This document shows, in pieces, positions 1 through 64,000 of a DNA stretch of 64,000 bases. How positions within the stretch are numbered: position 1 is the first letter of the stretch; each line of letters opens with the position of its first letter. Source of the stretch: Nitrospirota bacterium (GTDB lineage Bacteria > Nitrospirota > Thermodesulfovibrionia > Thermodesulfovibrionales > UBA1546). The notes beneath the pieces are model-generated. The model ran no database searches, was not told where the DNA came from, and saw nothing but the letters and a program-made list of their open reading frames with translations. A program made the position numbers and the translations under genes. The stretch is from NCBI GenBank assembly GCA_016195565.1, contig JACPZK010000029.1, forward strand, positions 1-64,000, given 5' to 3'.

Positions 1-45
1 CCATACTGATAGAATGCTATAACATGCCTGCCTAAAAATCAAGGC

Positions 46-480
46 TCAGGGTTTTATTTTTCTAAAGCTGTCCAGTGAAACTATCTTCCCTTTAGTCACA
101 GCATCTTTTTTGCCGTTCCGGATTTTTTGAGATTCTGACAGAGAATCTTTAGTTTCCATCATATCCCACCTGTCAAATTTTATCTTCGCATCAGGAGAGT
201 ATACAGAGATTATATCATCGGAGTGCAGAAAGCAGTTCTCCACTTTATTGGTAGAGCCGAATCCGAGCGTTGTTACTATGCTCCCGTCTTCAGTCCACTG
301 AAGGGTTTTATAGTTTTTGCTGTTAAAAGCCAGTACAAGCCCGTTTTCTTTTTCTTCGTCAGTAAACCCCCTGCTGCCTATCATGGTGCGTTCAGACTGC
401 TTGATTACGACAAAAACCCTGCCGTAGTCATTCATCATGTCATAAAATAAATTCTGGAGATATTTAAGTTGGTTTTTCAT
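46..480 (-). CDS. SspB-like ClpXP adaptor protein (probable)
   Basis: A 144-aa soluble protein. The body (about residues 20-105) reads like an SspB fold: a beta-rich stretch with hydrophobic segments FVVIK, GLVLAF and a DDIISVYS strand, in the place where SspB proteins carry the AVLAIYA strand. A charged, probably disordered linker follows. The C-terminus KIVSLDSFRK resembles the ClpX-docking tail (VVxLDxFRK-type) that I recall from alpha-proteobacterial SspB. SspB delivers ssrA-tagged and some other substrates to ClpXP. The gene stands alone next to a tRNA gene. Overall identity to known SspB appears low, so the call rests on the tail motif, length and layout. The alternative is an uncharacterised protein with a chance tail match. 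Confidence 0.55.
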   Translation of the reverse strand: MKNQLKYLQNLFYDMMNDYGRVFVVIKQSERTMIGSRGFTDEEKENGLVLAFNSKNYKTLQWTEDGSIVTTLGFGSTNKVENCFLHSDDIISVYSPDAKIKFDRWDMMETKDSLSESQKIRNGKKDAVTKGKIVSLDSFRKIKP

Positions 481-491
481 TTAAATAAAAA

Positions 492-568
492 TGGTGCCCC
501 CTGCAAGAATCGAACTTGCGACCCCAGGTTTAGGAAACCTGTGCTCTATCCTACTGAGCTAAGGGGGC
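492..568 (-). tRNA. tRNA-Arg (anticodon CCT)
   Basis: On the minus strand a full cloverleaf can be folded. The acceptor arm is GCCCCCT paired with AGGGGGC. The D arm is GCTC/GAGC. The anticodon stem is CAGGT/ACCTG with loop TTCCTAA, giving anticodon CCT. The T arm contains GTTCGATTC. The 3' CCA is encoded (the window reads TGG at 492-494). Confidence 0.95.
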
Positions 569-690
569 ATTAACAGAAATCCAAAATTCAAAAATCAAAA
601 TTAAAAGTGAAAATTACCAGACACAGAAACTGTAGTTGTTATGATACCATTTCATAAAACAGACAGTCCAGTTGCGACGGGAATGTTTAT

Positions 691-830
691 CCCAAATCCC
701 GATTTAGAAATTGTCATTGCGAGTGAAACGAAGCAATCTCAAGCTTTTGCAGAAAGATTGCCACGAACCCTTCGGGTTCTCGCAATGACAGCAAAGACGA
801 GCCGTTAGCAAGTCTAAATCGGGATTTGGG
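691..830. repeat. Nested inverted repeats downstream of cobA-hemD
   Basis: A perfect 16-bp inverted repeat (CCCAAATCCCGATTTA at 691-706, its complement at 815-830) encloses a second palindromic element at 713-789. The inner element starts GTCATTGCGAG and ends CTCGCAATGAC, with an internal GAACCC/GGGTTC hairpin. The outer arm abuts the stop codon of cobA-hemD at 832. It could therefore fold in the transcript and act as a terminator or 3'-end stabiliser. The inner unit belongs to the same family as the one inside the PEP-synthase-like gene at 44192-44266. The rest of 571-690 shows no gene. Confidence 0.85.
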
Positions 831-831
831 T

Positions 832-2385
832 TTATACAGCAGTTTTCGTCTTTGCCGCCCATTTAATAATATCTTCAACCATTGCCTCAATTGTCGCGGT
901 CTCAGGCATAATCTCAACTTTGAGCCCTGCCTTTTCAACTGCCCCTGCAGTTACAGGCCCGATAACAGCGATCGCAACATCCCTGAGAAGCTCATCAGCA
1001 TCTTCCCCGATAATCTCCATGAAGTTGTCGAATGTTGACGCGCTTGTGAATGTCGCAACTGATATGCGCCCTTCTTTTAAAAACCGCTTTAACCGTTTGC
1101 CGTGCATCTCCGGTTTGACTGCGCGGTAAGTTACAGGGACATCAATCTCTCCGCCTGATTCTCTCACCTTCTCAGGGAAAATCTCTCTTGCCTTCTCAGC
1201 GCGCGGCAGTAAGAACTTTATCCCCTTTAAACTTTGAATTTTGAATCTTGAATCTTGAATCTTGATAAATGTTTTTATCAGTCCTTCCGCATTAAATTCC
1301 TCAGGTATTAAGTCAACCTTAATTCCGTATTTTTTTATTTCCGCTGCTGTCTTTGTTCCAATGGCGCATATCTTTATGCCCTTCAAATCCCTGATGTCCT
1401 TGTCTTTCTCCATCATCCTTTTAAGGAAATACTTCACGCCATTGCCGCTTGTAAAAATAATCCAGTTATACACCTCAATTTTATTTATCGCTCTGTCAAG
1501 CTCATCATAGTTTTCCGGCGGCGCTATCTCTATAGTCGGAAATTCGATCATCTCCGCTCCCAGATCTTCAAGAGGCTCAAATCCTCCGGCATGCTCTCTT
1601 GTCACAAGCACTCTGTGTCCGAACATAGGTTTCTTCTCATACCACATGAGTCTCTCTCTTAATTTCACGACTTCGCCGATAACCATAACGGCAGGCGGCT
1701 TTATATCTTTTTCTTTCACAATGTCGGCAATGTCTCTCAGAGTGCCTGTTATGGTCTTCTGGTCAGGCCTTGTGCCCCACCTTATCACCGCAACAGGCGT
1801 GTCCGGGCTTCTGCCGTTTTCCATAAGTTTTTTTATGAGGACATCCATATTTTTCACAGCCATTAAAAAAATCAGAGTGCCGGCTCCTGTTGCAAGCTTT
1901 GCCCAGTCTATCGCAGACTCTTCTTTTGTCATGTCCTCATAACCCGGGATTACCGCAAATGAAGATGAATATCCCCTGTGTGTGATAGGTATTCCTGCGT
2001 ATGCAGGCGCTGCCACAGCAGAACTCACGCCGGGCACAACTTCAAAATCAATATTGTTTTCAGCAAGCGCCTCTGCCTCTTCTCCGCCCCTGCCGAATAC
2101 AAAGGGGTCGCCGCCTTTAAGCCTGCATACAACTTTTCCTTCTCTTGCCTTTTCAACAAGGACCTTGTTTATTTCATCCTGCGTCATTGTATGGTGTCCG
2201 CCTCTCTTGCCGGCGTATATGAATTCAGCATCATGTTTTATGTAATTCAAAACCTGAGCATTTAAATGGAAATCATAAACCACCGCATCTGCTCTCTGGA
2301 GGCATTTCATACCTTTGACTGTCAGCAGTCCGATATCGCCGGGGCCTGCGCCAACAAGATAAACTCTGCCTTTTTTCTCTTTCAT
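832..2385 (-). CDS. cobA-hemD: Uroporphyrinogen-III C-methyltransferase / uroporphyrinogen-III synthase fusion
   Basis: A 517-aa bifunctional tetrapyrrole enzyme. Residues 1-245 are an SUMT (CobA/CysG-type) domain with the SAM-binding loop VGAGPGDIGLLT near the N-terminus and a PGVSSAVAAPAYAGIPITHR motif. It methylates uroporphyrinogen III to precorrin-2, leading to siroheme and B12. Residues 255-510 are a HemD-type uroporphyrinogen-III synthase. The fusion is common in Firmicutes, Deltaproteobacteria and related groups. Near residues 372-385 the HemD half contains KIQDSRFKIQS, encoded by a heptanucleotide repeat (1232-1266); this looks like an in-frame expansion in a surface loop. The gene is monocistronic here. 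B12 supply is consistent with the B12-dependent NrdJ nearby. Confidence 0.93.
   Translation of the reverse strand: MKEKKGRVYLVGAGPGDIGLLTVKGMKCLQRADAVVYDFHLNAQVLNYIKHDAEFIYAGKRGGHHTMTQDEINKVLVEKAREGKVVCRLKGGDPFVFGRGGEEAEALAENNIDFEVVPGVSSAVAAPAYAGIPITHRGYSSSFAVIPGYEDMTKEESAIDWAKLATGAGTLIFLMAVKNMDVLIKKLMENGRSPDTPVAVIRWGTRPDQKTITGTLRDIADIVKEKDIKPPAVMVIGEVVKLRERLMWYEKKPMFGHRVLVTREHAGGFEPLEDLGAEMIEFPTIEIAPPENYDELDRAINKIEVYNWIIFTSGNGVKYFLKRMMEKDKDIRDLKGIKICAIGTKTAAEIKKYGIKVDLIPEEFNAEGLIKTFIKIQDSRFKIQSLKGIKFLLPRAEKAREIFPEKVRESGGEIDVPVTYRAVKPEMHGKRLKRFLKEGRISVATFTSASTFDNFMEIIGEDADELLRDVAIAVIGPVTAGAVEKAGLKVEIMPETATIEAMVEDIIKWAAKTKTAV
1232..1266. repeat. In-frame heptanucleotide repeat inside cobA-hemD
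   Basis: About five tandem units of the type TTGAATC/TTGAATT (7-bp period). Three units make 21 bp, so expansion by threes keeps the reading frame. On the coding strand they give an SRFKIQ-type peptide. Similar arrays occur at 20382-20417, 22551-22594, 50296-50394 and around the SRP RNA. Confidence 0.85.
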
Positions 2386-2404
2386 AGACAGATAATTTTA
2401 ACAC

Positions 2405-2598
2405 AAACACATTGCCGAATATCTTTGAGCGACATCAGAGAATTTTTGGTAACAAATCTCGGCGAAGTGGAAGATAAGCAATTTCAATTGTTTGAGTTCC
2501 GAAAGCCTTCGGAACGAGTTTTGAAATTGCCTGTAACGAGCCATAGATTTGTCAAAAAGTCTCTGCAAAAAGCGAAAATGTTGTTCGGCAATGTGTTT
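2405..2598. repeat. ~195-bp imperfect palindromic element (MITE-like or structured RNA)
   Basis: Two arms of roughly 95-100 nt are reverse complements with mismatches and small gaps. They share the outer ACACATTGCCGAA, an internal CAGAGA.TTTTT...ACAAATCT block, GCAATTTCAA, and the apex GTTCCGAA-AGCC-TTCGGAAC at 2496-2515. The whole element could fold into one long hairpin. No convincing gene is seen in 2386-2680; the open frames there are by-products of the palindrome. It lies between cobA-hemD and the nrdJ promoter. No transposase or clear target duplication is seen. Confidence 0.8.
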
Positions 2599-2682
2599 TA
2601 ATTTTACTTGACAATCTCTCAACACTGATTTCACCGATAAAATCCTTGCAAATCATGCAGTTACAAAAAAACAACTTTCCGC

Positions 2683-2711
2683 TTGACATACACAAGATAT
2701 TGTGGTTTAAT
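2683..2711 (+). promoter_or_regulatory. Sigma-70-type promoter of the nrdJ operon
   Basis: TTGACA at 2683-2688 and TTTAAT at 2706-2711 are separated by 17 bp, predicting transcription from about 2718. The spacer is occupied by the first NrdR-like box. The first gene downstream starts at 2778. Confidence 0.7.
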
Positions 2712-2747
2712 TACTGAAACTTCATTTAACAACACAAATTATTGTCC
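2690..2747 (+). promoter_or_regulatory. Tandem NrdR boxes
   Basis: Two 16-bp near-palindromes lie here: ACACAAGATATTGTGG (2690-2705) and ACACAAATTATTGTCC (2732-2747). Both fit the NrdR-box pattern (ACAC-A/T-rich core-TTGT). Their starts are 42 bp apart, four helical turns, so both face the same side of the DNA, as is usual for NrdR box pairs. Box 1 fills the promoter spacer and box 2 lies just past the predicted start site. This implies repression of nrdJ by NrdR (which senses ATP/dATP). An nrdR gene is not in this window. Confidence 0.75.
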
Positions 2748-2777
2748 CGATAATATCGGGGAAGGAGACTCCTATTC

Positions 2778-2945
2778 GTGGAGATTTGCAAGGGCTTTGA
2801 AGATTGGTTTGCCTGCTTGAAATGCCCTGATATCTGTACAAAAGCCTGTCCTATAGAAAAAGAAAGTGCCGTTGAAGAATTCAGACAGCGGATGAGTTTG
2901 CGTGAAAGTTATAACAGCCAGACGGAATTTAAAGAAATACTATAA
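2778..2945 (+). CDS. 55-aa Cys-rich protein leading the nrdJ operon
   Basis: A GTG start at 2778 is preceded by AAGGAG at 2762-2767. The frame runs to TAA at 2943-2945, 27 bp before nrdJ. The product has five cysteines: one at position 4 and a cluster CLKCPDICTKACP (C-x2-C-x3-C-x3-CP). The cluster is close to, but not the same as, the CxxCxxCxxxCP ferredoxin pattern, so metal or Fe-S binding is plausible. The C-terminal half is charged and helical-looking. It lies between the NrdR-controlled promoter and nrdJ with its own ribosome-binding site, so co-expression with the reductase is likely. I do not recognise the family. Confidence 0.6.
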   Translation: MEICKGFEDWFACLKCPDICTKACPIEKESAVEEFRQRMSLRESYNSQTEFKEIL

Positions 2946-2972
2946 ATAATATAATTTTACGGGGAGGAATTT

Positions 2973-5213
2973 ATGAAGGTCTTAAATGGTCTCAGCCTTA
3001 CACAGAATGCGATGAAAGTCCTTGAGAAAAGGTATCTCAAAAAAAATGAGGAAGGGAAGATTGTAGAGACGCCTCATGAGCTTTTCAAAAGGGTTGCGCG
3101 GAGTGTTGCAGCTGCCGACCTTCACTATGGAAAGACAGAGGCGGAAGTCAATGCATTAGAGTCATCTTTTTATGAGATGACAACCTCTCTGGATTTCCTC
3201 CCTAACAGCCCCACACTGATGAATGCTGGAAGAAGGCTGGGACAGCTCTCTGCATGTTTTGTGCTTCCTGTTGATGATTCAATGGAATCCATATTTGATG
3301 CGGTGAAGAACGCCGCAATAATACATAAATCAGGCGGAGGAACAGGATTCAGCTTTTCAAGGCTCAGGCCCAACGGAGATGTCGTGGGTTCAACCAAAGG
3401 CGTATCATCAGGCCCGATATCGTTCATGACAGTCTTTGATACAGCAACAGAGGCGGTAAAGCAGGGCGGGACAAGAAGAGGCGCAAATATGGGCCTTTTG
3501 AGAGTTGACCATCCTGATATCATAAGCTTCATCACATGCAAGGATGAAAATACAAAGCTTACCAATTTTAATATCTCGGTCGGGCTCACGGAAGAATTCA
3601 TGAAGGCCCTGTCAGAAGACAGGCAGTATGACCTTTTAAACCCGCGCGCGCAGAAGGTTACTCAAAGGCTCAAGGCAAAAGAAGTTTTTGACCTGATAGT
3701 AAACCATGCATGGAAAAACGGAGAGCCGGGCATTGTGTTCCTTGACAGGGTAAATGAATCAAACCCCACTCCGCATATAGGTTCGATAGAATCAACAAAC
3801 CCGTGCGGAGAACAGCCATTGCTTCCATTCGAATCATGCAATCTCGGTTCAATCAATCTGGCAACCCATGTCAGGCATGACAGTGAAGCGCAGGTGGACT
3901 GGCAGAAACTAAAAGACACCGCATGGAAAGCAGTGCATTTTCTTGACAACGTCATAGACGTAAACAAATATCCGTTGAAAAAAATAGAGGAGATGACAAA
4001 GGCAAACAGAAAGATAGGGCTCGGCGTTATGGGATGGTCAGACATGCTGATTCAGATGAACATACCTTACAACTCCGAACGCGCAGTAGAGCTTGCCGGG
4101 GAGGTTATGGGATTTATACAAGCAGAGGGCAAAAAGGCATCATCAGCGCTCGCGGAAGAAAGGGGAGTTTTCGAAAATTACGAAGGAAGCATCTATGACG
4201 GAAAACTCAGGGTAAGAAACGCAACAGTTACAACCATTGCGCCGACAGGCACATTATCCATAATCTCAGGATGCTCATCAGGCATAGAGCCTCTCTTTGC
4301 AGTCTCCTATGTAAGGACTGTTATGGAAGGCACAAAACTTATAGAGGTAAATCCTCATTTTGAAAAAGTCGCCAAAGAGCGGGGCTTCTGGAACAGGGAA
4401 TTGATGGAGCAAATCGCTGAGAAAGGGACGATAAAAGATTTTAAGGAAATTCCTGATGATGTTAAGGCTGTGTTTGTCACGGCGCATGACATAACGCCTG
4501 AAGAGCATATAGTGATGCAGGCTGCCTTCCAGAAATATGTTGACAATGCAGTATCAAAGACAGTCAACTTCTCACATGAGGCAACGCCAAAGGATGTTGA
4601 AGATGTATACCTGCTTGCATACAAACTCGGCTGCAAGGGGGTCACTGTTTATCGCGACGGCTCAAGGGAAGAACAGGTGCTTACAACAGGCAAGTCAAAG
4701 GAAAAACCTCAGGCAGCGGATGCAGCGCACACACAGAAGATAATTCCGAGGAAAAGGCCGGAGATGATTAAAGGCTCCACGCGCCTTATGAAAACAGGAT
4801 GCGGACATCTATATATAACAATCAACGAGGATGACAAAGGACAGCTCTTTGAACTCTTTACGTCAATGGGCAAGGCAGGCGGGTGCGCTTCAAGCCAGGC
4901 AGAGGCAATCGGCAGGCTCATTTCACTTGCTTTGAGGTCGAATATTGAGCCTGAAGTAATAACAAGTCAACTTAAAGGCGTGCGCTGCCACCAGCCGGCA
5001 TGGCATAGCGGAGGGCAGATCCTCTCATGTGCTGACGCAATTGCAATGGCTATCGAAAAACATAAGACAGACGGCAAGAAAGGAAACGGCAACGGACACA
5101 AGGACGTTTCGGCAATCATGCTGATAGGCGCATGCCCTGAATGCGGCGGCGCAGTTGAGCACGAAAGCGGCTGCGCAGTCTGCCACAACTGCGGATTTAC
5201 AAAATGCGGGTAA
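2973..5213 (+). CDS. nrdJ: Adenosylcobalamin-dependent (class II) ribonucleoside-diphosphate reductase
   Basis: 746 aa, start ATG behind GGGGAGG. It makes deoxyribonucleotides using a B12-generated thiyl radical and needs neither oxygen nor a separate radical subunit. Visible motifs are the substrate-site ACFVLPVDDSMESIF region, the NPCGEQPLLPFESCNLGS motif (about residues 275-293, including a catalytic-site Cys) and PTGTLSIISGCSSGIEP (about 424). The C-terminus (CPECGG...CHNCGFTKCG) is the Cys-rich redox/Zn-ribbon tail typical of NrdJ_Z enzymes. There is no obvious N-terminal ATP cone, so allosteric activity control may be absent. The paired NrdR boxes upstream suggest transcriptional control instead. 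No other RNR gene is seen in the window. Confidence 0.96.
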   Translation: MKVLNGLSLTQNAMKVLEKRYLKKNEEGKIVETPHELFKRVARSVAAADLHYGKTEAEVNALESSFYEMTTSLDFLPNSPTLMNAGRRLGQLSACFVLPVDDSMESIFDAVKNAAIIHKSGGGTGFSFSRLRPNGDVVGSTKGVSSGPISFMTVFDTATEAVKQGGTRRGANMGLLRVDHPDIISFITCKDENTKLTNFNISVGLTEEFMKALSEDRQYDLLNPRAQKVTQRLKAKEVFDLIVNHAWKNGEPGIVFLDRVNESNPTPHIGSIESTNPCGEQPLLPFESCNLGSINLATHVRHDSEAQVDWQKLKDTAWKAVHFLDNVIDVNKYPLKKIEEMTKANRKIGLGVMGWSDMLIQMNIPYNSERAVELAGEVMGFIQAEGKKASSALAEERGVFENYEGSIYDGKLRVRNATVTTIAPTGTLSIISGCSSGIEPLFAVSYVRTVMEGTKLIEVNPHFEKVAKERGFWNRELMEQIAEKGTIKDFKEIPDDVKAVFVTAHDITPEEHIVMQAAFQKYVDNAVSKTVNFSHEATPKDVEDVYLLAYKLGCKGVTVYRDGSREEQVLTTGKSKEKPQAADAAHTQKIIPRKRPEMIKGSTRLMKTGCGHLYITINEDDKGQLFELFTSMGKAGGCASSQAEAIGRLISLALRSNIEPEVITSQLKGVRCHQPAWHSGGQILSCADAIAMAIEKHKTDGKKGNGNGHKDVSAIMLIGACPECGGAVEHESGCAVCHNCGFTKCG

Positions 5214-5309
5214 AAGGAGAAGTTGAGCTTAGTTATTTTATCATCATCTTTTTAATCTATAATAAGTTTTTACGTACTTAAACAAAAATACGCAAGGCGG
5301 CGTTGCTTA

Positions 5310-5921
5310 ATGGGAAACACAGAAAATGAACAGACAATCACCAAAATTAAAAGATTAGGCTTGTTTTTTACAAATACTAAGACAAAATTACGTCCAATAT
5401 TTAGTGTTTTAGCATATATCTTGCCTTTTATAGTTGCAGGGGTAGTAATTCATAGCAATTTTTTTACTGAACCAGGAAATGGTGATATTGAAACCAAATT
5501 CGCAAAATATGAAACAGGTAGCATCGTTGCATATCATGGCGAATTGCAAAACAAATCAGCTTACCATGCAAAAGAGTTCGTACTTAAAGGAAGATTCAAC
5601 TCAAAAATACTTGATTCACGCATAAATACAAGTGATAGTCTTGAGAAAAAAGAAAGCAATCATAGTGGTTCTTTTGAGTTTTCTTTAAAGCATCTCTCAG
5701 GGAAAAATAGATGTGATTTTTATATCATAGTCGATAAAAATAGTTTAATTACAGAGAAATTTAAAGTCTCGTGGGGCAAAAAAGGAACGTTGGAATTAAA
5801 TCTTCAAGAGCCAAATGAATATATAAAACGAGGCATTGAGTTAAGAGAAAGAGCATCAGACTTATCTCACAAAGCAAGGCAGAAGTGGTTTGAAGATAAT
5901 GCAAAAAATATTAGGAAATAG
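5310..5921 (+). CDS. Hypothetical single-pass membrane protein
   Basis: 203 aa. One strong transmembrane segment (about residues 32-47, FSVLAYILPFIVAGVVI) is followed by a polar, probably periplasmic domain rich in beta-prone stretches. The Lys/Arg-rich N-terminus is probably cytoplasmic. I do not recognise the family. A TATAAT-like -10 element is at 5258-5263, but the -35 is weak and there is no clear Shine-Dalgarno sequence. It is followed 3 bp later by a TPR membrane protein with the same AT-rich composition, so the two probably form a transferred operon. They may act together as a membrane-anchored pair. Confidence 0.6.
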   Translation: MGNTENEQTITKIKRLGLFFTNTKTKLRPIFSVLAYILPFIVAGVVIHSNFFTEPGNGDIETKFAKYETGSIVAYHGELQNKSAYHAKEFVLKGRFNSKILDSRINTSDSLEKKESNHSGSFEFSLKHLSGKNRCDFYIIVDKNSLITEKFKVSWGKKGTLELNLQEPNEYIKRGIELRERASDLSHKARQKWFEDNAKNIRK

Positions 5922-5924
5922 AAT

Positions 5925-6785
5925 ATGAAACCAATAAAAATAAGATACTCTTTAATAATAATAGTATCATCATTAATAATTCTATATCTTGGTGGAAATG
6001 TTCTCATCAATAAATTTTATGATAGAAATCATAAAGACGACTTCACTATTATTACAGTAGACGAAGACAAGAATTTTTCCTCAAATTTAAATTATAGAAA
6101 TGCAACAGATGCCTTCAACAAAAAAGATTACGAGTTAGCAATTGAGGAACTAAAAGAAGAAATCAATAAATATCCCAGCCATGCTCAAGCTTATTTTTTA
6201 TTGGGTAGAATATATGAAGACATAGAGTTTCAGGGAGGAAAATATTATTCAAGGATGTTAAATAATTATGAAAGATATATAGAGCTTAAGCCAAAAGGTA
6301 AAAGAATAGAGCATGTAAAACTTAGGGTTGCACAATACTATATCAAGGAGGGATTAGCACAACAAAATACAAATTATTTAAATAAAGCTGAGAAACATTT
6401 AAAGTCTTTAGATCAAAATAATGGTGACGTCAAAATGGCACTTGGTGCTATTTATCTGGACTATCAAAATTATGATCAAGCGATAGCTCAATTCGAAAAA
6501 TCTGCTAACTTGAGCCTCAGTGAATTAAAACTAAAATATAACAGCTTGGGATTGGCTTATATAAAAAAAGGGATGTATGCTAAAGCAGAAAAAATCCTTG
6601 AGATTGCAGTTAAAATTGACCCAAAAGACAAATATGCACATAACAACTTAGGATTTGTTTATGCTCAACAGGGAAAACTAAATAATGCTAAGGTTCATTT
6701 TGAAGAGGCATTAAAACTTGATCCTACTTATAGGAATGCAGAAAAAAACTTGCAATGGGTTAAAGATGAAATAACTAAAAAATGA
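5925..6785 (+). CDS. Membrane-anchored TPR protein
   Basis: 286 aa. An N-terminal hydrophobic segment (about residues 8-27) acts as a signal anchor. It is followed by TPR units: AFNKKDYELAIEELKEEI, LGRIYEDIEF, LGAIYLDYQNYDQAIAQFEK, LGLAYIKKGMYAKAEKILE and LGFVYAQQGKLNNAKVHFEE. TPR domains mediate protein-protein contacts; the partner is unknown, but the adjacent upstream membrane protein is the natural candidate. Base composition is markedly AT-rich against nrdJ upstream, suggesting transfer. Confidence 0.75.
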   Translation: MKPIKIRYSLIIIVSSLIILYLGGNVLINKFYDRNHKDDFTIITVDEDKNFSSNLNYRNATDAFNKKDYELAIEELKEEINKYPSHAQAYFLLGRIYEDIEFQGGKYYSRMLNNYERYIELKPKGKRIEHVKLRVAQYYIKEGLAQQNTNYLNKAEKHLKSLDQNNGDVKMALGAIYLDYQNYDQAIAQFEKSANLSLSELKLKYNSLGLAYIKKGMYAKAEKILEIAVKIDPKDKYAHNNLGFVYAQQGKLNNAKVHFEEALKLDPTYRNAEKNLQWVKDEITKK

Positions 6786-6850
6786 ATCTGGGTGCACATA
6801 ATTGAACAATGATATGAATCCTAAACCCTTCATAATCATCGGAGGCAGGC

Positions 6851-8335
6851 GTGACTAACATTACCAGTCCATATCTTTTTGAGAGAGCATCAGTTGATTT
6901 GCTTGATGAGAAGCTTGATGACAAAACACATTATTCTATTAAACAGCAGACCGCTTTAACCGAAATAGAAACTCTCGACAATAAATTGATGCAGCGCTTT
7001 CATAATAAAATCAAGCTTCAGCCGGAATTAACACGGCAGCTTGTAAGTTTTCAAGCCAATAAACCAAGACCGACCTACCGCTGGTATAAATACAAAGAGG
7101 CGTTTTCCGCATCTCTTATTGAACTTCTGTTGTCAAAATATGGAATTACATCCGGTAAAGTGCTCGACCCGTTTGCAGGCAGCGGCACTGCCTTGTTTGC
7201 GACAAGCGATGCAGGAATTGATGGTGATGGCATTGAACTGCTTCCTATCGGACAGCAGATTATCCTTGCAAGGAAATGTTTAGAGAGAGAATTTACAAAA
7301 GATGATTTTGCTTGCCTTAAACGCTGGGAGATTGAGCGGCCTTGGTCTCAATCACAACTCAGAATATCTCTTTCTGAGTTACGCATTACAGCAGGCGCAT
7401 ATCCTAAGAAAACTTTTGAATTAATCGAGAAATATATGGGTGCTTTGCAGAGAGAAAATAAACAGGTTCAGTCTGTTTTAAGATTTGCCTTGTTATGTGT
7501 GTTGGAATCGGTCAGCTTTACGCGAAAGGATGGGCAATATCTCCGTTGGGATTATCGTTCAGGCCGCAGGCAAAGCGCAAAACCATTCGATAAAGGGGAA
7601 ATACTCAATTTTGATAAGGCAATCTGCGCCAAAATAAATGAGATTTGCGATGATTTAGAGGCAGGCAAGGATACCTCTAAACTATTTTCCACAAAAGTTT
7701 TACAGGGAGATATAAATCTTTTTTGCGGTTCATGCCTTGATATAATGCCTACCTTGCCAGAGAACTTATATAACGCAGTGGTGACATCCCCGCCTTATTG
7801 TAACCGCTATGATTATACAAGAACGTACGCATTAGAATTAGCGCTTCTTGGCATAGGAGAAGAGGAAATAAGCAGGCTTAGACAGGAAATGTTAAGTTGT
7901 ACGGTTGAAAACAGGGCAAAAGATTTATTGAAAATTAATCCGAAATGGCGAGACGCCATAGTAGCCGCAGACAATCAGAGATTGTTACAGGCTATCTTGC
8001 GTTATCTTGAGGCAGAAAAAGAAGAAGGCCGCTTAAATAACAACGGCATTCCGAGGATGGTGCACGGCTATTTTTATGAAATGGCGTGCGTCATTGGCGA
8101 GTGCGCACGTGTCTTGAAACCAAATGCCCTTTTATTTATGGTAAATGACAATGTGCGTTATGCAGGCGCAAGCATTTCAGTTGATATGATCCTTTCTGAC
8201 ATAGCCGAAAATCTGGGATTCCATGTAGAAAATATTCTTGTTTTGCCAAACGGCAAGGGCAACAGCAGCCAGCAAATGGGTAAACATGGACGTGATCCAT
8301 TAAGAAAATGTGTTTATGTCTGGAGGAAGATATGA
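6851..8335 (+). CDS. Type II DNA methyltransferase (AvaI-like system, probably N4-cytosine)
   Basis: 494 aa. The GTG start is 5 bp downstream of GGAGG (6841-6845). SAM-binding motif I DPFAGSGT is at about residue 106. Catalytic motif [13 protein letters not shown] is at about residue 312, so the order is I then IV (beta-type). TSPPY favours an N4-cytosine methyltransferase over N6-adenine, in line with enzymes paired with AvaI/BsoBI nucleases. The stop overlaps the start of the restriction enzyme gene (ATGA), so the two are translationally coupled with the methyltransferase first. It protects host DNA at the cognate site, by family inference CYCGRG. Confidence 0.88.
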
Positions 8336-9291
8336 TGATTAAAAACAAACCGCATCATAAACATCTGTCCAGTAGTTCAGACCTTGTAACTACGTATGAA
8401 GAAGTTAGAGCCGGGTTTGTCGCTCTGGCTCTTGAAAAAAACCGTAGAGCAACCCCTTTTGTGGAGCAAGCGCGTTCTTTAAAAGCAGCAGCATCTCAAG
8501 CCGCAACTCCTGTTGATTTGCTTAACATTGAAACCATACAACCTGCCCTATTGACAGCATCGGGCGTGTCAGACAAAGCAGTTAATTATCTCCTGCCTGA
8601 AGACAAGATAGAGGCAATCCATGGATTGATTGCAAAATACCTTGAACCAGCGGGGCCTGCTTTTGTTGAAGAACTGGTTTTTAGGTTTCTGTTAACAAGG
8701 GGCGATACCTTGGGTGGTTCAATGCGAAATATCGGCGGAGTCATGGGAGAGCGCAAACTGACTCGTGCGACTCTTGCGAACCTTGCGCTTGCTAAAATCC
8801 CTTATCAATGGCTTCACTCTGACAGTAAGGAATGGATAATCGGTAAAGATGACGATGCTGACATAGAACTGTATCTTACCGCACTCAGTTGGTCATTCAA
8901 AGACAGAACTCGCACTATGATTTATAACCGGACGGTGCCTTTTATAAAGAAAAATATAGATTTGTGCCTTCTTGATTGTAAGCCTCAAGAATTGAAAACC
9001 GCCTTTACTATGCCATCTCGTTACGTTGCTCTCGGAGAACTCAAAGGCGGTATTGATCCTGCCGGAGCAGATGAACATTGGAAAACAGCAAGAACATCTT
9101 TAACCCGTATACGCAAAGCGTTTTCTAATAAGCGGCTTTCTCCTTATATATTTTTTGTTGGTGCAGCAATTGAAAACAGCATGGCCGAGGAAATATGGAA
9201 TCAGTTGGAAGATGGGACATTGGCTAATGCTGCCAATTTGACCAATGCGGATCAAGTTGCATCCTTATGTGGATGGTTGTGTAGTTTATAA
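8332..9291 (+). CDS. Type II restriction endonuclease, AvaI/BsoBI family
   Basis: 319 aa from ATG 8332, which lies behind GGAGG at 8322-8326 and overlaps the methyltransferase stop. An in-frame start at 8308 would have no such site. The diagnostic block is [19 protein letters not shown] (about residues 234-252), where the ExK pair is the nuclease catalytic core in BsoBI; the DEHW run is characteristic of the family. It should cut double-stranded DNA at CYCGRG-like sites, but the specificity is inferred and not readable from sequence. Length matches AvaI/BsoBI (about 315-325 aa), with no truncation. Confidence 0.85.
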
Positions 9292-9335
9292 AACCATAAT
9301 CACCGGTGACAGCCTCGAAATGAGAAAGGGTTAGC

Positions 9336-9485
9336 TTGGAAGAATACGAATGTATCCATTGTGAAGGTATCAGTCAAATTCTGATACTTAAAGACACCGA
9401 AAAGGCAACAGAGCCGACGATAGAGTTTTGCCCTTTCTGTGGAATGTCAAACGAATATCCAAAAGAAATTGAAAGCGAAGACTGA
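9336..9485 (+). CDS. 49-aa zinc-ribbon mini-protein
   Basis: A TTG start follows AGAAAGGG at 9323-9330. The frame encodes two CxxC knuckles (CIHC near residue 5 and CPFC near residue 33), a classic rubredoxin-like zinc ribbon. It is too short for any enzyme domain and I recognise no family. It lies 44 bp after the restriction gene and overlaps the next frame. It could be a small regulator or an accessory island protein. The start codon choice is uncertain. Confidence 0.45.
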   Translation: MEEYECIHCEGISQILILKDTEKATEPTIEFCPFCGMSNEYPKEIESED

Positions 9486-9750
9486 GAAAAATAAAAAACT
9501 CTATCTCGCCACTTTTGAATTCATCAGCGGTGAATATGAGCAAAGTTTTCACAGGCTTTTATATGCAAAAAATGCAAAAGATCTGTATAAGCAAATTCAC
9601 AGATATTTAAAAGACTATTACGGTCTGGGGAATACCTCAGAGATTGATGATGATGTTTATTATTACTGGCATGGTGAAATCGCGGTTAGGTATTGCGGCT
9701 GGGAAGAAATCACGGACTCTAAGCAAATTATTGATAGGCTTCTTTGGTAA
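9439..9750 (+). CDS. Small hypothetical acidic/aromatic protein
   Basis: Up to 103 aa. The start is uncertain: GTG at 9439 and TTG at 9469 both lie inside the preceding zinc-ribbon frame and neither has a good ribosome-binding site. The recognisable body begins at about KKLYLATFEFISGEYE, followed by a Tyr-rich stretch and YYYWHGEIAVRYCGWEEI. The composition looks like a folded alpha/beta protein, possibly an immunity-like or phage-accessory protein. I do not recognise it. Translational coupling to the zinc-ribbon gene is likely given the overlap. Confidence 0.5.
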   Translation: MECQTNIQKKLKAKTEKNKKLYLATFEFISGEYEQSFHRLLYAKNAKDLYKQIHRYLKDYYGLGNTSEIDDDVYYYWHGEIAVRYCGWEEITDSKQIIDRLLW

Positions 9751-9808
9751 GAAGCAAGACTACCGGGAGTCTTGGGACTGATAAGACGCATAGGACAAAT
9801 GGGACAAT

Positions 9809-10378
9809 ATGATAAATAAGAAAGATGAAAAACCTGCCCTAATCCCTCCTCACGGCGGATACCGCAACCTAAAATCCTATCAGACTACAGAAATCATTTA
9901 TGACGCCACAGTTGTATTCTGCGATAGATTTATCGGCAAGCGGTCGCGCACGCATGACCAGATGGTGCAGGCAGCGCGCAGCGGCAAGCAGAATATTGCA
10001 GAAGGCAGCATGGCTTCAGGCACTTCAAAAAAGACCGAGCTGAAACTTATCGGAGTAGCCCGCGCAAGCCTTGAAGAGCTGCTGCTTGACTACCATGATT
10101 TTCTGCGGCAAAAGGGGTTACTGCTCTGGGAGAAAAACAATCCAGAGGCACAAGCCATTCGAAAGCTTGCTTGGGAAGAGAATAGGTCGTATAAGACCTA
10201 TAGGACATATATCGAGCAAAGCTCACCTGAAGTCGCTGCCAACACCCTTATTTGCCTGATTCATCAGGCAAATTACCTGCTTGACCAACAGCTGCGGCAA
10301 CTTGAGAAACAATTCCTCGAAGAAGGGGGATTCACGGAAAAACTTTATCAGGCGCGGCTGCAGGTCAGGAGAAAATAA
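9809..10378 (+). CDS. Four-helix-bundle protein with suffix domain (S23/IVP-like)
   Basis: 189 aa. The N-terminal 100 residues match the four-helix-bundle family first seen as 23S rRNA intervening-sequence proteins: KSYQTTEIIYDATVVFCDRF, DQMVQAARSGKQNIAEG and ELKLIGVARASLEELLLDY. A C-terminal extension (about 130-189) fits the suffix-domain variant. The molecular role is unknown; copies travel with mobile or repeat-rich DNA. The linker NRSYKTYRTYIEQ (about 10181-10215) comes from short GGTC/TATAAGAC/TATAGGAC repeats also seen just upstream (9770-9803). This points to repeat-driven length variation. Confidence 0.8.
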   Translation: MINKKDEKPALIPPHGGYRNLKSYQTTEIIYDATVVFCDRFIGKRSRTHDQMVQAARSGKQNIAEGSMASGTSKKTELKLIGVARASLEELLLDYHDFLRQKGLLLWEKNNPEAQAIRKLAWEENRSYKTYRTYIEQSSPEVAANTLICLIHQANYLLDQQLRQLEKQFLEEGGFTEKLYQARLQVRRK

Positions 10379-10445
10379 AAGCGGAAGGATTGACTAAAAG
10401 GATAACGGTTAATTAATATTTGAGAGGATTGAAAAGGAGCTGAAT

Positions 10446-11048
10446 ATGAAAATCAGGATTATTCTTTTAGGAATTTGCCTCATCATTGCATGGAACTCCC
10501 ATACGGCGATGGGGGCTGACGCCCAGATTTATTTCGACAGGGGCAACAACTTTTACAACGAAGGTGATTTTGACAAGGCTATTGCAGATTATACAAAAGC
10601 CATCTCAATAGACCCTAAATACGCTGAGGCTTACTATAACCGCGGACAGGCATATTACAGAAAAGAAAAATATGAGGAGGCAATTAAGGATTACACCAAG
10701 GGCATTGAGTTACAGCCCAATGATGCCGAGATATACCACCGCCGGGGGCTTGCCTACTTCAACAGAGGCCAATACAACAATGCCATTGAGGACGCAACCA
10801 AGGCCATCTCCCTGAGCCCGAATTTTGCCCTGGCCTATTACAACCGCGGGCTTGCACACGCCAAAAAAGGACGCTATGACGAAGCGATTGAAGACTATAA
10901 CAAGGCTCTCACTATAATCCCAAGCTACGGCGAGGCTTATTTCTTCCGCGGCGTTGCTTATACAAGGAAAGCTGCCGCTGATTTTAAAAAGGCATGCGAC
11001 AAAGGGAATAAATATGCGTGCGATAACTATAAACAGCTTTCTGAGTAA
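10446..11048 (+). CDS. Exported TPR protein
   Basis: 200 aa behind AAAGGAG. The signal peptide covers about residues 1-23 (LLGICLIIAWNSHTAMGADA). At least four consecutive TPR units with the YYNRGxAYxxxGxYxxAIxDYxKAI signature follow, then a short DFKKACDKGNKYACDNY tail resembling a Sel1-type half repeat. It is probably a periplasmic scaffold protein. It is monocistronic, and no partner can be read from context. Confidence 0.82.
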   Translation: MKIRIILLGICLIIAWNSHTAMGADAQIYFDRGNNFYNEGDFDKAIADYTKAISIDPKYAEAYYNRGQAYYRKEKYEEAIKDYTKGIELQPNDAEIYHRRGLAYFNRGQYNNAIEDATKAISLSPNFALAYYNRGLAHAKKGRYDEAIEDYNKALTIIPSYGEAYFFRGVAYTRKAAADFKKACDKGNKYACDNYKQLSE

Positions 11049-11125
11049 TCTGTATCTATGAGTTAAGCAGGGGACACTAAAGAACCTTATCGGCCCTGAC
11101 TGCGCATATCACCTTTATAAAAAAT

Positions 11126-11153
11126 TTGACACAGCTGTTGAAAGTGATACAAT
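11126..11153 (+). promoter_or_regulatory. Promoter of the Zn-ribbon/Lys-rich protein gene
   Basis: TTGACA (11126-11131) and TACAAT (11148-11153) are spaced by 16 bp, about 30 bp upstream of a strong AAAGGAGG site and the ATG at 11187. Confidence 0.65.
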
Positions 11154-11186
11154 TTATTTAAAGACTGCTAAAAAAGGAGGAATGTC

Positions 11187-11402
11187 ATGGCAAGATTCAT
11201 AAGGTATGAGTGTGATGAATGCGGCTGCGAAGTCACTGTTAGAGAGATGCCTGAAACACAGCTGCGCCCCATCTATTGCTGCGGAGTGGAGGTGGAAGAA
11301 ATCTCCACTGCCAAGCAGAAGGCTGTAAAGACAAAGAAAATAGCAGCCAAAAAGAAGGTTGCAAAGAAGAAAAAGGCAGTTTCAAAGAAAAAGAAGAGAT
11401 AA
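11187..11402 (+). CDS. Small zinc-ribbon protein with histone H1-like lysine-rich tail
   Basis: 71 aa. The first ~40 residues hold CDECGCEV and YCCG cysteines consistent with a zinc ribbon. Residues 43-71 are almost entirely Lys/Ala/Val (KKIAAKKKVAKKKKAVSKKK), like bacterial histone H1-type tails. Such tails bind nucleic acid without sequence preference, so a nucleoid- or RNA-associated role is inferred. It has its own strong promoter and ribosome-binding site, so expression may be high. It lies 9 bp from the convergent parB stop. Confidence 0.7.
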   Translation: MARFIRYECDECGCEVTVREMPETQLRPIYCCGVEVEEISTAKQKAVKTKKIAAKKKVAKKKKAVSKKKKR

Positions 11403-11411
11403 CGCCTCTTT

Positions 11412-12248
11412 TTAGATCATCAGTATATCAAGCAAGCGGTCAAGTTCATCGAGGGAATAATATTCTATCTCTATCCTGCCGCCCTTTTTGCCTTTATGAT
11501 GAATCCTTACCTTTGTGCCAAGACTCTTTATAAGCTTGTCTTCGAGGGATGCTATCTGCGGGTCTTTAGGCCCTTTGTGTGTTTTTGATTTTTTTGTCCC
11601 TGAAAGAGTGATGCTTTTAGCCAGCGTTTCTGTTTCCCTGACGCTTAACCCCTTCTTTATAATCTTTCTTGCGGCATCTGTCTGATTGGCCCTTCCTTCG
11701 ATAGAGAGGATGGCCCTTGCATGTCCCATGCTCAAAGAGCCGTCAGAGATTAAGGATTTTATTTCTTCGGGCAGTTTCAGAAGCCTGAGGTAATTGGCAA
11801 CAGTAGCCCTCTCCTTCCCGACCTTCTCCGAGAGAGCTTCCTGAGTAAGGTTGAAATCCCTCATTAGTTTATGGAATGCCTCTGCTGTTTCAACAGGATT
11901 AAGGTCCTCCCTCTGTATGTTCTCTATGAGCGCTATCTCCAGAGAGTCTCTTGATGCAACATTCTTTACGATTGCGGGAATCTTTTTAAGCCCCGCAAGC
12001 TGCGAAGCGCGCCATCTCCGTTCGCCTGCGATGAGCCTGAACGAACCGTCTCCTGCCCTTGAGACTATAATCGGCTGAAGCACGCCCCTTTCCTTTATTG
12101 AGGCCGCAAGTTCCTTGAGAGAGCCATCCCTGAAGACCTTTCGCGGCTGTTCTCCGCCGGCAGATATACGGGTGACTTCCAGATGAAGTATTTCTTCGCC
12201 CTTCTCAGGAATTAATGCGTCAAGTCCTCTGCCTAATGCCGTTTTCAT
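11412..12248 (-). CDS. parB: Chromosome partitioning protein ParB
   Basis: 278 aa. The N-terminal ParB/Spo0J nuclease-like CTPase domain has GEQPRKVF and the arginine-rich LIAGERRWRASQLAGL box (GERR-x-RA). A central helix-turn-helix (LSEKVGKERATVANYLRLLKLP) binds parS, and the C-terminal dimerisation domain ends GRIEIEYYSLDELDRLLDIL. It spreads on DNA around parS and works with ParA to segregate origins. Its start overlaps the 3' end of parA by 29 bp, as in a typical parAB operon. No canonical TGTTTCACGTGAAACA parS was spotted in the window. Confidence 0.95.
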   Translation of the reverse strand: MKTALGRGLDALIPEKGEEILHLEVTRISAGGEQPRKVFRDGSLKELAASIKERGVLQPIIVSRAGDGSFRLIAGERRWRASQLAGLKKIPAIVKNVASRDSLEIALIENIQREDLNPVETAEAFHKLMRDFNLTQEALSEKVGKERATVANYLRLLKLPEEIKSLISDGSLSMGHARAILSIEGRANQTDAARKIIKKGLSVRETETLAKSITLSGTKKSKTHKGPKDPQIASLEDKLIKSLGTKVRIHHKGKKGGRIEIEYYSLDELDRLLDILMI

Positions 12249-12999
12249 TCAGTATCTCCTTTGCCAGTGATACATAACTCTGCGCGCCCTTAGACCTTGC
12301 ATCATAAAGCAAGGCAGGCTTTCCGTGGCTCGGCGCTTCAGCAAGCGCTACATTTCTCGGAATTACAGTATTATATACCTTGCTGCTGAAATGTTTTCTG
12401 ACCTCTTCCGCAACCTCATTTGCAAGCGTATTTCTTGAATCAAACATTGTAAGGACTATGCCTTCAATATCAAGGCCTGAGTTAAAAGAATTTCTCACAA
12501 GCCTGATGGTGTTTGACAGAAGGCCGAGCCCTTCAAGCGCATAGTATTCGCACTGCACAGGAATAAGAACAGAATCAGCGGCTACAAGCGCATTCAGCGT
12601 CAAAAGACCGAGAGAAGGCGGACAGTCGATAAATATATACCGGTATTTATCGCGTATGGCAGCTATCGCATGAGAAAGAATATGCTCCCTGCCTTCGCGT
12701 CCGACAAGTTCCACCTCAACGCCGAGGAGATCTACGGTTGAAGGGATAATGCCGAGATGATCTACTTCTGTTTCCCTTATCGTTTCTCGTATCTTGCACT
12801 TTTCGGAATAAAAATCATAAAGAGTCTTCTCCGTATTGTCTCTTGATATGCCAAGTCCGCTGGTAGAATTTCCCTGAGGGTCAGTGTCTATTATGAGGAT
12901 ATCTTTTTCTGCAAGGGCAAGAGAAGCAGCAAGATTTACAGCAGTTGTGGTCTTGCCGACACCGCCTTTCTGATTGGCTATTGCGATTATTTTACCCAT
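12220..12999 (-). CDS. parA: Chromosome partitioning ATPase ParA (Soj)
   Basis: 259 aa, the normal length for chromosomal Soj. The deviant Walker A KGGVGKTTTAVNLA, Walker A' LIIDTDPQGNSTSGLG and Walker B YIFIDCPPSLGLLTLNAL are all present. It forms DNA-bound ATP dimers and drives ParB-parS movement. It is the first gene of the parAB operon. A palindrome and an extended -10 element lie just upstream (13001-13025). Confidence 0.96.
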   Translation of the reverse strand: MGKIIAIANQKGGVGKTTTAVNLAASLALAEKDILIIDTDPQGNSTSGLGISRDNTEKTLYDFYSEKCKIRETIRETEVDHLGIIPSTVDLLGVEVELVGREGREHILSHAIAAIRDKYRYIFIDCPPSLGLLTLNALVAADSVLIPVQCEYYALEGLGLLSNTIRLVRNSFNSGLDIEGIVLTMFDSRNTLANEVAEEVRKHFSSKVYNTVIPRNVALAEAPSHGKPALLYDARSKGAQSYVSLAKEILNENGIRQRT

Positions 13000-13000
13000 A

Positions 13001-13025
13001 ATACGGAAGCTTTCGTATTATACCA
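13001..13025 (-). promoter_or_regulatory. parAB extended -10 promoter with overlapping palindrome
   Basis: On the minus strand TGG-TATAAT (13017-13025) reads as an extended -10. It is followed by an 18-bp near-palindrome ATACGAAAGCTTCCGTAT (13001-13018) reaching to 2 bp from the parA ATG. No good -35 is seen. The dyad is suitably placed for autoregulation by ParA or another regulator. Confidence 0.5.
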
Positions 13026-13113
13026 GTTTCACTATGAGATTTTGGAGAAGAATATGGATGAATAAAAACTTTTACTTGACAAAAACATCAGGTTAGGTAA
13101 AAATTAACCAATT

Positions 13114-14448
13114 ATGGGCAAATTGCGTTTGTTTTCTGTTTTATGCTTTATATTGTTTTTGTTTGCGCCGCTTTATGCCTCCGGGACTCCGGAGGAAAAA
13201 TCTGCGGACGGTCAGCCTCCGCCTGTAATCTCGGAGAAGCCTGCTGAAAAAACAGAACCGGCCATAAAAGCAGAATCCGTAACAAAGGCAGAACCCGTAA
13301 TAGAAGCAGCGCCTGAGGCAAGACCCACTGTAGCAGAAACTGAAACCGTCCCGTACAAATCAAACCCCATGGCAGTAAAGGCAGTAGAGAAGAGCACTGC
13401 TCTCTTTGCCGAGAGGATAAGGGAAAGATTTGCCATGTGGCTGAGCCGTTCAGGGAAATATGTGGAACTGATGAAGGAGATATTGAAAAACAAAAATGTC
13501 CCTGAGGATATAGTATTCCTTTCCTTAATAGAGAGCGGTTTTAATCCCTATGCATATTCGGTTGCAAGGGCGGCAGGGCCCTGGCAGTTTATTTCCGCAA
13601 CCGCAAAGAGATACGGGCTTGTAATAGACTGGTGGAGAGATGAAAGAAGAGATCCTGTAAAATCAACAACTGCGGCGGCAAATTATCTCAGTGACCTTTA
13701 TGAAATGTTCGGTTCATGGAACCTTGCAATGGCTGCATACAATGCAGGCGAGGGCAAGATACTCAAGGCATTAAAACGCTCCAAGAGCGATGATTACTGG
13801 CCATTGCTTAATACCCGCCATATAAAAAGCGAGACGAAAAACTATGTCCCGAGATTTATAGCAGCAAGCAATATTGCCGCTAACCCTGAAGAATTCGGAT
13901 TCAGAAATATTGTATATCATCAGCCGCTGAATTACGATGAGGTCAAGGTAAACGGGCCGATTGACCTTGAGGTTGCGGCAAAGTGCGCTGATACTACAGT
14001 AGAGACAATAAAAGAGTTGAACCCTGAACTCAGAAGATGGTGTACGCCTCCCGGCATGCCTGTTTACATCCTCAGGATTCCATCTGGGACAAAGGAAATT
14101 TTCCAGAAAAACCTTTCTGAAATTCCTGAAGATGAAAGATTCACTGTTGCTGCATATACTGTCAAAAAGGGTGACACCATAGAGAAGATTGCCAAGAAAT
14201 CAGGCCTGTCTGTAAAGGCAGTCCTTGCGCTAAATTCAATGGAGAGAGTAAAACCCCTCCAGCCCGGAACCGAAATAAATCTCCCTCCAAAAGAAAAATT
14301 CCAGCCTGACAGGGAAGACAGGTATGACAACAGAAAGGCATCCTATAAAAAATCAAATAAAACCAAGACTGTAAAAACCAAGAAGCCAAATAATAAAAAG
14401 GTGCTGGTTACAGCCTTGAATAAGAAAAAGAATATCGCTAACGAGTAG
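13114..14448 (+). CDS. mltD: Membrane-bound lytic murein transglycosylase D-like protein
   Basis: 444 aa. A signal peptide (1-22) is followed by a low-complexity E/P/A-rich linker (about 25-80). The SLT catalytic domain (about 110-260) has catalytic Glu in LSLIESGFNP and the motifs ARAAGPWQF and MAAYNAGEGKI. A LysM peptidoglycan-binding domain (about 346-392, YTVKKGDTIEKIAKKSG) and a very basic Lys-rich tail complete it. It cleaves glycan strands in the periplasm to give 1,6-anhydro-muropeptides. It is divergent from parAB. A TTGACA at 13076-13081 may be its -35. The Shine-Dalgarno is weak. Confidence 0.9.
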   Translation: MGKLRLFSVLCFILFLFAPLYASGTPEEKSADGQPPPVISEKPAEKTEPAIKAESVTKAEPVIEAAPEARPTVAETETVPYKSNPMAVKAVEKSTALFAERIRERFAMWLSRSGKYVELMKEILKNKNVPEDIVFLSLIESGFNPYAYSVARAAGPWQFISATAKRYGLVIDWWRDERRDPVKSTTAAANYLSDLYEMFGSWNLAMAAYNAGEGKILKALKRSKSDDYWPLLNTRHIKSETKNYVPRFIAASNIAANPEEFGFRNIVYHQPLNYDEVKVNGPIDLEVAAKCADTTVETIKELNPELRRWCTPPGMPVYILRIPSGTKEIFQKNLSEIPEDERFTVAAYTVKKGDTIEKIAKKSGLSVKAVLALNSMERVKPLQPGTEINLPPKEKFQPDREDRYDNRKASYKKSNKTKTVKTKKPNNKKVLVTALNKKKNIANE

Positions 14449-14474
14449 TTGTGTCTCCTATCGTAAACAAACCT

Positions 14475-15167
14475 CTAACCCTTCTTCCTTTCAACCCTCG
14501 CCTTTGCCTCTTCGGAGAATGGAGACTGAGGGAAATCTTTTATAAGCTCTTCGTATTTCTTCTTTGCCTCTTCGATATTACCCTGAGCTTCAAGTATCTT
14601 GCCTGACTCTATGAGAGAGAGGTCTTTGTATGTTCCTGTCTTATAATTGTAAAGCACGGCGAAAGATTTAAGAGCTTCTTCGGCGCTGCCTTTCTTCAGG
14701 CTGATCATAGCCATCTTATAATATGAAAGCGGGACAAACTTCTCATCATCAGGGAATTTCCGGTTCAATTCTTTCAGAGCATTTAATGAATCTTCGTATT
14801 TCCCAAGTTCATAATAGCAGTTCGCAATATAATACAGGGATACAGGTGATTTTCTTACATCGTATGCCTTTTTGAATATCTCCGCTGCCTTTTTATAACG
14901 CTCCTCGCCTGCAGCAGGCTGTTTTTGATAAAGCCCGTAGTATATTTTATATGCCTCGTATTCAAGCTTCTGAGCTTTGTTTTTCTGGGTATTGCTGTAA
15001 AGGAAAAAGCCTCCGATTGCAATAACTGACAAAACAACGGCAGCAAGTGCAGTTATTAAAAAACGCTTTCTCTCCTCTGCGGATTTCTTAAATCTTGAAA
15101 GAGTTCCGTTTGCCTCTGTCCCGGATGTTGTTTTCTTTGCAATCTTTTTCTTTATAGGCTTTGGCAT
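14475..15167 (-). CDS. Membrane-anchored TPR protein (YfgM/YbgF-like layout)
   Basis: 230 aa. A basic cytoplasmic N-terminus (1-35), one transmembrane helix (about 36-57, FLITALAAVVLSVIAIGGFF) and a periplasmic TPR domain (AAEIFKKAYDV, YYIANCYYELGKYEDSLNAL, IEEAKKKYEELIKDFPQSP) can be seen. The layout resembles YfgM, a SecYEG-associated chaperone helper, but sequence alone does not prove that role. Its ATG shares one base with the stop of the PHP gene, so the two are translationally coupled. Confidence 0.75.
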   Translation of the reverse strand: MPKPIKKKIAKKTTSGTEANGTLSRFKKSAEERKRFLITALAAVVLSVIAIGGFFLYSNTQKNKAQKLEYEAYKIYYGLYQKQPAAGEERYKKAAEIFKKAYDVRKSPVSLYYIANCYYELGKYEDSLNALKELNRKFPDDEKFVPLSYYKMAMISLKKGSAEEALKSFAVLYNYKTGTYKDLSLIESGKILEAQGNIEEAKKKYEELIKDFPQSPFSEEAKARVERKKG

Positions 15168-15823
15168 TAATCCCTCCTGAGCGCCTTTTCCACAAGAGCC
15201 TTGGAATTTTCAAAGACATATTCTATCCTATTTACATCTATTCCTGCAGAAAGCAGTATCTTTTTCGCAGTCTCACCGGTTATTAAATCAGCGGGGCCGT
15301 GGGCATCTGTATTTATTACAAGGTGAACGCCAAATTTTATTGCCTCTTTTGCAACATGCCCATTGGAAAGCGAATGCCCTTTCCTCGATGTAATCTCGAG
15401 GGCGACGCCTTTCTCTTTTGCAAGGAGCAGGTCTTCTGTTGAGATAATGCCTGGATGCGAAACTATGTCCGCGCCTGCCTCTATTGCCGCCCTGTTTGTC
15501 CCCTCTGCAACAGGCTCTGCTATTGTCTCTCCGTGAACAACAACTATCCTTGCGCCAAGCTGCCTTGCCTCTTTAACCATGGAAGGAATCAGCGCAGGCG
15601 GAACATGTGTAATTTCAGCGCCGGGGATTGCTATGATTGAGACAAAATCTTTTAAAGCTTTAAGCGCCTTTACAACCCTCGGTATCACAATATCAATATT
15701 TGACTGGTCCACATGGTCTGTAATAGCAATAGCCTTGTAACCCATTACCGATGCCCTTTGTATCAATTCAGCGGGCAATAGTTCTCCGTCGCTGAATAAA
15801 CTATGTGTATGCAGATCAATCAT
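15167..15823 (-). CDS. PHP-domain metal-dependent phosphoesterase
   Basis: 218 aa, a single PHP domain. Metal-binding motifs are HTHSLFSDGELLP at the N-terminus, ITDH (about residue 37), the mid-protein Glu in PGAEITH and the C-terminal NTDAHGP. The family hydrolyses phosphomonoesters, for example histidinol phosphate or nucleoside 3',5'-bisphosphates. This short histidinol-phosphatase-like form is often annotated without a known substrate. It sits between comF and a TPR gene, with no histidine pathway genes nearby. Confidence 0.85.
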   Translation of the reverse strand: MIDLHTHSLFSDGELLPAELIQRASVMGYKAIAITDHVDQSNIDIVIPRVVKALKALKDFVSIIAIPGAEITHVPPALIPSMVKEARQLGARIVVVHGETIAEPVAEGTNRAAIEAGADIVSHPGIISTEDLLLAKEKGVALEITSRKGHSLSNGHVAKEAIKFGVHLVINTDAHGPADLITGETAKKILLSAGIDVNRIEYVFENSKALVEKALRRD

Positions 15824-15841
15824 AACTGAAACAATATGATA

Positions 15842-16576
15842 CTACATCATGCCTGCCCGTGCAAGAGTAATAACAATAACCTCTTTTGCTCCGGCGCTCA
15901 TTAATGTCTTTGAGCACTCTCTTGCTGTCGCGCCTGTTGTCATTACATCATCAAGAAGAAGCAGTCTCAGGTTGTTTATTTTTCCGTTGGTTTTAAATGC
16001 TCCCCTGAGATTTTTCATCCTCTCCTTGGCGCCCAAACCTACCTGAGGCAGAGTATCCCTTACTTTTAAGAGCATATCCATATAAAGAGGCGTCTTTATA
16101 TTTTTTGAGATTACCCTTGCCATGAGAAGCGACTGGTTAAAACCCCTTGCTCTAAGAGCATTTTTGCTGAGAGGAACAGGGATTATGCCGTCGCATTCAG
16201 GCATTTCAAGATTCAGAAGCAATTTCCCCAGAGGATTGGTAAATCTTCTCAGTCCTGAGAATTTCATCAGATTAATTGCCTCTGCCAGCGCATCGGAGTA
16301 AATGCCATAATTTAAGACCACTGAAAATGAAGGCAAATGTGTGAGGCATTCCTTGCAGACAGCGGCATACACCGACACCAAGGGAACAGCGCATATCCTG
16401 CATGAAGGCCCTGAATAACGCTTAATCCCGCGCCAGCAATTTGTGCATATCGGTGAATGCTGAAAACTGTCAGAGAGGTTGCTGCACAACGGGCATATTG
16501 AAGGATAGATTAAGTTCACCAGCCGTGAGGCTACAGCGTATCCTCTGCTCTTAAGAATGTCCCGCACTTCCCGCAC
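15842..16576 (-). CDS. comF: ComF-family phosphoribosyltransferase-like protein
   Basis: 244 aa as the longest frame. An N-terminal zinc finger (CPLCSNLSDSF...CTNCWRGI...CRIC...CKEC) is followed by a PRTase domain with the PRPP loop LLLLDDVMTTGATARECSKT and the GFNQSLLMAR element typical of ComF. In naturally competent bacteria ComF is needed for DNA uptake, but many non-competent bacteria have it. The first ~45 bp overlap the pilZ gene, so the true start may be a GTG just before NLIYPSICPLC. Confidence 0.88.
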   Translation of the reverse strand: MREVRDILKSRGYAVASRLVNLIYPSICPLCSNLSDSFQHSPICTNCWRGIKRYSGPSCRICAVPLVSVYAAVCKECLTHLPSFSVVLNYGIYSDALAEAINLMKFSGLRRFTNPLGKLLLNLEMPECDGIIPVPLSKNALRARGFNQSLLMARVISKNIKTPLYMDMLLKVRDTLPQVGLGAKERMKNLRGAFKTNGKINNLRLLLLDDVMTTGATARECSKTLMSAGAKEVIVITLARAGMM

Positions 16577-17033
16577 CTCGGGTTTAATGAAAGTTTTTCC
16601 CTTGCCACTTTATTTTTAACATTACAATCCGAGCAGGTTATTATCAGGTATTCAGGCGGTGGTGATGCGCTGGAATTCTCCTGTGGGGCAGAAGGATTAT
16701 CTTTATTGCCTTCATCCATTGCATTTAAAAAAATTGTATAGCTTGAATCCTTTTCTATTATCTCAATCCCCATACCATTTTTTAAAGATACAATTGGAGT
16801 TCTTATGGACCTTTTCACCTTCCCCTTGAGTTTTGAAATTTTGTTATCAGGCAGATAGAGTTCTATTTTTATTACTGTCCCCGGCACAAGCCCATAGCGG
16901 GTTCTTATAAATATGCCTCTCTCAGAAATATCGCTTGTTATCCCTGTATATACCACCGAATCCGCTGCCATCGAATCCACTTCAAATTTAGTCTCAAGTC
17001 TCTTCCTGTGACGGGTAAGTTGTCTTTTTGACA

Positions 17034-17034
<1 letters not shown>
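16531..17034 (-). CDS. PilZ-domain protein with C-terminal zinc ribbon
   Basis: 167 aa. The N-terminal PilZ domain has a basic RHRKR patch and the SDISERGIFIRT (D/NxSxxG-like) motif; the two together form the cyclic-di-GMP site. A linker rich in Ser, Pro and Asn follows, then CSDCNVKNKVAREKLSLN...CGKC, a two-CxxC zinc ribbon of the MJ0042/putative zinc-binding type. c-di-GMP binding is a family inference. The start shares one base with the purA stop (TGATG), so the two are coupled. Confidence 0.8.
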
Positions 17035-18335
<1,301 letters not shown>

Positions 18336-18342
18336 TTAAATT

Positions 18343-19920
18343 TTAGAGATTCAGCACCTTTACAGAAAGGATATTCGGCATCTTTTTTATCTCATCAAGC
18401 TGACAGGATGTCACGGGAGAATCAATGCTCATTACAGATATCGCCGTGCCTCCTGCGCTCTCCCTTCCAAAATGCATACGGGCTATATTGATATTGTTCT
18501 TGCCGAAGAATGAGCCCAGATTCCCGATTACTCCGGGTTTGTCCACATTATATATAAACAGCATTATCCCTTCAGGCGCTATCTCCACTGCAAAGTTGTC
18601 TATCTGAACAATCCTCGGGTCTTTTTTGCTGAATAATGTTCCGGCGAAATACCTCTCCTTATCTTTTGCTTTAATTCTTAAGGCAAGCATGCTCTGGTAA
18701 TCGCCTGCCCCGGCAGTCTTCGTCTCTTTAACCTCTATGCCGCGCTCCTTTGCAATAAAAGGAGCATTAACAAAATTCACTGTCTCTTCCAGTATCGGCG
18801 TGAGCAAGCCTTTTAATGCCGCTATTGTGACAGGAGCAGTGTTAAGCTCCGAAACATCTCCCATATATTCTACCGTAACTCCAGTAATGCCGCCTTCGAA
18901 CACCTGCGCTGCAAAACTCCCGAGTTTCTCCGCAAGATTCAGATAGGGCTGAAGCCTTGCCACCTGATCCGCAGGGATTGAAGGGAAATTTACAGCGTTT
19001 CTTATTGTGCCGCGCACAAGGTAGTCTGCAATCTGTTCCGCAACTGCGATTGCAACATTTTCCTGAGCCTCTTCTGTAGCTGCGCCGAGATGCGGCGTGC
19101 ATATTACATTATCAAGCCCTATCAGTGAAAAATCCTCAGGAGGCTCGTTTTCAAAGACATCAAGCGCAGCGCCTGCAACCTTGCCGCTTTTCAATGCCTC
19201 ATACAGATCCTTCTCGTTTATTATCCCTCCCCTTGCGCAGTTGATAATCCTGACCCCGTTTTTCATTTTTCCGAGGGTCTCTGAATTTATGAGGTTCCTT
19301 GTTTCAGGGGTCAGAGGCGTATGTATCGTAATGAAATCCGACCTGCTGAAAAGCTCATCAAGCGAGACTTTTTCTATGCCCAAAGCCTTTGCCCTGTCAT
19401 CGCTGAGAAACGGGTCATAGGCTATCACAACCATCTCAAGCCCCTGCGCCTTTTTAGCAACCTGATTGCCGATGCTGCCGAGGCCCATAATACCGAGAGT
19501 TTTGTTGAAGAGCTCAACCCCCATAAATTTTTTCTTTTCCCATTGCCCTGCCTTCATAGAAGCAGTCGCCTGCGGGACCAGTCTCGCAAGTGAAAATAAA
19601 AGGGCAATTGTATGCTCTGCTGTTGTAATCGTATTGCCTCCCGGCGTGTTCATTACAACAATACCTTTTTTTGATGCGGCAGCTTTGTCTACATTATCAA
19701 GCCCCGAACCTGCCCTGCCTATTACCTTAAGGTTTTTTGCAGCCTCAATAATCTCTGCCGTGGCCTTTGTAGCGCTCCTTATGACAAGGCCGTGATATTC
19801 ACTGATGCATGCCTTAAGCTCATCAGGCTTCATGCCTGTTTTGACATCAACATCAAGACCTGCTTTCTTAAGTATCTCAACTCCTTTGTCTGAGATCTTG
19901 TCGCTTACCAGAACCTTCAT
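18343..19920 (-). CDS. serA: D-3-phosphoglycerate dehydrogenase
   Basis: 525 aa, the long form of the enzyme. The substrate/NAD domains carry GRAGSGLDNVD, the Rossmann LGIMGLGSIGNQVAKKA, INCARGGIINEKDL and the catalytic His in CTPHLGAATEEAQ. An allosteric substrate-binding intervening domain (about 320-450) and a C-terminal ACT domain (YNVDKPGVIGNLGSFFGK) complete it. The ACT domain usually senses serine. It starts serine biosynthesis and is the first gene of a serA-purA-pilZ-comF-like minus-strand run. Confidence 0.97.
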   Translation of the reverse strand: MKVLVSDKISDKGVEILKKAGLDVDVKTGMKPDELKACISEYHGLVIRSATKATAEIIEAAKNLKVIGRAGSGLDNVDKAAASKKGIVVMNTPGGNTITTAEHTIALLFSLARLVPQATASMKAGQWEKKKFMGVELFNKTLGIMGLGSIGNQVAKKAQGLEMVVIAYDPFLSDDRAKALGIEKVSLDELFSRSDFITIHTPLTPETRNLINSETLGKMKNGVRIINCARGGIINEKDLYEALKSGKVAGAALDVFENEPPEDFSLIGLDNVICTPHLGAATEEAQENVAIAVAEQIADYLVRGTIRNAVNFPSIPADQVARLQPYLNLAEKLGSFAAQVFEGGITGVTVEYMGDVSELNTAPVTIAALKGLLTPILEETVNFVNAPFIAKERGIEVKETKTAGAGDYQSMLALRIKAKDKERYFAGTLFSKKDPRIVQIDNFAVEIAPEGIMLFIYNVDKPGVIGNLGSFFGKNNINIARMHFGRESAGGTAISVMSIDSPVTSCQLDEIKKMPNILSVKVLNL

Positions 19921-20011
19921 CTTTCCTCCGAAAATTTATAACTTTTTGAACTCTTAAGGATAACACAGCCGTAAAAACCTTGACAAGAGCAGGATTCTGT
20001 GCGCTTATAGG

Positions 20012-21103
20012 CTAAATAAGATCCCTGGCCTTTTCAGGATTAAATCTCTCAGAGTCTAAGACGCCGTGGACAAATCTGAATATCATCTTACGCTGTTTAG
20101 GTGTCACTTCGGGGTAGAACACAGGGTTTGCAACAACAGCGCCCCTGAACGCAAAAAACGGCGCAAGCATTTCATAAATCTCATCGTCTCCGGATAATCT
20201 CACATATTCATTAAAAAATAACTTTAGCCCTTCAAGATACGGCCCCGCAATGTCATTGTGTTTTTTGATGGAGAAGAAGATATAGTTTATTGCAAGGGCG
20301 GTCACATCATCCGCAGGCTCGCCCCACGGTCCGCGGCTCCGGTCAAGCAAGATAAAATCAAGTTCGGAGTTTATTGCCCGAAGTTTTGAGTTTTGAATTT
20401 TGAATTTTGAATTTTCAGTTCTAAACCATATATTCCCCGGATGGAAGTCTCCGTGAATCTGTGAAAGCCGTTTATATCCCGGCTTCAACTTATAAATCCA
20501 GTCAACTGATTTTTTGATTATATCCGTCATCTCACGATATGAGACAACCCCATCGGGATATGTATCAAAAACACCCATAAGGCACTCGCCGTGTCCCACG
20601 GTATCCCGCAACTTTCTCCAATAGAGTGTTTTTGAATCTTTTTTTATTGAATGGATATTTGCGAGATAAGACGCCATTGCCTTTATCTTTTTTATGTCAA
20701 TCTCATTGAGTCTTTCTTTGCCTGCAAATTCATTAAGGTCATTGAAATAATGCCTGCCCTCTCCCTTTTCCATCAGGAGGTAATACTCCTTTCCGCCTCC
20801 GATTGATTTAATTGAACCGTCTTTCAATTCAGAAAGCACATCAACAGCTTTCACATGTTTTGAAAGGTTATTGAATTCATCAAGGTCCAGGAGGAATATG
20901 CCTGCCCTGTCCGAGGGATACTCATGCCCAAAACCTTCAGGAGCGAGGGTCTTAACCACATAGGATTTAATCCCTTTATTTGTTGTAATCTCTATGAGGA
21001 AACCAGAACCGTGGACACCTGAGCCGAGCTTTTTGATTTTTATCCGCGAGACATTCCTGAATTTCTTCTTAAGATATGCCTTTAATGCCTTTTCGTTAAT
21101 CAC
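20012..21103 (-). CDS. Aminoglycoside phosphotransferase-like (APH) small-molecule kinase
   Basis: 363 aa. The protein-kinase-like APH fold shows a catalytic loop QIHGDFHPGNIWFRTENS (HGDxHxxN) and a later LDRSRGPWGEPADDVT in place of the DxD metal site. The substrate is unknown. An in-frame insert SKFKIQNSKLR between the catalytic loop and the metal motif is encoded by a heptanucleotide array (20382-20417). The start overlaps the PfkB-type kinase by 4 bp (ATGA), so the two kinases are coupled and may act in one salvage pathway. An antibiotic-resistance role is unlikely from context. Confidence 0.8.
   Translation of the reverse strand: MINEKALKAYLKKKFRNVSRIKIKKLGSGVHGSGFLIEITTNKGIKSYVVKTLAPEGFGHEYPSDRAGIFLLDLDEFNNLSKHVKAVDVLSELKDGSIKSIGGGKEYYLLMEKGEGRHYFNDLNEFAGKERLNEIDIKKIKAMASYLANIHSIKKDSKTLYWRKLRDTVGHGECLMGVFDTYPDGVVSYREMTDIIKKSVDWIYKLKPGYKRLSQIHGDFHPGNIWFRTENSKFKIQNSKLRAINSELDFILLDRSRGPWGEPADDVTALAINYIFFSIKKHNDIAGPYLEGLKLFFNEYVRLSGDDEIYEMLAPFFAFRGAVVANPVFYPEVTPKQRKMIFRFVHGVLDSERFNPEKARDLI
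20382..20417. repeat. In-frame heptanucleotide array inside the APH-like gene
   Basis: About five tandem units of TTTTGAA/TTTTGAG (7-bp period), read in the coding direction as a Lys-Phe-Lys-Ile-Gln-Asn-Ser heptapeptide. Same repeat family as 1232-1266, 22551-22594 and 50296-50394. Confidence 0.85.
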
Positions 21104-22032
21104 ATCTCTCCAAAATTACTCCTATACCTCTCGTTAAACTCTTCATAAGTATAGCCATGCTCCTGAGTTCCGTATTTCTCTATGGCATATACCGCTGCAA
21201 CAGCGCCCATTTTAGCTCCTGTTTCGAGGTCTTTCCCTATTGCAATTCCCTTAAGCAAACCTGCCCTGAATGCATCGCCTGCGCCCGTAGGGTCAACAAC
21301 ATCACCCGCCTTTGCCGGAGGGATTTTGATATCGGACTCGCCTGTGCTGATTAAAGCGCCTTTTTCTCCCAGTGTTGTGATAATAGTCTTTGTCAGGCGC
21401 AAAAGTTCCTTTTTATTCATTCCTGTCATCTTCATTACCATCTCAAGCTCATAATCATTGGAGACAAGCATCATTGAGCCGTCAATCCATTCTTTCAGCG
21501 GTTCCTTTTCCCATGCGGTCAAAGACTGTCCTGGATCGCAGATATATCTGATTCCTTTCTCTTTACATTCCCTTGCATATTCAGCCATGTCCTGAAGATT
21601 TCCCGGCGCGATAAGTGCAATTGAATCACGAGGAGCAGCGCTGTTGAATTTATATCCCGACTGATATTTCATTGCTCCGGGATTAAACCCTGTTATCTGG
21701 TTGTCTGCCCTGTCAGTAGTGATATATGCGCCTGCAGTGAACTCCTCATCTATTATTTTTATGCCTTCCAGCGAGATCTTATTCTTCTTTAGCCATTCAA
21801 AATAATTTGCATAGTCTTTGCCTATTGTCGCAAGAATAACCGGCTTCTCATTGAGCAGGTTCAGCGAATAGGCAACATTGCCTGCCGTGCCTCCGAATTT
21901 TTCCCGCATCCCGTTAACCGTAAAACACACATTCAATATGTGTATCTTGTCAGGTAGAATATGGTCTGAAAATCTCCCCGGAAAATCCATAATCCTGTCA
22001 TAAGCCATTGAGCCTGAGATGTAAATATTCAT
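21100..22032 (-). CDS. PfkB-family sugar/nucleoside kinase
   Basis: 310 aa. The PfkB signature near the C-terminus, DPTGAGDAFRAGLLKG (catalytic Asp and anion hole), is clear, and the N-terminal KFGGTAGNVAYSLNLL is the substrate-side glycine motif. Overall it most resembles adenosine-kinase/ribokinase-type members, but the substrate cannot be read from sequence. It overlaps the downstream APH-like kinase gene by 4 bp and follows the repeat-tailed signal-peptide gene by 28 bp. Confidence 0.85.
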   Translation of the reverse strand: MNIYISGSMAYDRIMDFPGRFSDHILPDKIHILNVCFTVNGMREKFGGTAGNVAYSLNLLNEKPVILATIGKDYANYFEWLKKNKISLEGIKIIDEEFTAGAYITTDRADNQITGFNPGAMKYQSGYKFNSAAPRDSIALIAPGNLQDMAEYARECKEKGIRYICDPGQSLTAWEKEPLKEWIDGSMMLVSNDYELEMVMKMTGMNKKELLRLTKTIITTLGEKGALISTGESDIKIPPAKAGDVVDPTGAGDAFRAGLLKGIAIGKDLETGAKMGAVAAVYAIEKYGTQEHGYTYEEFNERYRSNFGEM

Positions 22033-22060
22033 AGTGCTTTTGCAATTCCTTTCTGTTTAA

Positions 22061-22594
22061 TTATTGTTTTTCACGCAGCAATTTCAACTCTTCTATCAGT
22101 ATATCCCTCTGCCTTTCAAGTTCCCTTCTCTGCTTGATAAGCTCCTTGTATTTTGCCCGCTTCAGATCCTGCTCAATCTTCTTAAGTTCTGCTTCTTTCT
22201 GGGTTATCTCATCGGATTTCTTATCTCCATCGTCTGCCTGTTTTTTGACATCGGCAGTCTCTGCAGGCGTCTCATCCGGCCTCTCAACCTTTGGCGGTTC
22301 AACTGATTTTTCGGTTACCGAAGGTTTTGCCTTTTCTTCATCGAGAGTTTCCTTGCTCGTTTCTATCTTGAGTATGTCAGTTTCCGGTATGCCTATGACG
22401 CCGCCTTCAAAATAAAACTTAATCTCTCCGCCTGTTTTTTCATAATGGCTGACTCCTTTTATCACAGAGCCGTTTTTGAGATAAATTTTATAAGCGGCAT
22501 CAGCGCTTGAGACAGATGCAAGATACAGGATGCAAAATGCAAGAAAAAAGGATACGTTAATTTTGAATTTTAAATTTTGAATTTTAAATTTCAT
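22061..22594 (-). CDS. Exported hypothetical protein with coiled coil; signal peptide partly repeat-encoded
   Basis: 177 aa. The N-terminal MKFKIQNLKFKIN comes from a TTTTAAA/TTTTGAA heptamer array (22551-22594), followed by a hydrophobic core (VSFFLAFCILYLASVSS) and an AxA-type cleavage site near residue 34. The mature part begins with a small beta domain (YKIYLKNGSVIKGVSHYEK) like those in periplasmic proteins with a KNGxxxxG signature. A Glu/Lys/Pro-rich linker and a coiled coil (about 130-177) follow. The start overlaps the uvrC stop (ATGA), supporting translation from the repeat. Function unknown. Confidence 0.7.
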   Translation of the reverse strand: MKFKIQNLKFKINVSFFLAFCILYLASVSSADAAYKIYLKNGSVIKGVSHYEKTGGEIKFYFEGGVIGIPETDILKIETSKETLDEEKAKPSVTEKSVEPPKVERPDETPAETADVKKQADDGDKKSDEITQKEAELKKIEQDLKRAKYKELIKQRRELERQRDILIEELKLLREKQ

Positions 22595-24366
22595 TCTCTT
22601 TCCATTAGGGCATTGAGCAGCTTTTCTGCAATTTTTTTATTAAACCCTTTTATCCCTGCAATCTCATCAATGCCTGCTCCTCTTATACCTTCTATACTAC
22701 CAAAATGCCTTAAAAGAGCAAGCCTCTTTTTTTCTCCTATGCCCGGAATTTTCTTGAGCGGGGATTCCATGAGCCTTTTATCCCTCAATTTTCTGTGGAA
22801 ACTTACAGCGAATCTGTGCGCCTCGTCCCTTATTTTTTTAAGGAGCAGTGCTGATGGAGTTTTATCCTCAAGGCCAACGGGCTTATCAAGAGACACGGCA
22901 AAGGCCCTGTCAGGTTTTTTTGCCATGGAGATTATTGCTGTGTTCTTAATGCCGGATTCGTCAACTGCCTTTTTTGCAGCTTCAAGCTGTCCTCTGCCGC
23001 CGTCAATTATTACGAGTGACGGAAGTTTTTCGCCGAGATTTTTTATAACCCTTCCTGTTATCTCTTCAATCATTGCGTAATCATCCATGCCTTCAACTGT
23101 CCTGATTTTCATATGCCTGTACATATCTTTTTTGAACCCGCCTTCCGCCCAGTATACAAATGCGCCGACCGATTCGCTCCCTGAGATTGTTGATACGTCA
23201 ATAGCGCCGATGCTGCGAGGGACATTTTTAAGAACAAGTCTTTCTTTCAATGTTTTTAGAATCTCTTTAATATCTGTCTTTTCTCTGCTATTAAATATTA
23301 TCCCCGCATTCTCCTCCGCCATTTTGAGGAGTTCAAGTTTTTTGCCTTCAGCCGGCATTGTAATCTTTACTTTCCTGCCTTTTTTATCTTTAAGCCACGC
23401 TGTCAGCGTCCTCATCTCATCAGGACGCTGCTTGAGCACAATCTCATCAGGAGGAATTATCTCCTTTGCATAAAACTGCTCTATGAAATTGTGAAAAAAT
23501 TCTCCTGTTGGAATTCCTGCTGTCTCCTTCAAGTGAAAATCCTTTGTCCCAATCATAACCCCGTTCCTTATGAAAAAAATCAGCGCTACAGTCTCTTTGC
23601 CCTCTCCATAAAAACCTATAACATCAATATCCCCGAGTTCAGGAGCTATGACCTTCTGTGATTCCCATGCACGCTTAAGATTATTTATGCTGTCCCTTAT
23701 CTTTGCAGCGTCTTCAAATCTTAATTCCTCTGAAAACCTTTCCATCCTCTTTTCAAGCTCATCAAGAAGCTCCTTTTTCTCGCCCTGAAGAAAAAGCCTC
23801 ACATCCTCTACAATCCTCATATAGTCTTTCTTGCTTATAAGCCCGTTGCATGGCGCCGGGCATTTTCCCATCTGATACTGGATGCACGGCCGCATATGTT
23901 TGTCGAGGGAATATTTGCACGGCCTAACCGGGAAATTCCTCCTTATGAATGCAACTGCCTCCCACATGCCACGCGCAGGGACATAAGGCCCGAAATAGAG
24001 CGCTCCGTCCTTTTTAATCCTTCTCACAACTTCAAGCCTTGGCCATTCCTCATTAACTGTGAGTTTCAGATAAGGGTAGTTCTTGTCGTCTCTCAGGATT
24101 ACGTTAAAGCGGGGTTTGTACTGCTTTATCATATTTGCTTCAAGTACAAGCGCCTCAAGTTCGTTGCCTGTTACGACATAAGAGAAGTCCTTTATGTTTT
24201 TAACCATTGATGTTTTTCTCGCATCAAGTTCAGCAGACTTCTGGAAATAACTTCTCAGCCGGCTGCGGAGGTTTTTTGCCTTGCCTACGTAGAGGACATC
24301 CTCTTTAGCGCCTTTGAGCAGATAGACTCCGGGCCTTGGAGGGATAAGTGAGAGTTTCTCAATCAT
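22591..24366 (-). CDS. uvrC: Excinuclease ABC subunit C
   Basis: 591 aa. An N-terminal GIY-YIG nuclease (PGVYLLKGAKEDVLYVGKAK), a Cys-containing CKYSLDKHMRPCIQYQMGKC segment, a UVR domain (about 195-235), an RNase H-like C-terminal nuclease (VIIDGGRGQLEAAKKAVDES) and helix-hairpin-helix motifs (IPGIGEKKRLALLRHFGS) are present. It makes the dual incisions of nucleotide excision repair after UvrAB damage recognition. Leads the uvrC-hypothetical pair. Confidence 0.96.
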   Translation of the reverse strand: MIEKLSLIPPRPGVYLLKGAKEDVLYVGKAKNLRSRLRSYFQKSAELDARKTSMVKNIKDFSYVVTGNELEALVLEANMIKQYKPRFNVILRDDKNYPYLKLTVNEEWPRLEVVRRIKKDGALYFGPYVPARGMWEAVAFIRRNFPVRPCKYSLDKHMRPCIQYQMGKCPAPCNGLISKKDYMRIVEDVRLFLQGEKKELLDELEKRMERFSEELRFEDAAKIRDSINNLKRAWESQKVIAPELGDIDVIGFYGEGKETVALIFFIRNGVMIGTKDFHLKETAGIPTGEFFHNFIEQFYAKEIIPPDEIVLKQRPDEMRTLTAWLKDKKGRKVKITMPAEGKKLELLKMAEENAGIIFNSREKTDIKEILKTLKERLVLKNVPRSIGAIDVSTISGSESVGAFVYWAEGGFKKDMYRHMKIRTVEGMDDYAMIEEITGRVIKNLGEKLPSLVIIDGGRGQLEAAKKAVDESGIKNTAIISMAKKPDRAFAVSLDKPVGLEDKTPSALLLKKIRDEAHRFAVSFHRKLRDKRLMESPLKKIPGIGEKKRLALLRHFGSIEGIRGAGIDEIAGIKGFNKKIAEKLLNALMERE

Positions 24367-24433
24367 AATAAATACTAACTATGGATAGTATGACACGTCA
24401 AGAACGGAAGAGACTGAATGAATGCCCCTGATA

Positions 24434-25465
24434 CTATCTGAGCATATAAAGCAGCATTATATTTGCGATATAAACTAACAATATCCCTACCGAATCCCAT
24501 GCAAGCAATAATGTTTTTTTCTCGGCACGGTAGGTCAAGCCGATAATCGCAATGGCTGTCATCAATATAGCAGATAAAGCAGAGATTATATGGCTTGCAT
24601 TGACGAATGACAGAATCGGGCCTTTCACAAAAAATATATCATCAACAGCGAGTATGAGTATATTGAAAATATTGCTTCCAAATAAATTTCCGACTGCAAG
24701 GTCTATCGCGCCCATCTTTACCGCTGAAATGGAAACTACCACCTCCGGAAGCGATGTGGAAAGCGCTATAAAAATGTTGCCTACAAATGTCTGGCCAAGT
24801 CCTGTTGTTTCGGCAATCCCCTCGCCTATCTTAGGGAGAAAAATGGCGGCAATAATAACAACCATCGCATTGATTCCATAATTGATAACCGCAGTCCTTG
24901 TGGAAATCTTTTCGTATCTCAATTCCTCAACCCTCTCTTTTACAAATTCCGCAATTCTCTTTCTCTCATAAACAAACAGCAGTCTCATCGCCACGAAATA
25001 AATAACCGGAACTATCAAACTATAAGGCCCAATCCACCCGAGAGGAGCAATACGATTTCCAGAAAACAGGCCTATGCTGATAATGCTCAAAAGAAGGATT
25101 CCAAATCCCGCAGAAAGGATATGCCCATGATGGGCTTTGGCTGATATTGGCATCGGCTTGTAAATAGCATCAAGAAAGGCAAGAATAAGCATATTAAAAA
25201 CACAGCTTCCAAGCACATCTCCTGCCGCAATATCAGGCACACCCGCATATGTGACCGAGCTTATCCCTGTAACAAGTTCCGGAAGCGATGTAACAGACGC
25301 CATGAGAACAATACCTATCCACGTCCTGCCCAACCCTGTTTTTTCAGCGATAATATCGCCGTATTTCGCAAGCTTTGTGCCGGAATAGACAATTAAAGAC
25401 GTACATGCTATAAACCCAGTCCAGAGAACCATTAAAACTCCCTCCAAATATTTTCGCCAGTCCAA
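24434..25465 (-). CDS. Calcium/sodium (CaCA family) antiporter
   Basis: 343 aa, about ten transmembrane helices in two inverted halves. The alpha-repeats are GIVLMASVTSLPELVTG with GDVLGSCVFNMLILA, and GNIFIALSTSLPEVVVSIS with GNLFGSNIFNILILA. These carry the acidic ion-binding Glu residues of CaCA exchangers. It moves Ca2+ (or another cation) against Na+ or H+. It is the third gene after the CBS and SLC13-type genes with gaps of a few bases, so probably one transcript. Confidence 0.9.
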   Translation of the reverse strand: MDWRKYLEGVLMVLWTGFIACTSLIVYSGTKLAKYGDIIAEKTGLGRTWIGIVLMASVTSLPELVTGISSVTYAGVPDIAAGDVLGSCVFNMLILAFLDAIYKPMPISAKAHHGHILSAGFGILLLSIISIGLFSGNRIAPLGWIGPYSLIVPVIYFVAMRLLFVYERKRIAEFVKERVEELRYEKISTRTAVINYGINAMVVIIAAIFLPKIGEGIAETTGLGQTFVGNIFIALSTSLPEVVVSISAVKMGAIDLAVGNLFGSNIFNILILAVDDIFFVKGPILSFVNASHIISALSAILMTAIAIIGLTYRAEKKTLLLAWDSVGILLVYIANIMLLYMLR

Positions 25466-25467
25466 AT

Positions 25468-26838
25468 CTATATCTTCAACACATAATATCTAAGCCAGAC
25501 ATATATCGTAGCAATAACAACAGTCATTATCATAATCGGCATTCCGTATGCCATGAACTTCATGAAAGAAATTCTTTTGCCTGCCTTTTCAGACATACCC
25601 ACAACAATAACATTCGCCGATGCGCCGATTGCAGTGCCGTTGCCGCCAAGGCATGCGCCTAATGCCAGAGACCACCAGAGGGGCATTAAATCAGGATGGT
25701 GCAGAAGCTGAATTCCTGACACATTGGGCCAGAGCTGTTTTGCCATGTCAATTATCAACGGGTTCATTGTTGCAACATAAGGGATGTTATCAATAAAGGC
25801 TGATGCAAATGCAGAAAACCACATGACAACCATGCTTGTTGCAAAGAGGTTGCCTTGTGTTATCTCGAGCACTTTTATAGACATCCATTTTATGAGCCCT
25901 ACTTTCACAACCCCGCCAATGATGATGAAAAGCCCTATGAAGAAAAATATTGTAGGCCATTCAACTTCTGCAAGAATATGGTGAGGCTCGCCTGTCTTTG
26001 AAAGCAGCAGCAAAAGCCCTGCTCCGAATAAAGCGATTGTTGCGGGCTGGAAATGGAGAACGCCGTGAAAAACAAAACCTGTCAGAACTATTCCCAGAAC
26101 TACGAGCGATTTTGTAAGCATGACAGGGTCTTTTATCGCCTCATTCTCGTCCATGGACATAATCCTCTGCTTGAGCTCTTCTCTTGTCTTGAGCTTTTTA
26201 CCCCAGATAAGTTTTATTGCGAAGAGATAGAAAACCATTGTTATAACAATTACCGGAGACAGATGGTATATAAAATCCATAAAATCGAGCTGAGCCTTTG
26301 AGGCGATCATTATGTTCGGTGGGTCGCCGATAAGGGTTGCAGTGCCTCCGATATTGGATGCGAATGCGCATGAAATCAGATAAGGCAATGGATCAACCTC
26401 AAGAGCGTCTGCAATAAGAATTGTAACAGGCACAATTAAAAGCACAGTAGTTACATTGTCAAGAAAGGCGCTCACTGCTGCTGTTACGATTGCGAATATC
26501 ACCAGTATCCTGAACGGCTCTCCCTTGCCCCATTTTGCGCTCTTGATAGCAATAAATTCAAAAACTCCTGTAGGCCGCATAAGATTGATTATTACCATCA
26601 TTGAAATGAGAAGGAATATGACGTTCCAGTCCACGCCAAATTCTTCTAAATGGAAGGCCTCATGCTGTTGTAGTATCTTTAGAACAAGCATAAGACCTGC
26701 GCCGAACAAAGCAATTATTGTCTTATGAATCTTCTCAGACACTATTACTGCATAGGCGAGCAAAAATATTGTCGTGGCTGTCCAGAAGGCTGCATCCATA
26801 ACAAACGGCTGTATCTGAACTGCTGCTTCCTGTGTCAT
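25468..26838 (-). CDS. SLC13/ArsB-NhaD-type ion transporter
   Basis: 456 aa, about eleven transmembrane helices. The family signature ASNIGGTATLIGDPPNIMIA is in the first half, and its inverted counterpart GACLGGNGTAIGASANVIVVG near the C-terminus. Family members transport dicarboxylates, sulfate, arsenite or Na+/H+; the substrate here is not determined. It overlaps the upstream CBS gene by 4 bp (ATGA), so a regulatory link to the CBS protein is likely. Confidence 0.85.
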   Translation of the reverse strand: MTQEAAVQIQPFVMDAAFWTATTIFLLAYAVIVSEKIHKTIIALFGAGLMLVLKILQQHEAFHLEEFGVDWNVIFLLISMMVIINLMRPTGVFEFIAIKSAKWGKGEPFRILVIFAIVTAAVSAFLDNVTTVLLIVPVTILIADALEVDPLPYLISCAFASNIGGTATLIGDPPNIMIASKAQLDFMDFIYHLSPVIVITMVFYLFAIKLIWGKKLKTREELKQRIMSMDENEAIKDPVMLTKSLVVLGIVLTGFVFHGVLHFQPATIALFGAGLLLLLSKTGEPHHILAEVEWPTIFFFIGLFIIIGGVVKVGLIKWMSIKVLEITQGNLFATSMVVMWFSAFASAFIDNIPYVATMNPLIIDMAKQLWPNVSGIQLLHHPDLMPLWWSLALGACLGGNGTAIGASANVIVVGMSEKAGKRISFMKFMAYGMPIMIMTVVIATIYVWLRYYVLKI

Positions 26839-27323
26839 GTATTACCCCCGCTGCTTTCATTAAGCATTGCCTTTGTAATGGCAAAGAATACTTCCCTTTC
26901 ATAAAGTATCCCTGAAACCTTGCCGTCTTTGCTTATGACAGGAAGTTTTCTGACATTGTTTTTAATCATATGGTCAACACACTCCATCAAAGGCGCATCC
27001 TCGTTTACGCTGATTACCTTCTTTGTCATAAGCTCTGAAACTTTTTTCCCCCCTGCCTTTTTTGCCAAATCCTCTACCATACCGTCCCATGTGAAATCTC
27101 CAAGATTCATCAAAGACATATACGAAGGGAATACTGCCTTTAAAATATCACCTATAGAGAGAAACCCTACCATCTTGCCCTTTTCGTCAAGGACTGGCAA
27201 CCCCTTAACTCCCATCCGCTCCTCATCCCTTTTTGCAGTCCTCAGAATATTCGCTGCTTCTTTCAAAGTCGTGTCTGGCTTCAGATATTCTTGAAGCGGT
27301 ATCATCAAATCTTTTGCTTTCAT
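26835..27323 (-). CDS. Paired CBS-domain protein
   Basis: 162 aa, two CBS motifs in tandem: about 1-70 (KDLMIPLQEYLKPDTTLKEA, GLPVLDEKGKMVGFLSIGDI) and about 95-155 (VSELMTKKVISVNEDAPLME, KLPVISKDGKVSGILYERE). CBS pairs bind adenine nucleotides and often gate transporters. Coupling to the SLC13-type gene suggests that here. A possible promoter TTGTAA-N16-TATACT lies at 27361-27388 on the minus strand. Confidence 0.85.
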   Translation of the reverse strand: MKAKDLMIPLQEYLKPDTTLKEAANILRTAKRDEERMGVKGLPVLDEKGKMVGFLSIGDILKAVFPSYMSLMNLGDFTWDGMVEDLAKKAGGKKVSELMTKKVISVNEDAPLMECVDHMIKNNVRKLPVISKDGKVSGILYEREVFFAITKAMLNESSGGNT

Positions 27324-27395
27324 TTTACCTCCCGGCAGCCTATCTGATATTTTGCTATTTAGTATAGAATATTTGCCTCAAATTACAAATAAAAA

Positions 27396-27420
27396 AGCCC
27401 CTGAAAAATTTTCAAGGGCT
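27396..27420 (-). terminator. Rho-independent terminator after the tandem Usp gene
   Basis: The inverted repeat AGCCC-C-TGAAAA / TTTTCA-A-GGGCT is followed on the minus strand by a CTTTTTTATTTG tail. It lies 26 bp past the Usp stop and separates the Usp/TSUP operon from the CBS-transporter operon. A-rich sequence on the other side would let it work in both directions. Confidence 0.75.
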
Positions 27421-27445
27421 TTTCATAAAACACTCTGTATTTAGA

Positions 27446-28300
27446 TTACGCTTTAACAACAAGCACAGGGCACGGAGAATAGCCGATGACCTTTTCGGTG
27501 ACACTGCCCATGAGAAGCCTTTTCAGCCCTGTCCTGCCGTGAGAACCCATGATGATAACATCTGATTTTTCTTTTTTGGCGAGGTCTGTTATTACCTCAT
27601 AAGATTCGCCTTCGCCTGTAAAAGTTGATGTTTTGATATTAAATGTCTCTGCTTTTTTCTTAATTTCCGCAACAAATTCTTTTGCCTTTTTGGACATATC
27701 ATCAACAACCTGCGGAGCCTCTGCATAGAACTCTGAAGGCACATCCACTACGGAAATAACGAGCAGTTCGCCACCGTATGATTTTGCAAAATCTATGGCT
27801 TTATTTGCCGCAATATCGCTGTGTTTTGAACCGTCTGTTGCAAGGAGGATATTCTTCCATCCAACTGTAGTTCCTCCGGGCACGACAAGGATATCCTTTT
27901 TAGTATGCCCTATAACTCTTGCTGTTACGCTTCCTACAAAAACCCTTTCAATTCTCCTGAGTCCTCTTCTGCCCATCACTATTAAATCGCAGTTCTCCGC
28001 ATCGGCAAGGTCTACAATCCTTTCATGCGCCTCGCCTTCTTCACACACCGTCTTAAGCAAAACTTTTGCTTCCTTTGCCATTTTATCAGCCACTAAAAGA
28101 GCTTCATCGCATGGCTTTCTCATGGATGCCATGATATTACCAACTGCTACAAGGTCAAGGTCTCCCTGATATGGCGGGATAACGGAAACGGCTGTTATCC
28201 AACTCCCCTCATTCTGAGCAAGTTTAAATGCCTCTTTCAAGGCATGCATACTGCTTGCAGAGCCGTCAACTGCAGCTAAAATCTTTCTGTATCTTCCCAC
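27446..28300 (-). CDS. Tandem-domain universal stress protein
   Basis: 284 aa with two UspA domains. Domain 1 (about 1-140) has ILAAVDGSASS and GRRGLRRIERVFVGSVTARVIG. Domain 2 (about 145-284) has ILLATDGSKHS and the complete ATP-binding signature GSHGRTGLKRLLMGSVTEKV, ending CPVLVVKA. It is probably ATP-binding and cytoplasmic. It is the last gene of the 30.4-27.4 kb sigma-54-type operon, 2 bp after the TSUP gene. Confidence 0.92.
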   Translation of the reverse strand: MGRYRKILAAVDGSASSMHALKEAFKLAQNEGSWITAVSVIPPYQGDLDLVAVGNIMASMRKPCDEALLVADKMAKEAKVLLKTVCEEGEAHERIVDLADAENCDLIVMGRRGLRRIERVFVGSVTARVIGHTKKDILVVPGGTTVGWKNILLATDGSKHSDIAANKAIDFAKSYGGELLVISVVDVPSEFYAEAPQVVDDMSKKAKEFVAEIKKKAETFNIKTSTFTGEGESYEVITDLAKKEKSDVIIMGSHGRTGLKRLLMGSVTEKVIGYSPCPVLVVKA

Positions 28301-28302
28301 AG

Positions 28303-29391
28303 CTACGCCTCCCCGTGTTTCAGAACTTCTTTAGACATTTTACGCTCTGCCATAAGACCACTCCATATGGATTTTATAACAATGAATGCCCCGCTAAACA
28401 GCGCTAATATCATTATAATAAAACTTGTGTTTTTGAGTAATGTTATAATGCCTTCGCTTAAAGGCTGAATCAGACCGAGCTGCGATAGATATACAGGCAC
28501 CATTAAGGCACGGCTGAAAAGCACGATGACCATAATAACGCCCATGACCATCTTTATCATAAACGGCTTTACATATGTTGTGCCTATTGCTCCAAGCTGG
28601 ATTCCAAATAACGAGCCGGCAAGTATTATCATCGCAAGGCGGATGTCAACCAGACCATGAAGGGCAAATTTAAAAGAGCCTCCCATCCCCATAACAAACG
28701 CAATAACAAGCTCTGATGCAGATGCCATAAGGCTCGGCGCCCCAAGGACATATATCATAGCCGGCACTCCAATAAAACCTCCAACTGCAATCGTTGCAGC
28801 AAGCATGCCTGTTGCAAATCCAAGAGGTATTGTGAAAAGCACTGAAATACGGGCATCCAAGCTCTTGAAATAGACCATTGTGCCCGGAATGTTGACGGAC
28901 TGCACCCATTTTGCGAGTTTCGTTACCTTTTCCTCTTCACTGGTATTGCCGGATTTATATGTCTTCAATGCATCACGAAGGACAAAACCGCCCACTATCG
29001 CCAATATTACAACAAAGGCTGCGCTGACATAAAGATTTGAACCGGCATCTCCAAATGCCTTTTTGATATTTTCCTGTATGTGCGCTCCATAAAGAACGCC
29101 TGCCTCGGCTGATATTCCAAGCACTATGCCAATCTTCACATCCACCTGCCCGTATTTTGCCCGCTTGATTGCGCCAACTAATGCCTTCGGAAACTTATGG
29201 CACATATTGCTTGCAACAGCAACAAGCCCCGGAACTCCGAGGCTCATCATGGCAGGTGTAAGGACGAAGGCGCCTCCGGAACCTATGAATCCGCTTACAA
29301 GCCCCCCCACAAATCCGACAAAAAACAGATATGCAATCTTCATTGCATCAAGGTCAACAAAATTAGTTAATGCTCCAACCACATCATGCAT
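28303..29391 (-). CDS. TauE/SafE (TSUP) family permease
   Basis: 362 aa, eight to nine transmembrane helices. The internal duplication typical of TSUP is visible: FVGGLVSGFIGSGGAFVLTPAMMSLG in the first half and GFATGMLAATIAVGGFIGVPAMIYVLG in the second. Family members export sulfite, sulfoacetate or related anions. It differs from the two TSUP proteins at 47-51 kb in having a long cytoplasmic loop (about 155-185) and an extended C-terminus. In an operon with Usp-type genes. Confidence 0.88.
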   Translation of the reverse strand: MHDVVGALTNFVDLDAMKIAYLFFVGFVGGLVSGFIGSGGAFVLTPAMMSLGVPGLVAVASNMCHKFPKALVGAIKRAKYGQVDVKIGIVLGISAEAGVLYGAHIQENIKKAFGDAGSNLYVSAAFVVILAIVGGFVLRDALKTYKSGNTSEEEKVTKLAKWVQSVNIPGTMVYFKSLDARISVLFTIPLGFATGMLAATIAVGGFIGVPAMIYVLGAPSLMASASELVIAFVMGMGGSFKFALHGLVDIRLAMIILAGSLFGIQLGAIGTTYVKPFMIKMVMGVIMVIVLFSRALMVPVYLSQLGLIQPLSEGIITLLKNTSFIIMILALFSGAFIVIKSIWSGLMAERKMSKEVLKHGEA

Positions 29392-29392
29392 A

Positions 29393-29653
29393 TTATTTCA
29401 CCTCCTTTTTCTTCTTTGCGGCCTTGATACCCAGCACTGTCCAGAAGCTTCCTGTAAACGCGCCGTGAAAATATGAGAAGACAAATGCCGTTATAATAGG
29501 AAGAAATGCGTACATGCCGCCCTTCCCAAAATTGCTGTTAATAACATCCTGATTAAGCAAAAGCTCTGCATAAAGCGCTATTGAAACAATCCCCATGAAG
29601 ATCATCTTCCCGATGGGTTTCTTCCTGACATTTTTGTTGTATCCTGACGCCAT
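29393..29653 (-). CDS. Small two-helix membrane protein next to TSUP permease
   Basis: 86 aa from the ATG at 29653, which has GGAGGAG directly upstream (the frame opens earlier, at 29695). Two hydrophobic segments (MIFMGIVSIALYAELLL and YAFLPIITAFVFSYFHGAF) have positively charged ends. It lies one base before the TSUP gene and could be an accessory subunit. I do not recognise the family. Confidence 0.65.
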   Translation of the reverse strand: MASGYNKNVRKKPIGKMIFMGIVSIALYAELLLNQDVINSNFGKGGMYAFLPIITAFVFSYFHGAFTGSFWTVLGIKAAKKKKEVK

Positions 29654-29675
29654 CTCTCCTCCGTTAATCTTTAAG

Positions 29676-29867
29676 TTATTTGCTGCCTGCAGCATTCACT
29701 GCGAGATCAGCCGTATAGTCTCTGCCGGGCCTCCCGGCTGTTTTCTCCGCGGACTGTGCATCTTCCTTGAGTATCTCCCTTGCCGTTTCAAACTCTCCTG
29801 CCTCTGCAAATGTTGTTGCAGTCATGAGCGTCTCAAATCTTTTTGTGAGTTTCTTCAGTCCTTTCAT
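29676..29867 (-). CDS. 63-aa protein with the FAEA...ETARE motif
   Basis: 63 aa behind AAGGAGGGG. The stretch RFETLMTATTFAEAGEFETA (continuing REIL) matches segments inside the two UspA-like proteins at 29885-30367 and 51337-51810 (shared pattern FE-x-[LVI]-M-x-A-x-x-FAE-x-x-[EDF]-x-E-T-x-R-E). It is a stand-alone version of that segment, predicted as a helical hairpin. The C-terminal tail is polar. Function unknown; the strong ribosome-binding site and operon position argue that it is real. Confidence 0.65.
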   Translation of the reverse strand: MKGLKKLTKRFETLMTATTFAEAGEFETAREILKEDAQSAEKTAGRPGRDYTADLAVNAAGSK

Positions 29868-29884
29868 TTTCCCCTCCTTTTTTG

Positions 29885-30367
29885 TTACGCCTCAGCCTTT
29901 GCAGCCATCATCGTAACGATTGGTTTTGTTATGTTTTTGAGCATCTTTCTGCTGTCCAATGCTTTTTTATCACCTGAAAGATTAGGGCTTAATAGAATCA
30001 TGTCAATGCAGGGCTTGTCTTTGAGGAAGTCTTTCATAACCTGTATTGCTTCGCCTGTTTTAACCTCAGATGAGAAATCAATGCCTGCATCCCTGCATTT
30101 TTCGGAAAACTCGTTTATCTTTTCCTCTGCTGTTTCTTTTATCTCTTTCTCCTGTCCATGCATAAGCTCCCTCATTGTTTCAACATCTCCAGCCTCTGCA
30201 AATGCTGCCGCTGCCATTACATCTTCAAAAGTCTCCATTGCGCGCTTGCCGTAAACCATCAGCACAGCCACCCCTGCATTCAGAGCCTTTGCAAGTTCAA
30301 GCACGTACGAGAAGCCCTCATCACAGTCTTCACCGCCTTTTGTTACAAATAAAAGTTTTTCCTTCAT
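29885..30367 (-). CDS. UspA-like protein with embedded FAEA...ETMRE segment
   Basis: About 160 aa from the ATG at 30367, with GGAG 9 bp upstream; in-frame ATGs also exist at 30373 and 30382. The N-terminal beta-alpha unit (KLLFVTKGGEDCDEGFSYVL) and the C-terminal MILLSPNLSG...PIVTMMA resemble Usp, but the usual G-2x-G-9x-G ATP signature is absent. The middle contains TFEDVMAAAAFAEAGDVETM (then REL). It is the first gene of an operon led by a sigma-54-type promoter at 30416-30431 and is paralogous to the protein at 51337-51810. Confidence 0.7.
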   Translation of the reverse strand: MKEKLLFVTKGGEDCDEGFSYVLELAKALNAGVAVLMVYGKRAMETFEDVMAAAAFAEAGDVETMRELMHGQEKEIKETAEEKINEFSEKCRDAGIDFSSEVKTGEAIQVMKDFLKDKPCIDMILLSPNLSGDKKALDSRKMLKNITKPIVTMMAAKAEA

Positions 30368-30415
30368 TTCCATTGACTCCATTTGATGCCTATTCGCTGA
30401 TTCTGATAGACATAT

Positions 30416-30431
30416 ACCAAGAGGCGTGCCA
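30416..30431 (-). promoter_or_regulatory. Sigma-54 (-24/-12) promoter
   Basis: The minus strand reads TGGCAC-GCCTC-TTGGT, matching TGGCAC-N5-TTGCW with one mismatch and correct GG-to-GG spacing. It lies about 50 bp before the UspA-like start. NtrC-type activators encoded at 31.9 and 52.0 kb are the likely partners. Confidence 0.7.
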
Positions 30432-30484
30432 GAAGGAAATGTGTTGAAATAAAAGGATTATTTATTGGGGATGGAACAACTTAC

Positions 30485-30501
30485 TGTTTCAGGTTTAAAC
30501 A
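30485..30501. promoter_or_regulatory. Putative enhancer dyad TGTT-N9-AACA
   Basis: TGTTTCAGGTTTAAACA lies 54 bp upstream of the sigma-54 promoter. It has the same 4-9-4 layout as the duplicated sites at 51911-51930 and 52006-52025. Suitable as an NtrC-type activator site; inference only. Confidence 0.45.
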
Positions 30502-30627
30502 GAGATGAACGCTTTAAGGCAGTGGTTAGAAAGTGAGATTTCGCTTGACACGTTTTTAAAATTTACCTAAAGTATCACAAAAAGACACATGCAGCATAAA
30601 AAATAATGTTAGCTGGAGATAAATAGA

Positions 30628-31134
30628 ATGAAGAAAGATTATAGAATTTCAAAGGCCTCCGTTGAGGGAATGAGCGACGCGGACTATTTTGGGGCTTTAA
30701 TCGAACCGATATGGCCCGATAGTTCAGTGGAAGATGAACTTGAACACATTTCCTACGGCACACCTGGTCAGCGCGCACTTTATGCTACAACTCTATTTAT
30801 GCGCGAGGCTGACAATGGCGGCATAGAACAATTCTTTTGGAACAGCAGCAGTCTTTATTCCAACGAAGTATTGGAAGGATTTAAACTTCTCGGCATGACG
30901 GAATATTATGAAACGCCGAATAAGGCTCTAACTTTCTTCCCTGACAGCAAGGGCCCATCTGACTGGATAGAGCGGCAAAAATATATAGATAACAGAAAAG
31001 CTGAAATCAAGTCATTTTTTGAACCTCTGAATGATGTCATTTACGACGAGGAAAGGCTATATCCGTATTTCCACAAGTATGTCGACACTCATCCCGAGGA
31101 TTTCTTTATTGAAAATGAAAACAACAGCAGCTAA
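30628..31134 (+). CDS. DMP19/DUF4375 family protein
   Basis: 168 aa. The segment PGQRALYATTLFMREADNGG, followed by IEQFFWN, is the family core. The family takes its name from a Neisseria protein, DMP19, reported as a DNA mimic; most members are uncharacterised. The acidic composition fits the mimic idea. It is the only plus-strand gene in this stretch and lies between the sigma-54 operon and a toxin-antitoxin pair, so it is probably a mobile insert. A TTGACA at 30545-30550 may be its -35. Confidence 0.75.
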   Translation: MKKDYRISKASVEGMSDADYFGALIEPIWPDSSVEDELEHISYGTPGQRALYATTLFMREADNGGIEQFFWNSSSLYSNEVLEGFKLLGMTEYYETPNKALTFFPDSKGPSDWIERQKYIDNRKAEIKSFFEPLNDVIYDEERLYPYFHKYVDTHPEDFFIENENNSS

Positions 31135-31210
31135 CACTATGCTTCACTTGGCCGGGAATAGCCTCTGTTTGAAATTCAAGGCTGGTTGGCCCGGCAAGTG
31201 AGCCATCTCG

Positions 31211-31633
31211 TTATGCCTTAAGAATTTTCAAAAGTTTTGCAGTTGTATACAATTCAACTCCTGAGCCTTTGAAATCGCCGTCGTTGCTCCAGACCGGCAC
31301 ATTCAATTTCATTGCAAGGGCAAGAAGTTCCACATCATCTTCATCCCTTCCAGACATCTTTTTTGCAGCCTTAGGAATAAAATCTTCATAGAAATGCTTA
31401 GGATAAATTTTCAGCGGAAGCAGTTTTAATTGTGATTCAAGGATTTCTTCGCTCAGACTGTATTGCTCCGCAATAACACCCAGATATTCTCTCACTTCAT
31501 CAATATTGAACTGTGCAGTTACTACCTCTATTTCTTCTATGAGGAATATACGGAGCGCTGCCTTGCCTGCAACAGCCGACAAGATTACATTAGCGTCTGC
31601 GGCGAGTTTTCTTAAATGAGCCGAAGCCTGCAA
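31211..31633 (-). CDS. PIN-domain toxin (VapC-like ribonuclease)
   Basis: 140 aa. Acidic PIN residues are visible in ADANVILSA, in the mid Glu/Asp region and in GRDEDDVELLALA...WSNDGDF. The TTG start at 31633 follows GAGGAA and lies 44 bp inside the antitoxin gene, in another frame. Tight coupling of toxin to antitoxin is expected. VapC-type toxins cut tRNA or rRNA. Confidence 0.75.
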   Translation of the reverse strand: MQASAHLRKLAADANVILSAVAGKAALRIFLIEEIEVVTAQFNIDEVREYLGVIAEQYSLSEEILESQLKLLPLKIYPKHFYEDFIPKAAKKMSGRDEDDVELLALAMKLNVPVWSNDGDFKGSGVELYTTAKLLKILKA

Positions 31634-31856
31634 GAAGTTTTTCCTCGCTTATCCCCTTTTTTGCAAAGGACCGGCTTATGGATTCGCCAAGGCGGATAAG
31701 CAGTTCTTTTCTGAGTTCCAAAGGAAAGCTTTCAGGATGTTCTATCGGCAGGTAAAGCCCCGTCACCTTCCCGTGTCTTGTAACAAGGATAGGTTCTTCA
31801 TCCTTAAAATAACTTGTTGCCTTATCCCTGAATTCCCTTACCGTTGCTACTTTCAT
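31590..31856 (-). CDS. Phd/YefM-like antitoxin
   Basis: 88 aa from the ATG at 31856 behind AGGAGAG. An upstream in-frame TTG at 31874 would precede the predicted transcription start. The N-terminal VREFRDKATSYFKDEEPILVTRHGKVTGLYLP has the Phd/YefM pattern (repressor/DNA-binding), and the basic C-terminal tail KKTRRRR is the presumed toxin-binding end. Forms a pair with the overlapping PIN toxin. Confidence 0.75.
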   Translation of the reverse strand: MKVATVREFRDKATSYFKDEEPILVTRHGKVTGLYLPIEHPESFPLELRKELLIRLGESISRSFAKKGISEEKLLAGFGSFKKTRRRR

Positions 31857-31876
31857 TGTGTCCCTCTCCTGCAATA

Positions 31877-31906
31877 ATTATAGCAACCGAAGTTAAATTG
31901 TGTCAA
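31877..31906 (-). promoter_or_regulatory. Toxin-antitoxin operon promoter with operator-like dyads
   Basis: The minus strand has TTGACA (31901-31906) and a perfect TATAAT (31877-31882) 18 bp apart. Upstream TTGTGGTCACAATTGTTGAC contains overlapping dyads suitable for antitoxin autorepression. Confidence 0.7.
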
Positions 31907-31933
31907 CAATTGTGACCACAAATATGCAAACTA

Positions 31934-33262
31934 TTACTCCTTCAGCACCCTCCACAAACTCGTCCTTGAAATCCCCAAAAGCTCCGCTGCCTTGGATTTG
32001 TTGCCGCCCACAAATTCGAGAACCTTCTCTGCATACTCCCTGTTAAGCTCATCTATTGTCTTAATCCTGTTCGGGTCTATCGCCTTTACCTGAAAGAGCT
32101 TTATGGATTGCGGCAGGCTTTCGGCTCTGATGAGTGATGTGTTTTCGAGAATTATCGCCCTTTCGATTATGTTTTCAAGCTCTCTCACGTTTCCCGGAAA
32201 ACCGTATGAGAGAAGCATGTCCATTGCATCCGTTGTGAATCCTTCAATTTTCTTGTTCGCCTTCCTTGAATATTTCTCGAGGAAATGCTTTGCAAGCGGC
32301 ACAATGTCTTCTTTGCGCTCCCTTAGCGGAGATATATGAATGTCCATCACATTAAGCCTGTAATACAAATCTTCCCTGAATCTTCCGTTAGATATAAGCT
32401 GTTTTATATTCTGGTTTGTCGCGGCAATGAACCTTACATCAACCCTTATTGTCCTTGTGCCGCCGACCCGCAGAAATTCCTTGTCTTCTATGACCTTTAA
32501 AAGTTTTGCCTGAAGATTGGGTGACATCTCTGCAATCTCATCAAGGAAAAGCGTGCCGTTATTTGCAACCTCAACCAGTCCCTGCTTTGCGGCCACTGCT
32601 CCGGTAAATGCTCCTCTTTCATGTCCGAAAAGTTCGCTTGCGAGGAGTTCCTCTGTGAATGTTGCGCAGTTTAATGCAAGGAAAGGCTTATCCTTCCTCA
32701 GCCCGGTGTTATGGGTGAGCTTTGCAACAAGGCCTTTTCCTACGCCGCTTTCTCCTGTGAGCAGAACATTGCAGTCAGAGTTTCTTATCCCGGATATGAC
32801 GTCAACGATCCTCTTCATCGCCTTGCTCCTTGCTATGAGAGGCGTGTCCTTATCAAGGCCAAGGGATATTTTAAGGGCTGTGTTTTCCTTCTCTAACCTT
32901 TTTTTTTCCTGAAGCTTTTTTATCTTGAGAATTAGTTCACCGAGATTGAACGGCTTGGTTATATAATCAGAGGCTCCCCTTTTCATCGCATCAACAGCAG
33001 ACTCTATGCTTCCGAATCCTGTGATTATCATCACATCCATGTCGGGGTATTTCCCCCTCACTTCTTTAAGGAGTGTCAGCCCGTCCATCCCCGGCATTTT
33101 TATATCAGCAATGAGAAAATCAAACGCCTCTTTCTCGAGATGTTTTAAGGCGTCAAGCCCGTTCTTTACGCCTGTGACAGCATAGCCCTCTTTATCAAGG
33201 GCGTAGCTCAGGTGCTTCAGCGTTATCTCTTCATCTTCTGCAATTAAAACCTTGAATGTCAT
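31934..33262 (-). CDS. NtrC-family sigma-54-dependent response regulator (copy A)
   Basis: 442 aa. The N-terminal receiver has its phospho-Asp in FLIADIKMPGMDGLTLL. The AAA+ domain shows Walker A GESGVGKG, the sigma-54-contacting GAFTGA loop, Walker B GTLFLDEIAEM and arginine-finger regions. The C-terminal Fis-type helix-turn-helix is GGNKSKAAELLGISRTSLWRVLKE. It activates sigma-54 promoters when phosphorylated. It overlaps the cognate kinase gene by 4 bp. It is a close paralogue, domain for domain, of the regulator at 52034-53371. Confidence 0.95.
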   Translation of the reverse strand: MTFKVLIAEDEEITLKHLSYALDKEGYAVTGVKNGLDALKHLEKEAFDFLIADIKMPGMDGLTLLKEVRGKYPDMDVMIITGFGSIESAVDAMKRGASDYITKPFNLGELILKIKKLQEKKRLEKENTALKISLGLDKDTPLIARSKAMKRIVDVISGIRNSDCNVLLTGESGVGKGLVAKLTHNTGLRKDKPFLALNCATFTEELLASELFGHERGAFTGAVAAKQGLVEVANNGTLFLDEIAEMSPNLQAKLLKVIEDKEFLRVGGTRTIRVDVRFIAATNQNIKQLISNGRFREDLYYRLNVMDIHISPLRERKEDIVPLAKHFLEKYSRKANKKIEGFTTDAMDMLLSYGFPGNVRELENIIERAIILENTSLIRAESLPQSIKLFQVKAIDPNRIKTIDELNREYAEKVLEFVGGNKSKAAELLGISRTSLWRVLKE

Positions 33263-34815
33263 GACCCTTTTGGCAGGGTTATTGTAAATACAGTGCCCTT
33301 GCCGTCCTCGCTTTTCACGTCGATCCTTCCATTATGTTTTTTTATTATACTGTAAACAATCGCAAGTCCCAAACCCGTGCCCCTGTCCTTTGTCGTAAAG
33401 AACGGGTCGAATATGCGCGGGATATCAGACATGGGAATGCCCTTGCCGGTATCAGATACCACAATTCTGACATCGTTATCCTGAGAATGAACATCTATAT
33501 TAAGCATCCCTTTAGCCTCCATCGCATCCCTTGCATTAGTGAAGAGATTTATAAAGAGCTGTTCCATCAGATGGCTGTCGGCTGACAGCTCTATTATATC
33601 CTCTGAAATAAAATCGCACTTCATCCCGTCAATTTCTCCTGATGCCTTCATCTGCTCAATCACATCTCTTATAATTTCTATGATATTAATCCTCTTGCGC
33701 TCAGGCGCCTTCTCCCTCGCAAATTCAAGAAGGTCGCTGACAATCCTTTTTACTCTGAGCGTCTGCGAAGATATATCGCCAACAGTCTCTTTAACTACCG
33801 CCGGACATATCTCATGGCCTATCTCCTCTGAGAGTATCTGGGCGGCAAGATAGATGTTGTTCAGCGGATTATTGAGCTCATGCGCGACGCCTGATGCAAG
33901 GGTTCCAATTGACGCGAGCTTCCTGCTCTGGAGAAGCTCTTCATTCTTCCTGTTCAGTTCCTCGTCCCTTGCAATAAGGTCAGATTCCATCTTATTGAAT
34001 GTCTTTATGAGCACGCCTACCTCATCCTGTTTTTCAGGAACAGGAAGGGCTAAAAAATCTCCTTTGCCTGTCTTTTCAATCGCTGCTGTAAGGATCTTAA
34101 GTCGCTTGACAATGCTGTGGCTTATCGCAAAAAGCGCCGCAAGTCCGACAATCAAAAACAGCGGGAATAATACCAGCGCAGCTGTCTGGGAAAGGCTTAT
34201 TGCCCTTTCTGCTTTCTCCCTTGCCGACTTGTCGAGGTCTTTTGAGAGCGTTAATATCTCCTCGCCGTTTTTCCTAAGACTGGCAATCTCATCGTTCAAT
34301 TCCATTAATTCCGTTATAACAGGGCTGCTTACTTTTGGAGAGAATATCTTTTTAATTAGTTCTGCATTTACAAGCGGCCTTTCGAGGAATGTGGATTCTA
34401 TCAAGGGGAAGAACAAAGAATATTCCTTTCCCAGCGGTTTAAGCCCTGCGAAATCCTTCAAAAAATCCCGATAAATAACCTCTATCCTGTTGAACCTCCG
34501 GCTGTATTCATCAATCTTGTTTTCGAGGCCGAGGGGTTTTTCCGTGTTATAACTCTTTCTCCCCTGTTCGAGGGTCGTCTTCAGGTCTCTGAGATATGTA
34601 TGCACCTCTTCAATCTCTTTTGAATCTCCATAAAGGAAAAAGTTCTTCTCATGCCTTCTCAACTGAAGGGATTTGCTCCGGACAGTATCAGCAAGTTCAA
34701 GATAGCGGATCTCCTTTCTCACTTCCAGAAAATTCACATATGATGAGACCGTAAAAATGGCAATAATCGTTGCGCTTATGACAAAACTGAGAATTATCTT
34801 TCGTTCAAGGGACAT
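33259..34815 (-). CDS. Membrane sensor histidine kinase (copy A)
   Basis: 518 aa. Two transmembrane helices (about 9-27 and 208-230) flank an all-helical periplasmic sensor. HAMP (about 231-285), the phospho-His box GVAHELNNPLNNIYLA, and HATPase motifs (NARDAM, DTGKGIP, TTKDRGTGLGLAIV) follow. It phosphorylates the NtrC-type partner encoded just downstream. It has the same length and layout as the kinase at 53403-54959, evidence of a duplicated pair. Confidence 0.95.
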   Translation of the reverse strand: MSLERKIILSFVISATIIAIFTVSSYVNFLEVRKEIRYLELADTVRSKSLQLRRHEKNFFLYGDSKEIEEVHTYLRDLKTTLEQGRKSYNTEKPLGLENKIDEYSRRFNRIEVIYRDFLKDFAGLKPLGKEYSLFFPLIESTFLERPLVNAELIKKIFSPKVSSPVITELMELNDEIASLRKNGEEILTLSKDLDKSAREKAERAISLSQTAALVLFPLFLIVGLAALFAISHSIVKRLKILTAAIEKTGKGDFLALPVPEKQDEVGVLIKTFNKMESDLIARDEELNRKNEELLQSRKLASIGTLASGVAHELNNPLNNIYLAAQILSEEIGHEICPAVVKETVGDISSQTLRVKRIVSDLLEFAREKAPERKRINIIEIIRDVIEQMKASGEIDGMKCDFISEDIIELSADSHLMEQLFINLFTNARDAMEAKGMLNIDVHSQDNDVRIVVSDTGKGIPMSDIPRIFDPFFTTKDRGTGLGLAIVYSIIKKHNGRIDVKSEDGKGTVFTITLPKGS

Positions 34816-34873
34816 ACTGTCCTATATTATCACCAACAGGCAAAAAAATAAAAATGCTCTATCAGCAGGGCTT

Positions 34874-35467
34874 CTAATTATTCCTGCCCTTGAAATATCT
34901 GTAAGTCATATATATGGCAAAAAAAACAACAGCTCCAAGCATTGCAATATGCTCAACCCTCGCAAATTCTTTTCTTATGACCTGAAGGCTGTTCCCTCCT
35001 GCATAACCTGCCCCGACCATTATCGCCATTGTAAAAATTGAGGATATAGCATCTGCCATCAGAAATTTTAACGCAGACATCCTCATAACACCTGCAACAA
35101 GAAATATCTGCGCCCTCAGGCCGATCAGATGTCTTCCCAGCAATATAATGAGAGTCCCCTTTTTGTTAAATTTGTCCTCAAGCATGGAAAGCCTTTCAGG
35201 AGATATAATTTTATGAAACCTTTTGTGGGTAACAATCTGGCGACCGTATTTCTTTCCGACAAAATATAAGGAAAGATCTGCAATCAACAATCCTGAGTAA
35301 ACAGCAAATAAAGCAGGGATAGGCTTCACAACTTTCGTGGAGATTAAGAATCCGCATAATATAAGTGTTGCATCCTCTGGAAATGGAAAGCCGATGCCTC
35401 CGAGGATGAGGAGGATAAAGAGTCCGAAATATGGGAAATGTTCAACGAGCGTTGAAATGTTAGACAT
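34874..35467 (-). CDS. DedA-family membrane protein
   Basis: 197 aa with four to five hydrophobic segments and the DedA/SNARE-associated (VTT) features: FPFPEDATLILCGFL near the N-terminus and the basic GRHLIGLRAQIFLVAGVMRM motif in the middle. Family members are linked to lipid scrambling and membrane homeostasis. It is the last gene before the kinase-regulator pair and may be read with it. Confidence 0.85.
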   Translation of the reverse strand: MSNISTLVEHFPYFGLFILLILGGIGFPFPEDATLILCGFLISTKVVKPIPALFAVYSGLLIADLSLYFVGKKYGRQIVTHKRFHKIISPERLSMLEDKFNKKGTLIILLGRHLIGLRAQIFLVAGVMRMSALKFLMADAISSIFTMAIMVGAGYAGGNSLQVIRKEFARVEHIAMLGAVVFFAIYMTYRYFKGRNN

Positions 35468-35484
35468 TTAATGCATATTCCTTC

Positions 35485-35799
35485 TTACAGCACCTCAAAG
35501 GCTATCAGCAATGAAATGATCGTTATAAAGAACAACCCAATCAGAAAAACAATGTCCGCAATTCTTTCATAAAATACTGCCTTCTTCCTGGCACGCATGG
35601 ACATATAAGAGAATACACTGGCGACAAGAAACAGGATTATTGATATTCCAACAAACTTATCAATGATGATATAAACCTTGCTATCAAGTTTCCATAACTT
35701 CAAAAAACTAATCAATACGAAGCATAATCCAAGCAAGTTTGAGGCTGTTGGCAGAATATGCTTTGATACATTTTTTCTATCATCGGAAATTTCAGGCAT
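35485..35799 (-). CDS. Small membrane protein, unknown
   Basis: 104 aa from the ATG at 35799, which has AAGGAGG upstream (the frame opens at 35823). Three hydrophobic helices (ASNLLGLCFVLISFLKL, FVGISIILFLVASVFSYM, ADIVFLIGLFFITIISLLI) are joined by a basic RARKK loop. I do not recognise a defined family. It lies between a P-type ATPase remnant and dedA. Confidence 0.6.
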   Translation of the reverse strand: MPEISDDRKNVSKHILPTASNLLGLCFVLISFLKLWKLDSKVYIIIDKFVGISIILFLVASVFSYMSMRARKKAVFYERIADIVFLIGLFFITIISLLIAFEVL

Positions 35800-35812
35800 T
35801 TTAAAGTCCTCC

Positions 35813-36343
35813 TTATAATGCAAATTTTCTGAATAAATAATACTTTGGAAAATCTATGCAAAGCGTAAAAAGCGCCGAGAATCCCAGAACCATAAGAACC
35901 TGATGCAATGTCAGTGACGGGACAAAGACGCCGTATATGCCCAACAATGCAAACCCGTCGCTTTCTCCGACAACCTTCATCTGCTCATCGTCGGTCAAGC
36001 CCTTGATATCTGCCATCCGGATAATGTTGCCGCCGATCCCCGCCTGAAGGGCTATCTCTTGAGCTATGGCCATGCTGTCGCCGGTAAGCAGTATCGGCTT
36101 TATTCCCAGCTTTCTTGCCTGTTCTATCATGCTTTTTGAGTCCGGCCTGGGTGGATCAGCCAATGACAGCAATCCTGCAAGTTTAAGATTATCCAAGTCG
36201 TTGCCTGCCGAACGGGCAACTGCTATCGTTCTGTATACTTTCCGGGAGAACTCCTCTATTGTCCCGTTCGCCTTCTCAGTATCCTCTTTATCCAATCCCC
36301 TGCACATTGATATTACTATCTGGGCTGCGCCTTTTTTGTCACC
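35813..36343 (-). pseudogene. Remnant of a plasma-membrane-type H+ P-type ATPase
   Basis: The frame encodes the end of the nucleotide-binding domain and part of the P domain (GLLSLADPPRPDSKSMIEQA, LGIKPILLTGDSMAIAQEIA). It then jumps from GESDGFA straight to a C-terminal membrane end (LTLHQVLMVLGFSALFTLCI). The hinge TGDGVNDAPALK, several transmembrane helices and the whole N-terminal half with the DKTGT site are missing. Homologous reading extends upstream of the first ATG (36307) to about 36343, where an in-frame stop occurs 15 bp before a palindromic repeat. It is non-functional as a pump: a deletion plus a 5' truncation. Confidence 0.85.
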
Positions 36344-36358
36344 TTATCTGATGAAAAT

Positions 36359-36421
36359 GTCATTCCTGCGGAAGCAGGAATCTATTCTCTTTTTCTGGAT
36401 TCCCACTTTCGTGGGAATGAC
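36359..36421. repeat. Palindromic repeat (GTCATTCC...GGAATGAC)
   Basis: 63-bp inverted repeat with outer arms GTCATTCC/GGAATGAC and two inner hairpins (CCTGCGGAAGCAGG and CCCACTTTCGTGGG). This unit type is widespread in bacterial genomes. It lies between the ATPase remnant and the acetyltransferase gene and marks the truncated edge of the remnant. Confidence 0.85.
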
Positions 36422-36432
36422 AAAAAGTATTT

Positions 36433-36939
36433 TCACGGTAAATGATAACTATCTAAACCAATAGACATATTGATTATATCATTCAAAGTTTTTATTTCAA
36501 CGAAACCAGCTTTCCTCCAGAATGAGAGAGCGCCATGGTTGCCTACCGTAACCTTTGCGCGTATCTCCTTCACAAGAGAATGCCTTTGCAAACATTGCGC
36601 AAGGAGCTTAAATGCCATGGTTCCATAACCCATTCGTCTGTTATTTCTGTCGAATATCACCAGGGTCATCTCAGCAGATTTACCGAGTATCAGGTTATAC
36701 AGGCCGATAAACCCTATCCGTCCTGAAGCACACTCTATACAGTAGGCAGGCATAAAGGTCTTTTTCATCCACCACCAGGCGAAAAACCATGATGAAGCTA
36801 TGTGTTTGTTCAGGCCGTTTGCCGATAGGATGTCTTCATCCTTTAATCCGCCCATTAAAAATGGACCATCAAAAACCCTCAGTGGTCTCAGCCTGATACG
36901 TCCATCTTCTATAAATCTCGGGGTTTTAGCACAGAACAT
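36433..36939 (-). CDS. GNAT-family N-acetyltransferase
   Basis: 168 aa of RimJ/RimL type. The N-terminal RIRLRPLRVFDGPFL, core beta strands GRIGFIGLYNL and AEMTLVIFDRNNRRMGYGT (acetyl-CoA-binding R/Q-x-x-G-x-G/A-like turn) and NHGALSFWRKAGFVE are characteristic. Substrate unknown. It is tightly packed next to a Usp gene (3 bp). Confidence 0.82.
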   Translation of the reverse strand: MFCAKTPRFIEDGRIRLRPLRVFDGPFLMGGLKDEDILSANGLNKHIASSWFFAWWWMKKTFMPAYCIECASGRIGFIGLYNLILGKSAEMTLVIFDRNNRRMGYGTMAFKLLAQCLQRHSLVKEIRAKVTVGNHGALSFWRKAGFVEIKTLNDIINMSIGLDSYHLP

Positions 36940-36942
36940 TCG

Positions 36943-37392
36943 TCACCTTCTTACCACGAGCACAGGAACCTTCGTCTCCTTATGAATGACTCCGTAGGTA
37001 ACGCTGCCGAGGACTGCGGCTGCTAAAGCGCTTCTGCCATGGGAACCCATAACAATAAGATTTGCCTTCGACCTCTCAGCCTCTTTCACAATATCCTCAA
37101 CAGGATGCCCTGTTGTTATGATGGTCTTTGACTGAACACTATTCTTATCGCAGAGTTTCTTTACTTCACCGTCATACCTCTGGGCAGCCTCACGTAGATA
37201 ATCCTCCATAGGCTCTATTACATGCATTGCAGTCTCACGTGCAGGAACTGTCTGGCTTATAAGTGAGCGATTATCGATAACGCTCATGATAATTACTGAG
37301 GCATTCAACTGTTTTGCAAGGTCAATTGCATACCTTGCTGCCTTTTGAGCTGTCTCTGAACCGTCTGTTGGCACAAGAATCTTTGAAATCAT
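36943..37392 (-). CDS. Universal stress protein, single domain
   Basis: 149 aa from the ATG at 37392, with AGGAGG upstream (the frame opens at 37485 inside the rubrerythrin gene). It begins ISKILVPTDGSETAQKAARY and carries a full nucleotide-binding motif GSHGRSALAAAVLGSVTYGV, ending VPVLVVRR. It follows rubrerythrin by 10 bp, suggesting joint expression under oxidative stress. Confidence 0.9.
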   Translation of the reverse strand: MISKILVPTDGSETAQKAARYAIDLAKQLNASVIIMSVIDNRSLISQTVPARETAMHVIEPMEDYLREAAQRYDGEVKKLCDKNSVQSKTIITTGHPVEDIVKEAERSKANLIVMGSHGRSALAAAVLGSVTYGVIHKETKVPVLVVRR

Positions 37393-37402
37393 AAGTCCTC
37401 CT

Positions 37403-37987
37403 TTAATATTCTTCGCATTTAATCTGAAAATAATTTGACTCATGATCGCACGAAGGACATTTCTTAGGGGGGGCTTCGCCTTCATGGATATAGCCGCATT
37501 TCCTGCAGACCCAGTAGACCTTTCCGTCTTTCTTGAACACTGTGCTTCCTTCGACTTCCTTCAATAATTTTTTATATCGTTCTTCGTGATGTTCCTCTGC
37601 CTTAGCGATTGCCCTTAAGCGTCTGGCAATTTCAGGGAATCCCTCTTTCTCGGCAATATCCGCAAATTCAGGATACATTTTGGCATATTCATAATGTTCT
37701 CCTGCAATTGCTGCCTTTAGATTCTCGGCAGTATCTCCAAGCACTGTGGGCGCCGCTGCTCCAACAATTATTTCGCTTAAGTCCTCATTGCTTTTTTTCT
37801 TCAGCTCATTGATTAACCTGAACAACCAATTGGCATGCTCCCTTTCATTATCTGCTGTTATGAGAAAAATCTCCGAAATCTGGTCGAAGCCCTCTTTTTG
37901 CGCGATTTTTGAATAAAATGTGTAACGATTTCTTGCCTGACTTTCACCGATAAACGCCTTTGCGAGATTTTCAATCGTCTTTTGCAC
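37403..37987 (-). CDS. rbr: Rubrerythrin
   Basis: 194 aa, GTG start behind AGGAGG. The N-terminal ferritin-like di-iron domain has the Glu and ExxH ligands in [25 protein letters not shown] and [12 protein letters not shown]. The C-terminal rubredoxin domain is [12 protein letters not shown]...KKCPSCDHE (two CxxC). It reduces hydrogen peroxide in anaerobes. It is the first gene of a short rbr-usp operon. Confidence 0.95.
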
Positions 37988-38046
37988 AAATCCTCCTCAT
38001 TTTTTAAAAGTCTGTTAACCTGAAAATACCTGCAGTTTACTCCTTA

Positions 38047-38601
38047 TCACGGAGTTATCGGCAGGTAGCCGGATTTTTCGAAATCAACTACGGCCCCGAT
38101 GCCGGTCACCACGATGCGGCTAAAAGGAAATATGTCTTCCGGTTTATAGCCCTTCAATTTCATGGCCACATGACACTCGTACATTTTCACCCTGCCTTTG
38201 TACATGGTTTCAATCATTGCCTTGTTGGGATTGCCTTTAGGATGAGGCTGTTTCACTTTGAGGTCATACGCCTCGTCGGTCAATAGAAACTGCGCCCCGT
38301 CGGCCCTGAAGACCATAATAATCTCATAGTCTTTTCCGGGTTTCATGCCAAGGTCTGTATACTGATCGTAAAGGTTTTTAACAGCCATGACCTGCTTGCT
38401 TATACCATTCGGCATGGTGTCTGAATAATTGATTTGAGCAACCACTCTAATCCCTGTTTGATTCGTAATCTGTAATGGCGGCTTGGTATTTTCTGTTGTT
38501 CCATTTCCGGTTTCAGCCCAAACAACTGGTTGAATGCCTGTAAGTAAAAGGGCAAAAAATCCAAAGACCGCCATTGCAACAAAGCTCATTTTTATATTCA
38601 T
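38047..38601 (-). CDS. Exported DsrE/F-like protein
   Basis: 184 aa from the ATG at 38601, directly behind GGGAGGAG (the frame opens at 38628). The signal peptide is FVAMAVFGFFALLLTGIQPVVWAE. The mature domain (VVAQINYSDTMPNGISKQV, YEIIMVFRADGAQFLLTDEA) follows the DsrE/DsrF fold of the sulfur-relay family, with one Cys near the end (MYECHVAMKLKG). An exported DsrE suggests periplasmic sulfur chemistry, but its function is unknown. Confidence 0.75.
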   Translation of the reverse strand: MNIKMSFVAMAVFGFFALLLTGIQPVVWAETGNGTTENTKPPLQITNQTGIRVVAQINYSDTMPNGISKQVMAVKNLYDQYTDLGMKPGKDYEIIMVFRADGAQFLLTDEAYDLKVKQPHPKGNPNKAMIETMYKGRVKMYECHVAMKLKGYKPEDIFPFSRIVVTGIGAVVDFEKSGYLPITP

Positions 38602-38691
38602 AATTCTCCTCCCTTGTTTGTCTGACATTCCGTGAAATTCAAATAATAAAAAGTATATCTCACCTCCAATTGTAAAACAACAGAGACATGC

Positions 38692-38940
38692 TCATTTTAC
38701 ACGTTGCGCACGTTTGATAAGCCGCTGCAGAATCTCATTGGTCAGACGGGATCCATTTGACGTGCGGAATATCTCCTGTGCATGAGCAGAACCCTTAAAT
38801 ATAAGAACTTCATTTTGTTTCCCCTGTGCTTCCTTTGCCATACGCTCCTTTGCCCCGGAGCAGTCCGTGAACCGTCTTCCCATAGCCATAATAGGTTGCT
38901 CGATAATTTTAATTCGCACTGCTAAAGCCGTAGCCTGCAT
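38692..38940 (-). pseudogene. Possible decayed fragment (alpha/beta-hydrolase-like C-terminus)
   Basis: 82-aa open frame. EVLIFKGSAHAQEIFRTSNG, running on into SRLTNEIL, resembles the last strand-His-helix part of dienelactone-hydrolase-like enzymes, with the catalytic His in GSAH. Nothing upstream supplies the rest of the fold, and the frame overlaps the ModA-like fragment. Either a gene relic or a chance frame. Confidence 0.3.
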
Positions 38941-39019
38941 ATATGTCTTGAGCCTTCCTGCTCCTCATGAATTCGAGAAATGCCTCTGCCGCGACCCTGT
39001 GCTGCACGGTTTTCTCTGT
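38909..39019 (-). pseudogene. C-terminal remnant of a ModA/TupA-type substrate-binding protein
   Basis: After the TGA of the DsrE gene (39020), the same frame continues for 36 sense codons to TAA at 38909-38911. It reads HRVAAEAFLEFMRSRKAQDI followed by YAGYGF, the standard end of molybdate/tungstate ABC transporter binding proteins (AFLxFLxSPEAQxIFxxYGF). No other part of the transporter is nearby. A gene relic fused by deletion to the end of the DsrE gene. Confidence 0.6.
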
Positions 39020-39376
39020 TCATGGTTTCACATACGCATAGCCTTCATGCTGTTTCTTTATGATCTCGGTTATCCCGGCAGGTACTACCGAGACAAAGGC
39101 GGGCAGGTTCTCCTCGCTTATACAGACTGCGCCTCCTGAACACAACTTTTTTAATGAATTCCTGCATGCAAGGAATTTTACGCCCTTTTCAGAAAGGTCT
39201 TTCATCTTCTCAATCTTATCAGCATCGGCATAAACAGCAACAGCGTGTCCATTGGCAAGCACTGCCACATCCACACTACCCTCTCCAACATCCTTTATAA
39301 GATTTGTTATATTCCCGAGGGCAACATTCCATCTGTCAATTTCATTTACATGAAATAAGACTTTTAATCTATCCAT
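39020..39376 (-). CDS. DsrE-family protein
   Basis: 118 aa, cytoplasmic (no signal peptide). DsrE fold: LKVLFHVNEIDRWNVALGNI, VDVAVLANGHAVAVYA, GVKFLACRNSLKKL with the candidate sulfur-carrying Cys, and an end IIKKQHEGYAYVKP typical for the family. It probably acts in sulfur trafficking or as a small sensor; no dsrAB genes are in the window. Confidence 0.82.
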   Translation of the reverse strand: MDRLKVLFHVNEIDRWNVALGNITNLIKDVGEGSVDVAVLANGHAVAVYADADKIEKMKDLSEKGVKFLACRNSLKKLCSGGAVCISEENLPAFVSVVPAGITEIIKKQHEGYAYVKP

Positions 39377-39486
39377 AATAACCTCCTCTAAATATTTTGT
39401 TTTTTGTAATTTCAGAATAGATTAGGCAGCATAAACTATACAAATTTATTTTTTAAATACTTATATCAAGTTCTGGCTCTTTTGGC

Positions 39487-39894
39487 TCATGTGCTATGAA
39501 TTAAATATATTACAAGAAAGATCCCGATTGTAAGGACGGATATGGTAAGGAGTATGTCGAGTATTAAAGATGGCTGGTAGGTATCATCATCTATCTCTTT
39601 TTCAACTTTCTTATATCTGATAAATGCAAGCACACCCATCAGAGCTCCGAGGGCTACAAGGAATATTCCGAAGATTGAAGAATACCCAGGAGATGGAGGC
39701 GTGACCTCTTTCCCTAAAAAATATGATATCTGTTTCACGAACAGGGCAAACTTCTCCACAACAAAACCAAAGGCCATTATGCCGATGCTTGTCCTTATCC
39801 AAGCAAGGAAGGTCCGCTCATTTGCCATGTGCACACGGCGGTTGCGGACTTTTGGAGATTTTTGATTCTCTGCCGTGTTCTTATCCATTGACAT
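39487..39894 (-). CDS. YidH/DUF202 membrane protein
   Basis: 135 aa. The family signature RRVHMANERTFLAWIRTSIG leads into the first transmembrane helix (MAFGFVVEKFALFV). Two further helices are IFGIFLVALGALMGVLAFI and ILLTISVLTIGIFLVIYLI. Inner membrane; function unknown. It lies 9 bp from the DUF1003 gene, another small membrane protein family. Confidence 0.88.
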   Translation of the reverse strand: MSMDKNTAENQKSPKVRNRRVHMANERTFLAWIRTSIGIMAFGFVVEKFALFVKQISYFLGKEVTPPSPGYSSIFGIFLVALGALMGVLAFIRYKKVEKEIDDDTYQPSLILDILLTISVLTIGIFLVIYLIHST

Positions 39895-39903
39895 AGGGAC
39901 GGA

Positions 39904-40608
39904 TCATTTGTTATCACGCGACAATTCGTTCATAATGTCTTCCATCATCTCTATCTGAATCTGCTGGATTTCAAGGAGTTTCTGCTGCTGGTTCAGGATC
40001 AGGTGGTCAACTTTCTCATTCAACATTCTTATTTCCAGTTCGGCTTTCAGATTTACTTTGTAATCATGTTTAGATCGCTCTCTGTCTTTTTCCTCAAGTC
40101 TGTTCTGACTCATCATAATGACTGGAGCCTGCATTGCCGCCAGACAGGACAAGATAAGATTCAAAAAGATAAACGGATATGGGTCAAAAGGTTTTTGTAC
40201 CAGAACATAAACATTGATGGATATCCATGCAAAAAGGAATATCATGAAAAGTGAGATAAAAGACCAGCTTCCACCAAAATTACCAATTTTATCAGCGAGT
40301 CTTTGGCCGAAAGTCAGTTTTTGCTTGAATGTCTCATCTATATTTTCTGCAATCAGCTCGCCTTCTTTGAAACTCTCCAAAACTTCATGCTCCAAATTGG
40401 TAAGGGAACCCAATTCCTCTTTCATGGTGTTTTCAATGTATCTCTGTCTGTAAAAATTCAATTCGGAAAGAGATACATATTGGTCTTCAGTAAAGTCAGG
40501 GTGGTCCTTTTTTATCTCGTTCAGAATACCTATACGAATTGATTTGCCACTGATTAATTCATTTTTAGGATATTCCTTTTTTGAAATACTGCTTATTAAA
40601 GTTTCCAT
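39904..40608 (-). CDS. DUF1003 membrane protein
   Basis: 234 aa. The DUF1003 core FGQRLADKIGNFGGSWSFIS is followed by two transmembrane helices (FLFAWISINVYVL and PFIFLNLILSCLAAMQAPVIMMSQNR) and a basic, coiled-coil tail (EKDRERSKHDYKVNLKAELE). Function unknown. Clustered with the DUF202 gene. Confidence 0.88.
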   Translation of the reverse strand: METLISSISKKEYPKNELISGKSIRIGILNEIKKDHPDFTEDQYVSLSELNFYRQRYIENTMKEELGSLTNLEHEVLESFKEGELIAENIDETFKQKLTFGQRLADKIGNFGGSWSFISLFMIFLFAWISINVYVLVQKPFDPYPFIFLNLILSCLAAMQAPVIMMSQNRLEEKDRERSKHDYKVNLKAELEIRMLNEKVDHLILNQQQKLLEIQQIQIEMMEDIMNELSRDNK

Positions 40609-40676
40609 AAGCCCAGCCTCATCATTTCCAGATATTAGAGACGGTTAACAGCCAACACCATAGCTTTATAACGGAT

Positions 40677-40862
40677 TTATTTATTCAACTGATTCTTTTC
40701 TTCTGGTTTCTTTTCTTCTGGTGATTCACTTTCAAGTCCCTTCTTAAACCCCTTTATTGCCTCACCGAGGCTCTTGCCGAGGGCCGGAAGCTTGCTTGGA
40801 CCGAACAGCACAAGTGCGATAACAAGAACAACCATTACTTCAGGCAAACCAAGACCAAACAT
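40677..40862 (-). CDS. tatA: Sec-independent translocase subunit TatA/TatE
   Basis: 61 aa. One N-terminal transmembrane helix (FGLGLPEVMVVLVIALVLFG), the FGPSKLPALGKSLGEAI amphipathic helix and an acidic/basic tail are the TatA hallmarks. It forms the pore of the twin-arginine translocase. No tatC is in the window. Confidence 0.95.
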   Translation of the reverse strand: MFGLGLPEVMVVLVIALVLFGPSKLPALGKSLGEAIKGFKKGLESESPEEKKPEEKNQLNK

Positions 40863-40913
40863 AGTTTTTACCTCCTTCCATTTAGATTATAGTCACAGTA
40901 CAGCGCTATATCT

Positions 40914-42842
40914 TCAAAATCTGTTTAACCCATGCTCAAATAAATAGTTGGCGGTTTGATAATAGCTGATAGCCTCATCCAGCAGGTTCTGGTCGGGTGG
41001 TATTTCTTTTATCTCACCGCTGCGCCTGTCGAATTGATACACTGTTCCTTTTTTCTTTATATCAAGTACCGCAAGCATGTTATTCTTTACATAGCCGAGT
41101 TTCTGATACGTTCCAATGAGCGCCCTTTCCTGTTCCGGCTGCATCTTCAGAATATCCTTGCCGAAAAATTTAGTCTTATAACTGAAGTTTAGAAGTCCTA
41201 AAACAGTAGGAGCAATATCTATCTGGCTCGCCAGCTTATCTATCCTCTGCGGTTTAAAATGTGACGGGGAATAGATGAGAAGTGGGATTTCATACCGGTT
41301 AACAGGCAGTGACGCCTTTCCCGCGGAGCCGGCGCAGTGGTCGGCTACTATGACAAAGACTGTATCTTTAAACCACGCTTCTTCCTTTGCGTCGTTGAGG
41401 AACTTCCCGATGGCATAGTCTGAATATTTTACCGCGCCATTTCTTCCGGAATGGGATGGGATATCTATCCTGCCTTCAGGATATGTATAGGGCCTGTGGT
41501 TGGAGGTTGTCATGATGAGCGCAAAGAAGGGTTTGTTGTTTTTGTAAGACTTGCTGAACTCTTTGATGGATTTATTAAACAGATCCTCGTCGCTTACTCC
41601 CCATGCATTCTCAAAAACAATTTCGTTCTTGGCAAGGTCTGTCCTGTCGATTACATCGAATCCATTATGACTGAAAAAGTAATTCATGTTGTCGAAATAT
41701 CCGTAACCACCGTAAATAAACATAGTATCATAGCCCCTGTTCTTCATAATCGAGCCCCACGAGAACATGTTCTCGTTGTTGGGCCGTTTTACGATAGACC
41801 TGCCGGGAGTCGGCGGAACCGACAGGGTAACGGCTTCAAGCCCCCGGTCTGTCCTTGTTCCTGTGGCATGCATGTTAGTAAATAAGAGGCTTTCCTTTGC
41901 AAGCCTGTCGAGGGCCGGGGTAAGATTATTCTTGTTGCCGAAAACTCCGAGAAATTCTGAGCTCAGGCTTTCCTCAACTATTACCACCACATTGAGTCTT
42001 TTTTCTTCGCCTGCATTTTTAATCTCTCTTGTAACATCGAAAATGTTGTCATTGACAAAATAGTTGTTACTCTCCTTCAGGAGGAATCTTGCTTTTTGGA
42101 AGACTGTCCTGTTGTCTCTTATTGCATAAAATGTCTCGTAGTTTATCTTGTTGTTCTTAAATGCCGCAAAGAGGCTGTAGATGCCGTTGGCAGAGATCTC
42201 ATTTGCATAGTTGTTGGCGGATATTTTGGCGAAACCCAGATCGACAAAGGCATATGAAAGTATCGGAACAGCCATAAATACTAACCCGCTCTTTACCCTC
42301 TGTTTTAAGCTGCTCTTTACCGATATAGACAAATCAAGCAGTTTCCTGAGAGACATAAAGGCCGTCAGCGATATAACTGCGATTGCGGTCAATATAGCAG
42401 GCATGGGATAAGATTCCGTAATATTTTTCACGACTTCCCGCGTATAGATGAGATAGTCCACAGCAATGAAATTGAACCTTACGCCGAATTCATCAAAGAA
42501 AAAGTATTCTGAAACGCTGTTGAAAAAAAGCAAATACAGAATAACGAAAAATGAAAAATGGATAAAAGGCTTATGAAACCTGCTTTGGTAAATTTTGTCG
42601 GGGACAACAGTAAGGTAAAAAACCAGAGGAAGTGAAAAATAGGCCGCGGCAACAATATCAAAGAAGAGGCCTACACCATAAATCTTAATTAAAAGCCATG
42701 GCGTCAGATCGATAACAGGCAGCGATTTAGCAAGCAGAATCGTCCTCGTTATAAAGGACAGCGCTGCGAATACGGCAAAGAACAAATACACGCCGGCAAA
42801 GCGGCTCTTAGAAAAAAATTGCTTTAAAAATATAGCGTTCAA
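40914..42842 (-). CDS. LTA synthase-family membrane sulfatase (phosphoglycerol transferase-like)
   Basis: 642 aa. Five N-terminal transmembrane helices (about 1-200), then an extracytoplasmic sulfatase-fold domain. The nucleophile is in the ATGTRTDRGLEA region (Thr), and metal ligands are in VVIVEESLSSEFLG, TSNHRPYTYPEG and FVIVADHCAGSAG. In Gram-negative bacteria such enzymes decorate glycans or lipids with phosphoglycerol or phosphoethanolamine. Standing alone, its acceptor is unknown. Confidence 0.88.
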   Translation of the reverse strand: MNAIFLKQFFSKSRFAGVYLFFAVFAALSFITRTILLAKSLPVIDLTPWLLIKIYGVGLFFDIVAAAYFSLPLVFYLTVVPDKIYQSRFHKPFIHFSFFVILYLLFFNSVSEYFFFDEFGVRFNFIAVDYLIYTREVVKNITESYPMPAILTAIAVISLTAFMSLRKLLDLSISVKSSLKQRVKSGLVFMAVPILSYAFVDLGFAKISANNYANEISANGIYSLFAAFKNNKINYETFYAIRDNRTVFQKARFLLKESNNYFVNDNIFDVTREIKNAGEEKRLNVVVIVEESLSSEFLGVFGNKNNLTPALDRLAKESLLFTNMHATGTRTDRGLEAVTLSVPPTPGRSIVKRPNNENMFSWGSIMKNRGYDTMFIYGGYGYFDNMNYFFSHNGFDVIDRTDLAKNEIVFENAWGVSDEDLFNKSIKEFSKSYKNNKPFFALIMTTSNHRPYTYPEGRIDIPSHSGRNGAVKYSDYAIGKFLNDAKEEAWFKDTVFVIVADHCAGSAGKASLPVNRYEIPLLIYSPSHFKPQRIDKLASQIDIAPTVLGLLNFSYKTKFFGKDILKMQPEQERALIGTYQKLGYVKNNMLAVLDIKKKGTVYQFDRRSGEIKEIPPDQNLLDEAISYYQTANYLFEHGLNRF

Positions 42843-42921
42843 AGCTTACTTAACCTTCATTTTTCTTGCTTGTTAAAGTTTAACTGAAATATAAGAAATC
42901 TGTCCACCTTATATATGGAGA

Positions 42922-42969
42922 TTAAGTTCCAACCACCAACACAGGGCAGGGGATTTTATCTATACCACC
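42922..42969 (-). pseudogene. Usp C-terminal remnant
   Basis: Directly after the PEP-synthase-like stop, a short frame reads GGIDKIPCPVLVVGT then TAA, the standard last strand of a universal stress protein. Its DNA matches the end of the Usp gene at 48290-48310 (CACCAACACAGGGCAGGG on the plus strand in both). The rest of the Usp gene is missing. The remaining gap 42843-42921 holds nothing recognised. Confidence 0.65.
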
Positions 42970-42976
42970 CCTCCAG

Positions 42977-45547
42977 CTATAGTTTATAATTCTCCTCCAG
43001 AAAATTCTCCGTATACCGCTTAACAGCGCTGTCATCATGAAGCAATGCATCCATTTGCCTTGTATAGGCAATGAGCCTTCCCAGCTGGTCAAGTATGTTC
43101 ACCATCTCGTCCCTTCCTATATTGGCGAGTCTTGCGATTATGAGATCGCCTTTAGTTTTTATACTAAAACCGTATTCCTTCAAAATATCCGCTATAAGCT
43201 GGATCCTTCTTGACCTCTTCGTGATATCTGTTGCGCCTCCGGCAAAGCGGAAGTATATGTGATTGTTCCTCTGATTCTCACTGCAATAGGAATCTATCAG
43301 ATTGAAATGATACCCGAATCTCAGACCCATATTCAGATATTCCTTCGATGCGATTGCGATGTGCTGGCTGCTGAAATTCGCACTCCCCGAGACTATATCA
43401 TCCATCCTCATCATGCTTGTAAAGAAATCCCCTACCTTTAGCGGGATAGGATCAGAATGCCATACCCCGGGATGCAGCATTCCTTTTATAATTGCCCTGA
43501 GCGGAATGGATGTAATCTCCTCGTATGTGGCATTTCTCTTGTCCGGCTTTATGTCCAGCCCTCCGCCAATGTCAATCACCACAATCCCTGTGGGTATCGG
43601 CAGGTCTAACTTCACAGGATGGCGGCCCTTTAATCCATACCTCGCACCCTCGACAAGTTCTGTAACAGCTTTTTCGTGTATAAATCTCAAGATGTCATGC
43701 ATGGTCTTACATCCCTCAATTGTAAAACTATCCATCATAGGGTCAACGAGATTCAAAGGTGAAATGTACCTGAGGATATAGCGTTTTTTACGGAATTCAT
43801 AGATGTCCTCCATGCGCCTGAAAGTTAAATCGGCATACTCAAGAAGTTCACCGATAATGCCTTCGTATATCACATTCTTTCCATCATCGTCTATATACAG
43901 TGTGATTTCCTGACCGTGTTTGAGAATACCGGTTGCATTCCCTGTATTAACGATTGTCGGGATTCTGAATTCCCTGCATAGAGATGCCATGTGGCTTGTG
44001 GGTGTCCCCGTATCAGTTACGATTGCAGATATATAAGGCATAACCTTAACAAAATTTGAGGAGTCATGTTTCGACACAAGGACAGCCGCTTTTGGAACTC
44101 TGTCCAATTCATCTGCCTGTTTTAAGATGAAGACCCTGCCGGCGGCAACGCCCTTCTGTATTGCGATACCTTTGTCCTTCATTAGCACTTTGTCATTGCG
44201 AGATGGAGGCGAAGCAATCTCTGTTGATTGCAAAGATTGCTTCGTTGCTTCGCTCCTCGCAATGACATCGCGTGTTTCTACCACCTTCAATGGTCTTGAT
44301 TGAAGGATGGATATCCTTCCACCCTTGTCAATTGCCCATTCAATATCCTGAGGTCCCCTGAAGTGTTTCTCTGTAAGCATTGCCAGTCTTGCAAGTTCCA
44401 AAACCTGTTCTTCGGAAAGACAGGGTTTGTCCCTTATTGCATCTGGAGTCTTAACCTTCTTTGTCCCTCCATCTTTTTGATTGATGATCATGGATTCCTT
44501 TCTGCCCGTTTTCTCATCAATTATTTCAGGAGTGAGTACCTTCCTTACCGCATAAAAATCTGCATCCACTTCACCCTCAACTATGGATCTACCGAGTCCC
44601 CATGTTGCATTTATTATCATGGCATCATCTCTGTGTGGATTGGTTGAATAAATAATTCCACTGGACACTGCATCCACCATAACCATACATCCGACTGCCA
44701 TTTTGAAATTGCTGATGTCATAGCCAAGTTGCTTCATATAAATCACTGCTTTTTCTGAAAACAGGCTGGCAATGACCTTCTTGTATGCCTCCTCAACAGC
44801 GCCGCCTTCCAAAGGCACATTCAAAACGGTCTCGAATTGTCCTGCAAAGGAAAACTCTCTGTCTTCTTCCTCTGCACTGCTCCTCACGGCAAGGAAACAG
44901 TCTCCTCCGCATCTCTTTCTTATCTCCTCAAGGGCTTTACCAATAGCAATCTCAAGGTCAGGTAGAATCTCTGAGTTGATAATTGAATCCTGCAATTCCT
45001 TGAGTTTTGATTCTGCTGTATTAACATCAATGGCATTTATGCTTTCTTGTAGATTATTGTGTTTTATAAATTCATCAAAGGCATGAGTTGTTACGGAAAA
45101 GGCTTCAGGCACATTGAGTTTCAGATAATTCTTTAACTCGGATAGGTTTGCGTTCTTGCCACCGACAACGGGATATTTATCCCACGGGATATTCTCATAG
45201 AAAATGACCATCTCATCTGTTGATTGGATTCTGCCGTTAAGCGCTCCTCTTATCTGCCCGTCAATGCGGTTGAATGTTTCATGCAGTTGTGAGTAACTAT
45301 TTTGTGTAAGCATGTCAAAGCCCTGCAGCGAATCTTTGACGGCAGCTGTCAACTCTGAATATGCTCCCTTAATGTAGTTGATGTCAAAGAGGTAATCTCC
45401 GCTGAGCTTTTCCCCCATATCGGTAATAATCTCCAGCGCCCTCGTGTTATTTTTAAGCACGTCCTTGAAGCGTTCAAAAAGAACATTAAAGGGCAGTCCC
45501 CTTTTATGTCCGAAAAGGGATTTTAAATCCTCTATAACCTTTATCAT
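42977..45547 (-). CDS. PEP synthase/PPDK-like protein with non-canonical C-terminal domain
   Basis: 856 aa. Residues ~1-105 are helical. Residues ~110-420 are the ATP-grasp PPDK/PEP-synthase N domain (KYPVVGGKNANLSELKNYL, AVRSSAEEEDREFSFAGQFE, DIEWAIDKGGRISILQSRPL). Residues ~450-570 are the phosphohistidine swivel domain with TSHMA in TDTGTPTSHMASLCREFRIP. The C-terminal ~280 residues (e.g. IVVIDIGGGLDIKP, GYHFNLIDSYCSENQRNNHI) do not resemble the PEP/pyruvate TIM barrel. It probably transfers phosphate from ATP to His, but the final acceptor is unknown. A 75-bp palindrome adds VIARSEATKQSLQ... (about residues 428-452) between the domains. Coupled to a receiver and a kinase gene. Confidence 0.82.
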   Translation of the reverse strand: MIKVIEDLKSLFGHKRGLPFNVLFERFKDVLKNNTRALEIITDMGEKLSGDYLFDINYIKGAYSELTAAVKDSLQGFDMLTQNSYSQLHETFNRIDGQIRGALNGRIQSTDEMVIFYENIPWDKYPVVGGKNANLSELKNYLKLNVPEAFSVTTHAFDEFIKHNNLQESINAIDVNTAESKLKELQDSIINSEILPDLEIAIGKALEEIRKRCGGDCFLAVRSSAEEEDREFSFAGQFETVLNVPLEGGAVEEAYKKVIASLFSEKAVIYMKQLGYDISNFKMAVGCMVMVDAVSSGIIYSTNPHRDDAMIINATWGLGRSIVEGEVDADFYAVRKVLTPEIIDEKTGRKESMIINQKDGGTKKVKTPDAIRDKPCLSEEQVLELARLAMLTEKHFRGPQDIEWAIDKGGRISILQSRPLKVVETRDVIARSEATKQSLQSTEIASPPSRNDKVLMKDKGIAIQKGVAAGRVFILKQADELDRVPKAAVLVSKHDSSNFVKVMPYISAIVTDTGTPTSHMASLCREFRIPTIVNTGNATGILKHGQEITLYIDDDGKNVIYEGIIGELLEYADLTFRRMEDIYEFRKKRYILRYISPLNLVDPMMDSFTIEGCKTMHDILRFIHEKAVTELVEGARYGLKGRHPVKLDLPIPTGIVVIDIGGGLDIKPDKRNATYEEITSIPLRAIIKGMLHPGVWHSDPIPLKVGDFFTSMMRMDDIVSGSANFSSQHIAIASKEYLNMGLRFGYHFNLIDSYCSENQRNNHIYFRFAGGATDITKRSRRIQLIADILKEYGFSIKTKGDLIIARLANIGRDEMVNILDQLGRLIAYTRQMDALLHDDSAVKRYTENFLEENYKL
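44192..44266. repeat. 75-bp palindromic element inside the PEP-synthase-like gene
   Basis: Outer arms GTCATTGCGAG / CTCGCAATGAC and inner GAAGCAATCT / AGATTGCTTC. The length is exactly 25 codons and the frame stays open across it. Same family as 713-789. Confidence 0.9.
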
Positions 45548-45915
45548 TTCTTCTTGCTCAATGCCCGCTGTATGGATGTCTTCAATTCCTTTATCTTCAC
45601 AGGCTTTGGGAAAAAATCATGCACCTTTCCCCTCAGCGCCTCTATAGCTGTATCAAGATTGGCAAAAGCAGTAATCATTATGACATCGGTTTCCGGATAC
45701 AAATTCTTTACAGTTCTTAAGACATCCATGCCGTCTATGCCCTTCATCTTGTAGTCTGTAACAACCACATCAAACCTTCCCTCTTTCAATCTCGCAAGGG
45801 CAGGTTCTGCATTCAGGAATGTCTCCACAATATAGCCTTCCTGTTCGAGGGACATCTTTGCCATATCGCAGACTATCTTTTCATCGTCTATAACCATAAC
45901 CCTATACTGGTTCAT
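45544..45915 (-). CDS. Single-domain response regulator
   Basis: 123 aa, a receiver domain only (phospho-Asp in VVVTDYKMKGIDGMDVL, conserved Lys in FFPKPVKIKEL). There is no output domain, so it probably acts by protein contact. It overlaps both neighbours by 4 bp: the kinase upstream and the PEP-synthase-like gene downstream. This strongly suggests a three-protein unit in which the receiver may control the phosphotransferase. Confidence 0.92.
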   Translation of the reverse strand: MNQYRVMVIDDEKIVCDMAKMSLEQEGYIVETFLNAEPALARLKEGRFDVVVTDYKMKGIDGMDVLRTVKNLYPETDVIMITAFANLDTAIEALRGKVHDFFPKPVKIKELKTSIQRALSKKK

Positions 45916-47342
45916 TTGACCTCCTCGCGGATTAGTGCATCGCCGACTTCAGTGTAAACAGGCAACTCTATGGTAAAGGTTGTGCCTTCGCCGATCCAGC
46001 TTTCGACCCTGATATCGCCCTTATGGTTTTTGATTATGCCGTAACTGACCGATAAACCGAGTCCTGTCCCGCCTTCCCCCTTTGTTGTGAAAAACGGATC
46101 GAAGACATGCGGCAGAAATTCCGGGGGTATCCCTTTCCCGTTATCCGTAACGTCAACCTCTACAAATCCCTTTCGAACTCCTTTCCGCGAGAATATGAAC
46201 AGACTGCCGCCGTGTGGCATTGCATGAAGCGCATTTGTGATGAGGTTTACAAGCACCTGCTGTATCTGATGCGCATCGATGAAAACAGACGGGAGCCCGT
46301 CTTCAAGGTTTGTCTTTGCATCGACGTTGGCGACATCTATCATGTTCTGCATAAGATTCAAAGTCTTCCGTACCACGACGTTGATGTCCGCCTGCTTCAG
46401 GTTAGCCTCTTTAGGCCGTGAGAAATCCAGCAGGTTCCTGACGATTTTTTTTATCCTTTCGGTCTCTGCATCAATCTTTTTCATGAAGTCGATTCTCTGA
46501 TCTTCCGTCAGGGACCGATAAAGCTCGTCGTATGTCTGGGCGATCATGGATATGTTGTTCAGGGGGTTGGTAAGTTCATGCGCCACGCCCGCGGTAAGGA
46601 CGCCGAGGGAGGCGAGTTTTTTTGATTGGATTATCTGTTCCTCGCGGTTTCTAAGTTCCTCAGACATGGTGTTAATAGCGCTGATAACCGAGCCGAACTC
46701 ATCCTTGCTCCTTATCCCCGGTATTGTCGCAAATTTGCCCTCGGTTATCGACGCCGCCAGAGTTTCTATCTTCTTTAGCGACTTCAGTATCCGCTGTGAA
46801 ATAAAATGGCTTACGGCTATTGCAAAGGCAAGCACAACCCAGAAAGAGGAAAACAGAATTTTCTTTGAACCCTCAATAATCTCGTTAACACGCTTCCTTT
46901 CAAGTTTCGTCATGGATTCTGAGAATTCCCTGAGTTTCTTGCCGGCGTCCCTGAGCCTCAGTTCCATCTGTACGTCCCTGTTATTGCCGTTCTGTCGGAC
47001 CTCACCGATCAATGCGGAATATCTATTCAGATGTGACTTCAGAGTATTAATATCTGCCTCTCCAATCGCCTTGACGATATCTGCTTTTACCTGCTCTATG
47101 GAAGCCGTGGTTTGATCTATCTTCTCTTTGATCTCGTCAAGCGCAGTCCTGTCATTATAAAGAAAGTAGTTCTTCTCGGAAAGTCGCATCTCCAGAAATG
47201 CCGTATTCATATCGTCGGCTATTTCGACAAACTTGAGCTTTGTAAGAATGAGATTCAGGTTCTGGAATGCAAAAAATCCTATCAGTAAAATCAGGGCGAC
47301 ATTAAAAATATTGTAAAGTATGATTTTTCGTTCTATCTTCAT
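45912..47342 (-). CDS. Membrane sensor histidine kinase (third, divergent)
   Basis: 476 aa. Two transmembrane helices (about 8-26 and 165-185), a helical periplasmic domain, HAMP, the His box GVAHELTNPLNNISMIAQT, and ATPase motifs NALHAM, DNGKGIP and GGTGLGLSVSY. It is more divergent than the 518-aa pair. Its partner is the single-domain receiver. Lies 3 bp after a TSUP gene. Confidence 0.94.
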   Translation of the reverse strand: MKIERKIILYNIFNVALILLIGFFAFQNLNLILTKLKFVEIADDMNTAFLEMRLSEKNYFLYNDRTALDEIKEKIDQTTASIEQVKADIVKAIGEADINTLKSHLNRYSALIGEVRQNGNNRDVQMELRLRDAGKKLREFSESMTKLERKRVNEIIEGSKKILFSSFWVVLAFAIAVSHFISQRILKSLKKIETLAASITEGKFATIPGIRSKDEFGSVISAINTMSEELRNREEQIIQSKKLASLGVLTAGVAHELTNPLNNISMIAQTYDELYRSLTEDQRIDFMKKIDAETERIKKIVRNLLDFSRPKEANLKQADINVVVRKTLNLMQNMIDVANVDAKTNLEDGLPSVFIDAHQIQQVLVNLITNALHAMPHGGSLFIFSRKGVRKGFVEVDVTDNGKGIPPEFLPHVFDPFFTTKGEGGTGLGLSVSYGIIKNHKGDIRVESWIGEGTTFTIELPVYTEVGDALIREEVK

Positions 47343-47345
47343 GCA

Positions 47346-48254
47346 TCAATTACCGCCTAAAAGTATGGACGGTCTCAGGACAAGCTGAAGGGTCATCTGA
47401 ACAGCCACCAAGAGGAGTATGAATGCAAGAAACAGTTTCAGATGTTCTCCCTTCAATTTCCTTCCAAAGACCACACCTATCTGGGTTCCGATTGTGGACC
47501 CCATGAGCAGGAGCACAGCAAGTATAAAGTCCACCGAATGGTTGGTATATGCCTGAAGAAAAGTGACCTCTATGGATGTAAATAAAATTATGAATAGACT
47601 TGTCCCTATCACAACGTGCAAGGGCATTCTCAACATATATACCATCACGGGAATCATCAGGAATCCGCCGCCAACACCCATTATGCCGGCCAAGATTCCT
47701 ACAACCACTCCGAGCAAGATGGGAACCAGCAGAGAATGACTAATGCCTGACTTTTCAAAATATGTCTGGAGCGGAAGGTTTTTAAGAAAAACCGCCAATC
47801 CTGACTCTTTTTCTACATGTTCTACGGCCATTTTTTTTCTCTTTAGCTTTGAAAGGGTTTCAGAGAGCATGTATATGCCCACGATCCCGAGTAAAAGCAC
47901 GTAGGTTACTTTTATCACAAAGTCCGCATTGCCCAGTATATTCAGGATGTTAAGGGCTTCTGCCCCTATAAACCCTCCAAAGAAACTTCCACCGAGAAGA
48001 CACCATCCCATCTTGAGATCCACATTGCCGAGCTTATGGTGTGCATAGGCGCCGGAGGTCGCCGACCCCACCATCATATTAGTACCTGTGGCGACAGAAA
48101 CAGTGGGTGATATGCCCAGCATCATAAGCAGCGGTGTAATTAACCATCCGCCGCCTACACCAAACAATCCGGTAAGTATTCCCACAATCAACCCAATCCC
48201 TATTGTGATAAGACTGTTGACGCTGGTTAAAGCAACGGGTAAGTAGAGATGCAT
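47346..48254 (-). CDS. TauE/SafE (TSUP) permease, copy 2
   Basis: 302 aa, eight transmembrane helices. The internal repeats are VGILTGLFGVGGGWLITPLLMMLG and VGILAGIMGVGGGFLMIPVMVYML. It is clearly paralogous to the TSUP at 50394-51311 (same length, and shared QAYTNHSVDFILAVLLLMGS region). It exports anions, perhaps sulfite or sulfur-containing organic acids. The substrate is not readable. Confidence 0.9.
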   Translation of the reverse strand: MHLYLPVALTSVNSLITIGIGLIVGILTGLFGVGGGWLITPLLMMLGISPTVSVATGTNMMVGSATSGAYAHHKLGNVDLKMGWCLLGGSFFGGFIGAEALNILNILGNADFVIKVTYVLLLGIVGIYMLSETLSKLKRKKMAVEHVEKESGLAVFLKNLPLQTYFEKSGISHSLLVPILLGVVVGILAGIMGVGGGFLMIPVMVYMLRMPLHVVIGTSLFIILFTSIEVTFLQAYTNHSVDFILAVLLLMGSTIGTQIGVVFGRKLKGEHLKLFLAFILLLVAVQMTLQLVLRPSILLGGN

Positions 48255-48278
48255 TATTTCCCTCCTGCAAGAATCTAA

Positions 48279-48704
48279 CTAATTATGACTGACCACCAAC
48301 ACAGGGCAGGGGGCATTGTGGATGACCTTTTCAATTGTATTGCCGCCGAAAATCTTTAACAGGCGCTTTTTCTTTTTCTGAGAGCCGAGAATAATGAGGT
48401 CGCATCTTTCCTCTTCAGCGACTTCTATAATATTTTTAGGCGCATCTCCTTCTTCAAGCCTCGTTTTGATGAGCGTTCTTTCAGCCTCCGCAATATCCTG
48501 AAACTCTGATACCGCTCTATTACCCCCGCTGTCAAGGACATCTCCGATATTCCTGATGCCGGTAAGGTTAAGCTCTCCCTCATTCGGAGGGATGACTTTA
48601 ACGACTGTCACCCAGCATTGCTCGTCTCCGGCAAGTTTCAGCCCCTCGGCAAGAACATTCTTTGATCCGTTTACCGCTATCAGTATTTTTCTATATCCTT
48701 TCAT
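48279..48704 (-). CDS. Universal stress protein, single domain
   Basis: 141 aa from the ATG at 48704 (MKGYRKILIAVNGSKN); the open frame extends to 48797 inside the neighbouring gene, but the Usp domain begins here. The G-x2-G-type ATP signature is degraded (LGSQKKKKRLLKIFGGNTIE), so ATP binding is doubtful. It ends NAPCPVLVVSHN. 5 bp after another Usp gene. Confidence 0.88.
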   Translation of the reverse strand: MKGYRKILIAVNGSKNVLAEGLKLAGDEQCWVTVVKVIPPNEGELNLTGIRNIGDVLDSGGNRAVSEFQDIAEAERTLIKTRLEEGDAPKNIIEVAEEERCDLIILGSQKKKKRLLKIFGGNTIEKVIHNAPCPVLVVSHN

Positions 48705-48709
48705 CTGTT

Positions 48710-49567
48710 TTATTTCACCGCAAGCACCGGACATTTGGCATTCATTATTACCCTTTCCGTTGTGCTCCCCATAATCGCCTTGCTCACCCCGCGCCATCCG
48801 TACGTTCCGATGACAATGAGGTCGTTTTTCAGGCCTGATGATACCTTGACTATCTCTTCAGAAGGGCTGCCCTCCCTGATTTCTGTTTTGACGGTAATGC
48901 CCTGCGCAGATGCAATAGACTGAGCGGTATTGAGTATCTTTTCCGCTTCCTGCATCATGCTTTTTCGTATTGATGAGGTCATGAAAAACTCCACCATCTC
49001 CTCATACCGGGGCATTGAATAGAGGACTGTAACCTCAGAAGAGTCTATTGCCGATAACTGACAGGCTCTTGTGAGTGCGGTCTTGCTGAATTCCGAGCCG
49101 TCAAAAGGGACGAGAATAGATTTATAGGTGCCTGTACATTCTGTGCATGGTTTCTTCACCACTAAGACATCAACTTTTGAATTCACTATCACCCGTGAGG
49201 TCACACTCCCCATAAGCAGCCTGTTGAGTCCCCGCCTGCCATATGTCCCCATGACGATGAGGTCTGCGTTCTTCCCTTCAGCAACATCAAGAATAACCTC
49301 AGGCGCTTCTCCTTCGCAGAGGAGCGAATCAGCTTCTATGCCGAACTCCGAAACTATTTTCTCTTTTGTCTCCTGACAGAGTTTCCCTCCGATTTTCAGG
49401 CGCTTCTCCTGCTGTTCCGGAGCAATGCCGAATTCTTCGGTATCGAAGAAGACAGCGCGGGCAAGGAATAGTTTTCCGCCGTGCCTTTTAACCCAATTAG
49501 CAGCCTCAATTAGCGCTGCCTTGCTGTATTTCGAATCGTCATAGCCGACTAATAGTGTTTTATACAT
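48710..49567 (-). CDS. Tandem-domain universal stress protein
   Basis: 285 aa, two Usp domains. Domain 1 starts YKTLLVGYDDSKYSKAALIE and has GTYGRRGLNRLLMGSVTSRV. Domain 2 starts YKSILVPFDGSEFS and has GTYGWRGVSKAIMGSTTERV. Both carry near-complete nucleotide-binding signatures. The CTEC pair between the domains (KKPCTECTGTY) could be redox-active. In the nine-gene operon. Confidence 0.92.
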   Translation of the reverse strand: MYKTLLVGYDDSKYSKAALIEAANWVKRHGGKLFLARAVFFDTEEFGIAPEQQEKRLKIGGKLCQETKEKIVSEFGIEADSLLCEGEAPEVILDVAEGKNADLIVMGTYGRRGLNRLLMGSVTSRVIVNSKVDVLVVKKPCTECTGTYKSILVPFDGSEFSKTALTRACQLSAIDSSEVTVLYSMPRYEEMVEFFMTSSIRKSMMQEAEKILNTAQSIASAQGITVKTEIREGSPSEEIVKVSSGLKNDLIVIGTYGWRGVSKAIMGSTTERVIMNAKCPVLAVK

Positions 49568-49569
49568 GA

Positions 49570-50394
49570 TTAATGCGCGCCTCCGCCTTTTCTGAAGACC
49601 ATGCCGACACCGAAGCCTGCACCCAGCGCCGCAACTATGGATATGATTCCGTATAAAACGCCGTTGTTTTTCGCCATACCTGCTAAACTCTTTACAATGC
49701 CTACCTGTTCTACAAGCACGCTTGATTGTGCAGTCTCAGCAACTTTCCCATTTTTTACTGCATACACAGTAACCGTATAAGTCCCAGGAGGCGCCTGATA
49801 AGGCCACTGGGTAAGGATGTAGTATTTCCTTTTTCCGCCCTCATGGCTGAATGATATTTTCCCTGAAGACATTGCGTAGAGTTTTGAATCCTCTTTAAAC
49901 TTCACAAACTCTTCAAACCATTTTGTTTTATCCGACTCATTGGCAACAGGGCTCATTCCCACATGTTTTTCGAGCGCAGGATACCCGATAACATACTTCT
50001 CCATTTCATCCTTGTTTAATATATCCTCGATTTTTTTAGTACTGTGAAGGGCATAGAAGTTCGGTACATGCTCAAGATTCAATGTCCCTACATTCATCCA
50101 CAAGAACCCTGCCGCTTTGCCTTTTTCCTTCATCACTTGATGCCCTTCCGGAGAGGTGATTTTAACGATTAGGTCAACATCCTGATTAGATATTCCGCTC
50201 GCACTTACCGTACTGCCATGATAGAAGAAGTCTATTGTGATATGGTCGTGATTTGCGTTAATCGTAAGTTCTGCCGATGCATTATCTGCAAATGTAAAAT
50301 TAAAAATTAAAAATTCAAAAATAAGGAATACCAAAATTTTGAATTTTGCACTTTGCATTTTGAATCTTGAATTTTGAATCTTGAATTTTTTCAT
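49570..50394 (-). CDS. TIGR02186-type membrane-anchored protein
   Basis: 274 aa. The N-terminus is built from heptamer repeats (KKFKIQNSRFKMQSAKFKI) followed by a hydrophobic signal core. A periplasmic beta-rich domain (DHITIDFFYHGSTVSASG, WMNVGTLNLEHVPNFYALHS) matches the Alph_Pro_TM/TIGR02186 family as I know it. A C-terminal transmembrane helix (GIISIVAALGAGFGVGMVF) completes it. These proteins commonly accompany TSUP permeases; here the start overlaps the TSUP stop behind GGAGG. Possibly an accessory subunit. Confidence 0.78.
   Translation of the reverse strand: MKKFKIQNSRFKMQSAKFKILVFLIFEFLIFNFTFADNASAELTINANHDHITIDFFYHGSTVSASGISNQDVDLIVKITSPEGHQVMKEKGKAAGFLWMNVGTLNLEHVPNFYALHSTKKIEDILNKDEMEKYVIGYPALEKHVGMSPVANESDKTKWFEEFVKFKEDSKLYAMSSGKISFSHEGGKRKYYILTQWPYQAPPGTYTVTVYAVKNGKVAETAQSSVLVEQVGIVKSLAGMAKNNGVLYGIISIVAALGAGFGVGMVFRKGGGAH
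50296..50394. repeat. Heptanucleotide arrays at the start of the TIGR02186-type gene
   Basis: Two arrays of AATTTTG/AATCTTG/AAATTAA-type 7-bp units lie at about 50296-50320 and 50338-50394. They encode the positively charged start and part of the hydrophobic signal core of the protein. Confidence 0.8.
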
Positions 50395-51311
50395 TAGTGT
50401 CCTCCAGCCTGAGACAAAAGCAGGGAAGGCGCCATAGTAAGTTCAAAGATTATCTTTACGGTAACAACAAGTACAATAACCGCAAGGATAATCTTGAGCT
50501 GCTCGCCTTTAAGCTTTCTTCCGAAAACAGCGCCGACCTGCGCCCCTATGGTAGAGCCAAGGAGTAAAAGCACTGCAAGCACGAAATCAACATTGTGGTT
50601 TGTGTATGCCTGAAGAAAGGTGACCTCTATACAATTAAAAAGAATCTGGAAAAGGCTCGTGCCTACGACAACGTGCATCGGCATCCTCAGAATATAGACC
50701 ATGACCGGCACCATCAGAAAGCCGCCGCCAACGCCCATGATAGCGGCAAGCACCCCAACAAAGCCTCCAAAGACAATCGGTATTAAAGCAGAATGGGTAA
50801 CTCCTGATTTTTCATAACGTGTCTTAAGCGGCAAAGACTTGAGTAAACGGGCAACGCCCGATTCTTTCTCGGATTTTGCGTCTTCAGCCTTGTTTTTCTT
50901 CATGCTCTGAATGCTCTCAACAAACATGTATGCTCCTGCAATGCCAAGCATCAGGACATAGGTCATTTTTATAACAAAGTCGGCATTCCCCATCTCCTTG
51001 AGTATCTTTATTGCCTGAACGCCAAAGAGACCGCCGATGAAACCGCCGATGAGTAAGTGAAAACCCATTTTAAAATCCACGTTGCCGACCTTCCAGTGGG
51101 CGTATGTGCCTGATGTGGAAGCGGCGACAATCTGGTTTGAGTCTGTAGCCGCTGCAACTGTTGCAGGAATGCCTAACATAATAAGGAGCGGGGTCATCAG
51201 AAAGCCGCCGCCAACACCAAACAGCCCTGATAGCAGACCTACCACCAATCCAAGCCCGATAGGGATGATAATGTTAATACTTGTTAATGCTACGGGTAAA
51301 TACAGATACAT
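50394..51311 (-). CDS. TauE/SafE (TSUP) permease, copy 3
   Basis: 305 aa, eight transmembrane helices. Repeats GLLSGLFGVGGGFLMTPLLIMLG and GVLAAIMGVGGGFLMVPVMVYIL. Close paralogue of copy 2, including the QAYTNHNVDFVLAVLLLLGS end region. Two TSUP paralogues in one operon may form a heteromer or handle two substrates. Followed directly by the TIGR02186-type gene. Confidence 0.9.
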   Translation of the reverse strand: MYLYLPVALTSINIIIPIGLGLVVGLLSGLFGVGGGFLMTPLLIMLGIPATVAAATDSNQIVAASTSGTYAHWKVGNVDFKMGFHLLIGGFIGGLFGVQAIKILKEMGNADFVIKMTYVLMLGIAGAYMFVESIQSMKKNKAEDAKSEKESGVARLLKSLPLKTRYEKSGVTHSALIPIVFGGFVGVLAAIMGVGGGFLMVPVMVYILRMPMHVVVGTSLFQILFNCIEVTFLQAYTNHNVDFVLAVLLLLGSTIGAQVGAVFGRKLKGEQLKIILAVIVLVVTVKIIFELTMAPSLLLSQAGGH

Positions 51312-51336
51312 TCAGACAACCTCCCTTTATTAAATT

Positions 51337-51810
51337 TCATGCGTGCTGCAATTCCTGTTTTGCTATAGTCACTACAGGCCGTGAAGCAGTTTTTACAAGT
51401 CTTTGCAGTTCTCTTGCAGACATATTTCCGTTTTTCGTAATGCTCGGGCTTAAAAGCACCATGTCAACAGCAGTTTTGTTCTTAAGAAAACCGCTTATAG
51501 CCCCGACAATGCCGTCTTGTGCTGTTTGCAGATTCGCCTCAATGCCCGATGTTTTACACTGATCAATCATGCGGTTTGATTGTCCTTCCGGATTTTCTCT
51601 CCGCATAACTTCCCTTGCAGTCTCATACTCGCTTTCCTCTGCAAAGGCTACAGCAGTCATGATGTCTTCGAACCTTTCTTCAAGCCTCTCCTTGTTGACC
51701 AGCAGTATCGTAATGCCGTCCTCAAGGGTCTGTGCGAGGTCAATTGCATAGGTCAAACCCTCATCACGATCCTCATTTTGATAGGTAACGAATAAAAGCT
51801 GTTTTTTCAC
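51337..51810 (-). CDS. UspA-like protein with FAEE...ETARE segment
   Basis: 157 aa. KQLLFVTYQNEDRDEGLTYA and the end VVTIAKQEL show a Usp-like frame without the ATP signature. The middle contains RFEDIMTAVAFAEESEYETA (then REVM), shared with 29676-29867 and 29885-30367. First gene of the nine-gene operon and directly downstream of a sigma-54-type promoter. Confidence 0.7.
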   Translation of the reverse strand: MKKQLLFVTYQNEDRDEGLTYAIDLAQTLEDGITILLVNKERLEERFEDIMTAVAFAEESEYETAREVMRRENPEGQSNRMIDQCKTSGIEANLQTAQDGIVGAISGFLKNKTAVDMVLLSPSITKNGNMSARELQRLVKTASRPVVTIAKQELQHA

Positions 51811-51848
51811 CGCGGCTCCCTCCTTCTATTGATTCTCGGGGATTATTA

Positions 51849-51864
51849 AGCATAAGGGATGCCA
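51849..51864 (-). promoter_or_regulatory. Sigma-54 (-24/-12) promoter of the nine-gene operon
   Basis: The minus strand reads TGGCAT-CCCTT-ATGCT, matching TGGCAC-N5-TTGCW with two mismatches and the correct GG/GC spacing. It lies about 39 bp before the UspA-like start and just downstream of a kinase/NtrC gene pair. Confidence 0.65.
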
Positions 51865-51910
51865 GATGTAACACTTTGATAAATAAGGATAAATTAATGA
51901 GGCAAATGAT

Positions 51911-52025
51911 TGTGTTTAGAATATGAACAGATGGGATGATGCAGATACTAAAAGATAACTCCTTGAATTAAAAAGATATTTCTGACAGGAATGGAAACGA
52001 GGCTATGTGTTTAGAATATGAACAG
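51911..52025. promoter_or_regulatory. Duplicated 20-bp activator site (putative NtrC-type enhancer)
   Basis: An identical 20-mer, TGTGTTTAGAATATGAACAG, occurs at 51911-51930 and 52006-52025, 95 bp apart (about nine helical turns). Each holds a TGTT-N9-AACA dyad. They lie about 50 and 145 bp upstream of the sigma-54 promoter, the usual range for enhancer sites. Binding by the regulator encoded next door (52034-53371) is inferred. Confidence 0.6.
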
Positions 52026-52033
52026 TGTAAACA

Positions 52034-53371
52034 CTATTCTTCCTTCAATATCTTCCAGAGACTCGTTCTTGATATGCCAAGCGCTTCAGCAGCCTTTGAG
52101 CGGTTCCCTCCGAGCATCTTCACGACCTTTTCAACATACTCTTTAACAAGCTCGTCGATAGTCAGTACCTTGTCGGGATCAATAGTGTCGATCTGGAGAA
52201 CACGGATAGCTCTCGGCAGGCTTTCAGGTGTGATAAGCCCGGTTTTTTCAAGTATGATTGCCCTCTCAATAATATTTTCAAGCTCCCTTACATTGCCGGG
52301 GAAACTGTAGTTTATGAGAATATGCATCGCATCATCAGTAAATCCGGCAATCTTTTTGCTGGACTTCGGAAGATGTTTTTTGAGAAAGAAATAACTGAGA
52401 GGCTTGATATCATCTATCCTCTCTCTCAAAGGAGGTATATATATTTCCATTATGTTGAGCCGATAATAAAGGTCTTCCCGGAATCTGCCTTCCGAGATAA
52501 GCCTTTTAACATTCTGGTTAGTGGCCGCAATAAACCTCGCATCAACTTTAATCGGTCTTGTTCCTCCAACCCGATAGAACTCTCCTTCTTCAACGACTTT
52601 AAGAAGCTTTGCCTGCAGGTTCGTCGGCAGCTCGGCAATCTCGTCAAGAAAAAGAGTGCCCGTGTCCGCAATCTCGACAAGCCCCTGCTTTGTTGAAACC
52701 GCGCCTGTAAAAGCGCCCCTTTCGTAACCAAATAGCTCGCTCGCAAGCAGTTCTTCCGTGAAAGTCGCGCAGTTAATAGATAGGAAGGGCATATTCTGCC
52801 GCTTGCCGGTAAAGTGGATTGCTTTTGCAATGAGGCTTTTGCCCACGCCTGTCTCACCGGTCAGCAGAATATTGACATCTGAACCTTTCAGTTCCTCAAC
52901 CCTCTCAAGAATGCGTCTCATGCCTTCGCTCCTGGCAATAATAGATATCTTTTTATCCATGCCTACAAAGGTGCGTAAGGCGATGTTTTCTTTTTTGAGG
53001 CTCCTCTGCTGAAAGATCTTTCCGGCTTTCAGCAGAAGTTCGTCAAGGTCAAAAGGCTTGGTAATATAATCAACAGCGCCTTTTTTCATAGCTTCGACAG
53101 CTGAACTGATACTGCCGAATCCGGTAATGATAATCACTTCTGTTTCAGGATGATGGACTCTTACTTTATCAAGCAACTCTATCCCGCTCATGCCAGGCAT
53201 TTTAATATCGGTGATAAGGACATCAAAATGGTCTTTCTCTATCACCTGAAGGGCCTCGGTTCCATTTCTGGAATAAGCGACTTTATAACCCTCTTCCTGA
53301 AGGGTGTCAACAATATTGTTGAGCGTAATCTCTTCGTCTTCAGCTACGAGTATTTTAAACGCCATAATCAA
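52034..53371 (-). CDS. NtrC-family sigma-54-dependent response regulator (copy B)
   Basis: 445 aa. Receiver (VLITDIKMPGMSGIELLDKV), AAA+ domain with GETGVGKS, GAFTGA and GTLFLDEIAEL, and C-terminal Fis helix-turn-helix GGNRSKAAEALGISRTSLWKILKE. It is strongly similar throughout to copy A at 31934-33262; the DNA-recognition helices are almost identical, so the two may share sites. It follows its kinase gene by 31 bp and ends next to the duplicated 20-mers. Confidence 0.95.
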   Translation of the reverse strand: MIMAFKILVAEDEEITLNNIVDTLQEEGYKVAYSRNGTEALQVIEKDHFDVLITDIKMPGMSGIELLDKVRVHHPETEVIIITGFGSISSAVEAMKKGAVDYITKPFDLDELLLKAGKIFQQRSLKKENIALRTFVGMDKKISIIARSEGMRRILERVEELKGSDVNILLTGETGVGKSLIAKAIHFTGKRQNMPFLSINCATFTEELLASELFGYERGAFTGAVSTKQGLVEIADTGTLFLDEIAELPTNLQAKLLKVVEEGEFYRVGGTRPIKVDARFIAATNQNVKRLISEGRFREDLYYRLNIMEIYIPPLRERIDDIKPLSYFFLKKHLPKSSKKIAGFTDDAMHILINYSFPGNVRELENIIERAIILEKTGLITPESLPRAIRVLQIDTIDPDKVLTIDELVKEYVEKVVKMLGGNRSKAAEALGISRTSLWKILKEE

Positions 53372-53402
53372 TAATTCCTTTCATGCTGTAAAACAAACCC
53401 AA

Positions 53403-54959
53403 TCATACTTTACCTGCTGATTTGGGCAGTGTGATGATGAATGTCGTTCCACTGCCTTCTTCGCTTTCAACTGTTATCTCTCCTTTATGTTTCTGAATAA
53501 TATTGAAAACTATTGCAAGTCCTAATCCGGTGCCTTTGTCTTTTGTTGTATAGAAGGGCTCGAAAATTTTCTCTACTGCTTCTTGTGAAATGCCGCGCCC
53601 TGTATCAGACAGTCTAATCCTGATATTTGCATCTTCTTCAACGGCTCTCACAATGATACTCCCCTCGCCTGAAACAGCATCTATGGCGTTGGATATGAGA
53701 TTGATAAAAACCCTCTCCATCTGCTCCTGATCTGCGTAGATGACAATTTCTTCGGGATGGAACTCAAGATGAAACCTGATGCTGTCAATAGACCTTGAAC
53801 CCCCGATGTGCTTATAGACCCCGTTTACAAGGCTGCGCAATTCAACCGGCCTGAGATTGGGCTCTCTTCCCCTTGCAAATTCAAGGAGGTCGCTCACAAT
53901 GCTTTTAACCCGCATGGTCTGCCCGAATATATCATCAAGCCCCTTCTTAATAAATGCAGGGCACTCATCTTCTGATTTCTTCAATAGCCTCTGCGCGGTC
54001 GTATAAATGTTATTCAACGGGTTGTTGAGCTCATGTGCAACGCCGGATGCAAGAGTGCCAATCGCCGCAAGCTTTTTGCTCTGGAGGAGTTCTTTTTCCC
54101 TCTGAATTAATTGCTCCTCCATCGAGTTAAATTTTTGTATGAGCACACCGACTTCATCATTGTCACCCCACCTCAGCCTGCCGACTGACATCTTTGAGAA
54201 ATCGCCGCCGCCGGTTCTTTCAACAACTGTGGTTAACAAGTTTAGTCTTTTGACTACATTGCCTGTCACATACAGGAACGCCCCTCCTCCCGCAATAAGA
54301 AACACTGTGAAAAATATCAGTATGGCTATCTGTGATCTGCGGATAAAGCCATCAACCTTTTCTCTCGCTATCTTGTCCAGTTCCTTTGACATTACAAGAA
54401 TTTCTTCACCATCCTTCCTGAGTGTGCGTATCTCGGAATCAAGCTCATAAAGGTTTCTGATTGCCGGGTTATTTTTTTTGAGGTGAAAAATGTTTTCAAT
54501 GAGTTCTGCATTGACAAGCGGCCTTTCGAGAAATGTAGTCTCGATTATCCTGAAAAAAATGGAGTATTGCATGTGAAAGGGCTTAATTCTGCCGAACTCG
54601 TTCCTGAAATCATAAACAATCTTTTCTATATGATTAAACCTCCGGCTGTATTCATCAATTTTTTTCCTGAGGCTTAAAAGGCCTCCGGTGCTGTCCGGAT
54701 ACCTGTTTTCCGCCAAAATATCGTCCAATTGTTTCAGGTAATCACGAACACTTTTGACTTCATTCAGATCACCAGTAAGAAAAAAGTTCTTTTCGTGCCT
54801 CCTTAACTGAAGCGACTTGCTACTGATTGTATCAGTGGTCTCAAGAAAGACTATCTCTTTCTTTATCTGTATGAAGTTTATATACTCAAAAGCCGCAAGC
54901 ACGGCAATTATAAAGGCGCTTGTCAAAAAGCTCAGGATTATCTTCTTTTTCAGGGACAT
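53403..54959 (-). CDS. Membrane sensor histidine kinase (copy B)
   Basis: 518 aa with the same layout as copy A: a transmembrane helix, an all-helical periplasmic sensor, a second transmembrane helix, HAMP, the His box GVAHELNNPLNNIYTTAQR, and ATPase motifs NAIDAV, DTGRGIS and TTKDKGTGLGLAIV. Shared sensor motifs with copy A (KSLQLRRHEKNFF and TTFLERPLVNAELI) show a common origin. The signal is unknown. Confidence 0.95.
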   Translation of the reverse strand: MSLKKKIILSFLTSAFIIAVLAAFEYINFIQIKKEIVFLETTDTISSKSLQLRRHEKNFFLTGDLNEVKSVRDYLKQLDDILAENRYPDSTGGLLSLRKKIDEYSRRFNHIEKIVYDFRNEFGRIKPFHMQYSIFFRIIETTFLERPLVNAELIENIFHLKKNNPAIRNLYELDSEIRTLRKDGEEILVMSKELDKIAREKVDGFIRRSQIAILIFFTVFLIAGGGAFLYVTGNVVKRLNLLTTVVERTGGGDFSKMSVGRLRWGDNDEVGVLIQKFNSMEEQLIQREKELLQSKKLAAIGTLASGVAHELNNPLNNIYTTAQRLLKKSEDECPAFIKKGLDDIFGQTMRVKSIVSDLLEFARGREPNLRPVELRSLVNGVYKHIGGSRSIDSIRFHLEFHPEEIVIYADQEQMERVFINLISNAIDAVSGEGSIIVRAVEEDANIRIRLSDTGRGISQEAVEKIFEPFYTTKDKGTGLGLAIVFNIIQKHKGEITVESEEGSGTTFIITLPKSAGKV

Positions 54960-55346
54960 ACTGCCCTATATTATCACCAATGAATTGAAAAATGAAAATG
55001 CCCTCTGCGGACAGTCGGGCATATAAGTATTCTTTCAGAAAAATGGGGAAACTGGAAACACTACAGAAAGATTAAAGGGTTAGTCTTCTTCGGCTCGAAA
55101 ATAAATCTGCAAAAGTAAACTGCTAAGCGCTTCCACTACTTTGAACTATTTGCCTTAACCCATTCACCTATTCACCTGTCTTTCTTCCCTTCCGAAGTTC
55201 TCGCAGCATCAGCAAAGAGCCGCCCCAGCACTTTTCGAAGCGTAAGAGAAGAGTCGCCCGTGGCGACTGCACTTCTGAACTTTTTAATTGTTGCTAATGT
55301 GGGAAGTGGCGTTTGACTATACCCCAATCTATTTCGGGCATATGAG

Positions 55347-55375
55347 TTGACTAATATTGTCCAATGATGTATAGT
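55347..55375 (+). promoter_or_regulatory. Promoter of the HTH-methyltransferase gene
   Basis: TTGACT (55347-55352) and TATAGT (55370-55375) are 17 bp apart; transcription would start near 55382, so translation should start at the ATG 55393. A second TTGACTA copy at 55314-55320 and the nearby dyads could bind the HTH domain of the encoded protein. The rest of 55027-55340 has no gene; a small hairpin GTCGCC-CGT-GGCGAC is at about 55254-55268. Confidence 0.65.
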
Positions 55376-55392
55376 TTATGGTGAGGTCCGGT

Positions 55393-57003
55393 ATGAACAA
55401 ACCAACAACGATTGAAATGCTCAATACAAAACAAACAGCCTTGCTTTTAGGGGTTAGTCCTAAAACAATTTACCGCATGGAAGAAAAAGGGCTGATTCAA
55501 TCTATTAGAACGCCAGGCGGTCAGCGCAGATTCAATAGGGAAGATTTACAGAATTATTTAAACGCAAGCAAATCATTTACTGCCCCTCAAAATCCGAGCA
55601 AATATAAAACTTCCGCCAATCTGTCCCCTTCTTTTGTAAAAGAAAAAGCTGCTGGATACTCTCTTTTTGAGCCATCTGAAATTGATATATCATCATCTGT
55701 CTCAAGATTACAGCAGCAAATAGCATTGAAAAATATCAGAAGCCACAAACAGCATTACGACACCGGCACGGATATATTCAGATGGATAGAGGAATGGGAC
55801 TTTAAAAGCTACCGAACTAAAACCTATACGCATGGATTCCACACTTATCCCGCAATGTTCATACCGCAGGTCGCCCGAAAGCTGATAGAAGTCTTTTCAT
55901 CCGAGCATGATACTGTTTGCGACATATTCTGCGGTTCCGGCACCACCCTTGTTGAAAGCAGCCTTTTGAACAGAAATTCCATAGGCATTGAATTAAACCC
56001 TTTAGCTGTTCTGATTGCAAAGGTCAAAACCACGCCTATCGACCCACAGACCCTAACTAACAATCTAAAAACAATTTTAACTGGCTATGAAAATGTAAAA
56101 AATATTGCACCTCCAAAATTTAATAATATAGACTTCTGGTTTTCTGAAGCAGTCATTAAAGACCTTGCAAAACTCAAGCAGGCAATATGGAATATCTCAG
56201 AAGAAAATATCAGGAATTTCTTTGCAGTATGTTTCAGTGAAGTTGTAAGGATTGTTTCTTTTACGAGGCATAAGGAATTTAAACTATTCAGGGATAAAGC
56301 TAAATTAGAAAAATCTTTTAAGCCGGATGTTCTGGGCGAGTTTATAAGGATGTGTGAAAATAACATTTTGGGAATGAAGGAATACATCCATGATGTTATG
56401 CCTAATACCAATGTAAAAATCATACTCGGCGACTCAACAAAAGATAACGGCATTCCTCCGGAATCTGTAGATTTCATCATAACTTCACCGCCATATGGCG
56501 ACAGTAGAACCACCGTAGCTTATGGACAATTTTCGCGGCTGCCAGCCCAATGGCTGGATTTATTGCCTCCGCAGGTCAAAGATATTGACAAAGAATTGCT
56601 TGGAGGCAAAAACAATGTGAGCATAAATGACCCTGCAATTGATTTATCAGACACTTTAAAATTTACTATAAAATTTATTTCAGAGAGAGATTCGGAGAGG
56701 GCAAAAGATGTTTTAAGTTTTTACAGGGACTTATATAAGGCGCTTATTCAGGCGCACAAGATTTTACGCCCTAAAAAATATTTTTGCCTAATTGTCGGCA
56801 ACAGAACCGTAAAAGAACTGGTATTAAAGACCGATGGGATAATCTGTGAGTTCGGAGAAAAAATCGGTTTTGTTTCTCAGGGCATTCTTTATAGAAATAT
56901 CCCTAACAAGAGGATGCCCCTTAAAAACAGTCCTACAAATGTGCCAGGCAAAACCGGATTTACAATGCAGAAAGAAAGTATCGTCTTGCTTAAAAAACTT
57001 TAA
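55393..57003 (+). CDS. DNA methyltransferase with N-terminal MerR/excisionase-like HTH
   Basis: 536 aa from ATG 55393; the frame also contains an ATG at 55378, which would lie upstream of the predicted transcript start. Residues ~8-55 form a MerR-like helix-turn-helix with wing (TKQTALLLGVSPKTIYRMEE, TPGGQRRFNREDLQNYL). The methyltransferase follows with DIFCGSGT (about 176) and TSPPYGDSRTTVAYGQFSRL (about 363). It is a beta-type, probably N4-cytosine, enzyme. The HTH may let the enzyme control its own promoter. It faces the restriction gene convergently, with 9 bp between stops. Confidence 0.88.
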   Translation: MNKPTTIEMLNTKQTALLLGVSPKTIYRMEEKGLIQSIRTPGGQRRFNREDLQNYLNASKSFTAPQNPSKYKTSANLSPSFVKEKAAGYSLFEPSEIDISSSVSRLQQQIALKNIRSHKQHYDTGTDIFRWIEEWDFKSYRTKTYTHGFHTYPAMFIPQVARKLIEVFSSEHDTVCDIFCGSGTTLVESSLLNRNSIGIELNPLAVLIAKVKTTPIDPQTLTNNLKTILTGYENVKNIAPPKFNNIDFWFSEAVIKDLAKLKQAIWNISEENIRNFFAVCFSEVVRIVSFTRHKEFKLFRDKAKLEKSFKPDVLGEFIRMCENNILGMKEYIHDVMPNTNVKIILGDSTKDNGIPPESVDFIITSPPYGDSRTTVAYGQFSRLPAQWLDLLPPQVKDIDKELLGGKNNVSINDPAIDLSDTLKFTIKFISERDSERAKDVLSFYRDLYKALIQAHKILRPKKYFCLIVGNRTVKELVLKTDGIICEFGEKIGFVSQGILYRNIPNKRMPLKNSPTNVPGKTGFTMQKESIVLLKKL

Positions 57004-57012
57004 CATTCAAAT

Positions 57013-57759
57013 TCAGCCATATACAGACTTCAAATCGTCTAAAATTTTTGAAAATTCATATACTGGCTTCTCCCACTCCCCTGGTTTGGTAATATAGACA
57101 AAATCAAAAAACTTTAACATCCCCTTCTGCTGTGGCTTCGTGATTTCGTTATAAAAATTAGTGGTGATAAAGCCGACTTTGAAGTTATCCATAGCCTTAT
57201 AAGTTAAGCCGTATTTCTCTTTTATGGTTTTGCAGTCATTAGAAGAGACAATATCCATCAGCAGTTTCCATCTATATGTTTGCCCTGCTCTTTCCCTTAA
57301 AGATGTCTTAATTGAGTATATTATCACAGGATATTTTTCGGCGTCTGGATGGTAATAAATAAGCAAATCAATATCCGGCTTTTGGACATCATCGCCTACT
57401 TTTATGGTGGCATATTTTTCTATCAATGGATGTTTTTTAGGTTTTAAGGTAATTGCAAGATTAGGGTTAAGCAGATTTTTTTCTTGAAGCTTAATTAAAG
57501 AATAAGCGACTAACCCCTGAAAGCCATTACCTGCAATAGTTTTTCTTGCCTGATCAGCGTTTGAAATTATGCCGTTCTTTATCCTATCTTGAATAAGTAT
57601 CTCCACTTTTGCAGTTGCGTTTTGCATTATTTCAGTCAGATAGTTCATGGCCTTTATATCCCCGATTACTTTGGCTTTTTCCTCAAGCCTTTCTTTTATC
57701 GGCGTGAAATAATACCTGCTTTCAATCTCTGATATGGTTTTTATATTTATATTAAGCAT
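57013..57759 (-). CDS. Type II restriction endonuclease, BsaWI-like (CCGG family)
   Basis: 248 aa. PD-(D/E)xK-type core: KPDIDLLIYY followed by PVIIYSIKTSLRERAGQTYR (S-x-K, then RER). The RER run after the catalytic Lys matches the motif used by CCGG-recognising enzymes (NgoMIV, Cfr10I, BsaWI) to read the site. I therefore infer a target with a CCGG core. The partner is the convergent methyltransferase. No separate C protein is present. Confidence 0.72.
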   Translation of the reverse strand: MLNINIKTISEIESRYYFTPIKERLEEKAKVIGDIKAMNYLTEIMQNATAKVEILIQDRIKNGIISNADQARKTIAGNGFQGLVAYSLIKLQEKNLLNPNLAITLKPKKHPLIEKYATIKVGDDVQKPDIDLLIYYHPDAEKYPVIIYSIKTSLRERAGQTYRWKLLMDIVSSNDCKTIKEKYGLTYKAMDNFKVGFITTNFYNEITKPQQKGMLKFFDFVYITKPGEWEKPVYEFSKILDDLKSVYG

Positions 57760-57942
57760 ATAAGTTTTTCCTCAAAGCAAAATCGTTTGTTGCTTAATAG
57801 TTACAAGAATACATGTTCACGTACCCCCTCGTCAAATACCTACCAAAGAAAACAAGAGATTCTATCCATGAAATGTGCAAAAGCGCACACAAACGCAAAC
57901 CACTGAAAGCTGAACAGATGCAAGTCTCGCACAACACAGCCT

Positions 57943-58284
57943 TTAGTCTCTTGTGTCCCCCTTAAGATAATCTCCAAGCAGCCCTCTGCTGTGCTCGTCG
58001 TCATGGCAATAGGCGCAGAGGTTCTCCCAGTTGGAGCCGTCAGGAGGATTGTTCCTGTTGTTGCCGTCTTTATGATGCACTGTGAGGAGTTGCCGGTCTT
58101 TGAAGTCAAACTCCCTTCCGCATTTGGCGCATATCAGGCCGTGGATTTTCAGGGATTGCTCCCTGTAATCGGAGACAGGGGCCTTGCCCTTTTTTAATTC
58201 CCTGACGATTTCAGCGGCGGTTTTGCCTGCTGCAGGCTTTTGCGGCAAGGGTTTTCTGAATTTCATTCGTTGTCTGCTTCCCAA
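57943..58284 (-). CDS. YajD-like HNH nuclease
   Basis: 113 aa. A TTG start with AGGAGGT 6 bp upstream. The zinc Cys pairs CAKC and CAYC bracket the HNH core TVHHKDGNNRNNPPDGSNWE. The family is found widely in proteobacteria; its target is unknown. It could be part of the mobile/defence cluster with the adjacent R-M system. 57760-57942 has no convincing gene. Confidence 0.85.
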   Translation of the reverse strand: MGSRQRMKFRKPLPQKPAAGKTAAEIVRELKKGKAPVSDYREQSLKIHGLICAKCGREFDFKDRQLLTVHHKDGNNRNNPPDGSNWENLCAYCHDDEHSRGLLGDYLKGDTRD

Positions 58285-58361
58285 AAACTTACCTCCTGTC
58301 CCGCCTCTCTGCGGAATTAAAACATAAAAATCGCCGGCTCATGCGATTACCCATGAAGGAC

Positions 58362-59123
58362 TTACCGTAATACCCTCACTAAAAGCTCTATCGCAACCCC
58401 GATATATCTCTGCACATCGAGCGAGGGGCCGAGCAGCTGTACCTGGCCCGCCCTTGTGGTAAGCCGGTCGTCAAAGCGCGCCTGAGAAGAGCGGCGGCGC
58501 AGTTCGGCAAGCAGCGCAGTGAAATTGGCTGTCCGTGAAGGCTGAAGAGCCGGTCCGAGGGAACTATAGTCCAGCGCCCCTTCTCTAAATACGAGCGGCA
58601 GTACCCCTTCGGCATAGACGAAAAGAAACCCCTCCCGTTCTTCTGTTATCTTCTGCTCGGTAGTCTTCACGGTTTTGGATATTACCAGCCCGCCTGTGAG
58701 AACAGCTTTTCCAATATCGAACTTCCGCTCTTTCGTGGTCTCGGTGGATGTTTCCTGTTTCATGCCCATGCCCCGGATTATCAGAAAGATCTTCTGATAA
58801 TCAACGGCGAGCGTCTCCTTCTGCCGTGACTCCGCATGGAGCGTATGGCCGTTGAATCTGAACATCCGCACAGGAAATCCCTTTTGGCTGCTCGCGGCCT
58901 CTTCGTCTGAGATCATGATCGTGGTGAGTCCTGAGGCTTTGAGTTTGCAACTGGCCTCGTCGGCTGCAACCTGCTCTCCGAAGGTGGCGATCACGAGTGG
59001 CCCGCTCCCTGAAACCCGCAGGCGAACGCTTGCCTCATAGGAGGTGATTCCCAAAGCGGACGCCAGCGCCGGCGCGAAAGCTGCCCTGTCTTCAGGGAGA
59101 TTATGGATCGCAAGGAAATACAT
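58362..59123 (-). CDS. GC-rich hypothetical protein
   Basis: 253 aa. Residues ~1-75 (LPEDRAAFAPALASALGITS, VIATFGEQVAADEASCKL) resemble a small alpha/beta ligand-binding or L7/L12-C-terminal-like domain. The rest has KTVKTTEQKITEEREGFLFV and a helical C-terminus. No transmembrane helix is evident, and I recognise no family. GC content is visibly higher than in flanking genes, which suggests recent acquisition. Confidence 0.65.
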   Translation of the reverse strand: MYFLAIHNLPEDRAAFAPALASALGITSYEASVRLRVSGSGPLVIATFGEQVAADEASCKLKASGLTTIMISDEEAASSQKGFPVRMFRFNGHTLHAESRQKETLAVDYQKIFLIIRGMGMKQETSTETTKERKFDIGKAVLTGGLVISKTVKTTEQKITEEREGFLFVYAEGVLPLVFREGALDYSSLGPALQPSRTANFTALLAELRRRSSQARFDDRLTTRAGQVQLLGPSLDVQRYIGVAIELLVRVLR

Positions 59124-59212
59124 TACTTATATTATACAGAAGCGCGGCAGGCTGAAGGCAATTCCCCCTTCCCCTTGTAAAGATTACCGAATTTCTTTAA
59201 AATTAAAGCACT

Positions 59213-59884
59213 ATGACTATTGAAACAGGGCTTCTTGTACTTGAATCAGTGCTGCTTCTTGCCACAATCATACTTTTGCTTTTCGGCCTAAAGGAAGGCA
59301 GGGGCAGGAAAAAACTTCTGCTTGAGGTTGAGCGGGCAACAAAGGTGCTGACAAGGCAGGAATACTTTCTGACAGTCACAGATACAATGATGGAAGCCAA
59401 GACTGAAGTAATAGGGGCAATAACAGGCAGATTGCCTATAGGAGAAGACAAAAAGAGAACGAGGGATATTATAGATACGATTGAAAAATTGACAAAGGAA
59501 GGGGTTCGTGTCAGATACCTCATGCCTAAATTCTCTGACAGACTGCATATTGGTTATTTGTATATGAAAGCCGGCGCTGAGATTCGGTACAGCAGTTGTC
59601 TCATGGTACATAACATCCGCTTTATAATTGTGGATGATAGGATTGTTGTAATAGGTATCCCTGAGAGCATAGGTGAAAAGGAAGCAACAAAGAAGGGCTA
59701 TAGAATACCATCAGAAGGTCTTGCATTAATACTTAAAGACTACTTCAATGAGTGCGGCAACCAGATAAGCTTTGTGGAGTATCTGAAAGAGGTAATCAAG
59801 CAGACCGGCACAACGCCCAAACTCCTTGCGCGTGAACTTCAGATAGATGAAACTGAATTAGAAAAGTTTACCCAGGCCGCCTAA
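59213..59884 (+). CDS. Membrane-anchored protein with degenerate PLD-like domain
   Basis: 223 aa. An N-terminal transmembrane helix ([18 protein letters not shown]), a coiled stretch and a domain resembling one half of a phospholipase-D/TrmB-type fold: [44 protein letters not shown]. The HxK motif is altered to HNIR, so catalysis is doubtful. The C-terminal ~35 residues ([19 protein letters not shown]) look like a small helical, HTH-like unit. Its 3' end overlaps ybaB by 27 bp, tail to tail. Confidence 0.65.
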
Positions 59885-60205
59885 TCCCGGTATCTGCATT
59901 CCTCCGGTAAGCTTTGACATCCCTTCATTGGCCATTTCCTGCGCCCGTCTCAGCGCCTCATTGGCTGCGGCAAGTATAAGGTCCTGCAGCATCTCAACAT
60001 CATCAGGATTTACAACATCCTTTTCTATTTTTATGGAGATGATTTCTCCTCCGCCATTGGCAATGACGGTAACCATGCCTCCGCCTGCTGTTGCTTCAAC
60101 CGTCTTCTTCTTTGACTCTTCCTGCATCCTCTGCATCTCTGTCTGAAGCTTTTGAGCCTCACGCATAATATCACCGAGCATCTTCTTAGACATCTTTGTT
60201 TCCAC
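59858..60205 (-). CDS. ybaB: YbaB/EbfC nucleoid-associated protein
   Basis: 115 aa. Family core: [37 protein letters not shown] and [20 protein letters not shown]. It binds DNA as a dimer. It overlaps the dnaX end by 20 bp, the standard dnaX-ybaB arrangement. An internal ATG 12 bp downstream (MSKKMLGD) may be the real start. Confidence 0.95.
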
Positions 60206-61943
60206 CCCCTGTATTTTCCTTTAGTTTAACATCAATTATCCTTCCGTCAAAAAGTTCAATCACCTCTTTTACGGCAGGGTCTGTCAGAACTTTATCCTTC
60301 AGGTCTTTTTTACGGATTATTTTCTTTGTCAGAATATCTATTTTAAGTTTTACGGGAGACTTAAGAATATCCGAGGCTGTCTGCTCTATCAAATTAGAAT
60401 TCTTCCTTATAGGCTCTGCAAAAAGCTCTGCCTCATTGCTGTTAAAGGCCAGCGTCAGGACATTTTCTTTAAGTAAAGGCATTGCCTGTGAAAGCTTTGA
60501 TGTAATCCTCGGGTCATCAATCTTTTCTCTAATCGCAGTCAGCAAAGAACTGCCGTCAAGCAGCGTTGGAGATTGAACGTCTTTTTGAGAAGTGTCATTT
60601 CCCCGAGCTGCTCGGGAAAATGACACTTCTTTTGTCATGCCGGCTTGTCCGGCATCTTTCTCATCCTGTATCGTGTGCCCTGTCGCCTCATTCTCCTCAG
60701 CGAACCCGCCTGAGTGCGGGGGCGGCCCGCCGAGGCTGGCATCCTGCATCTTGCCTTGGCTTCTGACTTCTGACTGTTCTGCTTTACGCGCCGAAGGCAA
60801 CGGCATCCCCTTCAGGAGCGCATCTATATTCTCTATTGCCTCCTGCACAGGTTTAAGCGTGCTTAAAAAGCTTATTTTTATCAGCGACATCTCAAGACTG
60901 AGCCGCGGCGAGAATGAAGAACGGACATCCAGTTCAGCCTTGGCCATTTCTGAAAGCATAAGGGTAAGCAGGTCAGGCGAGATCTTCGGCAGTATCCTGC
61001 TGACTATTTTTATCTCATCCTCGCTGAGTTCAAGTATCTCTTCGGGCTTCTTTACAAACTTTGCGATAAGGAGATTTCTGAAAAATTCCACAAGGTCTTT
61101 TGCAAAAGACTTGAGGTCAGCCCCCTTATCCACAAGTTCGGATATAACGTTGATAATTTTTTCTCTGTCGGCGGCAATAACAGCAGATGAAACTTCTGCA
61201 AGCATCCCGATATCTGCTATGCCGAGAAGGTCTTTTACTCCGTCTGCATCTATTTCCGAAGAAAACGCTGTCACCTGATCAAGGATTGTAAGGGAATCCC
61301 TCATGCTTCCGTCAGCGGCACGTGCCACCATTTCTATAGCGGAATCAGAGATTTTTATGTCTTCCGATGATGCTATATGCCTTACCCTTTCTTTTATTTT
61401 TTGAGCTGATATGCGCCTGAAAGGAAGATGCTGGCATCTTGAAAAAATGGTCGCAGGTATTTTTCTTGGGGCTGTTGTCGCCAATACAAAGATGGCGTGT
61501 GGAGGCGGTTCCTCAAGTGTCTTTAAAAGAGCGTTGAATGCAGAGGTTGAAAGCATGTGCGCTTCATCTATGATATAAATCTTGTATCTGCCGCCAAGCG
61601 GGGTATATTTAACGCCTTCCCTCAAATCCCTTATGTCATCAACGCTGTTATTTGATGCGCCGTCTATTTCAAGGACATCAATTGATGTGCCGTCTTTAAC
61701 AGCCGTGCATGATGCGCATGTGCCGCATGGTGACGGTGTCGGCCCGTTTTCGCAGTTAAGCGCCTTTGCAAGTATCCTTGCAGTGGATGTTTTCCCCACG
61801 CCTCTCGGCCCTGAGAATATGTAGGCATGCGCAATCTTTTTCTGTGCGATGGAGTTTTGCAGGATTCGGATAATAGGCTCCTGCCCTACGAGGTCGTCAA
61901 ACCCCTGAGGCCTCCATTTTCTTGCAAGTACAAGGTAGCTCAT
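60186..61943 (-). CDS. dnaX: DNA polymerase III subunit gamma/tau
   Basis: 585 aa. AAA+ clamp loader: Walker [12 protein letters not shown], the zinc module ([16 protein letters not shown]), Walker [10 protein letters not shown] and the SRC arginine finger in [11 protein letters not shown], then the lid and collar domains. The linker (about residues 390-455) carries extra in-frame palindromes ([20 protein letters not shown]) from repeats at 60589-60655. The C-terminal ~110 residues are a tau-type domain. No programmed-frameshift A-run was confirmed. Confidence 0.96.
60589..60655. repeat. Two in-frame palindromic units inside dnaX
   Basis: Unit 1 (60589-60628) is AAGTGTCATTT...AAAATGACACTT with inner CCCGAG-CTG-CTCGGG. 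Unit 2 (60633-60655) is TGTCATGCCGG-CTTGT-CCGGCAT. Both remain open in the dnaX frame. Confidence 0.85.
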
Positions 61944-61949
61944 AATATT

Positions 61950-62040
61950 TTAAGTTTAAAGTTGAAAGTGAAAAGTTGAAAGTTCAATTGAATTCAAATT
62001 TTAACTCTTAACTCCTAACTTTTAATTTCTAACTCTTAAC
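61950..62040. repeat. Heptanucleotide arrays downstream of the SRP RNA gene
   Basis: AAAGTTG/AAAGTGA units (about 61954-61985) and TAACTCT/TAACTCC/TAACTTT units (about 61999-62040), both with 7-bp period and roughly complementary to each other. They could pair in RNA. No gene is seen. Confidence 0.75.
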
Positions 62041-62055
62041 TGCTTTTGTCTTTCT

Positions 62056-62166
62056 GCAGGCAGGGGACAACTTGCTGCGGCACCCAGAGTAAATGCTTAC
62101 CATTGCTTCCTTCCGGATCTGGTGGGGTTCACATCCCTCTGCTGCGCAGGGCCATCCCCTGCCTGC
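62056..62166 (-). ncRNA. ffs: Signal recognition particle RNA (4.5S type)
   Basis: About 111 nt on the minus strand. The closing stem is GCAGGCAGGGGA / TCCCCTGCCTGC. The conserved Ffh-binding domain is AGATCCGGAAGGAAGCAATG with the GGAA tetraloop and the AAGCA asymmetric loop. There is no Alu domain, so it is the short bacterial form. Scaffold for SRP in co-translational targeting. Ends are set from the terminal stem. Confidence 0.95.
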
Positions 62167-62176
62167 AAAACCCAAA

Positions 62177-62268
62177 CAATGTTTGGAGTTAAAAGTTTAA
62201 AGTGAAAAGTTAAAAGTTTGCTAGGTTTTCAACTTGTAACTCTTAACTTTCAACTCTCAACTGTTGTT
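62177..62268. repeat. Heptanucleotide arrays between the SRP RNA and tRNA-Ser genes
   Basis: TTAAAAG/TTTAAAG/TGAAAAG units (about 62186-62219) followed by TAACTCT/TAACTTT/CAACTCT units (about 62234-62263), mirroring the pair on the other side of the SRP RNA gene. Confidence 0.75.
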
Positions 62269-62270
62269 AA

Positions 62271-62361
62271 TGGCGGAGAGGCAGGGATTTGAACCCTGGG
62301 TGCGGGATTAGCGCACACACGATTTCCAGTCGTGCACCTTCGGCCTCTCGGTCACCTCTCC
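62271..62361 (-). tRNA. tRNA-Ser (anticodon GGA)
   Basis: Minus strand: acceptor GGAGAGG/CCTCTCC, anticodon stem CACGA/TCGTG with loop CTGGAAA (anticodon GGA), a long class II variable arm (TGTGCGCTAATCCCGCACC) and T arm with GGTTCAAATCC. CCA is encoded. 91 nt. Confidence 0.95.
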
Positions 62362-62456
62362 TCTTTGAGTCTGCAACAACAAAAAATGTATCTGAAATGT
62401 TAACCGATGAAATAGGGTTAAATCAAATTTTACCGCCTAAAATTTTAGATCAATCT

Positions 62457-62825
62457 TTAAAATGCTCTATGGATTCTGTATCCGGATTCTGATAATACGA
62501 TAACCAATGAAGTTTTATCTCTAAGGGATTCTTTTTCATTCAAAAGAACTTCAATGATATCTTCTACCATCCGCTTAATATTGATTAATCTGTGCCGAAG
62601 CAGTATGACCTTTCCCTGTCCCCACAGTGTTCCAAACTCGATAAGTCCTCCGAAGTCTTTGTCTCCTGATAGCAATATCAACCCATGTTTTTCTGAGTAT
62701 TTTAAAATCGTTTGGTCATCATGTCCTGCAAGACCGATTTCAGGGACATAAAGAATATCGTAGCCTGCTTTGCGAATCCCTCTCACTATGTCACTATGGA
62801 CATTTTCATCTGCGAGAAGTTTCAT
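62457..62825 (-). CDS. DUF5615 PIN-like toxin candidate
   Basis: 122 aa. KLLADENVHSDIVRGIRKAG with LSGDKDFGG is the DUF5615 (PIN-fold) pattern with Asp/Glu clusters. Usually paired with DUF433 proteins, as here, and regarded as a toxin-antitoxin-like pair (VapC-type nuclease inferred). 5 bp after the DUF433 gene. Confidence 0.85.
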   Translation of the reverse strand: MKLLADENVHSDIVRGIRKAGYDILYVPEIGLAGHDDQTILKYSEKHGLILLSGDKDFGGLIEFGTLWGQGKVILLRHRLINIKRMVEDIIEVLLNEKESLRDKTSLVIVLSESGYRIHRAF

Positions 62826-62830
62826 TATTA

Positions 62831-63070
62831 TTAGCGGCCGGCAAAGACCCTTACTTCTTCACCCTGAAATTGTCTGGCAGCAAAATCTAATGCCGCCTCC
62901 AAGCCGTTTGTAGTCAGTGTTGGATAACCTCGGAGTATCTCCTCCTTTGTCATGCCAGAAGCAATATTCTGGAGTATCAGGGCAACAGATATTCTTGTGC
63001 CTTTTACAATCGGTTTGCCGCCGAGAATTTTTGGGTCACACACAATCAGGTTTTTCTTGAAAGTAGCCAT
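62831..63070 (-). CDS. DUF433 antitoxin-like protein
   Basis: 79 aa. The family core DPKILGGKPIVKGTRISVALILQ is followed by a helical segment (ILRGYPTLTTNGLEAALDFA). Small HTH-type DNA-binding partner of DUF5615 proteins. First gene of the pair. Confidence 0.88.
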   Translation of the reverse strand: MATFKKNLIVCDPKILGGKPIVKGTRISVALILQNIASGMTKEEILRGYPTLTTNGLEAALDFAARQFQGEEVRVFAGR

Positions 63071-63196
63071 AAACCCGTCCTCCTTCTATACAGCCATATT
63101 ATATTGAAGTATACCACACAGAAAACTTATTTTATGCGCAATCTATATTCAAAGATGAGGACTTCCAGAAAGAAATATTGTGGCGTGATATTATTG

Positions 63197-64000
63197 CTAT
63201 GTAAGTTTCTTTTTCACAATCTCATTCACAATCTGGGGATTTGCCTTGCCTTTTGTGAGCTTCATAATCTGACCTACAAAAAAGCCTAAGAGTTTTTCAT
63301 CCCCTGCCTTAAATCGTTCAACTTCTTTGGGATTTTTTGCAACTACCTCATCAACAGCCTTTTCTATTTCTGATGTATCGCTTATCTGAATGAGTCCTTT
63401 TTCTTTTACAATAGTTTCTGCGTCTTTGCACGTTTTATACATCTCTTCAAACACAGTCTTTGCAATCTTTCCGCTGATTGTGCCGTTGTCCATGAGCTTT
63501 AGCATCTCAGTAAGCTGTTTTGGTTTTAACTGGCATTCCTCTATGGATTTATTCTCTTCATTCAGGAGTTTTGCCAGCTCGCCCATCATCCAGTTTGCCA
63601 CTGCCTTTGGCTGTCCGCCTGACCTTACTGCTTCTTCAAACCACTCAGCAAGAGTTTTCTCAGATGTCAATAAATCCGCATCGTATTCAGACAATCCATA
63701 TTCAGATGCAAATCTTTTCCTCTTGGCATCAGGAAGTTCAGGCAAAGACGCCTTAAGCCCATCAATCCATTTCTGCTCAACTGTTATCGGCACAAGGTCC
63801 GGCTCAGGGAAATAATGGTAGTCATGCGCCTCTTCCTTGCCGCGCATGGATTCTGTAATTCCTTTGTTTGAATCCCATAACCTTGTTTCCTGAATAATTT
63901 TCCTGCCTTCTTCAATAACTTTAATCTGACGTTTTATCTCATATTCAAGCGCCTTTTCAACAAATTTAAATGAATTGATGTTCTTGACCTCTGCTCTTGT
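63197..64000 (-). CDS. gatB: Asp-tRNA(Asn)/Glu-tRNA(Gln) amidotransferase subunit B (partial)
   Basis: C-terminal ~267 residues; the gene continues past the window edge. The conserved EIKRQIKVIEEGRKIIQETR, SMRGKEEAHDYHYFPEPDL (GatB signature) and the C-terminal GatB/YqeY domain (GTISGKIAKTVFEEMYKT, ...FVGQIMKLTKGKANP) are present. With GatA and GatC it amidates misacylated tRNA, implying this organism lacks glutaminyl- and/or asparaginyl-tRNA synthetase. Confidence 0.96.
   Translation of the reverse strand, partial: TRAEVKNINSFKFVEKALEYEIKRQIKVIEEGRKIIQETRLWDSNKGITESMRGKEEAHDYHYFPEPDLVPITVEQKWIDGLKASLPELPDAKRKRFASEYGLSEYDADLLTSEKTLAEWFEEAVRSGGQPKAVANWMMGELAKLLNEENKSIEECQLKPKQLTEMLKLMDNGTISGKIAKTVFEEMYKTCKDAETIVKEKGLIQISDTSEIEKAVDEVVAKNPKEVERFKAGDEKLLGFFVGQIMKLTKGKANPQIVNEIVKKKLT

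Follow-up and report, generated by a model that had tools for sequence, protein, structure and literature searches.

Two copies of a conserved arrangement, in which a histidine kinase and an NtrC-type regulator (HK/NtrC) accompany a Usp-like protein with a FAEA motif (FAEA-Usp), a TSUP permease and Usp proteins behind sigma-54-type promoters, are present in the 64,000-nucleotide stretch of DNA that we analysed (the window; positions 1-64,000 of contig JACPZK010000029.1, assembly GCA_016195565.1, from a Nitrospirota bacterium of the order Thermodesulfovibrionales, UBA1546). Our preferred reading, to which we give a probability of about one half, is that the two related operons form one regulon, in which a kinase would act through NtrC and sigma-54 on a Usp-gated TSUP permease for controlled uptake of sulfur oxyanions.

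Composition of the two modules

Open reading frames and Pfam matches placed both modules where the initial annotation had put them, and its two 518-aa membrane kinases and two GAFTGA regulators were recovered. All genes described here lie on the reverse strand unless stated otherwise. In module A, HK-A (33259-34815, 518 aa) has an unassigned N-terminal sensor region and HAMP, HisKA and HATPase domains, and NtrC-A (31934-33262) has REC, AAA+ and Fis-type HTH domains by Pfam. In module B, HK-B (53403-54959, 518 aa) was recognised by its similarity to HK-A (52% identity), and NtrC-B (52034-53371) was assigned through 64% identity to NtrC-A over its length. GAFTGA was read in the translations of both regulators, which share the recognition helix SRTSLW.

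The operon of module A opens with FAEA_A (29885-30382), a Usp-like protein with the FAEA motif and without an ATP motif, and a 63-aa FAEA-motif microprotein (29676-29867), followed by the small membrane protein TM100 (29393-29695, true start possibly 29653), which has no Pfam family and whose relatives end in an HGxFTGxFWTVxGxEA-like sequence, the permease TSUPa (28303-29391, PF01925) and a tandem Usp with two ATP-binding motifs (27446-28300; Pfam and motif). A CBS-domain protein (26835-27323; Pfam and linkage) and a CitMHS/DASS-type permease (25468-26838), which also scored above the cut-off for Na_sulph_symp, are optional members; downstream of the latter lies a Na/Ca exchanger-family gene (24434-25465; Pfam), which was found near a module at only one other scanned locus (L069). 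Between regulator and target, where a toxin-antitoxin pair and a DMP19 gene had been described, we confirmed a PIN_2 toxin (31211-31633) and a DMP19-like gene on the opposite, forward strand (30628-31134), while the antitoxin (31590-31874; pair 31211-31874) has only a sub-threshold Phd/YefM match. Since homologues of the toxin and of DMP19 were absent from all 157 scanned loci (the antitoxin was outside the query set), these two were dropped as parts of the system, and the pair and DMP19 are probably bystanders.

Module B contains the predicted run of nine genes, from 51810 down to 42977 with intergenic gaps of -88 to +25 bp. These are FAEA_B (51337-51810), TSUPb1 (50394-51311, PF01925), an Alph_Pro_TM (PF09608) protein (49570-50394), a tandem Usp with two ATP-binding motifs (48710-49567) and a single Usp without one (48279-48797; both by Pfam and motif), TSUPb2 (47346-48254), a tandem copy of TSUPb1 at 65% identity, a second histidine kinase, HK-C (45912-47342; Pfam), a single-domain response regulator (45544-45915), and a PEP-synthase-like protein (42977-45547) with PPDK_N and His domains, in which the PEP-binding C-terminal domain was unmatched, leaving it outside the PEP synthases proper. 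The model of the Alph_Pro_TM protein shows a beta-sandwich flanked on either side by helices, and a fold search with this model gave only generic beta-sandwich matches (query TM-scores 0.13-0.29) and no pointer to a function.

The initial annotation had called the system duplicated, which is correct for the regulators and the FAEA proteins (FAEA_A and FAEA_B are 37% identical) but not for the TSUPs (TSUPa and TSUPb1, 29%). Simple duplication of a whole module was ruled out, the regulators and FAEA proteins being old paralogues and the TSUPs ~30% identical.

Conservation of regulators, operators and promoters

The host is a sulfur-respiring bacterium. An FAEA-Usp protein was found in 78 of 199 relatives, mostly together with a TSUP, a tandem Usp and an HK-NtrC pair, and TSUP with Usp formed the constant core of the scanned loci. 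The arrangement recurs across Nitrospirota and withstands the refuting condition on co-occurrence that the initial annotation had set. That annotation had pointed to Nitrospirota and Desulfobacterota; among the 77 loci kept from the best 80 of 165 matches, 74 had Nitrospirota-type titles and one a Desulfobacterota-type title. The initial annotation knew of no described system with this composition, and we found no published description of the arrangement in the open-access literature searched.

Both regulators have the domain set of an NtrC-type sigma-54 activator (NtrC-A by Pfam, NtrC-B by identity), and, as in known NtrC/sigma-54 systems with their REC-AAA+(GAFTGA)-HTH regulators, a palindromic site lies upstream of a -24/-12 promoter and RpoN is encoded in the window's genome; the promoter of module B also has the GG-N10-GC form. 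Unlike usual NtrC/sigma-54 systems, two kinase/regulator pairs here appear to share one operator type. This putative operator, TGTT-N9-AACA, was located by sequence pattern in module A (30485-30501) and twice in module B, as a distal (52008-52024) and a proximal copy (51913-51929) identical in all 17 bases, and it begins ~65-71 bp ahead of the -24 element in both modules. The predicted promoters, whose presence at both modules agrees with the initial annotation, are CTGGCACGCCTCTTGGT in module A (30416-30432, reverse strand), with TTGG and not TTGC as its -12 element, and CTGGCATCCCTTATGCT in module B (51849-51865, reverse strand).

The operator occurred upstream of 20/37 FAEA_A genes (0.35 expected) and 35/77 FAEA_B genes (0.5 expected), with an exact match missing in about half of the FAEA upstream regions; when the spacing was changed, the counts almost always fell close to those expected by chance. 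Likewise, the promoter pattern TGGCAY-N5-TTG was present in 32 of the 37 class A upstream regions (expected 0.05) and TGGCAY-N6-TGC in 46 of the 77 of class B (expected 0.12). The promoter assignment holds because of this conservation in relatives and not because of scans of the window: there, a joint consensus matched only 30416-30432 and 51849-51865 (0.14 expected), which is circular as the consensus was built from both, the canonical TGGCAYN5TTGCW was not enriched (3 matches against 6.55 expected), and a crude position-weight sigma-54 scan was indistinguishable from shuffles. The sigma-54 -12 consensus is TTGC; unlike at usual sigma-54 promoters, the predicted element in classes A and C is mostly TTGG or TTG[AT], which is, at the level of sequence, a conserved departure from that rule.

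As a composite, operator and promoter matched exactly twice in the window's own genome, at modules A and B, and 77 times in 199 genomes compared with once for a reversed control. Of these 77 composites, 45 stood upstream of a FAEA gene at a distance of up to 700 bp; in one of these cases (G076) the gene is a relative without the motif. Fourteen of the 32 away from FAEA genes were inspected: five lead to Usp-like/TSUP or Usp/SulP genes, five, all from genus g14, have a TGTTAC..GTAACA variant before a DUF294/SSF-symporter operon, and four precede other genes.

The recognition helix was SRTSLW in 25/25 A regulators and 50/52 B regulators (SRTTLW in the other two), and in a third class, C, both helix and operator differ from those of A and B. 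All 26 class C regulators carry DRVSLW, and TTGC-N5-GCAA was found in 14 of 16 class C intergenic regions (one of 17 was excluded as too short) and in none of the 37 A or 77 B upstream regions. An earlier class C test, made with ill-suited start positions and the TTGC version of the promoter, had given little above chance, with the promoter in 4/30 (2.3 expected) and the operator in 2/30 (0.33 expected).

These data bear on whether A and B are simply two operons that were acquired separately, lie side by side and share no control. Between A and B, the TSUPs and the tandem Usps are just 29-32% identical, many loci have only one module, and both TSUP types occur together in 23 of the 157 scanned loci, many of which are short, all of which fits separate acquisition; however, by sequence comparison A and B have the same operator, the same recognition helix and a similar promoter geometry across the class, and their regulators are old sister groups, and we regard separate control as very improbable.

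FAEA proteins and the microprotein

FAEA_A scored 21.7 bits against the PF00582 cut-off of 24 and FAEA_B gave no match, and because the cut-off was not reached we call these proteins Usp-like. The AlphaFold model of FAEA_B (pLDDT 77) nevertheless has the Usp fold with the FAEA helices, and rows 1-23 of its VIA results (Z 12.5 to 9.9) were Usp structures, of which 1mjh and 2z08 were taken as such from a table among the sections of PMC3673472 consulted and not from their titles. A sequence search of the PDB with A3, TSUPb1 and A5 returned nothing relevant, A3 grazing the Usp structure 1q77 at E 0.66. The Usp ATP motif, G-2X-G-9X-G(S/T), taken from the same sections of PMC3673472, is absent from the UspA subgroup; it was present in 59/60 and 68/68 tandem Usps and in 0/36 and 0/80 FAEA proteins.

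Neither the shared operator TGTT-N9-AACA nor the 63-aa gene at 29676-29867 featured in the initial annotation. The microprotein also carries the FAEA motif, of which 5 of 29 members have two and the others, the window copy included, have one. Against Pfam and NCBIfam the window copy had no match above cut-off, and it gave one unrelated weak match only in the profile search. The five two-motif members had weak TPR matches, all below cut-off (best TPR_4, 26.7 bits against 27; TPR_12, 3.7e-5), and the 23 one-motif members had none at E up to 0.05, so that TPR membership was rejected. Furthermore, the FAEA motif was absent from some orthologous operons, at 4 of the 15 weak-hit loci, and therefore cannot be essential.

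A broader possibility, which we hold to be doubtful, is that FAEA is a new detachable helical-hairpin adaptor, found on its own as a microprotein, within one Usp-like domain as an insertion and fused ahead of another. It would assemble Usp proteins into a complex that senses adenylates on a TSUP or SulP permease, so that sulfur-oxyanion uptake in Nitrospirota would be energy-gated, under related sigma-54 regulons in which the operator changes along with the regulator's recognition helix and the -12 element breaks the TTGC rule. The adaptor reading is weakened because the one-motif microproteins by themselves match no TPR profile.

Substrate, direction of transport and proposed mechanism

TSUPa and TSUPb1 matched PF01925 over most of the profile and well above its cut-off; 'sulfite exporter' is the Pfam family name. 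The operator precedes Usp-SulP genes in two genomes (G075 and G111), and at locus L164 two SulP genes directly follow FAEA_B, with the operator present and a TGGCAY promoter match absent. Five SulP genes had a FAEA gene within 12 kb (at 2.6-4.8 kb) against 0.33 expected, although three are from one genus (g18), one of these three adjoins a FAEA fragment at a contig end, that of G156 is on the opposite strand, and the two families occur together in only 18 genomes. This linkage suggests sulfur-oxyanion uptake.

The initial annotation had instead proposed anion or sulfite export linked to stress. In such a scheme the kinases would detect redox stress or stress in the periplasm, and TSUP would expel sulfite or another toxic anion; the Usp genes suggest stress, a link we infer from the Usp name. 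Carriers of dsrA handle sulfite, and dsrA is present in nearly all relatives (182/199), which fits export too. FAEA presence (78/199) does not track dsrA, which means that sulfite reduction as such does not require the system, and as dsrA is near-universal this comparison speaks neither for nor against a sulfite role. In the parts of PMC3949148 consulted, TauE, the family namesake, is a proposed sulfite exporter, but import is suggested for an Archaeoglobus homologue; the portions of PMC5840216 consulted describe TSUPs as abundant in dissimilatory sulfur bacteria, largely uncharacterised, and candidate sulfate transporters of sulfate reducers. With SulP permeases found in some relatives under the same operator, right behind a FAEA gene or in place of the TSUP, export is left unsupported and we consider it unlikely.

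A non-sulfur ion such as an organic acid or bicarbonate as the substrate, with the modules switching permeases in a general response to energy status, seems to us rather unlikely. The CitMHS permease of module A, the PEP-synthase-like enzyme of module B and the related operator before the SSF symporter operon of g14 all fit it, as does the SulP family, which is not sulfate-specific and carries other anions too, but CitMHS and SSF linkages occur in few loci and the constant core is TSUP with Usp.

Under the preferred reading of a single uptake regulon, membrane kinase HK-A or HK-B would phosphorylate its NtrC partner, and each NtrC would use the recognition helix common to both to bind TGTT-N9-AACA and open the sigma-54 polymerase, an activity suggested by the architecture. 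Two signals would thereby converge on one operator, each through a kinase with its own diverged partner-docking surface. Each operon would supply a TSUP permease together with a tandem Usp that has the ATP motif and a Usp-like FAEA protein that lacks it, and module A additionally the free microprotein and the small membrane protein. The FAEA helices may be a docking element, and the Usps may gate the permease by adenylate level, as is reported of TeaD and TeaABC in Halomonas elongata, so that a dissimilatory sulfur metaboliser could control its uptake of sulfate or sulfite. In the TeaD-TeaABC system, as here, Usp and permease are encoded together, the TeaD structure 3hgm matches the FAEA_B model (Foldseek rank 3; Z 11.3), and TeaD may regulate TeaABC, as cited in a passage of PMC5549992; TeaABC is, however, a TRAP system, whereas the modules here have a TSUP, several Usp-type proteins, a FAEA element, their own HK/NtrC and a sigma-54-type promoter. 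The TauE/SafE proteins of sulfate reducers share PF01925 and are candidate sulfur-oxyanion transporters in the same portions of PMC5840216; unlike TauE/SafE elsewhere, the TSUPs here are regularly paired with Usp, FAEA and Alph_Pro_TM or TM100 behind sigma-54-type promoters.

The work yields a conserved microprotein whose window copy stays below every Pfam and NCBIfam cut-off, and promoters that depart conservedly from the sigma-54 -12 consensus. Classes A and B against class C form a naturally replicated test of the pairing between recognition helix and operator. Sulfate and sulfite import, and its matching to energy state, are poorly known in dissimilatory sulfur bacteria, and the modules define for them a candidate regulon, of operator, promoter, activator, permease and Usp set, that is open to gene-by-gene testing.

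Duplication and conservation of the two modules

All genes listed for modules A and B in the initial annotation, each module comprising a kinase/NtrC pair, a Usp-like protein with the FAEA motif (FAEA_A or FAEA_B), TSUP permeases and Usp proteins, were recovered in place using ORF and Pfam analysis, and the nine-gene operon proposed for module B corresponds to a run of nine genes separated by -88 to +25 bp. The description of the modules as a duplicated system holds for the regulatory head, in which the two kinases (each 518 aa) share 52% identity, the NtrC regulators 64% and the FAEA proteins 37%, but not for the effectors, where the module A permease (TSUPa) is 29-31% identical to TSUPb1 and TSUPb2 of module B, and the tandem Usps 32% identical between modules. 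The duplication is therefore one of the regulatory head, with the effectors being more distant; TSUPb1 and TSUPb2 themselves form a tandem pair with 65% identity. Regulators were thinned at random from 103 to 69 for a tree, in which all 26 module A rows lie to the same side of a branch whose SH-aLRT is 100, and a constraint holding the module B rows together was not rejected (p-AU 0.852). As the module A rows span at least six families, the A/B regulator split is old. Immediately before their start codons (34813-34836 and 54957-54980, minus strand) the two kinase genes have almost the same bases, TTGGTGATAATATAGG[AG]CAGTATG, and farther upstream the two sequences diverge.

Of 199 relatives, 78 encode the FAEA protein at E up to 1e-15; it was also detected in 58 of 295 genomes sampled from the phylum. 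In a species collection 165 stretches encode a FAEA relative, and among the best 80 of these 165, which represent 77 loci, 74 titles were of Nitrospirota type. L157 is titled Syntrophaceae and L169 and L178 Actinomycetes; module B is present in all three MAGs, accompanied in L169 and L178 by a module of the third arrangement, class C, and its presence under these titles may reflect transfer or mis-binning.

We selected loci using the FAEA protein, blind to its neighbours, and counted linkage in those of L044-L180 with sufficient flank. Relatives are mostly metagenome assemblies, some genomes occur in two collections and duplicates were dropped by identical sequence ends alone, so the counts given here include close relatives and are not independent events. 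The anticipated co-occurrence of TSUP, FAEA protein and NtrC is conserved: FAEA_A is preceded by NtrC in 23/25 loci and the kinase in 22/25, and followed by TSUP in 25/25 and the tandem Usp in 24/25, with a FAEA microprotein in 22/25 and TM100, a small membrane protein, in 21/25. Likewise, FAEA_B genes are accompanied by NtrC (48/64), kinase (45/64), TSUP (55/59), the Alph_Pro_TM protein (PF09608; 52/59), tandem Usp (55/59) and single Usp (50/59). A kinase-RR-PEP-synthase-like triad was observed in 23 of 157 loci, many of which are too short to reveal it, and no PIN or DMP19 homologues were found among the 157 loci scanned.

Several other genes were seen nearby. Many loci carry a MshEN/DUF202 gene pair between the single Usp and the second kinase (L044 3967-6811); members of this cluster occur in 33 loci, which include some genomes twice, with Pfam run on the 547-aa member only. 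A GntR-type regulator (named from sequence), a second TSUP type, a 138-aa membrane protein and a Usp lie together at L045 4048-6276, and this TSUP-Usp cluster recurs in 8-10 loci. Within the window, translations of 55378-57759 and 6851-9291 contain a TSPPY motif, which we take to indicate putative DNA methyltransferases; each is followed by what may be a restriction enzyme gene, and the former starts with a MerR/excisionase-like helix-turn-helix. A 164-aa HAD-domain protein at 35813-36307 resembles the end of a P-type ATPase and is perhaps a remnant.

A shared operator and a different one in class C

The palindrome TGTT-N9-AACA, absent from the initial annotation, occurs at five sites in the window compared with 1.09 expected (0/100 shuffles reached five), and three of these lie upstream of the two FAEA promoters. 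Among relatives' distinct upstream regions it was present in 20/37 for FAEA_A and 35/77 for FAEA_B, against 0.35 and 0.5 in shuffles, and at the twelve alternative spacings (N3 to N15) matches stayed near chance (maximum 1/37 for A, and 5/77 at N7 for B). Sigma-54-type promoters were also evident, with TGGCAY-N5-TTG in 32/37 FAEA_A upstreams (TTGG 20, TTG[AT] 11, TTGC 1) and TGGCAY-N6-TGC in 46/77 FAEA_B upstreams; shifting TGGCAY-TTG by one base in either direction gave no matches in all three classes. Where both elements occur, the operator lies upstream, its start 69-71 bp from the -24 TGG in 17/18 A regions and 65-70 bp from it in 15/23 B regions. The composite of operator and -24/-12 promoter matched 77 times in 58 of the 199 genomes (reversed control: 1), and for 45 of the 77 a FAEA gene follows downstream within 700 bp, including one (G076) whose protein lacks the motif. 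The window's genome, in which an RpoN gene is present, has exactly two matches, one per module, while a looser pattern gave five (the same two and three elsewhere) versus four for its control.

Class C provides an internal control. Fifteen of 20 fetched regions (L181-L195) had been picked at weak or short FAEA matches with neighbours ignored, and of these 13 contain an NtrC relative (>300 bits), 12 a TSUP relative (>100 bits) and four a motif-less Usp-like protein. Several show the third arrangement, where a kinase/NtrC pair is divergent from a facing operon of FAEA microprotein, FAEA-Usp fusion, TM100, TSUPa-type TSUP and Usp. The class C recognition helix reads DRVSLW (26/26), compared with SRTSLW in A (25/25) and in B (50/52, the other two being SRTTLW). 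Class C intergenic regions contain TGTT-N9-AACA in 1/16 but TTGC-N5-GCAA in 14/16 (0.25 expected), the latter occurring in 0/37 A and 0/77 B upstreams. Class C thus differs in both helix and site, such that operator and recognition helix co-vary.

FAEA proteins and the FAEA microprotein

The FAEA_B model (pLDDT 77) has a Usp fold, with rows 1-23 of a structural comparison all being Usp structures (Z 12.5 to 9.9). The FAEA motif is provisionally placed in two extra helices (43-58 and 62-70) after strand 2, where model confidence is about 60-74. The Usp ATP motif was absent from all FAEA_A (36/36), FAEA_B (80/80) and single-Usp (56/56) proteins examined but present in the tandem Usps (59/60 and 68/68), and from these counts each operon probably couples an adenylate-binding Usp with a probable non-binder, although Usp proteins with degenerate motifs may nonetheless bind ATP (PMC3673472).

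A 63-aa gene at 29676-29867, also absent from the initial annotation, repeats the FAEA motif and on direct inspection has a ribosome-binding-like stretch, AGGAGGGG. Differences from its closest relatives number 28/21/66 at codon positions 1/2/3, which is the pattern of a translated gene. As a query against the window's genome the protein matched three proteins, all in this region, and a two-row profile added three others, all weak (E 0.002 to 0.02), among them the Usp at 36943-37485. TPR_4 matched 9/29 microproteins at E up to 1 in a joint scan; scanned singly, 23 one-motif relatives gave no TPR match at E up to 0.05 and five two-motif versions fell under the cut-off (best 26.7 bits versus 27), leaving the TPR-likeness of the motif as a possible lead only. 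In L217, L218 and L221 the same operator precedes a motif-less Usp-like protein, a 71-75 aa protein (LEAAAIAEMR[IV]D[KI]ARE) resembling a diverged FAEA microprotein, TSUP, Alph_Pro_TM and Usp.

Candidate substrates and a proposed mechanism

Anion or sulfite export had been suggested for the system, but the balance now shifts towards uptake. A Usp gene with a SulP sulfate permease behind it lies downstream of the same composite in G075 and G111 (the SulP reading as two pieces in G075), and in L164 a FAEA_B gene is directly followed by two SulP genes in place of TSUP; its upstream region holds a 17-base operator identical to that of module B in the window, with no TGGCAY promoter match. Furthermore, the 18 genomes holding both families include five SulP genes at a distance of 2.6-4.8 kb from a FAEA gene, with 0.33 expected within 12 kb under uniform placement, although three of the five come from one genus. 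SulP proteins also transport other anions, so a sulfur compound is only a candidate substrate. A search of the window's genome at E up to 1e-20 found no SulP; the genome has six TSUPs, three within these modules. A comparative study treats TSUPs as candidates for sulfate transport in sulfate reducers and states that predicting their function is not feasible so far (PMC5840216). The presence of dsrA in 182/199 relatives is nearly universal and cannot account for FAEA in only 78.

Fourteen composite matches away from FAEA genes were inspected: three lead to a motif-less Usp-like/TSUP operon, two to Usp-SulP, five (genus g14) to a DUF294/SSF-symporter operon and four to other genes. Matches at SSF-symporter and other genes count against a narrow reading. 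In five g14 genomes, perhaps Thermodesulfovibrio (L225-L229), a TGTTAC..GTAACA site and sigma-54-type promoter head an operon of a 230-aa protein, a 98-aa membrane protein and an SSF-family symporter (Pfam on L225 only), with a cNMP/CBS/DUF294 protein as additional first gene in L225, L226 and L229; this is probably another sigma-54 transport operon.

The sequences themselves show two kinase/regulator pairs and a single type of operator, together with conserved operons whose sigma-54-type promoters keep a near-fixed spacing. NtrC-A and NtrC-B would bind TGTT-N9-AACA, with phosphorylation turning the operons on, and the Usps may gate the permease by analogy with TeaD, which may regulate TeaABC (as cited in PMC5549992). 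Between NtrC-A and NtrC-B, receiver helix 1 is 43% identical compared with 83% for the recognition helix, which suggests that two inputs converge onto one output.

Follow-up and report, generated by a model that had tools for sequence, protein, structure and literature searches.

What is the role of two identical 20-bp sequences in the 223-bp intergenic region between a two-component regulator gene and the operon that follows it in a Nitrospirota bacterium (UBA1546)? The window analyzed here is the whole 64,000-nucleotide stretch at positions 1 to 64,000 of contig JACPZK010000029.1 (GCA_016195565.1). In this window, TGTGTTTAGAATATGAACAG is present as two exact copies on the plus strand (51911-51930 and 52006-52025) that are 95 bp apart from start to start, just as a sequence-only reading of this DNA had described. 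That reading proposed an enhancer for a sigma-54 promoter next to an NtrC-type regulator gene, and set against it the possibility that the 20-mer is a general dispersed repeat. No third copy was found in the window (0 expected from shuffled windows) or, with up to three mismatches allowed, in the 2.3-Mb genome (33 contigs). Because the entire genome holds only the two copies, the dispersed-repeat alternative is ruled out.

A duplicated dyad beside a two-component system

When read on the minus strand, the core of each 20-mer is the 17-bp dyad TGTTCATATTCTAAACA, which follows the pattern TGTTY-N7-RAACA and has half-sites spaced as TGT-N11-ACA. This dyad is the likely functional unit. Its two occurrences, both on the minus strand, unique, and conserved, are the proximal (51913-51929) and distal (52008-52024) candidate upstream activator sequences (UASs), and the distal dyad begins 9 bp beyond the stop codon of the regulator gene. 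A structured RNA at these sites was rejected because no Rfam family was found in positions 50000-55500. Likewise, a 10-nt inverted repeat that overlaps the site was not accepted as a hairpin because its arms are 109 nt apart.

The gene order on the minus strand is histidine kinase, regulator, the intergenic region with the sites, and then the USP-like operon. The regulator (52034-53371) carries Response_reg, Sigma54_activat, and HTH_8 domains above the Pfam cut-offs, corresponding to a receiver, an AAA+ domain with a GAFTGA motif (read in the translation), and a Fis-type helix-turn-helix. It is thus an NtrC-family response regulator (bEBP) and a predicted activator, and its preferred start may be an ATG located two codons in. 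Its scores are below the NCBIfam equivalog cut-offs for AtoC (424/714 bits), ntrC (388.4/558.6 bits), and ZraR (355/760 bits), and also below that for NifA. The partner sensor kinase (53403-54959, minus strand) has HisKA and HATPase_c domains, and no Pfam family was matched in its sensor part.

The genes past the sites, all on the minus strand, begin with a USP-like protein (51337-51810), an open reading frame that has no Pfam family and is related to the USP-like protein of a paralogous unit described below. These are followed by a TauE/SafE permease (50394-51311, PF01925), an Alph_Pro_TM protein (49570-50394, PF09608), a tandem Usp protein (48710-49567, PF00582), a Usp protein (48279-48797, PF00582), and a second TauE/SafE permease (47346-48254, PF01925) that is probably in the end part of the predicted operon. 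Genes for another histidine kinase, for a stand-alone receiver, and for a PPDK_N/PEP-utilizer protein lie at the operon end (42977-47342), and the match of the last of these to PEP synthase covers only the first part of that enzyme. Since the operon holds TauE/SafE permeases and Usp proteins, our guess is that it serves a stress or anion-export response.

A predicted sigma-54 promoter with two IHF-consensus boxes

The -24/-12 element claimed previously proved to be real. The sequence TGGCATCCCTTATGCT (51864-51849, minus strand) has correctly spaced GG and GC dinucleotides, is the sole mismatch-free match to TGGCAY-N5-WTGCW in the 64 kb, and is conserved in relatives. It sits 38 bp ahead of the GTG start (51810) of the USP-like gene. 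The gap between the 17-bp dyad and TGGC is 48 bp for the proximal copy and 143 bp for the distal copy, which agrees with the earlier estimates of ~50 and ~145 bp, and the dyad centres are at about -83 and -178 relative to the predicted start. Sigma-54 itself is encoded in the genome (PF04552 at C19:16531-17004, 208.8 bits). The locus combines a correctly spaced -24/-12 element and paired upstream dyads with a genomic sigma-54, which supports the prediction that the operon promoter is of the sigma-54-dependent, enhancer-activated kind.

Two additional elements, absent from the earlier description, were found in this region. Each dyad is followed by a predicted IHF box, such that the order is UAS-IHF-UAS-IHF-promoter. 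We used the E. coli IHF consensus WATCAANNNNTTR, which is quoted in PMC5963220 and is written WATCARxxxxTTR in PMC3897727, and matches were counted over nine positions. The proximal box TATCAAAGTGTTA (51869-51881, minus strand) lies between the UAS and the -24 element and matches at 9/9 positions, and the distal IHF-like box ATTCAAGGAGTTA (51956-51968, minus strand) matches at 8/9. When 43 composite promoters (dyad plus -24/-12 element) were aligned on TGGC, a second conserved block (approximately WWTCAANAAGTTA) was observed to start 17-18 bp before TGGC. This block fits the E. coli consensus and marks the fixed position of the proximal box. Scores of 9/9 were found for 15 of the 43 promoters compared to 0.4% of composition shuffles, and scores of at least 8/9 were found for 28 of the 43 compared to 6.8%. 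Similarly, when the best-matching box in the interval between the dyads was taken for each A-type locus (defined below), 21/22 scored 8-9 compared to ~9% of shuffles. In some relatives (L072 and L079), the proximal box is a weak one.

Specificity, conservation, and helical spacing

Taken by itself, the loose dyad gave 24 genomic matches and its reversed control also gave 24, and thus a large regulon for this motif was rejected. When a -24/-12 element was required at a distance of 40-70 bp, exactly two matches remained in the genome and none remained for the reversed control. These composites belong to this operon and to a paralogous one, and so the genome scan that the sequence-only reading had suggested for defining a regulon yielded two promoters only, one at this regulator and the other at its nearest paralogue. 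There are 16 clear NtrC-type AAA+ proteins encoded in the genome. The regulators of the two units are mutually closest (64% identity, compared to 37-48% for the remaining proteins), and both carry the recognition helix SRTSLW[KR], which is absent from the other 14 of the 16. Because the composites occur only at the two closest regulators sharing this helix, the adjacent regulator is the best candidate currently available for binding the sites.

The paralogous unit lies within the window (27446-34815) and includes a kinase plus regulator (31934-34815, with the NtrC-family regulator at 31934-33262, minus strand) and USP-like, TauE, and Usp genes (27446-30382). It has its own single dyad, TGTTTAAACCTGAAACA (30485-30501, minus strand), and a -24/-12-like element, TGGCACGCCTCTTGGT (30416-30431, minus strand). 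The two units probably reflect an old duplication. Both co-occur in the relatives represented by L068, L081, and L083.

Sites of two types were distinguished. A-type sites (TGTTCATATTCTAAACA) have a gap of 48-50 bp to the promoter, and B-type sites (approximately TGTTYAAATNTGAAACA) have a gap of ~53 bp, and the main sequence difference between them is a T or a G at position 12. Which base is present there tracks gap length (Fisher p ~9e-4 for a hand-entered subset of 27 promoters, uncorrected for kinship). The recognition helices of the regulators (LWK or LWR) mostly change in step with site type, with L080 as an exception. Second dyads also are present in some B-type promoters (L026, L027, and L029), and a paired-site layout for this type was dropped because their spacing is inconsistent.

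In a comparison of four congeners, 16/17 columns of each dyad are kept (94% invariant) compared to 51-55% of the spacer columns. A-type relatives carry two and sometimes three dyads plus a -24/-12 element upstream of the USP-like orthologue, and the last dyad starts 65-67 bp before TGGC. The gene order HK-RR-sites-USP-TauE-Alph_Pro_TM-Usp is found again in MAGs labelled Nitrospirae, and the sites are usually found directly past the regulator gene. In the loci where the regulator is not adjacent (L070, L071, L077, and L078), the dyads remain with the USP promoter. A search of 176 genomes from the order gave 91 matches to the composite compared to 19 for the control, and 58 of the 91 gaps are 48-54 bp (29 are exactly 53 bp). 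A stricter A-type pattern was found in 7 of 296 phylum genomes (control, 0), six of which are within the order, with the other representing another member of the class. This conservation of dyads, promoter, and distances together with the operon lends support to the proposed sigma-54 enhancer layout beside an NtrC-type regulator. Separately, both dyads and both IHF boxes are kept in L083 (6013-6200). The promoter there may be weakened because its -24 element reads AAGCAC rather than TGGCAC/T.

The 95-bp dyad interval corresponds to 9.05 turns at 10.5 bp per turn. In relatives, the dyad-to-dyad spacings are 93-96, 105-106, 116-118, and 126-130 bp. The distance from the start of the distal dyad to its IHF box is 46, 56-58, or 68-69 bp (20/22 A-type loci), and the distance from this box to the proximal dyad is 37-39, 47-49, or 59-61 bp. 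At 10.5 bp per turn, clustering by turn was observed for the dyad spacing (Rayleigh p ~7e-5 for 19 values and ~5e-3 for distinct values), the distal dyad-to-box distance (p ~2e-8), and the box-to-proximal-dyad distance (p ~5e-7, or ~3e-3 with distinct values), although the p-values of the larger sets are optimistic because the loci are related by descent. The distal-box candidates of L070 and L085 are outside the offset classes and were omitted from the box phase test. Helical repeats of 10.5 to 11 all fit the spacing data, and the 126-130 bp group, in which three loci carry a third dyad located 41 bp before the proximal copy (3.9 turns), has a poorer fit at 10.5. Insertions and deletions between the elements thus appear to have tended toward whole turns, as predicted for an enhancer with a fixed face. 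Given that distances in relatives shift in steps of about one turn, the earlier remark that the repeats are on the same helical face was right in substance. The third dyad in relatives is weaker, and examples are located at about 4320-4380 in L074 and at 13228-13285 in L071.

Predicted mechanism, rival explanations, and known systems

We consider it very probable, judging from the DNA and its relatives, that the dyads are UASs of the sigma-54 promoter of the USP-like/TauE operon and that they are acted on by the adjacent regulator together with IHF. By analogy with known enhancers, we infer that the kinase (53403-54959) responds to its signal by phosphorylating the regulator (52034-53371), which would then bind both dyads on about the same helix face and assemble its AAA+ ring there. 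IHF would bind just downstream of each dyad and bend the DNA, and this bend would bring the activator to the sigma-54 RNA polymerase in a closed complex at TGGCATCCCTTATGCT. The activator would then open the polymerase through ATP hydrolysis. A more elaborate proposal, which we advance tentatively and with less than even confidence, is that every dyad is paired with an IHF bend site of its own, with distances kept in whole turns across the order, that the two UAS-IHF modules both fold onto a single polymerase, and that the K/R change in the recognition helix sets the specificity of the two paralogous systems.

The main rival, possible if rather unlikely, is that these sigma-54 enhancers are bound wholly or additionally by the paralogue (31934-33262), such that the two systems cross-regulate. 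This protein could be a second binder given its 64% identity and the same SRTSLW helix core, and TGTTY-N7-RAACA is common to A-type and B-type sites. Also, the paralogous D. vulgaris regulators DVU0539 and DVU0946 share one site (PMC3333781). However, A-type and B-type sites differ in position 12 and gap length, the paralogues' helices mostly differ in step (LWK or LWR), and A-type sites usually adjoin the A regulator. A similarly low probability is given to the view that the WATCAANNNNTTR boxes are contacts of HU, an intrinsic A/T-rich bend, or an upstream contact of the sigma-54 polymerase rather than IHF sites. The proximal box is indeed near the -24 element (17-18 bp) and inside an A/T-rich stretch, the genome encodes an HU-like protein, and A/T-rich curvature can substitute for IHF (PMC3897727). 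Against this, the 13-bp consensus is specific beyond A/T content as judged by the composition shuffles, and the distal dyad, which is remote from the promoter, also has a box after it. Furthermore, the genome encodes IHF-alpha (above the NCBI cut-off, NF001401) and an IHF-beta-like protein whose score of 107.8 bits is just below the cut-off of 115.

The two remaining explanations are far less probable. The dyads could be repressor operators, or could act on how the regulator transcript ends, with their position near the promoter being due to chance. A dyad by itself fits an activator or a repressor alike, and the distal copy closely follows the regulator stop codon. We nonetheless regard this explanation as very unlikely, since a terminator of the regulator operon was rejected (none is predicted at the distal dyad), the dyads are found with the USP promoter in loci where it is separated from the regulator gene, and an upstream position at a fixed distance to the -24 element is typical of activators. 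Finally, the identity of the 20-mers could reflect a recent, non-functional duplication, but this idea has almost no credence because the 95-bp interval around the dyads was not found to be duplicated and paired dyads persist across many genera despite altered spacers and spacings.

The enhancers used by NifA and NtrC, such as those of nifH and glnAp2, have an upstream UAS with IHF between the UAS and the promoter, and their looping depends on helical phase. The predicted layout of the region with the two dyads shares this arrangement with nifH and glnAp2. The NifA UAS is TGT-N10-ACA, whereas the sites here are TGT-N11-ACA and accompany a receiver-domain regulator, and so a NifA-type UAS was not accepted.

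The D. vulgaris orp1 and orp2 promoters, which use the EBP DVU2106 and IHF, have a palindromic EBP site (~-88), an IHF site (~-43), and a sigma-54 element in the same order (PMC3897727). For orp2, these are at -88, -43, and -11, respectively, IHF is needed experimentally, and orp activities are down 10-12-fold without it (PMC3897727). The proximal half of the region described here (~-83, -37, and -12, as located from sequence) has nearly the orp2 geometry. The orp1 promoter also has two candidate IHF boxes, both of them downstream of a single EBP site and ahead of the promoter (PMC3897727), whereas here each of two dyads has its own box. The orp systems also differ from this one in organism, regulator, and operon.

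Two studies of D. vulgaris NtrC-family regulons (PMC3333781, PMC4641369) describe two-component activators of sigma-54 promoters whose sites are palindromic and often adjoin the regulator gene. TSUP permeases are among the targets, including the permease operon downstream of DVU0110/DVUA0057. In D. vulgaris, three EBP motif groups have TGT/ACA half-sites separated by 9, 11, or 12 bp, and one to four operons are controlled by most of the EBPs (PMC4641369). By this description, one group has the 11-bp separation seen here. Paired UAS-IHF modules do not appear in the portions of these two papers that were available, and no paper describing such a layout, or sigma-54 regulation in Nitrospirota, was found in the openly accessible literature. 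We view this control region as one of a known and ordinary kind, seen here in an exceptionally clear duplicated layout. It is a modest variant in that its UAS-IHF module is doubled, conserved, and spaced in whole turns. With this analysis, a binding motif, a promoter, and a regulon of two operons are assigned to a Nitrospirota two-component system that is widespread, apparently uncharacterised, and known here mostly from metagenome-assembled genomes. The series of spacings in relatives, which differ by about one turn, amounts to a natural experiment on the helical-phase constraint of sigma-54 enhancers and IHF bends.

Elsewhere in the window (55378-58284), a DNA methyltransferase gene with a MerR-like helix-turn-helix is convergent with a gene for a homologue of BsaWI-type restriction endonucleases, with an HNH protein encoded nearby. 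This is a probable type II restriction-modification system.
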